From assembly GCA_902783365.1 (NCBI GenBank), contig CACZQL010000093.1, positions 1 to 38,683 on the forward strand: a stretch of DNA of 38,683 nt. Reading direction: 5' to 3'. Source of the stretch: an uncultured Bacteroidia bacterium (GTDB lineage: Bacteria > Bacteroidota > Bacteroidia > Bacteroidales > F082). Positions 1 through 38,683 of the stretch are shown here, in pieces. The position numbers were made by a program, and so were the translations under genes. The notes under the pieces are model-generated. The model saw only the letters and a program-made list of their open reading frames with translations, made no database searches and was not told the origin of the DNA. Numbering within the stretch: position 1 is the first letter of the stretch; each line of letters opens with the position of its first letter.

Positions 1-639
1 CTCAGCACTATGTCGGTCAACAACACGCTGCTGGACAACAAAGCCCTCAGCGACCGCATCCTGTTGGAAAGCATCCCCTCAGGCCAGGGCTTCCTCGCCA
101 CGGTCATGGAAGCCATGAAGAAAAACCGATTGCTGGAAATCACCTATAAAGGCTTTTGGAGCGAAAATGAACACACCTTCCCCGTGGCACCCTATTGCGT
201 GAAGTTGTTCCGGCAACGGTGGTACATGGTGGGCAACAGCGTCTATGAAGACAAAATCCGAATCTATTCCTTAGATCGTGTACAAGAAGCCCGACTGTCG
301 GAGGAGACCTTCAAATATCCCAAGAAATTCGACCCAGAGCATTATTTCAAAGGCTGTTTCGGGATCATCCGTGATGAGGATTGCGCCATTGAGACCGTGA
401 AACTGAAAGTGAGCGCCGATCAAGCCAACTATTTGCGCTCCTTACCGCTACACGCTTCGCAAGAAGAAGTGGAACGCAATGATGATTTCAGCATCTTCAC
501 CTTGCGAGTCAGGCCGACTTTCGATTTCCAACAGGAACTCCTTTGGAATGGTGATGCGCTTGAAGTGCTGGAACCGCTGTGGCTGCGGAAGGAAATGGCG
601 GGCAAAGTGAAAGGGATGTGGAACAACTATAAAAAGTGA
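1..639 (+). CDS. WYL-domain transcriptional regulator (5' end outside window)
   Basis: The reading frame is open from base 1, so the N-terminus lies outside the window. The first ATG (base 10) is not a credible start, because the residues before it are in frame and the DNA-binding part is missing. What remains is the ligand-sensing WYL half: the stretch around ITYKGFWS, the RQRWYMVGNS strand and RIYSLDRV match WYL domains of the YafY/DeoR-like class. The C-terminal part, ending in LWLRKEMAGKVKGMWNNY, matches the WCX extension. Family members are usually about 300-340 residues, with an N-terminal winged helix that binds DNA and a WYL fold that binds ligand or nucleic acid, and they often regulate defence or stress genes. 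The next gene follows within a few bases. The family assignment is secure; the target is unknown. Confidence 0.85.
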   Translation, partial: LSTMSVNNTLLDNKALSDRILLESIPSGQGFLATVMEAMKKNRLLEITYKGFWSENEHTFPVAPYCVKLFRQRWYMVGNSVYEDKIRIYSLDRVQEARLSEETFKYPKKFDPEHYFKGCFGIIRDEDCAIETVKLKVSADQANYLRSLPLHASQEEVERNDDFSIFTLRVRPTFDFQQELLWNGDALEVLEPLWLRKEMAGKVKGMWNNYKK

Positions 640-647
640 ATGATAAC

Positions 648-908
648 ATGAAAAAACACTATACCTTCAGTACGGGTGAGACCATCGAGGCCGACCTCGA
701 TGACTTGCGTCGCCTATTGGCAGAGAACCAACAATATCTGGAGAATTATGAAGAAGTTTACAGCTCCCTTGAAGACGATGACTATATAGCCCGCGGCAAC
801 GGCTTCTGCGACCGCAAGTACAGTGACGACTTCATCGAAGGTCAGATGGAGAAATATACCCAACGAGTGAAAGAAATCGAAGGATGGATCAAAAAGCAAT
901 CAACATAA
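648..908 (+). CDS. Small acidic protein of unknown function
   Basis: An 86-residue acidic, probably helical protein. I chose the ATG at 648, whose product begins MKKHYTFSTG, over an in-frame GTG at 636 that overlaps the stop codon of the WYL gene. It has no signal peptide or membrane segment. The beginning (THR-rich beta-like stretch with GETIEADLDDLRRLL) and the C-terminal helix (EGQMEKYTQRVKEIEGWIKK) look like a compact single domain. It lies 8 bases after the WYL gene and is probably cotranscribed with it. I do not recognise a family. Its composition is that of a real gene, and the following gap holds the operator array of the next gene. Confidence 0.6.
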   Translation: MKKHYTFSTGETIEADLDDLRRLLAENQQYLENYEEVYSSLEDDDYIARGNGFCDRKYSDDFIEGQMEKYTQRVKEIEGWIKKQST

Positions 909-1028
909 AATGGAAAGATTTCCGAAAAATACGCTTAAAAATGGAAAAATTTCCAAATTGACCCTGTTGAAAATGGAAAGTTTTCCGTAGTTTTGCCGCA
1001 AAATGGAATTAAAATGGAAAAAAATCCG
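907..1028 (+). promoter_or_regulatory. Four phased inverted repeats (candidate operator array of the Fic gene)
   Basis: Four copies of ATGGAAA-NN-TTTCC lie in 120 bases. GGAAA/TTTCC arms are at 912-923, 943-954 and 975-986, and a decayed copy (GGAAA-AA-AATCC) at 1016-1027 covers the start codon of the Fic gene. There is also a half-site at 1005-1009. The centres are about 31, 32 and 41 bp apart, close to 3, 3 and 4 helical turns, so the sites face the same side of the DNA. The third copy sits between the -33 and -7 promoter elements and the fourth covers the translation start, the layout expected for repression. The gene's own product begins with an AbiEi-like DNA-binding domain, so autoregulation is the natural inference. 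Confidence 0.65.
967..995 (+). promoter_or_regulatory. Promoter of the AbiEi-Fic gene
   Basis: TTG at 967-969, an 18-base spacer and TAGTTTTG at 988-995 fit the Bacteroidota sigma-ABfr consensus. Transcription would start near 1001, only about a dozen bases before the ATG at 1014. The third operator palindrome fills the spacer. Confidence 0.65.
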
Positions 1029-2492
1029 AAGTATAGTGCTGCATTGCCAGAAGTTTTGTTTGCCAATGGCGACAAGAGCTATTCCTATTATTTGTCTGAT
1101 TTGACAAAAAACGGACTGATTAGGCGCATGTTGCCCAAGGTCTATACCTCAAATTTGGTCGCCTCGAACGAAGACATCGTGAGGAGAAATTTGTTTCTTA
1201 TCATAGGCAAGCTTTTCCCGGGTGCAGTAGTCGGCTACCGTTCCGCTTTTGAGATGAAACCCACTCCGTCGGGCGACTTCTTTTTAACCTACAAATACAC
1301 AAAGAAAGTAAAATTGCCTGGCTTGACGGTTCATCTGTTGGAAGGTATGGGAGGACAATCGGAAGACACTCCTTTTGTCAACGGCTTGTTTATTGCCTGT
1401 CCTGAAAGGGCATTTTTGGAAAATATGAAAGCTTCGTATCGGAAAGGTGATAACAGAAAAAGCTTGCCCATCCCCGTAATTGAAGAACGTCTGGAAAAAG
1501 TCATCAGAGTCAACGGAGAAGCAGCCATCAACGCTTTACGTGATAAAGCCAGACTATTATCGGAGCGTTTGAACATGGAAGCAGAGTTTGTCAAACTGGA
1601 CAATATCATTGGAGCATTGCTTTCGACTCGCGACTCAAAAGTCCTCACATTCCCTTTGGCAATGGCCAGGGTGTTTGGAGAACCATACGACCCTCACCGT
1701 TACGAATTGTTCCAAGTGCTGTTTACAGCTTTGAACTCCGAGGTGTTTCCCTCATTCCCAGAAACAAGCCTGACTATTGATGCATACCGCAATTTCGCTT
1801 TTTTTGAAAGCTATTTCTCAAATTACATAGAGGGTACGGAATTTACCATCGAAGATGCGCGACAAATCATTGAATCCAATACTCCGTTGCCTGCTCGAAA
1901 TGAAGACTCTCATGATATGCTGGGTACTTTTGCACTTGTTTCCAATAGGAATGAGATGTCGGTAGTTCCTAATACCTTCGCCGAACTCATCGATTTGCTC
2001 CAAACCCGACACCGAGTCTTGATGTCGGCACGCACAGAAAAGCATCCCGGATATTTCAAGATGCATAATAACCGTGCTGGAAATAGTTATTTTGTTGATT
2101 ATGAACTTGTCAAAGGGACGCTGAAAAAAGGTTTTGATTTTTATTTGGCGTTGCGTTCTCCTTTTGCAAAAGCTGTCTTTATGCTGTTCATAATCAGTGA
2201 AATCCATCCTTTCGACGATGGGAATGGGCGTGTTTCCCGCCTCATGATGAATGCAGAGTTGGCACATGCTGGAGATTGTAAAATCCTTATCCCTACCGTT
2301 TTTCGGACAGATTATTTGGCAGCTTTGCGAAAACTAACCCGTCAAAGCGATCCTTCTGCCTTGATACACGCCCTCAGTCGAGTGCGGTTGTTCAGTTCAC
2401 AACTCCAAACAGATGATTTTGAAACTTTGAAACTTCAACTTGAACACGCCAACGCCTTCTCAGATTCGGAGGAGGATATTCTTAGATTTTAA
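1014..2492 (+). CDS. AbiEi-like DNA-binding domain fused to Fic AMP-transferase
   Basis: A 492-residue protein, started at ATG 1014 because the earlier in-frame TTG (993) lies inside the -7 promoter box. Residues 1-190 resemble the AbiEi antitoxin: a winged-helix start (YYLSDLTKNGLIRRMLPKVY), then FPGAVVGYRSAFEMKP and ACPERAFLENM. The rest is a Fic domain. It has a class II inhibitory motif, SNYIEG (residues 269-274, fitting S/TxxxE/N-G), upstream of the active-site loop HPFDDGNGRVSR (398-409), with catalytic His398 and all phosphate-binding residues intact. Fic enzymes AMPylate target proteins, and the Glu of the inhibitory helix keeps them off by default. The gene is more AT-rich than its neighbours, which suggests transfer. 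The toxin-like function and the autoregulation are inferences. Confidence 0.85.
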   Translation: MEKNPKYSAALPEVLFANGDKSYSYYLSDLTKNGLIRRMLPKVYTSNLVASNEDIVRRNLFLIIGKLFPGAVVGYRSAFEMKPTPSGDFFLTYKYTKKVKLPGLTVHLLEGMGGQSEDTPFVNGLFIACPERAFLENMKASYRKGDNRKSLPIPVIEERLEKVIRVNGEAAINALRDKARLLSERLNMEAEFVKLDNIIGALLSTRDSKVLTFPLAMARVFGEPYDPHRYELFQVLFTALNSEVFPSFPETSLTIDAYRNFAFFESYFSNYIEGTEFTIEDARQIIESNTPLPARNEDSHDMLGTFALVSNRNEMSVVPNTFAELIDLLQTRHRVLMSARTEKHPGYFKMHNNRAGNSYFVDYELVKGTLKKGFDFYLALRSPFAKAVFMLFIISEIHPFDDGNGRVSRLMMNAELAHAGDCKILIPTVFRTDYLAALRKLTRQSDPSALIHALSRVRLFSSQLQTDDFETLKLQLEHANAFSDSEEDILRF

Positions 2493-2512
2493 AACAACTT
2501 ATCCGATAACTT

Positions 2513-3061
2513 ATGAAAATAAATTCCCCTCAAGCCCTTATCCTTTTAAAAGAAGGCAACGCCCGTTTTGTTTCGGGTAATCTTGCACCGAAAGACCATT
2601 ACGCAGAGGACCGTCTGAAACTCAGTTCAGGACAACACCCCTTCGCCGTGGTGCTGTGCTGCTCCGATAGCCGTGTGGCGCCTGAAATATTGTTTGACCA
2701 ACAGCTGGGCGACTTGTTCGTGATCCGCAATGCCGGCAACGTGGTGGACGACGACGTGTTAGGTTCCATCGAATATGCCGTGGAGCATCTCGGGTCGCCG
2801 TTGGTGGTGGTGCTGGGACATTCCAGCTGCGGAGCCGTCACGGCCACTTGTCAGGGAGGAGAACTCCCGGGCCATATTGTGGATATCGCCAAGCGCATCA
2901 GGCCTTCCGTCAGCTCGAATTGCTGCATCGACGACAATGCCCGCCGTCATGCTGAGCACATGGCACAGCTTGTTCGTGAAAATCCTATCGTGGAGCATCT
3001 GAAGGTCACGGTGGTGGGGGCATTTTACAACCTCGCCAGTGGGGTAGTGGAGTGGATGTGA
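2513..3061 (+). CDS. Beta-class carbonic anhydrase
   Basis: A 182-residue cytoplasmic enzyme for CO2 + H2O to bicarbonate + proton. The zinc ligands are visible: Cys50 and Asp52 in CCSDSR, then His103 and Cys106 in LGHSSCGAV. The Asp/Arg dyad (Asp52, Arg54) and the RNAGNVV strand typical of the beta class are also present. The length is at the short end of the family, and it ends in the usual VVGAFYNLASGVVEWM strand. It starts 20 bases after the Fic gene and is followed 19 bases later by the exonuclease. No separate promoter is clear, so readthrough from upstream is possible. Nothing ties it functionally to either neighbour. Confidence 0.93.
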   Translation: MKINSPQALILLKEGNARFVSGNLAPKDHYAEDRLKLSSGQHPFAVVLCCSDSRVAPEILFDQQLGDLFVIRNAGNVVDDDVLGSIEYAVEHLGSPLVVVLGHSSCGAVTATCQGGELPGHIVDIAKRIRPSVSSNCCIDDNARRHAEHMAQLVRENPIVEHLKVTVVGAFYNLASGVVEWM

Positions 3062-3080
3062 CTACAATAAATGGATCATA

Positions 3081-3575
3081 ATGAAGGACTTCGCTGCCAT
3101 AGACTTCGAGACCGCCAACAACGAGCGCACCAGCGTGTGCAGCGTCGGCGTGGTCATCGTCAAAAATAACGAGTTCGTGGATTCGTTTTATTCGTTGATT
3201 CAGCCGGAACCGAACTACTATTTGTTTTGGAATACGATGGTGCATGGCATCACCCAAGCCGACACCGAGGATGCCCCGGTCTTTCCCGACGTGTGGCGGA
3301 AAATCGAGCCCTTGATTCAGGGACTGCCTCTGGTGGCCCATAACAGCCCTTTCGACCAAGGTTGCCTGAAAGCCGTGATGCGTTGCTACCAGATGGATTA
3401 CCCTGACTATCAGTTCTATTGCACTTGCCGAGCCTCACGAAAACACTTCGGAAAGCAATTGCCCAACCATCAGCTTCATACCGTGGCCGCAGCCTGCGGA
3501 TTCGACCTGGTCAATCACCATAACGCCCTCGCCGACGCCGAAGCCTGCGCCTGGATTGCAAGAGAAATCTTATAA
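3081..3575 (+). CDS. DEDDh 3'-5' exonuclease (DnaQ/epsilon-like)
   Basis: A 164-residue single-domain exonuclease of the DnaQ superfamily. The four acidic metal ligands and the general-base His are present: Asp8 and Glu10 in AIDFET, Asp92 in HNSPFD, and His147 with Asp152 in HNALADAEA. It carries no polymerase-binding extension, no UvrC-like nuclease and no BRCT domain. It is therefore more likely a stand-alone housekeeping exonuclease or nucleic-acid trimming enzyme than the replicative epsilon subunit itself. It lies 19 bases after the carbonic anhydrase and ends about 30 bases before the antiporter promoter. The fold and chemistry are confident; the physiological substrate is not. Confidence 0.88.
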   Translation: MKDFAAIDFETANNERTSVCSVGVVIVKNNEFVDSFYSLIQPEPNYYLFWNTMVHGITQADTEDAPVFPDVWRKIEPLIQGLPLVAHNSPFDQGCLKAVMRCYQMDYPDYQFYCTCRASRKHFGKQLPNHQLHTVAAACGFDLVNHHNALADAEACAWIAREIL

Positions 3576-3609
3576 ATTTTTGTGATGCCTTTTGAAAGGG
3601 TGTTTTTTG

Positions 3610-3617
3610 TAATTTTG
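3610..3617 (+). promoter_or_regulatory. -7 promoter element of antiporter 1
   Basis: TAATTTTG fits TAnnTTTG and lies 22 bases before the ATG at 3640. A -33 TTG at an ideal distance is not evident. A short CCTTT/AAAGG stem with a T-rich tail just upstream (3588-3608) may be a weak terminator for the exonuclease gene. Confidence 0.6.
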
Positions 3618-3639
3618 CACCCTTAAAACGATTATCATT

Positions 3640-5904
3640 ATGTCCGAACTTCCCGCATTATTCTCCGACCTTGCTTTGATACTGGTTACTGCCGGCGTTA
3701 CTACAGTCATTTTCAAGTGGTTGAAACAACCACTTGTGTTGGGTTATATCATCGCTGGCCTGCTTATTGGACCTTATTTCCCCTGGTTCCCGGTCGTCAA
3801 CGACCACGAAAGCGTGGAGACGTGGAGCGAGATTGGCATGGTGTTCCTGCTCTTCGCCATCGGACTGGAGTTCAGCTTCAAGAAACTCAAAAAACAAGCG
3901 GGTACCGTAGGCATCACCGCCTTGACGGAACTGGTCTCCATGTGTATCATCGGATTTCTCCTCGGAAAAGTCTTGGGCTGGACTTCCATGGACAGCATCT
4001 TCCTCGGTGCCATGCTCTCCATGTCGTCCACCACCATCATCGCCAAGGCATTCGAGGACCTGAAGATGAAAGGGGAGAAGTTCACCAACAGCGTCATCGG
4101 GGTGCTCGTCGTGGAGGACCTTGCCGCCATCCTGATGATGGTGATTCTCTCAACCTTGTCGGTGAGCACTGCATTGGATGGTAAAGAGTTGATGTTCAGT
4201 GTGCTAAAACTGCTCTTTTTCCTGCTCGTTTGGTATGTGGGTGGCGTGTTCCTTATCCCGACCATCCTGAAATGGTCGCGGAAGTTCATGTCGGAAGAGA
4301 CGTTGACCGTGTTCGCGGTGGGTTTGTGCTTCTTTATGGTGTGGCTTGCCAATACCGCGGGCTTCTCCTCGGCACTCGGCGCCTTCATCATGGGTTCCAT
4401 CTTGGCGGAGACTCTTGAAGCGGAGATGATCCATAAACTTACCACCCCCATCAAGAACTTGTTCGGCGCGGTTTTCTTCGTGTCGGTAGGTATGTTGGTC
4501 AATCCCTCCATCCTGGTGCAATATTGGTGGCAGATTTTGGTCATCACGGTCGTTGTGGTGCTGCTGAAGTCGTTCAGTTCCGGCGTGGGCATGTTGCTCT
4601 CGGGCAATAACCTCCGGAACTCCATCAGGGGCGGTCTATGCTTCGGACAGATTGGCGAGTTCTCTTTCATCATCGCCACCGTGGGTATGAGCTTTGGCGT
4701 CATCGACGACTTCCTTTATCCCATCATCGTCTCGGTGTCCATCATCACCACCTTCCTCACCCCCTACATGATCAAGGGCGGTGAACCGTTGTATCAATGG
4801 GTTGAGCGCAAAGTGCCGCAGCGATGGACGGAGTTTTTCAACAGCAAGGAAAAGAACATCAAAGGCAAGAACGGGAAGCACGTCACAATGAAGACCTTCC
4901 TCATCGGGCAACTACAGAAAACCGTGATCTATGCCGCCATCATTTTGGCATTGACGCTGGTATGTTTCTCCATCTTCACCCCCTGGGGAAACAACAACGG
5001 CAAGCCCTATGTCAACATCGTCTCCCTCATCCTCAGCTTGGCGGTGGCCGCGCCTTTCCTGTGGGCCATCGGCTTCAAACGCGATTTTGACCAGGGGACA
5101 GATCAGATGCTCAAGTCCAATAAGATAAACCACAAGATCGTACAGGCTCTTTATACGATACGTTTTTTAATCGCTTGGTTCTTTGCATCCTACATTTTCA
5201 GGCATTTCCTCAACAACAAGTTCTGGAATGGCATCGGCATTCAAATGAACGACATTGTCATGGCCATTGTGGCTAGCCTTGCCTTTCTGCTGGTGTTGAG
5301 GACCCTCAGCCCCGCCATGCGTTGGTATGAACGGCTTGAACGCAACTTCCAGGAAAATTTCAACAAGCGTCAGGAACAGTTCTCGTTTGTCGTCCCCGAG
5401 TTGCTGCAAGAGAATTTCAGTATGGAGAAAATGGTGTTGAGCCCCAAGAGCCCGTATGTGGGTAAGAGCATGAAGGAGACGGACTTCCGCTCCGCCTACA
5501 ATGTCAGTGTGGTTTGTGTGGAACGCGTCAATGAGGTGATTGACTTGCCTCGACGAAACATGATGCTGTATCCTATGGACGAAGTGACTTTTGTGGGTAC
5601 CGAGGAACATCTTGCCCAACTTAGGTCCAAAATGGAGGTCGAGGATGAAGTGCTGGTCAAGGAAAGGCCGCGGAGTGATGTGGACATCCACCCGTTGACG
5701 TTGGACGGCAAGAACAGCCTGGTGGGATTGTCCTTGCGTGAATCCGACCTCAGAAATCGCTTTAACGTCATGGTGATCTCCGTGGAACGCCAAGATGAGT
5801 TCATCCTTAACCCCTCCGCCGACATCGTTTTCCAGGAGCACGACACCATTTGGTTCATCGCTTCGAAAAGCCATACCAAAGAATTGCTGGAGGCGGTTTG
5901 CTAG
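3640..5904 (+). CDS. CPA2-family cation:proton antiporter with two RCK_C domains (copy 1)
   Basis: A 754-residue inner-membrane protein. Residues 1-390 form the KefB-like Na+/H+-exchanger fold, with GYIIAGLLIGP, the GLEFSFKKLKK segment, the ion-binding VVEDLAA motif (Asp160) and GQIGEFSF. Four extra hydrophobic segments follow (about residues 425-580). The cytoplasmic tail has two RCK_C/TrkA-C domains, at about 605-680 and 690-754, each with the VGxSLxExDxRxxxNV pattern. No NAD-binding RCK_N domain is visible, so control is probably by a small ligand on RCK_C and not by NAD or glutathione as in KefC. The likely role is K+ or Na+ efflux against protons for pH and osmotic control. It has its own promoter, and a close paralogue follows directly. 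Confidence 0.9.
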   Translation: MSELPALFSDLALILVTAGVTTVIFKWLKQPLVLGYIIAGLLIGPYFPWFPVVNDHESVETWSEIGMVFLLFAIGLEFSFKKLKKQAGTVGITALTELVSMCIIGFLLGKVLGWTSMDSIFLGAMLSMSSTTIIAKAFEDLKMKGEKFTNSVIGVLVVEDLAAILMMVILSTLSVSTALDGKELMFSVLKLLFFLLVWYVGGVFLIPTILKWSRKFMSEETLTVFAVGLCFFMVWLANTAGFSSALGAFIMGSILAETLEAEMIHKLTTPIKNLFGAVFFVSVGMLVNPSILVQYWWQILVITVVVVLLKSFSSGVGMLLSGNNLRNSIRGGLCFGQIGEFSFIIATVGMSFGVIDDFLYPIIVSVSIITTFLTPYMIKGGEPLYQWVERKVPQRWTEFFNSKEKNIKGKNGKHVTMKTFLIGQLQKTVIYAAIILALTLVCFSIFTPWGNNNGKPYVNIVSLILSLAVAAPFLWAIGFKRDFDQGTDQMLKSNKINHKIVQALYTIRFLIAWFFASYIFRHFLNNKFWNGIGIQMNDIVMAIVASLAFLLVLRTLSPAMRWYERLERNFQENFNKRQEQFSFVVPELLQENFSMEKMVLSPKSPYVGKSMKETDFRSAYNVSVVCVERVNEVIDLPRRNMMLYPMDEVTFVGTEEHLAQLRSKMEVEDEVLVKERPRSDVDIHPLTLDGKNSLVGLSLRESDLRNRFNVMVISVERQDEFILNPSADIVFQEHDTIWFIASKSHTKELLEAVC

Positions 5905-5912
5905 TTTTTTTC

Positions 5913-5939
5913 GACAATGCCTGTGCATTGTCTCGTTTT
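5913..5939 (+). terminator. Terminator between the two antiporter genes
   Basis: A perfect 8-bp stem (GACAATGC / GCATTGTC, 5913-5920 with 5925-5932) with a CTGT loop, followed by TCGTTTTT, 9 bases after the stop codon. It separates the two paralogues into two transcription units. Confidence 0.7.
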
Positions 5940-5945
5940 TGTTAG

Positions 5946-5953
5946 TAACTTTG
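5946..5953 (+). promoter_or_regulatory. -7 promoter element of antiporter 2
   Basis: TAACTTTG fits TAnnTTTG and lies 19 bases before the ATG at 5973. Together with the terminator just upstream, it shows that the second antiporter can be expressed independently of the first. Confidence 0.6.
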
Positions 5954-5972
5954 CAAGTTAAACCGTATTATT

Positions 5973-8234
5973 ATGTCCGAACTACCCGCCTTATTTTCCG
6001 ATCTAGCCTTGATACTGGTTACCGCCGGTATCACCACGGTGATTTTCAAATGGTTGAAGCAGCCCGTTGTGCTGGGCTATATCATTGCAGGTTTCCTTAT
6101 CGGTCCCAACTTTGAGTGGTTTCCTGTCATCAAGGACCACACCAGCGTGGAGACCTGGAGCGAAATCGGTATGGTGTTCATGCTCTTCGGTATCGGCTTG
6201 GAGTTCAGTTTCAAGAAGTTGAAGAAAGTGGGAGGGACGGTCGGCATCACCGCGCTCACCGAATTGGTGACGATGTGCGTGGTGGGATTCCTGCTCGGAA
6301 AGTTGCTCGGCTGGTCACAAATGGACTGCATCTTCCTCGGAGCCATGCTCTCCATCTCTTCCACAACCATCATTGCCAAAGCTTTCGACGACATGAAACT
6401 GCATCGTGAGAAGTTCAGCGGTAACGTGATCGGCGAGCTGGTGGTGGAGGACCTTGAGGCGGTGTTGCTTCTGGTGATTTTGTCCACGCTAGCGGTGAGT
6501 AAGACCTTCGATGGCATGCAGCTGCTCACCTCCATGCTGAAGCTGGCCTTCTTTCTCGTGGTGTGGTTTTTCGGCGGCATCTTCCTGGTACCCACGGTGT
6601 TGAGATGGGCGCGCAAGTTCATGTCGGAGGAGACCCTCACCGTGTTTTCAGTGGGGTTGTGCTTCATGATGGTGGTGCTGGCCAACATCGCGGGTTATTC
6701 GTCCGCCTTGGGCGCTTTCATCATGGGCTCTATCCTTGCCGAGACTTTGGAGGCGGAAGCAATCCATAAACTCACCACTCCCATTAAGAACCTCTTCGGA
6801 GCCATCTTCTTCGTGTCGGTGGGTATGATGGTGGATCCCGGAATCCTGGTGAATTATTGGTGGCAGATTCTGGTTATTACTATCGTATTGCTGATTTTCA
6901 AGCCATTAAGCAATGTGGTGGGACGTTCAATGGCCGGACTCGATTTGAGGCAGTCTCTTCAGGGAGGTATGTGTTTCTGCCAGATCGGAGAGTTCTCCTT
7001 CATCATCGCCACCCTCGGTCTCAGCTACGGCGTTATCGACGAGTTCCTTTATCCCATCATTGTTTCAGTGTCTATCATCACAACCTTCCTCACACCTTAT
7101 TCCATTAAATCGGCCACGCCAATGTATCATTGGTTGGAGCGGCGCATCCCTCATCGTTTGAAAGAACGGTTCGCCAACAAGGAGACGGGGCTCAGGGTGA
7201 GGAGCGGCAAGCAGGTTACCATGGCCGGTTTCTTCCTGAGGCAGTTGAAGAATATCGTGATCTATTTGGCCATCATCATTGCCATGATGTTCATTGGCTT
7301 CTTTATCTGTACCTTCGTCATGCGCTATGTCCCAACGCCTTGGAACTCCGCCATCAGCGTGGTGATTTCCCTGACACTGCTCTCGCCATTCCTTTGGGCC
7401 ATGGGCTTCAAGCATACTTTGGCCAACACAACCAAGAAACTCATGGAGGTCAACAGATTCAACAAAACGGTGATTCTCACGGTATTTATCCTGCGTTTTG
7501 TGGTGGTGCTGCTGGTGTCCTACAGCGTGTTGCGTCATTTCTTCACCGCTCAGTTCTGGGCGGTGCTGCACATCCACGCCCCTTTGTATAAATGGATTAA
7601 CTTTGGTTTTGCCGTGGTGTTTGCCTTGATGCTTCGAGTTCTGAGCCCGGCCATGCGGTTCTACAAACGTATCGAGGACCGGTTCATGGACAACCTCAAC
7701 AAAAGGCAGTCGGTGCAGGTGTTCGCCATCCCTGAAATCCTTCAGGAGAATTGTCATCTGCAAAAGATGACCCTCAGCCCCGACAGTGTTTATTCGGGGA
7801 AACTCATCAAGGACACCGATTTCCGCGACAACTACAACGTGAGCGTGGTGAGCATCGAGCGGGGAAAGCAGCTCTACGAGTTGCCCAAATCGGACTTCCA
7901 GCTGTTTCCTTACGATAAAATCACTTTTGTTGGCCATGAGGACCATCTGCGTCTGTTGGAGGGCAAGGTGGAAGTCTTTGATGAACAGTTGGTCCGTGAG
8001 CATGAGGATAGTGAGGTGGAAATGTATAAGGTAGAAGTGAAGAAAAACAGTCCTTTTGTCGGGGTCGCCTTGATGGACTCCGGCTTGGCCGACCGCTACG
8101 AAGCCATGGTAATCGCCATCGAACGCGATGGACAGTTTATCTTGAATCCCTCCGCCAAAATCACCTTCCAACCGAAAGACCTGGTGTGGTTCGTCGCACA
8201 AAAATCCAAAGCAATGGCGTTAGTTAATAGTTAG
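5973..8234 (+). CDS. CPA2-family cation:proton antiporter with two RCK_C domains (copy 2)
   Basis: A 753-residue paralogue of the preceding gene with the same architecture: exchanger domain, four extra membrane segments and two RCK_C domains. The first 45 residues are almost identical, down to the shared MSELPALFSDLALILVTAG start, and the membrane half is clearly more conserved than the middle segments and tail. The ion-binding motif reads VVEDLEA, with an extra Glu after Asp-Leu where copy 1 has VVEDLAA; this could alter ion choice or pH response. CQIGEFSF is conserved. Local tandem duplication followed by divergence explains the pair. Its last codons and its stop codon lie within a 7-bp repeat array that runs to the start of topB. 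Confidence 0.9.
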   Translation: MSELPALFSDLALILVTAGITTVIFKWLKQPVVLGYIIAGFLIGPNFEWFPVIKDHTSVETWSEIGMVFMLFGIGLEFSFKKLKKVGGTVGITALTELVTMCVVGFLLGKLLGWSQMDCIFLGAMLSISSTTIIAKAFDDMKLHREKFSGNVIGELVVEDLEAVLLLVILSTLAVSKTFDGMQLLTSMLKLAFFLVVWFFGGIFLVPTVLRWARKFMSEETLTVFSVGLCFMMVVLANIAGYSSALGAFIMGSILAETLEAEAIHKLTTPIKNLFGAIFFVSVGMMVDPGILVNYWWQILVITIVLLIFKPLSNVVGRSMAGLDLRQSLQGGMCFCQIGEFSFIIATLGLSYGVIDEFLYPIIVSVSIITTFLTPYSIKSATPMYHWLERRIPHRLKERFANKETGLRVRSGKQVTMAGFFLRQLKNIVIYLAIIIAMMFIGFFICTFVMRYVPTPWNSAISVVISLTLLSPFLWAMGFKHTLANTTKKLMEVNRFNKTVILTVFILRFVVVLLVSYSVLRHFFTAQFWAVLHIHAPLYKWINFGFAVVFALMLRVLSPAMRFYKRIEDRFMDNLNKRQSVQVFAIPEILQENCHLQKMTLSPDSVYSGKLIKDTDFRDNYNVSVVSIERGKQLYELPKSDFQLFPYDKITFVGHEDHLRLLEGKVEVFDEQLVREHEDSEVEMYKVEVKKNSPFVGVALMDSGLADRYEAMVIAIERDGQFILNPSAKITFQPKDLVWFVAQKSKAMALVNS

Positions 8235-8285
8235 CAGTTTGCAGTTTGCAGTTTTCAGTTTACAGTTAGCAGTTTTCCATTTCCA
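8223..8285 (+). repeat. Period-7 tandem array, consensus GTTTGCA
   Basis: Nine consecutive 7-base units, each beginning GTT or ATT, run from the last codons of antiporter 2, through its stop codon (8232-8234), to the base before the ATG of topB at 8286. Units differ by one to three bases, but the 7-base register never slips. It fills the whole intergenic gap and leaves no visible promoter or ribosome-binding site. Confidence 0.85.
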
Positions 8286-11200
8286 ATGATTGTTTGTATC
8301 GCAGAGAAACCGAGTGTGGCGCGTGACATCGCCAAAGTGCTGGGAGCCAATACTTCCCATGAGGGATATATGGAAGGCAACGGCTATCAGGTGACATGGA
8401 CCTTCGGGCACCTCTGTACGCTGAAGGAACCTCACGACTACACCGACCAGTGGAAGGCTTGGGCGTTGAGCCGGCTACCCATGATCCCGCAACGCTTTGG
8501 CATCAAGCTCATCGCTGACAAAGGAGTGGAGAAACAGTTCAAGGTTATCGAGTCGCTGTTTCAGAAGGCCGATGAAATCGTGAACTGCGGTGATGCCGGC
8601 CAAGAGGGGGAGCTGATTCAGCGTTGGGTGATGCAGAAAGCCCTCGTGAAATGCCCTGTGAAACGCCTGTGGATCTCTTCGCTGACCGAGGAGTCCATCC
8701 GCGAAGGCTTCAAGACGCTGAAGGACCAGGCTGACTACCAGTCACTTTACGAGGCGGGGCTCTCGCGGGCCATCGGCGACTGGCTGTTGGGCATGAACGC
8801 CACACGGCTCTACACCCTGAAATATGGACAGAACCGACAAGTGCTCTCCATTGGGAGGGTGCAAACCCCTACTTTAGCGCTGATTGTCAACCGCTATCAT
8901 GAGATTGTCAATTTCAAACCGGAAGCCTATTGGGTGCTATCCACCGTCTATCGCGACACCGTCTTCACGGCCACCAAAGGCAAGTATGGCTCCGTCGAAG
9001 AAGGGCAGAAGGATTTGCAAAGTGTTCAGGGAAAGGATTTTACGGTTACTGACATCTCCACCAAGAAAGGCACCGAGGCTCCGCCAAGGCTTTATGACCT
9101 GACTTCCTTGCAGGTGGAATGCAACAAAAAATACGGCTTCTCCGCCGACCAAACCCTTCAGACCATACAAAGCCTTTACGAAAAGAAATATACAACCTAT
9201 CCCCGTGTCGATACCACCTATTTGAGTGATGACATCTATCCTAAATGCCCAGGTATCCTCTCCCGACTTACCAACTATGGCGAGCTGACCGCCGCTTTGG
9301 CAGGGAAGAAGCTTCCCAAGAGCAAGAAGGTGTTCGACAACAGCAAGGTTACCGACCACCATGCCATCATCCCGACGGGCGTGGTGCCGCAGGGGCTTTC
9401 CTACGCCGAAGAGAAAGTCTATGACGAGGTTTGTCGGCATTTCATCGCGGTATTTTACCCTGATTGTCAGTTTGCTACTACCACAGTCCTGGGCAAGGTG
9501 GAGGAGGTGGAGTTCAAGACTTCAGGCAAGCAAATCCTTGTGCCGGGTTGGCGCGAAGTGATCAAGCTGGAGAAGAAAGAAGAAAGAAGTAAGAAGGAAG
9601 AAGAGGAGAAAGATGAGAAAGAAGAGGAGCGGACGTTGCCACTCTTTGTCAAAGGCGAGCATGGACCGCATCAGCCGCAGCTGGCCGAGAAATGGACCCA
9701 GCCTCCGAAACCTTATACCGAGGCGACCTTGCTCCGCGCCATGGAAACGGCAGGCAAGCTCGTGGATGACGAGTCGCTACGCGAGGTAATGAAAGAAAAC
9801 GGCATCGGACGCCCCTCCACCCGTGCCGCCATCATCGAAACCCTGTTCAAGCGCAACTATATTAAAAAGGTGCGCAAAAGTCTCGAACCTACCCCCACGG
9901 GCATCGAACTCATCGGCCTCATCCGTGAGGACCTCCTGAAAAGTGCGGAGCTCACAGGCATCTGGGAAAAGAAACTCCGTGAGATTGAGCAACATAAATA
10001 CGAAGCCCGGCAGTTCCTGGAAGAACTGAAGGAGATGGTCTCGCAAATCGTCACTACGGTGATGATGGACAACAGCAACCGCCGGGTGTCGGTGACGGAG
10101 CCAACCCCTGCGCCCAAGAAGGCTTCAACATCCACTAAAGCCACCGCCAAGAAAACCGCAGGCTCCAAAACCACTAAAACGCCTGCCACTCCCGAGGCTG
10201 CGGCATCACCCGCTCCCACGATTACAGGACAAACTGCCTCCGACGCCCTCGTCGGACAACCTTGTCCGCTGTGTGGCAAGGGGCATATTATCAAAGGTAA
10301 AACCGCATACGGCTGTTCCGAATGGAAAAACGGCTGCGGATGGCGGAAACCTTTCGTGAAGAATGCCGTGGTATCCTTGGCGATCGTATTGACCCTCCTG
10401 TTCTCCGCCTGCACTCCCAAACGTAGTCACAACGTGGACTTCTATTATTGGAAGGCGAAATGCGCCATAGGGGAGACGGAACGCGAATATTTCAACCAGT
10501 TAGAAAGCAAACGCTTGTTTGTGAGGCTCTTCGATGTGGATTTGGAGGCAAACACTGCGGTTCCCGTGGGGAAAATTCAGGGATTTGGCAAAGATCAGCT
10601 GCCCAACGACAGTACGGAGGTCATCCCCGTGGTGTTCATCACCAACCGTACCTTCCTCAACGATAGCAGTGTTGAGGCCATCGAGCAGTTAGCCTCCAAT
10701 GTCAACAAGAGCATTGATGGCTTTATGCGTGAGTCGGACCTGACCTATCAAGAAATACAGATCGATTGTGACTGGACTGAGCGCACCCGCAACGCCTATT
10801 TCCGGTTCTTGGAGAAGCTTGCCGAGCTGTCGGGACATCACGTCAGCTGCACACTGCGCCTGCATCAGGTTCACCAACCGCAAAAAACAGGGGTGCCTCC
10901 CGTCATCCGAGGGAGCCTGATGTGCTACGCTACTTCCAATCCCACCGAAGGCATGACCCGAAATTCCATCCTGGATATGGAACTGCTGAAAGCCTATACC
11001 ACCAATATCAACGACTATCCTCTCGATTTCGATGTCATCCTGCCTATCTATTCTTGGGGCATTGTCACCAACCATCTCGGCCAGGTGAAACTTGTCAACG
11101 GTCTTACCGAAGACGACCTCCAATCCCCGATGTTCGAGCGAAAGGACGACAACAACTATTTGGTGAAAGATGACGGCTTCCTGCAAGGTTTATACGTCAG

Positions 11201-11360
11201 TCGCGGCTTCACCGTAAAGATTGAAACCATCACGCCAGAGCTTCTCGCTGAGGCGAAACAATATCTTGAGCATCAGATTCATAGAGATTTTTCTTGGGCC
11301 TATTTCCATCTGAGTCAAGGTTTTTTGAATCGTTTTACTATAGAAGATTTAAATAAATAA
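8286..11360 (+). CDS. topB: DNA topoisomerase III fused in frame to a lipoprotein
   Basis: The 1024-codon frame has two parts. Residues 1-690 are a type IA topoisomerase III. They comprise an N-terminal Toprim domain (MIVCIAEKPSVARDIAKVLG, then DAGQEGELI), the catalytic Tyr305 in YTTYPRVD, and GIGRPSTRAAIIETL. A low-complexity Lys/Ala/Thr linker (about 612-648) leads to a C-terminal zinc ribbon with Cys660, Cys663, Cys677 and Cys684. A charged insert at about residues 430-449 is encoded by a 7-bp repeat array. TopB nicks and passes single strands to decatenate DNA and resolve recombination intermediates. The ribbon ends at CGWRKPF, where the protein should stop, but the frame continues into a signal peptide and lipobox. 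Either the stop was lost, or the sequence has an indel, or the lipoprotein is translated from an internal start. Confidence 0.88.
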   Translation: MIVCIAEKPSVARDIAKVLGANTSHEGYMEGNGYQVTWTFGHLCTLKEPHDYTDQWKAWALSRLPMIPQRFGIKLIADKGVEKQFKVIESLFQKADEIVNCGDAGQEGELIQRWVMQKALVKCPVKRLWISSLTEESIREGFKTLKDQADYQSLYEAGLSRAIGDWLLGMNATRLYTLKYGQNRQVLSIGRVQTPTLALIVNRYHEIVNFKPEAYWVLSTVYRDTVFTATKGKYGSVEEGQKDLQSVQGKDFTVTDISTKKGTEAPPRLYDLTSLQVECNKKYGFSADQTLQTIQSLYEKKYTTYPRVDTTYLSDDIYPKCPGILSRLTNYGELTAALAGKKLPKSKKVFDNSKVTDHHAIIPTGVVPQGLSYAEEKVYDEVCRHFIAVFYPDCQFATTTVLGKVEEVEFKTSGKQILVPGWREVIKLEKKEERSKKEEEEKDEKEEERTLPLFVKGEHGPHQPQLAEKWTQPPKPYTEATLLRAMETAGKLVDDESLREVMKENGIGRPSTRAAIIETLFKRNYIKKVRKSLEPTPTGIELIGLIREDLLKSAELTGIWEKKLREIEQHKYEARQFLEELKEMVSQIVTTVMMDNSNRRVSVTEPTPAPKKASTSTKATAKKTAGSKTTKTPATPEAAASPAPTITGQTASDALVGQPCPLCGKGHIIKGKTAYGCSEWKNGCGWRKPFVKNAVVSLAIVLTLLFSACTPKRSHNVDFYYWKAKCAIGETEREYFNQLESKRLFVRLFDVDLEANTAVPVGKIQGFGKDQLPNDSTEVIPVVFITNRTFLNDSSVEAIEQLASNVNKSIDGFMRESDLTYQEIQIDCDWTERTRNAYFRFLEKLAELSGHHVSCTLRLHQVHQPQKTGVPPVIRGSLMCYATSNPTEGMTRNSILDMELLKAYTTNINDYPLDFDVILPIYSWGIVTNHLGQVKLVNGLTEDDLQSPMFERKDDNNYLVKDDGFLQGLYVSRGFTVKIETITPELLAEAKQYLEHQIHRDFSWAYFHLSQGFLNRFTIEDLNK
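9572..9627 (+). repeat. Period-7 array inside topB, consensus GAAGAAA
   Basis: Eight purine-rich 7-base units inside the topB coding sequence. As 7 is not a multiple of 3, the reading frame rotates through the units and gives a run of Lys, Glu, Arg, Ser and Asp only. Its reverse complement matches the arrays at 24884-24918 and 34211-34238, which share the core GAAGnnA. It sits between conserved topB blocks, so it is probably an insertion tolerated in a surface loop. Confidence 0.75.
10356..11360 (+). CDS. Lipoprotein of unknown function (alternative internal start within the topB frame)
   Basis: If translated separately, this 334-residue protein starts at GTG 10356. It then has a textbook lipoprotein signal: VKNAVVSLAIVLTLLFSA, with the lipid-modified Cys as residue 19. 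A TGA in the +1 frame (10357-10359) overlaps the GTG as GTGA, the usual coupled stop/start. That suggests topB once ended here and was fused by a small indel. The body has FVRLFDVDLE, EIQIDCDWT, CTLRLHQVHQ and LPIYSWGIV. These look like alternating beta strands and helices of a TIM-barrel (glycoside-hydrolase-like) fold and may fit the uncharacterised DUF3142 type. It is followed 5 bases later by an exported solenoid protein, so the two probably work together at the cell surface or in the periplasm. Confidence 0.55.
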   Translation: MKNAVVSLAIVLTLLFSACTPKRSHNVDFYYWKAKCAIGETEREYFNQLESKRLFVRLFDVDLEANTAVPVGKIQGFGKDQLPNDSTEVIPVVFITNRTFLNDSSVEAIEQLASNVNKSIDGFMRESDLTYQEIQIDCDWTERTRNAYFRFLEKLAELSGHHVSCTLRLHQVHQPQKTGVPPVIRGSLMCYATSNPTEGMTRNSILDMELLKAYTTNINDYPLDFDVILPIYSWGIVTNHLGQVKLVNGLTEDDLQSPMFERKDDNNYLVKDDGFLQGLYVSRGFTVKIETITPELLAEAKQYLEHQIHRDFSWAYFHLSQGFLNRFTIEDLNK

Positions 11361-11365
11361 ATACA

Positions 11366-13630
11366 ATGAAAATATTTAAAAAACTTATTCTTTTATCGAT
11401 TGCGCTCACCGCATTATGGGGCAACGCTTATGCCTGTGGTGGCTGGGACGACTTCGATTCGGGGTATCATAACCTCTTTTCCCAAGAAATCATGAAAGAC
11501 CCGCGCTACCGGCCTTTCCTGCTGACCTACGAAAGCAAGTATTATCCGAGCGACATTCTGCTCAATGGTAATATTGAGGAGTGGCAAAAGTACCTGGGAT
11601 TGAGCTATGACGATACCAAGTATTTGGTTTTTAATTCGTCACGGAGTGACCTTCAAAGTCTCACCAAGGGCAAAGGAGCTACTGATCCAAGGTTGGCCTT
11701 CGCCACGCCCGAGTTTGTGCAGAAACACAAACAAGCCTTGCTATATCTGGCCTACGCCAAGTACCTGGAACCCTACATGCGCATTATTCCAGGCGAGGAT
11801 TCCGATTGGTATTGGGACTTGCCCGAATACGAGCACAACGCCGGTGACTTGGATTACGCCAAGGTGAAAAACGTGCTCACCAAGAGCTGGAATGCTGAAA
11901 GCGACAACGAGCTGAAACTTCGTTATGGCTATCAACTGGTCCGTTTGGCGCACTACACCCGCCGCTTCGAAGAGGCTGTGCAGCTCTTCGACCAGTATGT
12001 GGAGCCACTGAAGATGCGCACCGAGATGTATTATTATGCCTTGAGCCAAAAGGCGGGTGCTTTGCGTGGCATGGGGGAGACCGAACAAGCCAACCGCGAA
12101 TACATCCACGTGTTCACCAACTCCAACGACCTCAAGACCGTGGCCTACAGCTCATTGACCCTTGGTTGGGATTCTGAAATCAACTTCTCCGATTTTGTGG
12201 CTGGTGCCGCCGACGACAATGAACGCAACGAAATCTATTTCATGATGGGTTATGGCGACTTCAACAACCCCGTCAACGAAATCGAGAAAATCGTGGCCAA
12301 CAACCCCGATGCCATCCAAGCCAAAGTGCTGATGGTCCGTACAATCAATATGATAGAGCGCCGCCTGCTCTATGCTTACCTCCCGGAGGATGATGAAGCG
12401 AATGCCCGCTATCCTTTCTTCCCGGCCAGTGCTACCGATGACAGGGAGTTTTTTAACCAAGCCCTCAGGCTTAGCGATCGGCAGAGTGGCAAGTCATCCG
12501 ACAAGAACTTCTGGAACCTGGCCTCTTCTTACCTGCATTTCCTGAATCACGATTTCAACCAGTCGAGTGGTTGCCTTGGTAAAGTGAAGTCGGACGATGA
12601 GCTTTACATGACCATGGTGCGCAACCTGACCGCCTATATCGACATCTGCCGCCAGCCTAACATCAACGCCGACAATGAAAACCGTCTGTTTGCCCAGTAT
12701 CACGACATTTTCACCCATGAGCTTTCCAGCACCTATTGTTTCAACTCCACGGATAACACCTTCGTTGATTTTGTGCTGGCGAACCGCTACAAGCTGCAAG
12801 GCGAGAATGCCAAGGCCTTCCTGGTATTCCATTCATTGAAAGATATTCAAGACTATCCCAACGAGCAACTACTCGAGGAGATTCAGGCTTTCTTGAACAA
12901 GTCGGAAAAAACCAGCTTGGAACGCTACATTGCCGACCTCAGCACCATGCAAATGGAAACCAGCCCCGACAATTTCATCGCCTACGTGAAAGGGGTGTTT
13001 CGCCTTACCGCCGGCGACTTCAAGACGGCCAAGGGACACTTCGACCAGCAAACCCGCCTGAAGGTGTCGCGCCGCATCTTCGGTCACAATATCAAGGTCT
13101 GGTACAGCGGCGAGGAAGCTTTCATCATGCGTGAGGACTATATCAGCGAGTTCCCCTTCATCCGCAACAATATGACGGAAGCCGAGGTGGCCGATGCCCT
13201 GATGCGGTTGGACGAGATTGGCAAAAACGAGGATAGCGACCATGGGGCCAAAGCGGACTATTTGATCGCTAACTTCTTCTATAATGTCAGCACAACCGGC
13301 TATTTCCGCCATTATCTCCGATTCGACAACAACAATGGCTTCAGCTACATGAAGTTCGGCGCTGACAACCCTTACGACAACACGTTGGAACTGTCTGACC
13401 GTTACCTGAAGAGAGCCGAAGCCAAGGCTACCGACCTCGAGTTGAGGGCGCACATCGCCTTTGCCCAGGCCAAGAACGCCCAGCAGACGATGGAGCAGGG
13501 AACCTCTTCATGGGATTACACCATCGTTCTTCCCAAGGAACAATACAATGAGTTCGACCAGTACGCAGGAACCGCCTATCACAAGGTGGTGTTATCAAAT
13601 TGTCTCTATTACAGAAATTTCCGTAATTAA
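11366..13630 (+). CDS. Large exported protein with helical-repeat (TPR-like) body
   Basis: A 754-residue protein of unknown function, starting 5 bases after the lipoprotein frame. Residues 1-23 form a signal peptide ending in NAYA; the next residue is Cys, but the -3 position lacks the Leu/Val of a good lipobox, so ordinary secretion is as likely as lipidation. The mature start, CGGWDDFDSGYHNLFSQEI, resembles the start of a group of exported Bacteroidota proteins. The body is alpha-helical with pairs of the form ALLYLAYAKYL, LRYGYQLVRLAHYTRRFEEAVQLFDQYV and YYALSQKAGALRGMGETEQANREY, typical of TPR/Sel1-like solenoids that bind partner proteins. It ends in a 3-base overlap with the convergent pncB. 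I infer a two-component surface system with the lipoprotein. Confidence 0.8.
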   Translation: MKIFKKLILLSIALTALWGNAYACGGWDDFDSGYHNLFSQEIMKDPRYRPFLLTYESKYYPSDILLNGNIEEWQKYLGLSYDDTKYLVFNSSRSDLQSLTKGKGATDPRLAFATPEFVQKHKQALLYLAYAKYLEPYMRIIPGEDSDWYWDLPEYEHNAGDLDYAKVKNVLTKSWNAESDNELKLRYGYQLVRLAHYTRRFEEAVQLFDQYVEPLKMRTEMYYYALSQKAGALRGMGETEQANREYIHVFTNSNDLKTVAYSSLTLGWDSEINFSDFVAGAADDNERNEIYFMMGYGDFNNPVNEIEKIVANNPDAIQAKVLMVRTINMIERRLLYAYLPEDDEANARYPFFPASATDDREFFNQALRLSDRQSGKSSDKNFWNLASSYLHFLNHDFNQSSGCLGKVKSDDELYMTMVRNLTAYIDICRQPNINADNENRLFAQYHDIFTHELSSTYCFNSTDNTFVDFVLANRYKLQGENAKAFLVFHSLKDIQDYPNEQLLEEIQAFLNKSEKTSLERYIADLSTMQMETSPDNFIAYVKGVFRLTAGDFKTAKGHFDQQTRLKVSRRIFGHNIKVWYSGEEAFIMREDYISEFPFIRNNMTEAEVADALMRLDEIGKNEDSDHGAKADYLIANFFYNVSTTGYFRHYLRFDNNNGFSYMKFGADNPYDNTLELSDRYLKRAEAKATDLELRAHIAFAQAKNAQQTMEQGTSSWDYTIVLPKEQYNEFDQYAGTAYHKVVLSNCLYYRNFRN

Positions 13631-14820
13631 CTGATGTCCAGCGTTTTCTTGCAAATCTCAATCTCTTCGGGGTCGCCGGTGTATTTGCCGTGATCATCGG
13701 AGAGTTTGACTACTTTCTTCCAGTTACGTTTCTCCGTGATCTTGGCCGCGGTGAGCTTCACCACGATGTTCATGGCCTTCACGTTGTCGATGTCGCACGT
13801 GAGATGGGTGCCGATGCCGAAGGAATCCTGCATACGGCCTGCCACAGCCTCGTGGATGGCGATGGCCTCATCGACATTCAAGCCGTTGCTGAAGATGATG
13901 GACTTCTGCGCCGGGTCGATGCCCAACTCCTTGTATTTGGCAATGATTTCCTCCAGTGCCTCGTAGTTGTCGCCGCTATCGACGCGCAGACCGTCGAACA
14001 ACTTGGCGTGCAACATGGTGAAGTTCTGGAAGAAAGCCTTTCGGGTGTAGGTGTCGTAGAGGAACACGCCCAAGCTGCCGGCATAGACCTCCTGCCAGTA
14101 GTCCATGGCGAGGTAGTTGGCCTCGTTGTAACCATAGAGCGAGCAGGTTTCGATAAACTGATGGCTCATGGTGCCGATGGGGGTGAGGTTGTATTTCATG
14201 GCCAACAGCACGTTGGAGGTACCCACGAAGCAAGTCTTGGTGAATTGTTTCTGGGCGGCGATGAAGCTCTGGATTACCCGCTCCTGATGGTCGAAAGAGA
14301 AACGGCGACGGGTTCCGAAATCGCTGAATTTCACACCATTGCCAATGAGTCGGATGGCTTTGTCATACGATTTCTTGTATTCCTTTTCGGCATCATAATG
14401 CTCCATCTCGCCTTTGAGTTCATGCCAAAGTTCCGATACGGTAGCCAGGATGGGCATCTCCCAAAACACAGTGCGCCACAGCAATCCGGTGACGGTGATG
14501 TGCAGATGGCCCTCCGCGTCTTGGCTGGCCTCCACCTCCGACGACTTCAGCTTGAAACCTTTCAGGAAGGTGAAGAACCACAATGGGAAATAATAACACT
14601 TCTGCTTCATGAAACGCGTTTCCTCATCGGTGATGCGGAGATTCTCGTAAAGTTTGAACTGCTCCATCAGCTTCTCTGCGAAACCTTGGGGATAGACGGT
14701 GTTGTTGCGGTCCACAAAAGTGTATTGTCCGATAGCTCTGGGAAATTTCTGCAAGTAGGCATAGCACACGCTGAACGTGTATAAGTCATTGTCTAATAAA
14801 CTGTTAATGTATTGCTTCAT
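13627..14820 (-). CDS. pncB: Nicotinate phosphoribosyltransferase
   Basis: A 397-residue cytosolic enzyme of the NAD salvage (Preiss-Handler) pathway, joining nicotinate and PRPP to nicotinate mononucleotide with ATP hydrolysis. Family features are clear: the N-terminal DLYTFSVCYAYL start, the GTSNVLLAMKYNLTPIGTMSHQFI segment with the His that is phosphorylated by ATP, and GLRVDSGDNYEALEEI with the PRPP-binding acidic residues. SNGLNVDEAIAIHEAV, GIGTHLTCDI and TGDPEEIEICK follow. The length matches the family (about 390-400). It is transcribed leftward, overlapping the end of the solenoid gene by 3 bases. It is separated from the DUF47 gene upstream of it by a 63-base gap containing a period-7 repeat array. 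No good promoter of the TAnnTTTG kind is visible. Confidence 0.95.
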   Translation of the reverse strand: MKQYINSLLDNDLYTFSVCYAYLQKFPRAIGQYTFVDRNNTVYPQGFAEKLMEQFKLYENLRITDEETRFMKQKCYYFPLWFFTFLKGFKLKSSEVEASQDAEGHLHITVTGLLWRTVFWEMPILATVSELWHELKGEMEHYDAEKEYKKSYDKAIRLIGNGVKFSDFGTRRRFSFDHQERVIQSFIAAQKQFTKTCFVGTSNVLLAMKYNLTPIGTMSHQFIETCSLYGYNEANYLAMDYWQEVYAGSLGVFLYDTYTRKAFFQNFTMLHAKLFDGLRVDSGDNYEALEEIIAKYKELGIDPAQKSIIFSNGLNVDEAIAIHEAVAGRMQDSFGIGTHLTCDIDNVKAMNIVVKLTAAKITEKRNWKKVVKLSDDHGKYTGDPEEIEICKKTLDIS

Positions 14821-14853
14821 ATCTAAATCTTATTTGTTTCATTCAAAAAAAAC

Positions 14854-14888
14854 TTTCCACTTTCCACTTTCCGTTTTCCACTTTCACA
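14854..14888 (+). repeat. Period-7 tandem array, consensus TTTCCAC
   Basis: Five 7-base units, in register, in the gap between the leftward DUF47 gene and pncB. The last unit covers the DUF47 stop codon (14884-14886 on the opposite strand). On the coding strand the unit reads GTGGAAA. It has no stem and no T-run of a terminator. Confidence 0.8.
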
Positions 14889-15534
14889 GCTTGCTTACCA
14901 CGCTCCTGACTTTGTCGGAGATGTATTTGGCGGCGTTGGTGGTGTTTTCAAGCACCTGCACAAGGTCTTTCCTTGTGATGATTTCGGTAAGACTGTAGTT
15001 TTGGTTGAACAACCGGTTGATATAGTTGCCGTAAAGCTCGTCGCTGTCGTGTTCCAAAGTCTTGATTTCCTGGCACAGACGGTTGATTTCCTTGGCTTTG
15101 CCAGTGCTCATGAACTCGAGGTCGCGCATGATGTTGCCAAGCGCTTCGGCGGCAAACATGATGTTCTCTGTCATGGTGGTGAGATCCTCGTCGGTGGCGA
15201 CAAAGCGTCGTGTGAAGATGATGTTGGCGGAGTCGTCGATGCGGTCAAGCATGTTGTCCATCAGCTCGGCCAGTTCGTGGACGTCTTCGCGGTCGAAGGG
15301 GGTCAGCACCGTGCTGAACAGCTGGCTGTAGAAGTCGCGCAACACCTGGTCGCCCCCCGTCTCGCATTCTTTAATCTCCTTTTTCAGGGTCTCCAGCCGC
15401 TTGATGTCAGTCTCCAAAATCATCTTTCGCAAGAGCTTGGAGGCCTTTTCGATATAGTCGGCCTGCTGGATATAGAGCGGGTAGAACTTCTTCTCCTTGG
15501 GGACGAAATATTGGAAGAAACTGTTGAGACTCAT
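14884..15534 (-). CDS. DUF47/PhoU-like phosphate transport accessory protein (downstream copy)
   Basis: A 216-residue all-helical cytoplasmic protein of the DUF47 (PhoU-related, Pit accessory) family. It opens with SFFQYFVPKEKKFYPLYIQQADYIEKASKLL and has the family core GGDQVLRDFYSQLFSTVLTPFDREDVHELAELMDNMLDRID. Such proteins sit beside PiT transporters and are thought to bind metal and tune phosphate uptake. It starts 4 bases after the PiT stop, so it is cotranscribed and likely coupled. A second DUF47 gene lies at the front of the same operon. The two differ substantially outside the core, so they are not a recent duplication. The 3' end runs into a 7-bp repeat array. Confidence 0.9.
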   Translation of the reverse strand: MSLNSFFQYFVPKEKKFYPLYIQQADYIEKASKLLRKMILETDIKRLETLKKEIKECETGGDQVLRDFYSQLFSTVLTPFDREDVHELAELMDNMLDRIDDSANIIFTRRFVATDEDLTTMTENIMFAAEALGNIMRDLEFMSTGKAKEINRLCQEIKTLEHDSDELYGNYINRLFNQNYSLTEIITRKDLVQVLENTTNAAKYISDKVRSVVSKL

Positions 15535-15538
15535 GGCT

Positions 15539-16606
15539 TTATGGGAGTAGGAGGTTGAACAACAGGTTGAGTATGCCGCTGATGACCAGAGGCACTGGGA
15601 TGGTGAGGATCCAGGAGAGGACGATGCGGCGTGCGGTGACCCATTTCACCGACTTCATGCCCTCGGTGAGTCCTACGCCGATGACACCACCGGTGATGGT
15701 GTGGGTGGTACTCACAGGGATGCCTAGGAACGAGGTGACAATCAAGGTGGTGGCCCCGGCAAACTCGGCTGAGAACCCCCTGATGGGGGTGATTTTTGCA
15801 AGGCCACCGCCCATGGTCTTGATGACGTTTTTACCGCCAATCAAGATGCCCAACGACATGATGAGATAGCAAGTGACCGCCAGCGAGTCGGGGATGTGGA
15901 ACCCCTGCGACCCGTCATAGACCAAGCCAATGAGTTCTTGAGTCCTGGGGGAGACTCCATGGGTGGTGAACACCGATGCCATCAGGATGGCGATGATGCC
16001 CATGGTCTTGGGGGCGTCGTTGGAGCCGTGGCCGATGCAGAATGCGGCGGTGGAGAAATGCTGGAGCGTTTTGAAAATCTTATCGACCCTCTTCCGAGGA
16101 GCGTTCTTGAAAATCTTCAACATGGCACATTCCAGGAAGAATCCCAAAAACAGTCCGATCAAAGGCGAAAGGATAATGAACAGCAGGGTGATGATGATGG
16201 GTTTCGCATGAAGCACCTCACTGCCGTTGACGAACCAAGCCGCGCCGATGATGCCACCGATGAGGGCGTGCGAGGTGGAGATCGGCATTCCGCTCTTGGT
16301 GCATATCGCCACCCAAATGGCGGCGCCCACCAACGCGGATAAAATAAGGTAGGGGGTGATGATGTTTTGGTCGGCGAAGTTGGCCATGGTGTTGCCCACG
16401 GCGAACTGCTGGTTCAGCACCAGCCGGATGATGAGGAAGGCGGCGAACTCCCAAAACGAGGCCCAGATGATGGCTTGGATGGGGGTCATCACCTTAGTGG
16501 CGATGATGGTGGAGATGGAGTTGGCCGCGTCGTTCATGCCGTTCAGGAAGGTGAACACGAAGGCCAGCAGGATGGAGATGAGGATGGCTATGCTGAGGAG
16601 GTTCAT
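15539..16606 (-). CDS. pit: PiT-family inorganic phosphate transporter
   Basis: A 355-residue inner-membrane permease. I start it at the ATG at 16606, whose A is also the last base of the upstream DUF47 TGA stop (TGATG). The longer in-frame start at 16630 lies inside the DUF47 gene and would add eight non-hydrophobic residues. Two inverted PD001131-type signatures define the family: FLNGMNDAANSISTIIATKV near the N-terminus and GHGSNDAPKTMGIIA in the middle. The C-terminal STTHTITGGVIGVG repeats the STSHALIGGIIGA motif of the first half. It transports metal-phosphate or phosphate driven by protons. Flanked on both sides by DUF47 genes in one leftward operon. Confidence 0.93.
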   Translation of the reverse strand: MNLLSIAILISILLAFVFTFLNGMNDAANSISTIIATKVMTPIQAIIWASFWEFAAFLIIRLVLNQQFAVGNTMANFADQNIITPYLILSALVGAAIWVAICTKSGMPISTSHALIGGIIGAAWFVNGSEVLHAKPIIITLLFIILSPLIGLFLGFFLECAMLKIFKNAPRKRVDKIFKTLQHFSTAAFCIGHGSNDAPKTMGIIAILMASVFTTHGVSPRTQELIGLVYDGSQGFHIPDSLAVTCYLIMSLGILIGGKNVIKTMGGGLAKITPIRGFSAEFAGATTLIVTSFLGIPVSTTHTITGGVIGVGLTEGMKSVKWVTARRIVLSWILTIPVPLVISGILNLLFNLLLP

Positions 16607-17256
16607 CACGATTGCTTTATGATAAGACATTTCACGGTGCTGCTCACGTCTTTGGCGCGGTCGGTGGTGTCTTCCACCGCCTGGGCGATCTCCTTGTATT
16701 TCAGCAACTCAATTTCGTCTTTCTCGTTGCTGAAGAGGTAGGTGATATAGTCGCCGTAGATTTCGTCAACCACGTGTTCAATCTGGGTCACTTGTTGGCA
16801 GAGCTCGCCGATTTGCTGATGGTTTTTCCCGATGTCGTCGAGCAGACTGAAGATTTGCATCATCAAGTTGGCGTCCTCATGGATGTTGTCGATGATTTCT
16901 TTGATCTGTTTGTCGATTTTCTTGGGGTTGTACATCAGGATGGTCTTGGCGGAGTGGTTGATGAAGTCGAGGAAAGTGTCGAGGTCCATCGCCAGGGCGT
17001 TCATGTCCTCCCGGTCGAAGGGGGTGATGAAGGCGCCGTTGAGTTCCACGTAGAACTCGCGAAGCAGCTCGTCGCCGGTGGTTTCCTGTTTTTTAATCAT
17101 ACGGGTCAGCAGTTTACGCTCTTCGGGGTCGTCGCTTTTGACCAACTCTTTGAGGTACTTGGCGGCGATTTGCGCGGTCTCGGCCTGCTTTGAATAAGTG
17201 GGGAAGAAGGACTGTTTCTCGCGGCTTCCCCCGGAAAAAATGTTGTTCAGTCCCAT
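16606..17256 (-). CDS. DUF47/PhoU-like phosphate transport accessory protein (upstream copy)
   Basis: A 216-residue helical DUF47 protein that heads the phosphate operon. Core elements are QAETAQIAAKYLKELV, TTGDELLREFYVELNGAFITPFDREDMNALAMDLDTFLDFI and QIEHVVDEIYGDYITYLF. It overlaps the PiT start by one base (TGATG), so the two are translationally coupled. Both DUF47 proteins are the same length and share the FITPFDRED/LTPFDRED block, but otherwise differ, which suggests separate roles or a heteromer. Its promoter lies in the divergent gap at 17257-17371, beside an inverted repeat that could bind a regulator. No Pho-box-like direct repeat is apparent. Confidence 0.9.
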   Translation of the reverse strand: MGLNNIFSGGSREKQSFFPTYSKQAETAQIAAKYLKELVKSDDPEERKLLTRMIKKQETTGDELLREFYVELNGAFITPFDREDMNALAMDLDTFLDFINHSAKTILMYNPKKIDKQIKEIIDNIHEDANLMMQIFSLLDDIGKNHQQIGELCQQVTQIEHVVDEIYGDYITYLFSNEKDEIELLKYKEIAQAVEDTTDRAKDVSSTVKCLIIKQS

Positions 17257-17281
17257 GGTGCTGATGGTTTGAATGCAGGCA

Positions 17282-17289
17282 CAAAAATA
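17282..17289 (-). promoter_or_regulatory. -7 promoter element of the DUF47-PiT-DUF47 operon
   Basis: On the minus strand this reads TATTTTTG, fitting TAnnTTTG, and lies 25 bases before the DUF47 start codon. No clear -33 TTG is found; the upstream flank is AT-rich and contains the inverted repeat at 17300-17323. Confidence 0.5.
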
Positions 17290-17299
17290 ATAAAATATT

Positions 17300-17323
17300 T
17301 GTCATTCTGTTTGTGGAATGACA
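17300..17323. promoter_or_regulatory. Perfect inverted repeat in a divergent promoter region
   Basis: TGTCATTC and GAATGACA are perfect 8-base arms around an 8-base spacer. They sit just upstream of the leftward -7 box and directly over the -33 region of the rightward promoter. The arm centres are 16 bases apart, about one and a half turns. This placement suits a dimeric regulator acting on both genes; no T-run follows, so it is not a terminator. Confidence 0.45.
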
Positions 17324-17339
17324 TTTTTTCCTAATTTTG
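17311..17339 (+). promoter_or_regulatory. Promoter of the exported Fn3-like protein gene
   Basis: TTG at 17311-17313, an 18-base spacer and TAATTTTG at 17332-17339, with the ATG 32 bases further on. The box lies downstream of an in-frame ATG at 17318, which excludes that earlier start. Confidence 0.7.
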
Positions 17340-17371
17340 TACCGCTAATAAACGTTATACCTTTTATTATC

Positions 17372-18829
17372 ATGAAGAAAAGTATTGTATTTTCGATTCT
17401 TGTGGCCATGTTGATGTTGCTGGGGCATCGAGCGGCTGCACAAGAAATACCCATCACTTTGAATCCAGGATGGAACTGGATAGGCTATTATCTTCCATTC
17501 GAACAGCCACTCACTGTTGCGTTAGGAACTTTCACTCCCGAGGATGGCGATATCATCAAAAGCCAAAATAGCTATAGCATCTATCAAAATGGCCGGTGGT
17601 ATGGCTCGCTTACAAGCTTTGCGCCTGGATTGGGCTACATGTACTGCTCACAACGCACCACGTCCATAACCTTCTATTTCAACGCTAACCCCACCGTGGT
17701 GGTATTGACGTTGACGGTGACTACAGCCGCACCCTCTGAAATTACCGAGACATCGGCGGTCTCTGGTGGAGAAGTGCTTTGCGACGATGCGGGGGCTGTG
17801 GTGTCCGCTAGAGGCGTTTGCTGGGGCACATCTCCCAGTCCCACTCTCGAGGATAACTATATTGAGGTTGAAGGAGGTCTGGGGACTTTCTCAGTGACCA
17901 TGGACAATTTGTTGCCGAATACCCGATATTATGTCAAGGCATACGCAGCCACACCAGACAGCGTTTATTATGGTGATCAGGTGACTTTCAGGACAAAAGT
18001 TCCTGCACCGACTGCTCCTACAGGGGCCCTCAATGGCCTTTTCTCTGTGAGCGCTACCCAACAGGTGTTCTTTTCCAAAGGCAATTTGCAGTATCGAGCC
18101 TCAACCAATACCTGGAGATTCGCGGAAAACCAATACGATTGTTGCGGGAATGGCAATTCTCATATTTCCTCCACCTACAATGGTTGGATTGACTTGTTTG
18201 GATGGGGGACAAGTGGCTACGACCATGGAGCGGTTTGCTATCAGCCTTGGAGTGGTGGTATTAATGCGAGTAATTATTTAGCATACGGTTGCGCCACTTG
18301 TGCTTTATTTGACGAAACAGGAAAAGCCGATTGGGGTTATAATACCATCTCTAATGGAGGGAATTCGGAAAATCTTTGGCGTACGCTCACCAGTGAAGAA
18401 TATGCATATCTGCTTTTCCAAAGGGTTACTGCTTCGGGTGCTCGTTTTGCGAAAGTATGTGTTAATGGTAGTAATGGCATACTTTTGCTCCCAGATAATT
18501 GGAACAATGAGGTTTATAGTTTGAGCAAAGTTAATAATAGAACTGCTAGCTTCAACAGCAATGTAATCAGTGCAGCGGATTGGGTGGCAGTTGAGATTGC
18601 TGGAGCTGTTTTCCTCCCTGCTGCAGGTTCAAGAGCAACGAATGGTTCTCTTGTTTATTATGATCTTCTTAATTCACGAGGCTTCTACTGGGCATCGGAT
18701 ATCTGGGTTGATGCAAGTGCTCCTGTTGAAAGGTCTTGTTTTATTCATTTTGGTAATACTAATTTTAAAACAGGAGGCACCCATCGTTTCGGTGGCCTTT
18801 CGGTCCGATTGGTGCAAAACGCACAGTAA
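17372..18829 (+). CDS. Exported surface protein with Fn3-like domain and C-terminal FISUMP-like domain
   Basis: A 485-residue protein starting at ATG 17372, with a signal peptide MKKSIVFSILVAMLMLLGHRAAA. After it comes a beta-rich domain (ITLNPGWNWIGYYLP). A fibronectin-III-like repeat follows at about residues 115-210, with SGGEVLCDDAGAVVSARGVCW and NTRYYVKAYAATPD. The C-terminal half runs from GLFSVSATQQVFFSKGNLQY through WIDLFGWGTSGYD to FGGLSVRLVQ. It resembles the FISUMP/DUF1566-like domains common in secreted proteins of gut Bacteroidales. The role is probably surface display or adhesion; no catalytic motif is seen. The 3' half is markedly more AT-rich and less codon-biased than nearby genes, which suggests domain exchange. 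It ends 4 bases before the convergent PurA-like gene. Confidence 0.8.
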   Translation: MKKSIVFSILVAMLMLLGHRAAAQEIPITLNPGWNWIGYYLPFEQPLTVALGTFTPEDGDIIKSQNSYSIYQNGRWYGSLTSFAPGLGYMYCSQRTTSITFYFNANPTVVVLTLTVTTAAPSEITETSAVSGGEVLCDDAGAVVSARGVCWGTSPSPTLEDNYIEVEGGLGTFSVTMDNLLPNTRYYVKAYAATPDSVYYGDQVTFRTKVPAPTAPTGALNGLFSVSATQQVFFSKGNLQYRASTNTWRFAENQYDCCGNGNSHISSTYNGWIDLFGWGTSGYDHGAVCYQPWSGGINASNYLAYGCATCALFDETGKADWGYNTISNGGNSENLWRTLTSEEYAYLLFQRVTASGARFAKVCVNGSNGILLLPDNWNNEVYSLSKVNNRTASFNSNVISAADWVAVEIAGAVFLPAAGSRATNGSLVYYDLLNSRGFYWASDIWVDASAPVERSCFIHFGNTNFKTGGTHRFGGLSVRLVQNAQ

Positions 18830-18833
18830 AGGA

Positions 18834-19964
18834 TTAATGATATGCTGACTCAACCGAGTCATTCACCTTGATGGACTGGAAACGGACGCCGGCTCCTTCC
18901 ATCAAGGTGACAAGCAATTGTTTCAGCCCAGCCAAATCTCGGATGACCGTCCGGTGGAGTCTTTTGTTGAAAACGTATTCCAGGTACCCGTTTTGCAACA
19001 CTAAGTCGCCATGGGTAACCATCAGATGGTACTGCAAATCGTATTTGGTCTGCCAAACGTCCAAATGATGCCGCTGCACCGCTTTGTATAATAGGTTCAC
19101 ATCCAAAGGGCCGGTTTTGAAACGCCCTTGGTAGGGATTTCCCACATTGCTCTCGTGTTTGCCTGTAAGATCCCACGAGAGGGGATAGGTCGGCTCATAG
19201 CCGTTGCCATGGCGGGTGGTGTAAGTCCTCGTGACCAGATACACGTCGGTCTTGCGCAAGCTACCTTCGTCGAGGTTGTCCAAACCTGTGTGGGAAGGGG
19301 TCACATGCGGGAAAAAACCGTAGTCCATGTCGAGCAACAGGCCCTGGGCACCTTCGAAAACGAGCTCGTCGTACCCTAACACTTCGGGCCCCGCGGCCAC
19401 CCTGAAAGGCAATTCCCGCACAGCCTCTGCAAACAAAGCTTCCAATTCGGGCTCACACTCAAACCCATAATACGCCCTTGCCTGTTTCAGATACTGAAAC
19501 ACCTTGTCTTCATCCTTGAAAGGGAGGAGGGGACGCAAGGCTTGGCTGTTGAACCGCTTGAATGTTTGGAAGATACCTTTCCCGCAGCTGCCATGGCGTA
19601 GCACCTGCTGGTTGCTTCGTCCCGCCAACACGTCGTAGGGCGTCACCACCCGGCAGTCGGGATGGACCCAGAGTGCGGGTTCTCGTGCTGCAAGGGCCAG
19701 GTATTCGTTGTAAGCGCAGATGGGGTCGAAGAAAAAGGCTTTATCAAGAAAAGTGGGGACTCCGAGGAGTACCCCACTTCCGTAAGTCGAGCAAATGTGT
19801 TCCTCGCCATGGAGGACAATCGTGTGGGCGGCCTGGGCACCTCCATTGAAGCGCACTACCATGGGATGGCGCCCATGGGTAAGTGATTGCTGGCAGAGCC
19901 ACTGCGTGGTTACGCCTTTGCCTTCGTCGCCAAAGGCAAAACCCAACACGACACTATGTCTCAT
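18834..19964 (-). CDS. Divergent adenylosuccinate synthetase-like enzyme
   Basis: A 376-residue PurA-superfamily protein. The start is ATG 19964, which overlaps the vWA stop by one base (TGATG). A longer open frame upstream is only a shadow of the vWA gene. Conserved PurA elements in order are GDEGKG (12-17, P-loop with catalytic Asp), GGAQAAHT with His47, GSCGKG (125-130), FEGAQGLLLDMDYG (203-216), and YTTRHGNG (248-255). PurA uses GTP to join IMP and aspartate. Here the aspartate-binding loop, normally GATTGRRRRTG, reads GNPYQGRFKTG. The guanine-recognition KLD is THGD, and the C-terminal TGPDR is absent. The protein is about 55 residues short. It is therefore probably not the housekeeping PurA, and it may ligate another amine or act on another nucleotide. 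Confidence 0.8.
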   Translation of the reverse strand: MRHSVVLGFAFGDEGKGVTTQWLCQQSLTHGRHPMVVRFNGGAQAAHTIVLHGEEHICSTYGSGVLLGVPTFLDKAFFFDPICAYNEYLALAAREPALWVHPDCRVVTPYDVLAGRSNQQVLRHGSCGKGIFQTFKRFNSQALRPLLPFKDEDKVFQYLKQARAYYGFECEPELEALFAEAVRELPFRVAAGPEVLGYDELVFEGAQGLLLDMDYGFFPHVTPSHTGLDNLDEGSLRKTDVYLVTRTYTTRHGNGYEPTYPLSWDLTGKHESNVGNPYQGRFKTGPLDVNLLYKAVQRHHLDVWQTKYDLQYHLMVTHGDLVLQNGYLEYVFNKRLHRTVIRDLAGLKQLLVTLMEGAGVRFQSIKVNDSVESAYH

Positions 19965-20824
19965 CACAGCTGGTGCTTGTTGCTCGGGTCGATGCCAAAG
20001 GCGTTGGAGGAGAGAGCGTTTTTCGTGGCTTTCTTGTAGGCGCTCACGATGATGGCCGAGAGGATTTTGCCGATTTCGTCCGATTCCATGCTCTCCGAGA
20101 CGGCGAGATGGTCGCCTCCGATCAAGCTGTCCCATTTGCTGGCGGAACCGTAACGCTCCTCAGCCCAGTCTTTGATGGTGATGTGATAGACATCCCATTT
20201 CTTGCGGGCTTCTTTCAGCAGCTCAGAGGCCACCGCGTCGCCCTCACCATTGCCGAACAGGTCCTTGACGACGTTTTTCTCGATGCAGCGGTGACAAGGT
20301 TCGTCGCCGATAGTGATCAGCGTGCCTTTGATGCCCCGTTTCTCAAAAGAGTCGATTTTGGTATGGAATGCGGCGAAGTACCAGGCCAGCAGGTACGACT
20401 CGCCGTTGTTACCGCCGCCACCACCTTCGATGTAGATGGCTTTCAACCACTTCTCCGTCAACTCATCGGAGGTCTCAAACTGTCCCACCTGGATAGGAGC
20501 TTCGTCGCTGTAGTGGTCGCCAATGCCGAGGAAACAAATCTGAGCGTGTTCCACACCCTTCTCCTGGATGGTCTTCATGATTTCGGGGAACGCGTCCTTG
20601 ATAAGGTTCTCCGGCACTTGTCCCATGCTGCCCGTGACATCGAGGCCGATGATGATGGGGTAGGAGTTGGGGTGCTCTTCGCTGTCGCACGATTCCCGGA
20701 TTTTTCCCTTGATGACCATCAGAGGGTCGATGCTGCGGTTGCTGAAGATTTGCTCGCGGCTTTGCGACTGGTAGTTGACAGAACGTGCGTATGCTCTGTC
20801 GTAAATATAGGAACCTCCACCCAT
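19964..20824 (-). CDS. von Willebrand factor A-domain protein
   Basis: A 286-residue cytoplasmic vWA protein. It starts MGGGSYIYDRAYA, a glycine-rich opening shared with phage- and operon-associated vWA proteins. The metal-binding MIDAS is visible: DVTGSMG (62-68), a glycine-rich loop EGGGGGNNGES (133-143) supplying the middle ligand, and TIGDEPCH (171-178). No signal peptide or membrane anchor is present, so it acts inside the cell, probably as a Mg2+-dependent assembly or scaffold module. It starts 3 bases after the small protein's stop, with a GGAGGG ribosome-site-like stretch in the last codons of that gene, and its stop overlaps the PurA-like start. The coupling argues that all three products are made in fixed ratio and act together. 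Confidence 0.88.
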   Translation of the reverse strand: MGGGSYIYDRAYARSVNYQSQSREQIFSNRSIDPLMVIKGKIRESCDSEEHPNSYPIIIGLDVTGSMGQVPENLIKDAFPEIMKTIQEKGVEHAQICFLGIGDHYSDEAPIQVGQFETSDELTEKWLKAIYIEGGGGGNNGESYLLAWYFAAFHTKIDSFEKRGIKGTLITIGDEPCHRCIEKNVVKDLFGNGEGDAVASELLKEARKKWDVYHITIKDWAEERYGSASKWDSLIGGDHLAVSESMESDEIGKILSAIIVSAYKKATKNALSSNAFGIDPSNKHQL

Positions 20825-20827
20825 GGT

Positions 20828-21220
20828 TTAGCCCTCCATATTATTGTTGGCCAAGGTCTTTTCGGCGACACCTCCATCGGTAAGGTCACCAAACAGCACC
20901 GTGTAACGCTCCACCATGATCTTCAAGTTGATCAAAGCGTCGCGTTTGTTGCGTCCAATCTCAAGGTCCTTCATCATGAAGTCTTCCGCACGGAAGTCAG
21001 AGGGGACGACAGCGCCGCTGAGGGCGTTGACGGGCGACAGGTCAAGGATGATGTTCTCGCGGTCCCGGTCGTAGTTCCTGATCAGATGGCACAGATCCTC
21101 AATCTTGCGTCTGTACATAATCTCAAGTTCTTCGGCTACGCTTTCAGCCCTGCTCTCTTTGAGTTGCTTGAAGTTACGCATCAAGTCTTCTTTGAAGGTG
21201 TTTTTTCTTACTTCTTCCAT
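20828..21220 (-). CDS. Small helical protein heading the vWA/PurA-like operon
   Basis: A 130-residue, highly charged, mostly helical protein of unknown family. Its first 60 residues (FKEDLMRNFKQLKESRAESVAEELEIMYRRKIEDLCHLIRNYDRDR) predict a long amphipathic helix or coiled coil. A middle segment, LDLSPVNALSGAVVPSDFRAEDFM, is followed by a second helical stretch. It has no signal peptide, no Cys cluster and no recognisable DNA-binding motif. It is the promoter-proximal gene of the operon, 3 bases before the vWA gene. A bridging subunit between the vWA and the PurA-like enzyme is a reasonable guess, nothing more. Confidence 0.75.
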   Translation of the reverse strand: MEEVRKNTFKEDLMRNFKQLKESRAESVAEELEIMYRRKIEDLCHLIRNYDRDRENIILDLSPVNALSGAVVPSDFRAEDFMMKDLEIGRNKRDALINLKIMVERYTVLFGDLTDGGVAEKTLANNNMEG

Positions 21221-21264
21221 GTTGTTGATTTTTATTTAAGGTTATTTAACTGAGTTTCAGGAAG

Positions 21265-21272
21265 CAAAAATA
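21265..21272 (-). promoter_or_regulatory. -7 promoter element of the small protein/vWA/PurA-like operon
   Basis: TATTTTTG on the minus strand, 44 bases before the start codon of the small protein. No convincing -33 TTG. This is the only promoter candidate for the three genes. Confidence 0.5.
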
Positions 21273-21300
21273 ATAAAAATTTTTTGATAATCTCCCTCTA

Positions 21301-21335
21301 AATTCTAAATTCTTAATTCTTAATTCCAAATTAGA
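21301..21335 (+). repeat. Period-7 tandem array, consensus AATTCTT
   Basis: Five 7-base units; the last covers the stop codon of the leftward ureohydrolase gene (21331-21333). It lies between that gene and the promoter of the small protein/vWA/PurA-like operon. Confidence 0.75.
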
Positions 21336-22350
21336 CCACTCCGCACAAATGGAAAAGCACCCTCGCTCCCACGTTGCCGTCCCAGTCGCCTTCGCCGGGC
21401 GACACTTCGCAGAGGTCGAAGCCGATGATGTCCTTGCCCGACTCGTGGATGCGGTTCAGCAGGTACATCAGCTCTTCGTATTCAAGCCCTCCGGGAACGG
21501 GTGTCCCGGTGTTGGGGCATAGCTTGGGGTCTAAGGCGTCGATGTCGATGGAAAGATATACTTTTTGGGGAAGGGCGTCCACCATCTCGTTCACGAGGTC
21601 TTTCCACAAGGCTCCCTCGTAGAGGCGGCGACGGCAGTCACGGTCGTAAAATACCTTGATGCGGTCGGGCTGGCTCTCGGTCAGCGCCTTCTCCTGATGA
21701 CAGTAGTCGCGGATGCCCACCTGTACGAGCTTCTTCACGTTGTCGAACTTCAGCGTGTTGTAGAAGATGGAGGCGTGCGAATACTTGAACCCCTCAAATG
21801 CCTCGCGCAGGTCTAAATGCGCATCGGCGTGAAGGATGCCATATTCCACACCTTGCTCATGGAAGTATTGGTGATAGGCGAGGGGACAACTGTGGTCGCC
21901 GCCCAGCAGGCCAACCACCTTGCCTTGCCGCTTCCAATAGGCAATGCGGCCCCGAAGCCACTCGTTTTTCCGCTCAGTGCCCGCCTCGATGTCGGCGTAC
22001 ATCTTTTGGTATTTGTCGGGATCCTCCTCCATCACCCCATCATACAAGGCTTCGATGATTTCCTCACTCATGGGGGCCAGCCTGTCGTGCAACTCTCTCA
22101 ATTCCTCAGGAAACCGGTCCATGTAGATGCCCCGTTTCCACAAGTTGGGATAGTCGTGATGGCAGAGATCGACCTGCATGGAGGCCTCGAACACGGCACT
22201 CGGGCCGTCAACGGTGCCACGGTTGTAACTGGTGGTAAGCTCCCATTCCACTGGGATGATGATGATTTGCGCCTCCTCGGCGGTGCAGGGCAGGCCGTAG
22301 ATACCGGCGTCGGCAACAGCCGCTGCGTTCGGGTCAAATGTTTTTTCCAT
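21331..22350 (-). CDS. Agmatinase/arginase-family ureohydrolase
   Basis: A 339-residue binuclear manganese hydrolase of the ureohydrolase superfamily. All six metal ligands are present: His153 in LLGGDHS, Asp176, His178 and Asp180 in HADAHLDLR, and Asp269 and Asp271 in LSIDIDALDP. The GTPVPGGLEYEEL and DLCEVSPGEGDWDGNVGAR segments complete the active site. An acidic insert at about residues 75-140, between the N-terminal strand and GGDHS, distinguishes it from E. coli SpeB. It probably releases urea from agmatine or another guanidino compound in polyamine or arginine metabolism; formiminoglutamate is an alternative substrate I cannot exclude. It is transcribed leftward from a promoter at 22371-22378. 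Confidence 0.87.
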   Translation of the reverse strand: MEKTFDPNAAAVADAGIYGLPCTAEEAQIIIIPVEWELTTSYNRGTVDGPSAVFEASMQVDLCHHDYPNLWKRGIYMDRFPEELRELHDRLAPMSEEIIEALYDGVMEEDPDKYQKMYADIEAGTERKNEWLRGRIAYWKRQGKVVGLLGGDHSCPLAYHQYFHEQGVEYGILHADAHLDLREAFEGFKYSHASIFYNTLKFDNVKKLVQVGIRDYCHQEKALTESQPDRIKVFYDRDCRRRLYEGALWKDLVNEMVDALPQKVYLSIDIDALDPKLCPNTGTPVPGGLEYEELMYLLNRIHESGKDIIGFDLCEVSPGEGDWDGNVGARVLFHLCGVV

Positions 22351-22370
22351 ATCGTTGCTGTTCAGATGCG

Positions 22371-22378
22371 CAAAGATA
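22371..22378 (-). promoter_or_regulatory. -7 promoter element of the ureohydrolase gene
   Basis: TATCTTTG on the minus strand fits TAnnTTTG and lies 20 bases before the start codon. The upstream side runs directly into the palindrome cluster at 22404-22507. Confidence 0.5.
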
Positions 22379-22403
22379 CATATTTATTATGATACTTGAC
22401 GCG

Positions 22404-22507
22404 TTTTCCACAAGATTCCCCACTTGTTGATTATTGTGGAATAGATTCCACAATATTCCACAGTTGCGTGCTGGTGGCGTTGTTTTATAAACTATTGAAT
22501 ATCAATA
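22404..22507. other. DnaA-box-like cluster with AT-rich palindromic flank (possible origin or operator region)
   Basis: The 220-base divergent gap contains TTTTCCACA at 22404-22412, which fits the DnaA-box consensus TTWTNCACA. Near-boxes are TATTCCACA on the minus strand at 22435-22443, GATTCCACA at 22444-22452 and TATTCCACA at 22454-22462. Two of them form a perfect palindrome, TGTGGAAT-AG-ATTCCACA. About 30 bases on, an AT-rich stretch (22481-22525) includes the palindrome TATTGAATATCAATA (22493-22507). The arrangement resembles a small replication origin with an unwinding element. An operator region for the divergent ureohydrolase and lipoprotein genes would look similar. No dnaA, gidA or parAB gene is in the window. 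Confidence 0.35.
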
Positions 22508-22570
22508 TATTAGTAATAAATTGAGGTTTGGCATGGATTTGGCTAAAGGAGGGCGGCGAAAGAATAAGAT

Positions 22571-23455
22571 ATGAAAAAGCTACAAGTTATATTGGTTTGT
22601 TTGGTGGCACTCGCGTTAGGAATGGGTTCTTGCGTCGAAGATTCTAAGAAGTACAAGGCTTTGGAAGCTGAACGCGACTCCCTCCAGATGGTGGCCCAAA
22701 ATGTCACTACCGACTTCGAGTCCTCACTCCGCACTATCAATGAAATTGAGATGGCCCTCCAAACGGTTCGCGAGGCCGAAAACATCATCATGATCGAAAA
22801 CCAAGAAGGTAATTCCAACTACGCCGTCTCCCAAATCGAAGCCATCGACCGCACCATCCAACAAAACAAGGCCAAAATCGCCAATCTTGAAAAACAACTG
22901 GCCGAGGCCGGCTCCAAATCCAAACAACTTAACGCCACCATCACCCGCCTCAAAAACGAACTCGACGAAAAAGACACCTATATCACCACCCTCAAAAACG
23001 AACTCAGCCAAAGCCGCTCCCAAGTGGCCGAACTGACCGATCAAGTCGAGGACCTCAACCGCAGCGTGGAGAACCTCAATGAGAATATCAACGACCTCAA
23101 CGCCCAAACCGCCGAGCAACAAGCCACCATCCGCCTCCAGGAAACCATGATGAACACCGTGTATTACGTCGTGGCCCCCATGGAGACCCTCATCAACAAT
23201 GGCATCGTGAACAAAGGCGGCCTGTTCAAAAAAGAAAGCGTGTCCGACCACCTGGACAAAAACATGCTCCAAGCCGCCGACAAACGCTCCCTTACCCTCA
23301 TCCCCCTGAACTCTAAAAAAGCAATTATCATGACCAATCATCCAGAAAGCAGCTACAACATCGTGAAAGGTGAAGATGACATGCTCTCTCTCGAAATCAT
23401 CGACACCGAGGCTTTTTGGAACATATCGAATTATTTGATAGTCTCCATCAAATAA
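22571..23455 (+). CDS. Coiled-coil lipoprotein
   Basis: A 294-residue lipoprotein. The signal peptide MKKLQVILVCLVALALGMGS precedes Cys21 in a usable lipobox. Residues 28-200 are a long heptad-patterned coiled coil with repeated LKNEL, LEKQLAEAGSK and LNENINDLNAQ units and many Asn/Gln/Glu. A small globular C-terminal domain (about 205-294) includes YYVVAPMETLINNGIVNKGG and EDDMLSLEIID. Similar Bacteroidota proteins are held at the outer membrane as structural or envelope-stress proteins, but no enzymatic motif is present. An AAGGAGGG stretch about 20 bases upstream of the ATG is the only Shine-Dalgarno-like sequence here. The gene ends with a strong terminator. Confidence 0.82.
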   Translation: MKKLQVILVCLVALALGMGSCVEDSKKYKALEAERDSLQMVAQNVTTDFESSLRTINEIEMALQTVREAENIIMIENQEGNSNYAVSQIEAIDRTIQQNKAKIANLEKQLAEAGSKSKQLNATITRLKNELDEKDTYITTLKNELSQSRSQVAELTDQVEDLNRSVENLNENINDLNAQTAEQQATIRLQETMMNTVYYVVAPMETLINNGIVNKGGLFKKESVSDHLDKNMLQAADKRSLTLIPLNSKKAIIMTNHPESSYNIVKGEDDMLSLEIIDTEAFWNISNYLIVSIK

Positions 23456-23484
23456 AATTCTGCTCGTTTTCAATTTTTACGAAC

Positions 23485-23521
23485 GCCTTGCTTCTCCCCG
23501 TTGCAAGGCTTCTTTTTTTTT
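23485..23521 (+). terminator. Rho-independent terminator after the coiled-coil lipoprotein
   Basis: A 7-bp stem, GCCTTGC (23485-23491) with GCAAGGC (23503-23509), an 11-base C/T-rich loop and a long T-run. The 3' arm overlaps the -33 element of the next promoter, so termination and initiation share DNA. Confidence 0.8.
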
Positions 23522-23530
23522 GTAACTTTG
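23501..23530 (+). promoter_or_regulatory. Promoter of the sigma-54 response regulator gene
   Basis: TTG at 23501-23503, a 19-base spacer and TAACTTTG at 23523-23530. The ATG at 23548 is 18 bases beyond. An open frame reaching back to 23416 is excluded because it crosses the terminator and promoter. Confidence 0.75.
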
Positions 23531-23547
23531 CAGCCGATTTATTTGTG

Positions 23548-24876
23548 ATGAAACACTCTATCTTGATCGTGGAAGACGACGCCTCTTTTGGAATCATGCT
23601 CCAAACCTGGCTGAAGAAGAACAACTACGAGGTTGTGCTGGCCACCCAGTATGCCCAAGCGAAAAAAGAGGTCTCCTCTAAACACTTCGACCTCATCCTC
23701 ACCGACTTGCGACTGCCCGACGGTGACGGCATCCTCCTCATGAGCTGGGTCCGCGAACAACTCAAAAGTCCTGTGCCCTTTATCGTGATGACCGGCTACG
23801 CCGAAGTGCAAACGGCCGTCTCCGCCATGAAACTCGGCGCCTTCGACTACCTCAAGAAACCCATTAACCCCAGCGTGCTGGAGGAAAAAATCATCGCCGC
23901 ACTCGAGTCGGAACAGGAGGTTGACGAGCTGTTCCGTCCCAGAAAGTTCATGGTGAAAGGCAACAGCGAGGCCATCCAACGCCTCTATAAACACGTCGAA
24001 CTGGTGGCCCCCACCAAGTTCTCTGTCCTCATCCTCGGCGAAAGCGGCACGGGCAAGGAATACATCGCCGAGATGATCCACGAATGCAGTCCCCGCCGCG
24101 ACAAACCCTTCATCGCCGTGGACTGCGGCAGCCTCTCCAAAGAACTCGCCCCCTCCGAACTGTTCGGCCACCTCAAAGGCTCCTTCACCTCCGCCATCGC
24201 CGACAAAAAAGGCGTCTTCGAGATGGCCAAAGGCGGTACCGTGTTCCTCGACGAGGTGGGCAACCTCCCCTACGAGGTGCAAATGCAACTCCTCCGCTCC
24301 CTCCAGGAACAAAAGGTACGCCCCGTGGGCGCTTCTTCCGACATCCCCGTGGACGTTCGTATCGTCGCCGCCACCAACGAAAACATCGAACTCGCCATCC
24401 AACAAGGGAAGTTCCGGCAGGACCTCTATCACCGTATCAACGAGTTCACCCTGCAAGTGCCTCCCCTCAGAGAACGCATCGATGACCTGGAGGACTTCGT
24501 GGCGTTCTTCGTCGATCAAGCCAACGAGGAACTGGGAAAACAAATCAAAGGGGTGTCGGCCAAAGCCATCGCCGCCATGAAAAAGATGCCGTGGACCGGC
24601 AATATCCGTGAACTGCGCAACGTCATCCGCCGCTGTGTCCTCTTCGCCGAAGGCGATTACATCGAAGTGGAAGACCTGCCGGTCTATCTGGAGCCCATCA
24701 ATAAACCTGTAGCACCTTCCAACGACGACTTCGCCCTCCGTCCCGGCAACGAGAAAGAACAAATCGAAGCCGCCCTCAACAAAGCCCGCGGTAACAAAAC
24801 CGTAGCCGCCCGACTCCTGCAAATCGACCGTAAAACCCTCTACAACAAAATGCACCAATTAGGAATAGATCTATAA
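23548..24876 (+). CDS. Sigma-54-dependent response regulator (NtrC family)
   Basis: A 442-residue regulator. Residues 1-120 are a receiver domain with Asp53 as phosphoacceptor in LTDLRLPDGD, the acidic pair Asp10/Asp11, and Lys103 in YLKKP. Residues 135-370 are an AAA+ domain with Walker A GESGTGKE (164-171) and Walker B GGTVFLDEV (229-237). The sigma-54-contacting loop reads GSFTSA (211-216) where the consensus is GAFTGA. The C-terminal Fis-type helix-turn-helix (about 400-442) ends in AARLLQIDRKTLYNKMHQLGI. Phosphorylation should drive ring assembly and open sigma-54 promoters. It is convergent with the HK-REC-HPt kinase, and their stops are 40 bases apart, so that kinase is the likely partner. 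Confidence 0.93.
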   Translation: MKHSILIVEDDASFGIMLQTWLKKNNYEVVLATQYAQAKKEVSSKHFDLILTDLRLPDGDGILLMSWVREQLKSPVPFIVMTGYAEVQTAVSAMKLGAFDYLKKPINPSVLEEKIIAALESEQEVDELFRPRKFMVKGNSEAIQRLYKHVELVAPTKFSVLILGESGTGKEYIAEMIHECSPRRDKPFIAVDCGSLSKELAPSELFGHLKGSFTSAIADKKGVFEMAKGGTVFLDEVGNLPYEVQMQLLRSLQEQKVRPVGASSDIPVDVRIVAATNENIELAIQQGKFRQDLYHRINEFTLQVPPLRERIDDLEDFVAFFVDQANEELGKQIKGVSAKAIAAMKKMPWTGNIRELRNVIRRCVLFAEGDYIEVEDLPVYLEPINKPVAPSNDDFALRPGNEKEQIEAALNKARGNKTVAARLLQIDRKTLYNKMHQLGIDL

Positions 24877-24883
24877 GAATAGC

Positions 24884-24918
24884 CCTTCTTTCTTCTATCT
24901 TCTGTCTTCTGTCTTCTA
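24884..24918 (+). repeat. Period-7 tandem array, consensus TCTTCTG
   Basis: About five 7-base units between the convergent response regulator and hybrid kinase genes; the last covers the stop codon of the kinase (24916-24918). On the kinase coding strand the unit reads GAAGACA or GAAGATA, the same core as the arrays at 9572 and 34211. Confidence 0.8.
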
Positions 24919-27249
24919 AAAAATCCCGTACCTCTCCGACAGCATGTCCAACAGCGAGTCGGCACACTCCATGAACTTGTAGGCGTCTTCCTTCCATTCA
25001 GGATATTCCCGCTTGGCAGCCTCCGAACCCCTTGAGTCATTCATCCTCGAAAGGAATGGCACCGCCTCTTCCTGCTGCAACTGGATGAACATTGGCAGCA
25101 TCTTGTGGCATAACACATGCGCTCCGGCAAAGTTGTCTTGTTCAATGTAGTCGTTCATGGCCACCAGATGGTCCGCGGTGGAGTGCGCGAACACCTTCAG
25201 GATGCCACGGATGGCCTCCTCGTCGTCGCCCATCATCTCGCTGAGCGCCGGGAAGTCGGTGAAACTGCTCACGCTTGTCTTTTCCTCTTTCAAGGTGTGG
25301 CACCCGAAAAGATGCTCCAAATCCTTGAGGTTGAAGGGCTTCTGCAAAAATCCGTCAAATCCTTCCTGGGTAGCCTTCTCGAAGTCGTAATCCACGCGAG
25401 CCGTCATCAGATACACTGGCTTGCCCAGAGCGGTTTCCTTGAATTGTTTCAAGATGTCGTTGCCGCTGAGGGCCCCCATCTCACGGTCGGTCAGCACACA
25501 GTCGAACGTGTCGAGTTGACCCAAAGCCCCGTCAAGGTCGTTCTTCGACCGGCATATCAGCACCTCGTGCCCCAACTTGGCCAGCATGTTGCTCACCACG
25601 GTCAACAGTGTGTCGTCGTCGTCGATAATCAGGATGTGATGCTGGGGCGCGGGCTCGGTGTGCACTTCTTCTTCCTCGCCGTCCTCCAAGGGCTTCTGGT
25701 CGCCACCTTCCACCAGCTCGTATTCCACAGGGATCCGAACCGTGAAAAGGCTGCCCTTGCCCAGCTCCGAACTCACTCCAATGTCACCCTCCAAGAGGTC
25801 CACCAAACCCTTGACCACCGAGAGGCCGTAACCGCTGCCTTCCGACTGGGTGAGGCTGTTCTCGATACGGACAAATGGCTTGAAAATGTCGTCAATCTTG
25901 TCGTCGGGGATGCCGATGCCACTGTCTTGCACCCTGAAAACCAAACTGCTGTTCTCGAAAGTGACCCTGAAGCGGATCTCGCCTTCAAGGGTGTATTTCA
26001 CGGCGTTGGAAATCAGGTTGCTGATAATCTGCTTGATTTTCAACCGGTCGCTGTGGACCGAAAGGCTCCTCTTCAACTCGTTTTTGTATTTGAAGATCAG
26101 GTTTTTGTTGTGCGCCAAGGGCTCGAACATGGAGGCGGTTTCATCGCATAAATTTCTGGCTATAAACCACTTCTTTTCTATTTGAAGGGTGCCTTGCTCC
26201 AAACTGGAGAACTCCAGAAGGTCGCTGAGCAGGGTGAGGATATGGTCAGCCGACTGCTGGATAGAGTGGGCCTCCTTCTCGTTGCCCGTGTTGTCCATAA
26301 TCTCCAGGTTGCCCATGATGGAGGTCAATGGGGTCTTGATGTCGTGCGACACCGAGAGCAGCATCTTGTGACGGCTCTCCATGATTTCTTCGGTTTTTTT
26401 CTTGGCCTCCTCGGCGTCGGCACGGGCTTTCTCAGCGGCTTTCCTTGCCCTGAATCCCTTGTTCACGTCGATGAGAATCATGATGATGAAGATGATGATG
26501 AGCAGGATGACCGCCCCAGCGATGAGGGTGGAAAGTCGCACGTTCTCCCGAATGATGTTCTCGCTCTTCTCAATCTCCACCACCGAGGTGTCGAGAATCT
26601 CCTTGTTGAGTGCCAACAACAAGTCGGCGATTTCCTCAGAGAGATGGTTGTCGTCGGTGATCAGCTCCACGGTCTTTTTCTCATATTCCTTCACCCGTTT
26701 CTTGAACTCAAGCCTCGCCTTGTCGGAGATGAGCTTCAAATCGTTGAGGATGTTGATGGAGTCCGTCACCTTTCCCAGGGTGTCCAGCCGCGTTGTGTCG
26801 GTCACCGTGTAAGACTTCAGCTTGGCATCGATTTCCGCCATGGGGTCGTAATAATAGAACTGGCGCGACAGCACGTAACTGATCTGTCCTTTGCGCATGA
26901 TGAGACGCTCTACCTCCCTCAGACGCTGCTCGTTCTGCTCGCTTGGCATCAGCAGAAGCAGCGAGTCGGCGGCGTGGCTGATCTCGTTGTTCAAAGCGCC
27001 AAAACGTTTTAGGTGCTTCGGGTTATCGGAAAAGGCGAACAGGTTGGCTTCGTTTTGTGCCTCGTGGACCAGCTGCGTGAAACGGTTGGTGAGGTCGAGG
27101 GCGGTGTTCTGGGTCTTGATATTTAGCTTCTGGTTCTGCACAAACCCTTGCAGATTATAAATATAATAGAACATGGCACCGCATAACGCGATGACAAACA
27201 GGTAGGTGATGACCACCTTCCAACTCGTTCTCCTTTCGTGCTCTTTCAT
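24916..27249 (-). CDS. Hybrid sensor histidine kinase with receiver and HPt domains
   Basis: A 777-residue membrane phosphorelay protein, started at ATG 27249. The order is: transmembrane segment (11-31), a roughly 205-residue helical periplasmic sensor (35-238), a second transmembrane segment (239-262) and a charged coiled coil. Next is HisKA with His302 in LLSVSHDIKTPLTS, then HATPase with Asn415 in NLISNAVKY, DSGIGIPD (442-449) and GSGYGLSVVKGL (471-482). The receiver has Asp588 in VLTDREMG and Lys637 in LQKPF, and the C-terminal HPt has His715 in CHKMLPMF. A His-Asp-His relay ending in the HPt fits phosphotransfer to the convergent sigma-54 regulator's Asp53. The signal sensed is unknown. 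An in-frame start at 27294 is excluded by the promoter at 27255-27262. Confidence 0.92.
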   Translation of the reverse strand: MKEHERRTSWKVVITYLFVIALCGAMFYYIYNLQGFVQNQKLNIKTQNTALDLTNRFTQLVHEAQNEANLFAFSDNPKHLKRFGALNNEISHAADSLLLLMPSEQNEQRLREVERLIMRKGQISYVLSRQFYYYDPMAEIDAKLKSYTVTDTTRLDTLGKVTDSINILNDLKLISDKARLEFKKRVKEYEKKTVELITDDNHLSEEIADLLLALNKEILDTSVVEIEKSENIIRENVRLSTLIAGAVILLIIIFIIMILIDVNKGFRARKAAEKARADAEEAKKKTEEIMESRHKMLLSVSHDIKTPLTSIMGNLEIMDNTGNEKEAHSIQQSADHILTLLSDLLEFSSLEQGTLQIEKKWFIARNLCDETASMFEPLAHNKNLIFKYKNELKRSLSVHSDRLKIKQIISNLISNAVKYTLEGEIRFRVTFENSSLVFRVQDSGIGIPDDKIDDIFKPFVRIENSLTQSEGSGYGLSVVKGLVDLLEGDIGVSSELGKGSLFTVRIPVEYELVEGGDQKPLEDGEEEEVHTEPAPQHHILIIDDDDTLLTVVSNMLAKLGHEVLICRSKNDLDGALGQLDTFDCVLTDREMGALSGNDILKQFKETALGKPVYLMTARVDYDFEKATQEGFDGFLQKPFNLKDLEHLFGCHTLKEEKTSVSSFTDFPALSEMMGDDEEAIRGILKVFAHSTADHLVAMNDYIEQDNFAGAHVLCHKMLPMFIQLQQEEAVPFLSRMNDSRGSEAAKREYPEWKEDAYKFMECADSLLDMLSERYGIF

Positions 27250-27254
27250 TATTG

Positions 27255-27262
27255 CAAAATTA
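27255..27262 (-). promoter_or_regulatory. -7 promoter element of the hybrid kinase gene (near-leaderless)
   Basis: TAATTTTG on the minus strand, separated from the ATG by only 5 bases. With the usual 5-8 base distance from the -7 box to the first transcribed base, the transcript would begin at or beside the start codon. Confidence 0.55.
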
Positions 27263-27283
27263 CGACTATTTCTGGAAAAATTG

Positions 27284-27291
27284 TATTTTTG
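27284..27291 (+). promoter_or_regulatory. -7 promoter element of the 5'-nucleotidase gene
   Basis: TATTTTTG fits TAnnTTTG and lies 17 bases before the ATG at 27309. Its -33 region overlaps the -7 region of the divergent kinase promoter, so the two promoters probably compete. Confidence 0.55.
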
Positions 27292-27308
27292 CAAAAAAAT
27301 TCCACAAG

Positions 27309-28772
27309 ATGAAACGATTATTTTTTTTCCTGAGCCTTGTGTTGGCTTCCCTATTATGGGTTAATTCATGTGATTTTGCTGATAATCAAAAGATTAACAA
27401 AAATCAAAACTCCAAAAACGCTACCATCGCCATCCTTTCGGTCAATGATATGCACGCGGCTATCGACCCGATGCCCAAGTTCGCCGCACTGGCCGACAGT
27501 CTCAGGCAAGTCTATCCCGACCTGCTGATATTCTCGGCAGGTGACAACCGCACCGGGAATCCCATCAACGACCAATACGTGCCGGCCAACTACCCGATGG
27601 TCGCCTTAATGAATAAGGTGGGCTTCGACCTTTGTGCCGTGGGAAACCATGAGTGGGATGGTGGGGTAGAGGCCCTTCAAAGGAATATCGAGGATGCCCA
27701 ATTCCCATTTCTCTGTGCGAATGTTATTGTTCCTTCGGAGGTGAAGCTTGATGTGAAGCCCTATCTGATTCTCGAGAACCAAGGTGTTAAAATTGCCGTG
27801 TTGGGTGTGGTTGAGACCCGTGCCGACGGCTTTCCGGGAGCGCATCCCGACCATTTCACCAAAATCCGTTTCAAGAGGGCAACCGATGTGATTCCTGATT
27901 ACCTTTCGCTGAAAGAGCAAAGCGACGTGTTTATCCTGCTCTCCCATCTCGGCTACGAGGAAGATCTGGAAGTGGCGGAGCGTTTCCCGGTGTTCGATGC
28001 CATCATCGGCGGCCATAGTCACACTTTGGTTGAGCATCCCGCGAAACACAACGGCGTCATGGTGACCCAGGCGGGCTCTAGCCTGAAATACGCGACACTC
28101 ACCTTTATCACCGTGCAAAACGGCAAGGTTGCGGATGTGCAGGCCACTACATTGAGCGTCAAGGATTTCAAAAAGAAAAACAAAGAAGTGAAGGCCATGC
28201 TCGACGAGTTTAACAACGACAAGCGTTTCAGCGAGGCCATCGCCACCGCCACCACCGATTTCGACACCCGCGAGTCGCTGGGCTGCATGATGACCGACGG
28301 CATTCGCGAAGTCTCCTGCGCCGATTTCGCCTTTGCCAACACAGGCGGACTGCGCATCGACCACCTCAAGAAAGGCCCCATCACCATCAAGGACATCTAC
28401 AACATCGACCCCTTCGCCAACGAGGTCGTGGTCTTCCAGATGACCGGCAAACAACTCGAAGGCTTCATCATGGAAAGCTACAAGAAAAACGGACGCTACC
28501 CGTCCTACGTGTCAGGCATGACCTATACCGTCAACACCACCTCCGACTATTACCCCAAGTCGGTGACCATCAGACCTGACAAAGGACGGTACTCGAAAGA
28601 CGCCGTCTATAAAGTGGCCATGAACAGCTATATGGCTAGCACCGTGCGTTTCGAGAGCCTCGATGACGGACAAAGCCAGTATATGACTACCGAGGAAATG
28701 GCCATTCAGTACCTTCGCAAACATAAGACTGTCTCTTATAAAGGGGCCTCCCGCACCGCTCCATGTCGATAA
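27309..28772 (+). CDS. Lipoprotein 5'-nucleotidase / metallophosphatase (UshA-like)
   Basis: A 487-residue envelope enzyme. The start at 27309 gives a lipoprotein signal with Cys21 in WVNSC. The N-terminal calcineurin-like phosphoesterase domain shows the dimetal ligands in order: NDMHA (Asp47, His49), SAGDN (Asp79), VGNHEWDGG (Asn113, His114), LLSHLGYEEDLE and GGHSHT. The C-terminal 5'-nucleotidase domain begins near ESLGCMMTDGIREV and includes FANTGGLRIDHLKKG and IDPFANEVV, which form the nucleotide-base pocket. The products are a nucleoside and phosphate for scavenging. The N-terminal ligand motif DMHA lacks the usual Gly after His. The divergent hybrid kinase shares its promoter region. 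No terminator separates it from galM. Confidence 0.9.
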   Translation: MKRLFFFLSLVLASLLWVNSCDFADNQKINKNQNSKNATIAILSVNDMHAAIDPMPKFAALADSLRQVYPDLLIFSAGDNRTGNPINDQYVPANYPMVALMNKVGFDLCAVGNHEWDGGVEALQRNIEDAQFPFLCANVIVPSEVKLDVKPYLILENQGVKIAVLGVVETRADGFPGAHPDHFTKIRFKRATDVIPDYLSLKEQSDVFILLSHLGYEEDLEVAERFPVFDAIIGGHSHTLVEHPAKHNGVMVTQAGSSLKYATLTFITVQNGKVADVQATTLSVKDFKKKNKEVKAMLDEFNNDKRFSEAIATATTDFDTRESLGCMMTDGIREVSCADFAFANTGGLRIDHLKKGPITIKDIYNIDPFANEVVVFQMTGKQLEGFIMESYKKNGRYPSYVSGMTYTVNTTSDYYPKSVTIRPDKGRYSKDAVYKVAMNSYMASTVRFESLDDGQSQYMTTEEMAIQYLRKHKTVSYKGASRTAPCR

Positions 28773-28785
28773 AAAACGAACTTTC

Positions 28786-28818
28786 TTGAAAGAGATAAAG
28801 GGGAATTGCTTAATTTTG
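28786..28818 (+). promoter_or_regulatory. Promoter of the galM-like/ABC-F operon
   Basis: TTG at 28786-28788, a 22-base spacer and TAATTTTG at 28811-28818, 25 bases before the ATG at 28844. Confidence 0.65.
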
Positions 28819-28843
28819 CGCCCTCATTTAAGAAATAAGACTC

Positions 28844-29980
28844 ATGAAGAAGTTTTTTGTATTTGCAGCCATGGCGCTTCTGTTGGCGGGCTGCGCAAAA
28901 AAGGAAGTGCGGCTGATTGATGCCGCCAATTTTGAGAAACAAGTGGACGGCAAGCAGGTGTCGCTTTATACCCTGCATAATGGCGACATCACCATGCAAG
29001 TCACCAACTATGGCGCCAGAGTGGTGTCACTGTGGACCCCCGACCGTCGCGGCAACTATGAGGATGTCACCCTCGGCTACGACCATATCGACAAATACCT
29101 CAACAACACCGGAGAGCGTTATCTCGGCGCCGTGGTGGGCCGCTGCGCCAACCGCATCGGCAACGCCTCCTTTACCCTGAACGATAACGTTTACCAGCTT
29201 CCCAAGAACGATGGAGAGAATACCCTCCATGGGGGCGAAATCGGTACCGACCGCGTGGTGTGGGACGTGCTGAAATCCAACGACAGTGCCATGGTGATGC
29301 GCGCCGTGCTGCCCGACGGACAGGACGGCTTCCCCGGCCAGCTCGACATCACGCTGAAATATACCCTGACCAAGCAGAATGAGTTCCGTATCGAATACCT
29401 GGCAACCACCGACAAACCCACGCTCTGCAACCTCTCCAACCACACTTTCTTCAACCTGGCTGGCGAAGGGAAGGATATCCTCAGCCAACAGCTTGAAATC
29501 AACGGCAAATGGGTGCTCTCCGTGAACGACAACCTCATCCCCGACGGCAAGTTCATCCCCGTCAAAAACACCCCCTTTGATTTCCTCACCATGCACGCCA
29601 TCGGCGATAGTATCAACTCAAATCACGAGCAAATCGTAAATGGTCATGGCTACGACCACTGCTGGATCATCTCCCGCAAAACTCCCAATAAGGCCGAGCA
29701 TTGCGCCACCTTGTGGGATCCCAAATCGCGCCGCAAACTCGAGGTGCTGAGCGACCAGATGGGAATGCAGTTCTACAGCGGCAACTTCTTCAAAGGCGAT
29801 GCCATGGGAAAATGGGGCGGAAAACATCTCTATCGTGGTGCCGTCGCCCTCGAAACGCAAAACTTCCCCGATGCCATCAACCAAGCCAACTACGCCGTCA
29901 AACCCGTGCTGAACCCGGGCGAGACCTATAAGCATACTTGCATCTATAAGTTCTCGGTGGATGAATTATCTCAGCGTTGA
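28844..29980 (+). CDS. galM: Aldose 1-epimerase, lipoprotein form
   Basis: A 378-residue galactose mutarotase that interconverts alpha and beta anomers of sugars. Unlike cytosolic GalM it starts with a lipoprotein signal (MKKFFVFAAMALLLAG then Cys), so it acts in the periplasm or on the surface; this is usual in Bacteroidales. Family motifs are ITMQVTNYGARVVSLWTPD, YLGAVVGRCANRIG, the catalytic His in LSNHTFFNLAGEG, GYDHCWI, and the catalytic Glu near the C-terminus in GAVALETQNFPDAINQ. The length is normal for the family plus a signal. Its last 20 bases overlap the start of the ABC-F gene in a different frame, so the two are tightly coupled although their functions are unrelated. Confidence 0.94.
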   Translation: MKKFFVFAAMALLLAGCAKKEVRLIDAANFEKQVDGKQVSLYTLHNGDITMQVTNYGARVVSLWTPDRRGNYEDVTLGYDHIDKYLNNTGERYLGAVVGRCANRIGNASFTLNDNVYQLPKNDGENTLHGGEIGTDRVVWDVLKSNDSAMVMRAVLPDGQDGFPGQLDITLKYTLTKQNEFRIEYLATTDKPTLCNLSNHTFFNLAGEGKDILSQQLEINGKWVLSVNDNLIPDGKFIPVKNTPFDFLTMHAIGDSINSNHEQIVNGHGYDHCWIISRKTPNKAEHCATLWDPKSRRKLEVLSDQMGMQFYSGNFFKGDAMGKWGGKHLYRGAVALETQNFPDAINQANYAVKPVLNPGETYKHTCIYKFSVDELSQR

Positions 29981-31721
29981 CGGCATCTCCAAATCCTACG
30001 GCATCAAGACCCTCTTCTCCAATGTCACTTTCGGCATCGAGAAAGGCGATAAAACGGCCCTGATCGCCTCCAATGGCTCTGGCAAGTCAACACTGCTCAA
30101 AATCCTTGTGGGGAAAGAAAGCCCCGATACCGGGACGGTCATCTTCGCCAACGATATCAAGGTGGGGTATCTTGAACAACTGCCGGTGTATCCACCCCAG
30201 TGCCGCATCTCCGACCTACTCGAGGACCTCACCGAAGAACAGCACTTGAAAGCGCGTCAGTTCCTTTCGCGGTTTGCGTTGAACGACCTCGAACAGCAGG
30301 TGGATCAACTCTCTGGCGGACAGGTGAAACGGCTTGCTCTGGCCCTGGTGCTGCTGCATGAGCCCGATTTCCTGATCCTCGACGAGCCTACCAACCACCT
30401 CGATGTGGAAATGGTGGAATGGCTGGAGAAATTCCTGTCGAAGTCCAATATCACCTTGCTCATGGTCACCCACGACCGCTATTTCCTTGACCGTGTGTGC
30501 AACAAGATCTTCGAACTGTACCAAAGTGTGGTCTATACCCATTACGGCAACTTCGATTACTATGTGGAGAAAAGCCGTGAACGTGAGGAAGTGAAACGCG
30601 CCACCGCCGAGAAGGCCTCCATGCAGCTTCGGCGCGAACTGGACTGGATCCGCGCCACCCCGCAGGCCAGGACCGGCAAGTCCAAAAGCCGTATCGACGC
30701 TTTCTATGAACTCAAGGAAAAAGCCAAATTCCAGGAACAGGAACAGTCCCTCCAGTTCGGCCTGCAAGCCCAACGCCTCGGTGGCAAGATCCTGGAGATG
30801 TACAAGGTGAACAAATCTTACGACGACGTCACTGTCCTCAAAGATTTCGACTATGTGTTCAAACGCGGCGAGCGCATTGGTCTCATCGGGAAAAACGGGG
30901 TGGGGAAGTCTTCCTTCCTCAACCTCATTACCCGTAGTATCGCTCCTGACAGTGGTAAAATCATCGTCGGCGACACCGTCACCTACGGCTATTACCGTCA
31001 GGAAGGCATCAAATTCGACGAGGACAAGACTGTCATCGACGCCATCCGCGACATCGCCGAGGTGCTGAACTACGGCAAGGACCAGGTTTATACCGCTGAC
31101 CAGCTGCTGGCGCATTTCATGTTCCCCCATAAAATGCAAAGGCAACCCATCGCCCTGCTCTCCGGCGGTGAGAAGCGACGTCTCTACCTGCTTACCATCC
31201 TCGTGGCCAATCCCAATTTCCTCATCCTCGACGAGCCTACCAATGACCTCGACTTGCTGACCCTCCAAAAACTCGAGGATTTCCTGAAATCCTACAAGGG
31301 ATGCCTCCTGGTGGTCTCGCACGACCGTTTCTTCATGGATCAGGTAGTTGACCAACTGTTTGTGTTCCAAGGTGATGGCAAGGTGAAAGGCTTCATGGGC
31401 AACTATTCTCAATACAAGGACTACCTCAAAGAGAAGGAAGCCGTGGAACGCGCATCCTCGTCGCCACAGAAAACGGTGGAAAAGGAGAAACCGAAAACCT
31501 TGCGCGAGAAAAAGAAACGCTCCTTCAAAGAAGACCGCGAGTTCGAACAGCTCACACGGGAAATCGCCACTTTGGAAGAAGAGAAACAAACTATCACCGA
31601 GGCACTCAATGCCGAGTCGGACTATCAAAAGCTGCAGCAGATGGGCAACCGCCTGCAAGAAATCAAAGACCTTCTCGACGAGAAGGAGCTTCGTTGGCTC
31701 GAATTGGACGAGTGGTCTTAA
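29961..31721 (+). CDS. ABC-F family ATPase (Uup-like)
   Basis: A 586-residue cytoplasmic protein with two ABC domains and no membrane segment. The first has Walker A ASNGSGKST (36-44), signature LSGGQVKRLALAL and Walker B LILDEPTNHLD. The second has GKNGVGKSS, LSGGEKRRLYLL and LILDEPTNDLD. The linker between them has the arginine-rich helix pair of the P-site tRNA interaction motif (RRELDWIRATPQARTGKSKSR pattern, shortened here). A C-terminal basic stretch and coiled coil (about 500-586, REFEQLTREIATLEEEKQT) is the Uup-type DNA- or RNA-binding tail. Such proteins act on stalled ribosomes or branched DNA. Here the gene overlaps galM by 20 bases and ends about 40 bases before the RND promoter. 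Confidence 0.92.
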   Translation: MNYLSVDGISKSYGIKTLFSNVTFGIEKGDKTALIASNGSGKSTLLKILVGKESPDTGTVIFANDIKVGYLEQLPVYPPQCRISDLLEDLTEEQHLKARQFLSRFALNDLEQQVDQLSGGQVKRLALALVLLHEPDFLILDEPTNHLDVEMVEWLEKFLSKSNITLLMVTHDRYFLDRVCNKIFELYQSVVYTHYGNFDYYVEKSREREEVKRATAEKASMQLRRELDWIRATPQARTGKSKSRIDAFYELKEKAKFQEQEQSLQFGLQAQRLGGKILEMYKVNKSYDDVTVLKDFDYVFKRGERIGLIGKNGVGKSSFLNLITRSIAPDSGKIIVGDTVTYGYYRQEGIKFDEDKTVIDAIRDIAEVLNYGKDQVYTADQLLAHFMFPHKMQRQPIALLSGGEKRRLYLLTILVANPNFLILDEPTNDLDLLTLQKLEDFLKSYKGCLLVVSHDRFFMDQVVDQLFVFQGDGKVKGFMGNYSQYKDYLKEKEAVERASSSPQKTVEKEKPKTLREKKKRSFKEDREFEQLTREIATLEEEKQTITEALNAESDYQKLQQMGNRLQEIKDLLDEKELRWLELDEWS

Positions 31722-31761
31722 TTCTTTGCTGAAGCTTCCAAAGAAACCCTTGAAATTACCG

Positions 31762-31790
31762 TTGAGGTGTCGGTTTTTGTATTACCTTTG
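31762..31790 (+). promoter_or_regulatory. Promoter of the RND efflux operon
   Basis: TTG at 31762-31764, an 18-base spacer and TACCTTTG at 31783-31790, 26 bases before the ATG at 31817. No obvious operator palindrome flanks it, and no TetR or MarR gene is adjacent. Confidence 0.65.
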
Positions 31791-31816
31791 CACCTTTAAA
31801 AATATAGGCTTTTGAA

Positions 31817-33142
31817 ATGAGACTCATTTGTGTTCGTATTTGTGCTGTCGTCATGGGTTTTTGTGCCACGTTCACGACAGTCCAAGCCCAGGAGACCGCC
31901 TCCGGCAATACCACTTACCAGGTTACTTTGGAACAGGCGTTGCAAATCGCCCTCGCGGAGAGCAACACCATCAAGATTGCCGACATGACCATCGAGAAAA
32001 GCGGTTACGCCAAAAAGGGAAGCTATGCCTCCCTGTATCCAAACATTAACGTGTCAAGCTCGTACCAGCGCACCCTGCTGAAGCAGGTCATGGTGATGGA
32101 CATGGGCGGCCAACCCATGGAGATCAAGGTGGGCCGCGACAACAACATCAGTGCCTCGGCTTCCGCCAGTATGCCGCTGGTGAACGTCCAACTGTGGGAA
32201 AGCCTGAAACTCTCCGCCCTCGATGTGGAACTGGCCGTGGAACAGGCCCGCGCCTCCAAAGTGTCGATGATCTCCCAGGTCAAGCAAGCCTTCTACGCCG
32301 TGCTCCTCGCCAAAGAGTCACTTGAGGTGATGACCCAGGTATATGAAAACGCCCAGGCCAACTATCAAAAGACCCTCGACCGCTTCAACGTGGGCAAGGC
32401 CTCCGAGTTGGAGAAACTGCGCGCCCAGGTCAACGTGATGAACACGGAACCCAATGTGTCAAGCGCCCAAAATGCCGTGATGCTTGCCACCTGGCAACTC
32501 AAAGCCGTGATGGGCATGAACCTCGATGTGGATCTCGAGGCGGTGGGAAACCTGAACGACTATACCGACGCCCTCCTGACCCCCTACGCCAGCGAAGACG
32601 ACCTCTCCAATAACAGCTCTTTGCTGCAATTCGACATCCAAGACCGGATGCTCGAATCCACCCTCCGGATGCAAAAGAAACAATACCTTCCCACCCTCGC
32701 TGCCAGCATCAACTACAACTACAGCGCCATGGGCGACGAAAGCCTGCGCTGGTTCCCCTCCTCAACCGCCGCGGTGAGCCTCAACATCCCGGTGTTCGAC
32801 GGGTTCCAAAAACACTACAGCATCAAACAAAGCAAAATCAACAGGGACATGCTCGCCGTGCAACGTGAGGATACTGAGCGACAGATCCGCATCGCCATGA
32901 AAAACTACAACGACCGCATCGCCCTCTGTGTGAAAAACTATACCGCCGCCCATTCCACCGTGGAGGTCGCACAGAAGAGCTACCAAATCTCCGAGAAGAT
33001 GTATGAGGTCGGCAAAGCCACCCTCGTGGAACTCAACGACGCCCAACTCGCCTTGCAACAAGCCCAACTTACCCAAGCCCAGGCCATCTATGAGTTCATG
33101 GTGGCCCGCGCTTCTCTCGACGAACTCATTGGAAAAGAATAA
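31817..33142 (+). CDS. TolC-family outer-membrane efflux channel
   Basis: A 441-residue outer-membrane factor. It has a signal peptide (MRLICVRICAVVMGFCATFTTVQA) and then the duplicated TolC helical hairpins. The first repeat is YQVTLEQALQIALAESNTIKIADMTIEKSGYAKKG, and ALEVMTQVYENAQANYQKTLDRFNVGKASELEKLRAQV-like long helices mark the barrel-tunnel boundary. The second half repeats this with KSYQISEKMYEVGKATLVELNDAQLALQQAQ. A trimer would form a channel through the outer membrane and periplasm for the adaptor and RND pump encoded next. It is the first gene of the operon, 18 bases before the adaptor gene. Confidence 0.92.
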   Translation: MRLICVRICAVVMGFCATFTTVQAQETASGNTTYQVTLEQALQIALAESNTIKIADMTIEKSGYAKKGSYASLYPNINVSSSYQRTLLKQVMVMDMGGQPMEIKVGRDNNISASASASMPLVNVQLWESLKLSALDVELAVEQARASKVSMISQVKQAFYAVLLAKESLEVMTQVYENAQANYQKTLDRFNVGKASELEKLRAQVNVMNTEPNVSSAQNAVMLATWQLKAVMGMNLDVDLEAVGNLNDYTDALLTPYASEDDLSNNSSLLQFDIQDRMLESTLRMQKKQYLPTLAASINYNYSAMGDESLRWFPSSTAAVSLNIPVFDGFQKHYSIKQSKINRDMLAVQREDTERQIRIAMKNYNDRIALCVKNYTAAHSTVEVAQKSYQISEKMYEVGKATLVELNDAQLALQQAQLTQAQAIYEFMVARASLDELIGKE

Positions 33143-33160
33143 AAAACTGTAAATACCGTC

Positions 33161-34210
33161 ATGAATCATTTTAGGATTACCTTCATCGCGCTCACCGTAG
33201 CCCTTCTGCTTGCGAGCTGTGGCTCCAAAAACGGCAACAACACCGCTAACAATACTGCCAACAGCGCTGCTCCGGCCCAACAGGCCGCTCCCGTGGTCAG
33301 CGTGACTGCCGTCCACGCAGAAGATGTGGACATCACCAACACCTTCACCTCCAACATCGAGCCTTTTGCCACTAACAACATTGTCTCACAAACCTCAGAA
33401 CGCATCGTGAGCATCCTCGTGGAAGTGGGCGATAAGGTACGCAAAGGCCAACTGCTCGCCAAGATGAACGACGTGAACCTCACCAAAGCCCGTATGCAAC
33501 TCGTCAACGACTCCACGGAGTTCAACCGACTGACGGAACTCCATAAAATTGGCGCCGTCGCCCAAGCGGACTACGACCTTGCCAAACTCTCCCTCGAGAT
33601 CTCCAAAAAGACCTATAGCAACTTGATGGAAAACACCATGCTCCGTAGCCCCATCAATGGTGTGGTGACTGCCCGCAACTACGACAAGGGCGACATGTAC
33701 TCCAACATGGGCCAACCCATCTTCGTGGTGGAGCAAATCACCCCCGTCAAAATGATTATCAATGTCTCTGAATCCCTTATCAGCCAAATTCATAAAGGTA
33801 TGGAATTCGATATTACCGTTGAATCATATCCTAATGAAACTTTTAAGGGGAAAATCAATCTCATCTATCCTACGGTGAATGCCAACACCCACACCTTCCC
33901 CGTGGAGGTCATCTGCCAGAACACTGACCAACGGCTGCGTCCAGGAATGTTCGCCCGCGTGATCGCCAACTTCGGCACCAACCACCACGTGGTGGTACCC
34001 GATGTCGCTGTGGTGAAACAGTCGGGATCGGGCGAGTATTTCGTGTATGTGTTGCGCCCCGATAACACGGTGAAATACCAGTTGGTGGAACTTGGTAAGC
34101 GTCTCGGCGAGAAATATGAGATTATCAACGGCTTGAACGAAGGCGACCAAGTCGTTGTCGAAGGCCAAGCCCGACTCAAGGACGGTGTTGCCGTTACCCT
34201 GAAAAACTAA
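33161..34210 (+). CDS. RND efflux periplasmic adaptor (membrane fusion protein), lipoprotein
   Basis: A 349-residue adaptor anchored by a lipid on Cys20 in the signal TVALLLASC. A low-complexity Asn/Thr/Ala linker (24-46) leads into the usual nested domains. A barrel-sandwich lipoyl half is at about 55-100 (RIVSILVEVGDKVRKGQLLAKM). A short alpha-hairpin runs to about 165, the other lipoyl half has MLRSPINGVVTARNYDKGDM, and a beta-barrel with VNANTHTFPVEVICQN and a membrane-proximal domain finish the protein. The hairpin is short, as in adaptors that contact TolC tip-to-tip. It bridges pump and channel. A 33-base gap with a period-7 repeat array separates it from the permease gene. Confidence 0.92.
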   Translation: MNHFRITFIALTVALLLASCGSKNGNNTANNTANSAAPAQQAAPVVSVTAVHAEDVDITNTFTSNIEPFATNNIVSQTSERIVSILVEVGDKVRKGQLLAKMNDVNLTKARMQLVNDSTEFNRLTELHKIGAVAQADYDLAKLSLEISKKTYSNLMENTMLRSPINGVVTARNYDKGDMYSNMGQPIFVVEQITPVKMIINVSESLISQIHKGMEFDITVESYPNETFKGKINLIYPTVNANTHTFPVEVICQNTDQRLRPGMFARVIANFGTNHHVVVPDVAVVKQSGSGEYFVYVLRPDNTVKYQLVELGKRLGEKYEIINGLNEGDQVVVEGQARLKDGVAVTLKN

Positions 34211-34238
34211 CTTCTTACTTCTATCTTCTTACTTCTCA
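34211..34238 (+). repeat. Period-7 tandem array, consensus CTTCTTA
   Basis: Four in-register 7-base units beginning on the base after the adaptor stop codon and ending 5 bases before the permease ATG (34244). On the opposite strand the unit reads GAAGTAA or GAAGATA. The array lies inside an operon, so it is transcribed and must not block the ribosome. Confidence 0.8.
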
Positions 34239-34243
34239 AAAAA

Positions 34244-37200
34244 ATGAGCTTACAAAGAAAAGCAGTCAATAATCCGGTGACGACGGCCCTGGTGTTCATC
34301 GCCATCGCTATCTTCGGTATCTATTCCCTGATGAATATCTCCATCAACCGTTTCCCCGACATGGAGACCAACTTCATTATGGTGATGACCTCTTATCCAG
34401 GTGCCAGCGCTGTGGATATCGAAACCAACCTATCCAAGCCGCTTGAAAACTCCCTCAACGCCGTGCCTGACCTCAAGCACCTCTCATCCACTTCCCGTGA
34501 GAACACTTCGGTGATCTCGTTGGAATTCGAGAGCGGCATCGACATTGAGGAAGCCACCAATAACGTGCGCGACAAGTTGGACATGGTGCGGAACTACCTT
34601 CCCGACGGAGCCACTAACCCCGTCCTTTTCAAGTTCAATGCGGAGGATATGCCCATCATGCTCTTGAGTGTGACCGCCAAGGAAAGCCTTCCCGCGTTGG
34701 AGAAAATCATCGAGGACCGTATCACCACCCCGCTGGCTCGTGTGAGTGGGGTAGGTACAGTCTCCGCCAGCGGCGCCCCCAAACGTGAGATTCAGGTTTA
34801 TGTCGATCCCAATAAGCTGGAAGCATACGGCCTGACCATCGAATCGCTCTCCGCCACCTTGATGAACGAGAACCGTAACATCCCGGCTGGTTATATCGAC
34901 ATTGGTTCGCATACCTACAACCTGCGTGTGCAGAAGGAGTTTGGCGCCGCCAAAGAGATGGAGGAGGTCGTTGTGGGCTCCTTCAACGCCGCTCCCATCT
35001 ATCTGCGTGATGTGGCCCGCGTGATTGATGGTCCCGAGGAACGCTCGCAGGAGTCCTATAGCAACGGTGTGCAAGGTGCCACCATCACCATCCAGAAACA
35101 AACCGATGCCAATGCCGTCAACGTGATCAAAGGCGTGAAGGAACAACTCGCCAAAATCGAGAAAACCCTTCCTTCCGACGTGAAAGTCACTATCATCGTG
35201 GATGGCTCCACCGATATCATCAACACCATCACCAGCCTCGAACACACCATCTTCATCACCTTCCTGCTGGTTATGCTCGTGGTGTTCGTGTTCCTGGGCC
35301 GCTGGCGTGCCACCCTCATCATCGTCCTTGCCATCCCCATCTCGCTGTTGGCCTCTTTGATTTATCTGTTCGCCACCGGCAATACTCTGAACATCATCTC
35401 CATGTCGGCACTCTCCATTGCCATCGGTATGGTCGTGGATGATGCCATCGTGGTGTTGGAGAACATCACCACGCATATCGAGAAAGGGGAGAAGCCCAAG
35501 GAAGCCGCCGTCCATGCCACCCAGGAGGTGTCGCTTTCGGTCATCGCCTCCACACTTACCATGTTGGCCGTGTTCCTGCCCCTCACCATGATTAAAGGTA
35601 TGACTGGCGTGATGTTCCGCCAGCTGGGTTGGATCGTCTCCATCATCATGATCGTTTCCACCTGCGGCGCTTTGACGCTGGTGCCGATGATGTGCTCCAA
35701 GATGCTCGTGATGAACCCCCACCAAAGCAAGTTCCACAAAGCGATTTTCGTACCTATTAATAAAGCACTCGACGCCATCAGCAACGGCTATGCCCGCCTG
35801 ATCAACTGGGCGGTCAACCACCGCAAGCTGGTCATCATCGGCATGTTGTTAATCTTTGTGCTCTCCGTGGCCTTGTTCGCCCCGAACCTGAAAACCGAGA
35901 TGATGCCCAAGTCCGACTCGGAGCGTATCTCCATCACCATCGAGCTGCCTACGGGTACCGGACAGAACGTCACCAGCGTTTTTGCCAAAAGCCTTGCGGA
36001 GGAGTTCATGGCCATCCCTGAAGTCAAGATTTGCAATTTCAGCTTCGGCCAGGCCGACTCCGACAACGCCTTCGCTTCCATGCGTAACAACGGTACGCAC
36101 ATCATCTCCTACAACTTGAGAATCGGTACCAAGACGGAACGCCGCAAGGCCGGGTTGCGCTCTTCCACCGAAGTGGCTGACGAAATCCGTGGACGGTTGA
36201 ACGCCATGCCCGAAATCAAGAAAGCCAATGTCAACGAAGGCGGCGGCGGCATGGGCGGCATGAGCACCGTCCAGGTTGAGGTCTATGGCTACGATTTCCA
36301 AAAGACCGACCAAATCGCCAATGAGCTGGCCCAAAAGCTCCGCGACCGCGGCATCAAACAGGTGATTGTGGGCCGTGACGACTATATCCCCGAATACCAA
36401 ATTGACTTTGACCGTGAGAAACTGGCGCTGAACGGCCTGAACAGCACTACGGCGGCCTCTTACGTGAAAAACAGGATCAGTGGTTCGGTGACTTCCTACT
36501 ATCGTGAGGAAGGCGACGAGTATGATATTCGCGTCCGTTACGCCCCTGAGTTCCGTACCAGTGTCGAGGATATCGAAGACATCAAAATCTATAATGGCTA
36601 TGGCCAGGCCATCCGCGTGGGTGACCTCGGCAAGGTGGTGGAAGCCTTGACCCCGCCCAACATCCAACGCAAAGACCGTGAACGTATGGTCAGTGTCACT
36701 GCTGTTGTCGGCAAAGGCCAAGTGCTTAGCGATGTGGTCAAGATGGCCGAGGAAGTCATCGAAGACACTCAAATCCCTTCCGAGATCATGACCAAGATCG
36801 CCGGCGACTATGAGAGCCAACAGGAGATGTTTGGCGACATGCTGGTGCTCCTTATTTTGATTATCATCTTGGTTTATATTGTGATGGCCGCCCAGTTCGA
36901 GAACCTGATGAAACCTTTCGTCATCATGTTCTCTGTGCCTTTCACCTTCACGGGTGTATTGCTTGGCTTATGGCTCAACAATGTTGCCCTGGGGGTCATG
37001 GCCTTCGTCGGTATCCTCATCCTGATGGGTATCGTGGTGAAGAACGGCATTGTCTTGATCGACTACACCACACTTCTTGAAGAACGTGGCGTGGAGGTCA
37101 AGGAAGCCACCGTCAGAGCCGCCCGTTCCCGTCTGCGTCCTATCTTGATGACCACCCTGACCACCGTTCTTGGCATGATTCCTATGGCCATCGGCAGGGG

Positions 37201-37378
37201 AGAAGGTGCCGAGATGTGGAACGGACTGGGTATCACGGTGGCCTGGGGTCTCTCGATCTCCACCTTAATCACCTTATTATTAATACCGGCTCTGTATTGC
37301 TCCCTTGAGACCCGTGCGGTTCGCCGCAAACAACGCAAGGCCGAAAAGGCGTTGACCGCCACTGAGAATATTAGATAA
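34244..37378 (+). CDS. RND efflux permease, HAE1-type
   Basis: A 1044-residue inner-membrane proton-driven pump with the AcrB/MdtB-type layout: transmembrane helix 1, a periplasmic porter loop, helices 2-6, and the same again. The proton-relay Asp pair is Asp399-Asp400 in IAIGMVVDDAIVVLENI (TM4), and the conserved TM10 Lys is Lys933 in MGIVVKNGIVLIDY. The FPDMETNFIMVMTSYPGASAVDIE start and the VSGVGTVSASGAPKREIQVYVDP segment are typical of hydrophobic and amphiphilic efflux pumps, not of the metal (CusA) group. It works with the TolC and adaptor products. The substrate range cannot be predicted. A period-7 repeat array fills the gap before it, and the PG0541-like gene follows 5 bases after its stop. 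Confidence 0.95.
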   Translation: MSLQRKAVNNPVTTALVFIAIAIFGIYSLMNISINRFPDMETNFIMVMTSYPGASAVDIETNLSKPLENSLNAVPDLKHLSSTSRENTSVISLEFESGIDIEEATNNVRDKLDMVRNYLPDGATNPVLFKFNAEDMPIMLLSVTAKESLPALEKIIEDRITTPLARVSGVGTVSASGAPKREIQVYVDPNKLEAYGLTIESLSATLMNENRNIPAGYIDIGSHTYNLRVQKEFGAAKEMEEVVVGSFNAAPIYLRDVARVIDGPEERSQESYSNGVQGATITIQKQTDANAVNVIKGVKEQLAKIEKTLPSDVKVTIIVDGSTDIINTITSLEHTIFITFLLVMLVVFVFLGRWRATLIIVLAIPISLLASLIYLFATGNTLNIISMSALSIAIGMVVDDAIVVLENITTHIEKGEKPKEAAVHATQEVSLSVIASTLTMLAVFLPLTMIKGMTGVMFRQLGWIVSIIMIVSTCGALTLVPMMCSKMLVMNPHQSKFHKAIFVPINKALDAISNGYARLINWAVNHRKLVIIGMLLIFVLSVALFAPNLKTEMMPKSDSERISITIELPTGTGQNVTSVFAKSLAEEFMAIPEVKICNFSFGQADSDNAFASMRNNGTHIISYNLRIGTKTERRKAGLRSSTEVADEIRGRLNAMPEIKKANVNEGGGGMGGMSTVQVEVYGYDFQKTDQIANELAQKLRDRGIKQVIVGRDDYIPEYQIDFDREKLALNGLNSTTAASYVKNRISGSVTSYYREEGDEYDIRVRYAPEFRTSVEDIEDIKIYNGYGQAIRVGDLGKVVEALTPPNIQRKDRERMVSVTAVVGKGQVLSDVVKMAEEVIEDTQIPSEIMTKIAGDYESQQEMFGDMLVLLILIIILVYIVMAAQFENLMKPFVIMFSVPFTFTGVLLGLWLNNVALGVMAFVGILILMGIVVKNGIVLIDYTTLLEERGVEVKEATVRAARSRLRPILMTTLTTVLGMIPMAIGRGEGAEMWNGLGITVAWGLSISTLITLLLIPALYCSLETRAVRRKQRKAEKALTATENIR

Positions 37379-37383
37379 AAGTT

Positions 37384-37677
37384 ATGAAAGCGATATTTGT
37401 GACCTACAATCAGGCCTATTATGACGACATCACGGCCATCTTGAACGCCAATGGTGTGAAAGGCTATACTGAATGGGATGAGATTAAAGGGCATGGCAGT
37501 GTGAAAGGGGAGCCTCACCTGGGCTCCCACGCCTGGCCTACCTTGAACAACGCCATCATTTCCTTTGTGGAAGATGACAGGGTAGAAGGGATTTTGAAGA
37601 ACCTTCGTGAAAAGGATGAGAAGGCTCCCGAGCTGGGCTTGAGGGCCTTTGTTTGGGGCATTGAGCAGATGATATGA
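37384..37677 (+). CDS. PG0541-like transporter-associated protein (P-II-like fold)
   Basis: A 97-residue cytoplasmic protein that starts 5 bases after the RND permease stop. It matches the small family found beside RND permease genes in Bacteroidota (the type protein is PG0541 of Porphyromonas). The start MKAIFVTYNQAYYDDITAILNANGV and the EWDEIKGHGSVKGEPHLGSHAWPTLNNAIISFV pattern give a ferredoxin-like beta-alpha-beta fold resembling P-II and CutA proteins. Conserved His and Glu residues in GHGSVKGEPHLGSHAWP could bind metal or a nucleotide. A regulatory role on the pump is plausible but unproven. Confidence 0.82.
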   Translation: MKAIFVTYNQAYYDDITAILNANGVKGYTEWDEIKGHGSVKGEPHLGSHAWPTLNNAIISFVEDDRVEGILKNLREKDEKAPELGLRAFVWGIEQMI

Positions 37678-37695
37678 CATTTTTTTTCATTTTTT

Positions 37696-37726
37696 TTGAA
37701 TACATTGTTTTTTATTGCTATATTTG
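37696..37726 (+). promoter_or_regulatory. Promoter of the YegP-like gene
   Basis: TTG at 37696-37698, a 20-base spacer and TATATTTG at 37719-37726. The ATG at 37774 lies 47 bases downstream. A longer open frame starting at 37696 is excluded because it begins inside the -33 element. Confidence 0.65.
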
Positions 37727-37773
37727 CCTCGTTATATAACTACTTGTATTCATTATCATTAAATTGTGTTCTC

Positions 37774-38109
37774 ATGGGAAAATTTGTTATTACACTCAGA
37801 AAAAACGGTGAGTTTATGTTTAATCTGAAGGCCACCAATGGCCAGACCATCCTCACCAGTGAAGGTTATACCACCAGAGCTGCCTGCCTGAACGGTATTG
37901 AATCCGTCAAGAAAAACAGCGTGGTGGATGCCCGTTTCGAGAAAAAGGTGGCTGCCAATGGCAAGCCGTTCTTCAATCTGAAGGCTGCCAACGGTCAGAT
38001 TATTGGTTCGAGCCAGATGTACGTCAACGAGAAAAACATGCTCAATGGTGTTGCTTCTGTGATGAAGAACGCGCCCGATGCACCGATTGTTGATATGACT
38101 ATCGAGTGA
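37774..38109 (+). CDS. YegP/DUF1508 family protein
   Basis: A 111-residue protein made of two tandem DUF1508 repeats of about 50 residues: GEFMFNLKATNGQTILTSEGYTTRAACLNGIESVKKN and then KPFFNLKAANGQIIGSSQMYVNEKNMLNGVASVMKN. The shared pattern is F-x-F-N-L-K-A-x-N-G-Q with a following helix. The function is unknown; the fold is a small beta-alpha unit that can dimerise, and the two repeats form a pseudo-dimer. No signal peptide. It is monocistronic, between a clear promoter and a strong terminator, which fits a highly expressed small cytosolic protein. Confidence 0.9.
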   Translation: MGKFVITLRKNGEFMFNLKATNGQTILTSEGYTTRAACLNGIESVKKNSVVDARFEKKVAANGKPFFNLKAANGQIIGSSQMYVNEKNMLNGVASVMKNAPDAPIVDMTIE

Positions 38110-38130
38110 TTTTCGTTGAAAAATCTTTGG

Positions 38131-38162
38131 AGAGACGGCGCTTGCGCCGTCTCTTTTTTTTT
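38131..38162 (+). terminator. Strong rho-independent terminator after the YegP-like gene
   Basis: A perfect 10-bp GC-rich stem, AGAGACGGCG (38131-38140) and CGCCGTCTCT (38145-38154), with a CTTG tetraloop and a T-run to 38162. It lies 21 bases after the stop codon. Confidence 0.92.
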
Positions 38163-38173
38163 GGTGCGCTCTT

Positions 38174-38508
38174 GACCTCACCCCCGGCCCCTCTCCGTGG
38201 CGGAGAGGGGGGAATAGCACCTAACTCCGGCCCCGAAATCCCCCCGCTCAGTGACGAAGAGGAGGGGGAAGTGCCGCCCGGGGCTGCTCTTTGGCCCCAT
38301 CCTCGGCCCCGAAATCCCCCCTCTCCGCGACGAAGAGGAGGGGGAAAGCGTCGCCCAGGGCTGCTCTCTGGCCCCATCCTCGGCCCCGAAATCCCCCCTC
38401 TCAGCGACGGAGAGGAGGGGGAAAGCGTCGCCCGGAGCTGCTCTTTGGCCCCATCCCCGGCCCCGAAATCCCCCCTCTCCGCCACGGAGAGGGGCCGGGG
38501 GTGAGGTC
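38174..38508. repeat. 335-bp element: perfect 37-bp terminal inverted repeats around 77-bp tandem repeats
   Basis: The left end (38174-38210) and right end (38472-38508) are exact reverse complements over all 37 bases, and each end contains its own CCTCTCC/GGAGAGG hairpin. Between them, GGCCCCGAAATCCCCC recurs at 38229, 38305, 38382 and 38459, giving a 76-77 base period. Since 77 is not a multiple of 3 and both strands show only GC-rich pseudo-frames, it is not coding. The CCTCACCCCCGGCCCCTCTCC core is a widely scattered bacterial intergenic repeat. It probably behaves like a MITE or REP element, and its RNA would fold into a long hairpin. Confidence 0.9.
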
Positions 38509-38585
38509 CCACACAAAAAAATGGTTTTGCAACCCGCTGATAGTCAGCGATTATAAAAATTTTTGAAAAAAAAGTGAAAAAAAGC

Positions 38586-38615
38586 TTGCCAGTAACAAAA
38601 AAAGCTGTAATTTTG
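38586..38615 (+). promoter_or_regulatory. Strong promoter of a probable rRNA operon
   Basis: TTG at 38586-38588, a 19-base spacer and TAATTTTG at 38608-38615. An A/T-rich stretch (38551-38584) just upstream resembles an UP element. Together with the leader that follows, this fits an rRNA promoter. Confidence 0.7.
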
Positions 38616-38621
38616 CAGCCG

Positions 38622-38683
38622 TTTTCGACCGGTAAACATGAGGTTATGAAGGGAGCGTCGGGGACAGTTCTTTGAAAGGTTGA
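38622..38683 (+). other. Probable rRNA operon leader with boxA-like element (continues past window)
   Basis: From the predicted transcription start near 38622 to the window end there is no open frame. GTTCTTTGAAA at 38667-38677 closely matches the antitermination boxA (GCTCTTTAACA) that precedes 16S rRNA. Sequences of this type lie upstream of 16S genes in many Bacteroidota. The rRNA itself would begin beyond the window. Confidence 0.55.

Follow-up and report, generated by a model that had tools for sequence, protein, structure and literature searches.

The window, a 38,683-nucleotide contig of an uncultured Bacteroidia bacterium, carries six arrays of tandem heptamers, all of which we found where an earlier note on this DNA had placed them. 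The array at 8221-8285 (plus strand; single, family F1, AGTTnnn) has its purine strand on the coding strand, provides the stop codon of the gene at 5973-8234 and occupies the whole gap up to topB, which starts at 8286. The array at 9571-9627 (plus strand; F4, AGAAGnn) lies inside the topB reading frame, in a variable linker. On the minus strand, single arrays at 14852-14888 (F2, AGTGGAn) and 21297-21335 (F5, AGAATTn) share bases with the stop codons of the minus-strand genes at 14884-15534 and 21331-22350, respectively, and a single F4 array at 24884-24918 fills a convergent junction and shares bases with the stop codon of the gene at 24916-27249 (minus strand). The short array at 34211-34238 (minus strand; reading CTTCTnn on the plus strand and assigned by eye to F4) lies between codirectional genes before a start codon and begins one base past the stop at 34210, so that five of the six arrays contain, share bases with or abut a stop codon, as the note had described. 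The stop-codon overlaps concern the segments 8221-8274, 14852-14885, 21297-21332 and 24885-24917, and the segment of the topB array placed within the reading frame is 9571-9603. Five arrays passed our period-7 threshold; that at 34211-34238 is weaker (TRF score 40 at period 7 and 53 at period 14) and was omitted from the family counts because it lies below threshold. Among periods 4 to 30 at positions 1-38200, only the harmonics 14 and 21 pass besides 7. None of the five window arrays tested has an inverted partner within 200 nt, and no known RNA family matches in the window.

These arrays belong to a class that is frequent across the genome. In 20 stretches chosen at regular contig numbers (293 kb in total) we counted 51 period-7 arrays, against 0-3 for other non-harmonic periods; the harmonics 14, 21 and 28 gave 31, 21 and 6 arrays, and no period-7 array was left after one first-order Markov shuffle of each stretch. 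Extrapolation from 95 arrays in 556 kb gives about 470 in the genome. A stop codon is covered or directly abutted by 41 of the 66 arrays in tandem or convergent gaps, about twice the chance expectation from random placement in the same gaps (mean 21.8, maximum 31 in 1000 trials, with an overlap of up to 15 nt permitted). Coding calls take up 87.5% of the sequence, yet 75 of 100 arrays are not wholly within a gene. With this mainly intergenic excess of 7-nt tandem repeats, the arrays fall among the long heptanucleotide simple sequence repeats (LSSRs), for which STRR is a further label. Array length in units, computed from length, peaks at five (56/112, 17/35 and 47/100), whereas the number of exact cores in a run is most often four (51 of 125 runs, versus 30 of five).

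The note had called the units of three arrays unrelated, but the six window arrays represent four of only seven families (34211-34238 by eye). All 100 arrays examined, after removal of one poly-T array, fit families F1-F7, which have conserved cores and few variable spacer positions in which the deviations between units concentrate; the families were defined by eye after the arrays had been seen, so the placing of the variable positions is partly by design. The most frequent F1 units are AGTTGGC, AGTTAGC and AGTTGAC. Identical arms are dispersed: an exact 31-mer, an arm of the C19 IVP element, occurs in 21 copies in the genome (reversed control, 0). The apex 12-mer CCTGCGGTAGCA has 7 copies (reversed control, 3), each between inverted arms of F2, F3 or F4, one of them within the C117 IVP element. 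This apex is not a genus-wide signature, as none of the 39 other genomes searched in the genus has a 14-base form of it. Among 14 cases of neighbouring arrays within 150 nt, 9 pair in inverted orientation within one family and match in detail as complements; in the other five, with gaps of 26-98 nt, the arrangement is direct or mixed, or part of it falls in genes. By eye, some arrays continue into hairpins resembling intrinsic terminators, and one pair (L040) encloses such a hairpin.

Relative to the closest gene boundary, the purine-rich strand is mostly directed outward, at 23 of 24 stops and, as the non-coding strand, at 11 of 15 starts. We checked this rule independently by purine content, with unassigned rows excluded, in the own genome, close relatives and other Bacteroidales, respectively. 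Arrays near a stop only had the purine strand coding rather than non-coding at 17:0, 6:0 and 10:2, and those near a start only had it non-coding rather than coding at 4:1, 6:0 and 3:2. Near both a start and a stop, coding to non-coding was 3:5, 4:4 and 5:3, and near neither the same check gave 3:3, 0:1 and 4:10. Arrays in convergent gaps were sense to the nearer stop at 16:1, 1:0 and 3:2; in divergent gaps, outward to not outward was 0:1 in the own genome and 3:2 in the others. A general purine/pyrimidine bias of gene ends as the source of the rule was rejected because array-free gaps are only 0.45-0.54 purine.

Comparison with relatives shows that the arrays are insertions, since the matching junctions are a few nucleotides wide or overlapping in several of them. 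The gap matching 8221-8285 measures 1, 1 and -4 nt in L101, L103 and L109, and holds arrays of other units in L100, L102, L105, L106 and L108. That matching 14852-14888 measures 3, 3, 4, 3 and -4 nt in L101, L102, L107, L081 and L083 and 11 nt in L110, with other arrays in L103, L108, L085 and L105; that matching 24884-24918 measures 2, 2, -4 and -4 nt in L081, L108, L083 and L110. The topB linker holds other AGAAGnn arrays in L107 and L103 and none in L050 and L051. The junction matching 34211-34238 is almost empty in L083, the sole relative recovered, and no orthologous gap for 21297-21335 was recovered among relatives. Sister species thus differ in their units at one and the same gap, the kind of turnover that the note had named as support for a distinct class. 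Between L100 and L102 (94% identity) the number and spacer content of units differ; whole-locus alignment of this pair was useless because it aligned poorly outside the centre, and relatives were instead compared gap by gap. L105 carries an IVP ORF between AGCTnnn arrays where L101 has 3 nt and L085 an ORF-less pair. No target-site duplication was noticed at array insertions in an unsystematic look, and no transposase was tied to arrays. Three Y1_Tnp genes, of the transposase type that accompanies the palindromes of REP/RAYT elements, are present in the genome, with no link to the arrays shown; the arrays are tandem heptads.

The ORF at L105 belongs to the 23S_rRNA_IVP/S23p family (PF05635), IVP members from this locus and three plasmids scoring 133-145 bits. 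The genome under study (84% complete) has three matches over the Pfam cut-off, and all three genes carry inverted arrays at both ends, with F6 units, F3 units and one 8-base unit. At each of these loci (L315-L317) an S23p ORF lies within complementary, stem-forming borders; none matches Rfam, rRNA families included, and by eye their flanks look like protein-coding frames, which places these loci outside 23S and 16S rRNA. For a related F6 pair without an ORF (L320), the predicted fold has -67 kcal/mol (z -13.7).

The association recurs elsewhere. Flanks whose inverted match was equalled in no more than 1 of 100 shuffles were found at 17 of 25 IVP loci of relatives (5 of 30 were too short and were left out) and at 17 of 30 phylum-wide IVP loci; by the same test, 3 of 150 control genes had such flanks. 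Of 16 IVP loci on cyanobacterial plasmids, some of them near-copies, 12 have arrays on both sides, 3 on one side and 1 on none. Inverted match beats direct match in 41 of 45 IVP loci, arm similarity is 0.76 inverted versus 0.50 between loci, and upstream arms are purine-rich in 40 of 45. Over 69 IVP loci the period is 7 in 44, 8 in 8, 9 in 1 and uncalled in 16; this count leaves out six partial IVP matches below 280 nt, the plasmid loci L217, L223 and L224, and L185 and L202, which are the same genes as L316 and L317. IVP genes were placed by search coordinates, as a motif-based finder missed most. The period clusters on the IVP tree, with 4 changes against a shuffled mean of 8.6 and 0 of 200 shuffles as low. 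IVP copy number correlates with array density (Spearman 0.66, p 0.003) over 18 of 21 genomes, the unsampled G006, G008 and G011 being left out.

Beside the observed association, inversion, insertion, dispersal of identical arms and clustering of the period, we consider it likely, with a probability of roughly 0.7, that the arrays are the intact or decayed border arrays of insertion elements built around the IVP gene. A full element would comprise a purine-rich array, the S23p ORF and an inverted pyrimidine-rich array. Loss of the ORF would leave an inverted pair able to fold into a long hairpin, and further loss would leave single arrays, such as those in the window. Elements would enter gene junctions as the sites of least harm, which would leave single arms on stop codons, with the purine strand coding, or just before start codons, with the purine strand mostly non-coding. 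The IVP gene would then be the cause of the arrays.

Several observations count against this reading. The window contains no IVP gene, the three matches sitting on other contigs; no S23p ORF lies between arms at its arrays, and the folds of the two window arrays tested are no better than those of shuffled sequence. In the genome, three IVP genes face about 470 arrays, most of them single; no IVP gene was detected for families F1, F2, F4, F5 and F7 in the 84% recovered, and 20 of 82 control genes have a nearby array, 3 of them on both sides. At threshold 10, no arrays were found at 12 of 30 and at 17 of 30 IVP loci, and only 31 of 45 loci have a pyrimidine-rich downstream arm. G018, G020 and G022 have IVP genes and zero arrays in the 22-60 kb sampled, whereas in G002 and G012, sampled over about 120 kb, 4 and 1 arrays occur with no IVP gene detected. 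Overall, heptad sequence shows no covariation with IVP distance (Mantel rho 0.04, a value reached in 427 of 2000 permutations), although close IVPs share units.

The excess of arrays over IVP genes would be expected if the arrays came first, as host features such as UTR signals (3' or 5'), G-rich structures or terminator stems, with IVP genes landing as passengers in or near inverted pairs. The validity of the strand rule for single arrays and the terminator-like hairpins seen by eye also favour such an origin. We nevertheless regard it as unlikely, because the period clusters with IVP lineage, period-8 borders going with some IVP subfamilies, inverted arrays are enriched at IVP loci in two phyla, array-free gaps near starts and stops have little purine bias, and L105 and L085 differ from L101 by the entire insert at one junction.

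The note had offered polymerase slippage with a 7-base step as one possible source of the differing units; an independent origin of unrelated units in this way is not supported. Ordinary simple-sequence repeats arising through replication slippage of a polymerase with a 7-nt preference, an idea of Mrazek 2007 as relayed in PMC4679880, would account for the dominance of period 7, heptamers being described there as the most frequent type of such repeat in the majority of genomes examined, and for the changes of unit number and spacer content between L100 and L102. Slippage predicts random units between loci and uniform mutation along the unit, whereas we found a small repertoire common to many loci, including the 31-mer in 21 copies, variation concentrated in spacers, and insertions at narrow or overlapping junctions; neither local origin nor even decay along the unit, as in slippage microsatellites, was seen. 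The inverted pairing with IVP genes and the periods 8 and 9 in some IVP lineages speak against it as well, and we judge it very improbable. Templated addition, in which broken ends gain purine-rich repeats on 3' strands in a telomerase-like manner, would give the outward polarity at both gene boundaries, but appears barely credible: seven families with variable spacers coexist in one genome, inverted pairs sharing family and variant order make up 9 of the 14 neighbouring cases, and the IVP link is left unexplained.

The impression given in the note that no class tied to gene 3' ends had been described in this phylum is not supported; of its interpretation, the genome-wide period-7 class, the stop bias and the unit change are supported. 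Rehm et al. 2015 (PMC4692102) described, in the available part of the text, G-rich heptamers of Xanthomonas and Nostoc with the same 7-nt step, gene-end placement, stop-codon overlap and strand rule (G-rich strand coding after stops, non-coding before starts), and inverted pairs in Xanthomonas. One unit type per genus is given there, against seven families here, and that part reports generally no link to mobile elements and contains no occurrence of "S23". MacGregor 2015 (PMC4679880) described TAACTGA repeats in five Bacteroidetes, which share the heptamer step, the AACT/AGTT core of F1 and the orientation before starts; they lie mostly at start codons, and exact TAACTGA is absent from the 14 most frequent F1 units here. 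In the rRNA intervening sequence (IVS) of Coxiella, tandem heptamers whose number varies between strains directly precede S23p (PMC4990558), and a 23S rRNA IVS with an S23p ORF in Leptospira is credited there to Ralph and McClelland 1993. As in those 23S rRNA IVSs, the S23p/IVP ORF here lies within complementary borders, but rRNA IVSs sit in rRNA helices, whereas our elements sit at protein-gene junctions in several copies, apparently with many ORF-less derivatives. Heptamer arrays and rRNA IVS elements are both known, each described separately and neither with an agreed function; our literature search found no paper joining them genome-wide.

Should the arrays prove to be ends of S23p elements, these two old and separate puzzles of bacterial genomes would be tied together. 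A single system would then account for the fixed 7-nt step, the position at gene ends, the strand rule and the patchy occurrence in Bacteroidota and cyanobacteria, and might also cover the published Coxiella and Xanthomonas cases. The uncharacterised S23p family, which has solved structures (2gsc, 2rld), would gain a candidate nucleic-acid target: the pentameric IVP protein may bind repeat units in DNA or RNA and so fix the step. By analogy with rRNA IVSs, transcribed hairpins might be cut by RNase III. We infer how the arrays may move and why their step may be 7 in a wider, doubtful but conceivable proposal, in which S23p/IVP elements would be a mobile class without a known transposase in at least two phyla, with ends of a lineage-set step (7, 8 or 9 nt), and most known bacterial heptamer arrays would be their ends or remains. 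Each subunit of a pentameric ring would read one repeat unit, in keeping with arrays some four to five units long. Self-primed copying from the apex hairpin would rewrite the arms, so that a single apex could occur with three different arm families.

The elements would also suggest another reading of IVP genes in cas loci, which Zhang 2014 (PMC3936711), in its available text, takes as having a CRISPR-Cas-associated function. As in the cas loci of that study, an IVP gene lies beside cas6 and cas4 in L209 and L222, and both are bordered by inverted heptads, like most of the 16 plasmid loci.

The genome whose contig 93 is the window comprises 2.75 Mb in 154 contigs and is 84% complete; in a topB scan its 13 nearest named loci belonged to Bacteroidales or Bacteroidia MAGs (88-92% protein identity), several ruminant-derived by title. 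All six heptamer arrays that an earlier note had read in the window (8223-8285, 9572-9627, 14854-14888, 21301-21335, 24884-24918 and 34211-34238) are present in the sequence, and a scan of sampled stretches sets period 7 apart: those from contigs picked at regular numbers (293 kb) held 51 period-7 arrays against 0-3 for other non-harmonic periods, and a first-order Markov shuffle of this sample gave none. Adding 20 further stretches raised the count to 96 in 556 kb. A GC-rich tandem repeat of period 77 (38228-38492, 3.5 copies, 91% match) lies close to the contig end.

We classed 100 arrays, 95 sampled and five from the window with one poly-T tract left out, and all were assignable to seven hand-made families: AGTTnnn, AGTGGAn, AGGTGAn, AGAAGnn, AGAATTn, AATGCGG and AACGGAn. 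The units of the window, previously called unrelated in part, reduce to four families for the six arrays, with 34211 placed by eye. Deviations within arrays concentrate at few unit positions; for AGAAGnn they number 0, 0, 4, 1 and 3 in the core and 32 and 22 in the spacer.

Although gene calls span 87.5% of the sample, 75 of the 100 arrays are not wholly intragenic. The suspected bias toward stop codons is borne out: tandem and convergent gaps together hold 66 arrays, and 41 of these cover or abut a stop, with 21.8 expected and never more than 31 in 1000 placements. Among the 24 tandem-gap arrays ≤5 nt from a stop and >12 nt from a start, the purine strand coincides with the coding strand in 23; among the 15 that lie ≤12 nt from a start, it coincides with the non-coding strand in 11. 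Convergent gaps hold 20 arrays, of which 19 are coding-sense relative to the nearer gene. By purine content, close relatives follow this strand rule (6:0 near stops, 6:0 near starts) and more distant Bacteroidales conform to it less closely (10:2 and 3:2). Orientation is mixed where an array lies near both boundaries or near neither. Gaps without arrays show little purine bias. Intragenic arrays of families with stops on one strand take the open orientation only (AGTTnnn 5/5 antisense, AGGTGAn 4/4 antisense, AGAAGnn 4/4 sense), and those of AGTGGAn, AATGCGG and AACGGAn take both. Heptamers of Xanthomonas and Nostoc are alike in strand rule and in overlapping stop codons, according to Rehm et al. 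(2015; PMC4692102); the rule was thus already known. Two loci (L009, 4225-4363; L033, 2949-3105) have an array within or beside the 3' portion of a gene, the C-terminus of which resembles, by eye, a type IX secretion sorting domain.

Comparison of orthologous gaps, proposed earlier for sister strains, revealed that units change between relatives. Where the window has the 24885 array, at a convergent junction, the spacing in four relatives is 2 or -4 nt. At the junction of the 14852 array it is ≤11 nt in six (L081, L083, L101, L102, L107, L110), and L103, L108, L085 and L105 carry different arrays there. Upstream of topB, arrays in L100, L102, L105, L106 and L108 have different units or the opposite strand; one is common to L105 and L106, and those of L100 and L102, whose topB genes are 94% identical, have the AACT core in common and differ in spacers and unit number. 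The topB reading frame of the window (8286-11360, 1024 aa) extends uninterrupted through a second, lipoprotein-like part, as does that of G004 (L052); in G015, G017 and G012 the frame is only about 670-690 aa. Two Kef-type transporter genes, identified by eye and similar to each other, form a tandem pair at 3640-5904 and 5973-8234; a strong heptad array separates the pair in L100, L102 and L082, and none does in this genome.

Arrays are associated with genes of the 23S rRNA intervening-sequence protein (IVP, or S23p; PF05635), which they border in inverted orientation at many loci; they occur as insertions and in dispersed copies, and border period clusters on the IVP tree. At the L105 junction a 116-aa ORF matching PF05635 lies between AGCTnnn arrays. 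The family was found in 16 of 21 genomes searched and in 116 of 148 genomes of the phylum. This genome has three copies, none within a known RNA gene and all bordered by inverted arrays: AATGCGG on contig C19, AGGTGAn on C117 and an 8-base unit on C110. The C110 protein (L316) belongs to a different subfamily from the two with 7-base borders. Inverted flanks that no more than one shuffle in 100 equalled occurred at 17 of 25 relatives' IVP loci and 17 of 30 phylum-wide, against 3 of 150 similar-sized control genes. An array scoring ≥10 within 150 nt was present at 18 of 30 relatives' loci and 13 of 30 phylum-wide (controls in relatives, 3/150); this genome is rich in arrays, and here 20 of 82 control genes had an array nearby, 3 of them on both sides.

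Plasmid records with an IVP match were cyanobacterial by name in 21 of 23 cases, and 16 fetched loci had arrays on both sides (12), one side (3) or neither (1) at threshold 11. Two (L209, L222) have the IVP gene between cas6 and cas4, and in L211 two ribonucleotide reductase genes flank it; IVP genes within cas loci are already known (PMC3936711). Array density correlated with IVP copy number across small samples (22-556 kb) of 18 related genomes (Spearman 0.66, p 0.003), the exceptions being three IVP-bearing genomes without arrays in the sample and two without detected IVP that have a few.

Border period at 69 IVP loci was 7 in 44, 8 in eight, 9 in one and uncalled in 16; 5, 6 or 10-12 was called at none. 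On the IVP tree, where Bacteroidota and cyanobacterial proteins interleave, period requires four changes against a shuffled mean of 8.6 (0/200 as low), a result weakened by near-copies and few columns. Heptad sequence showed no overall correspondence with IVP distance, and at what is apparently (by eye) one junction in four genomes (L289, L292, L294, L301) IVP genes have differing border units. Arms matched at 0.76 when inverted and at 0.50 between loci; the inverted match exceeded the direct one at 41 of 45 loci, with a purine-rich upstream arm at 40 and a pyrimidine-rich downstream arm at 31.

Among 14 neighbouring array pairs (≤150 nt apart), nine are inverted and single-family around 14-52 nt. 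One AATGCGG pair has a folding energy of -67 kcal/mol (z -13.7); two single window arrays folded no better than shuffles. A 31-mer from the C19 arm has 21 genome copies (reversed control, 0), and of the 20 copies listed by locus 16 are paired with an inverted partner, some of them forming both arms of one pair. The apex 12-mer CCTGCGGTAGCA has seven copies, against 3 for the reversed control. Every one of the seven lies between inverted arms, and these arms come from three different families; on C117 the apex stands 3' of the IVP ORF. Its 14-base form occurred in none of 39 other genomes of the genus, so the apex-bearing copies probably spread recently, their arms nonetheless differing.

Heptamer repeats (PMC4679880) and rRNA intervening sequences are already described, and Coxiella has tandem heptamers before S23p (PMC4990558). 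No paper tying S23p genes to genome-wide heptamer arrays was among the matches listed, from a search mostly outside subscription journals. IVP, or an IVP RNA-protein complex, may act on the arrays. In X. campestris, S23p forms a toroidal homopentamer (PMC4990558, citing Lin 2006), both PDB relatives have five chains, and the commonest array length is about five units, with exact-core runs peaking at four and the detection threshold shaping both. Because of the pentamer and this length, a five-subunit protein reading 7-nt units is one testable guess, no more. Single arrays may be the residue of recombination between direct arms, of which the two purine arms around the C117 ORF are an example, or of the loss of one arm.
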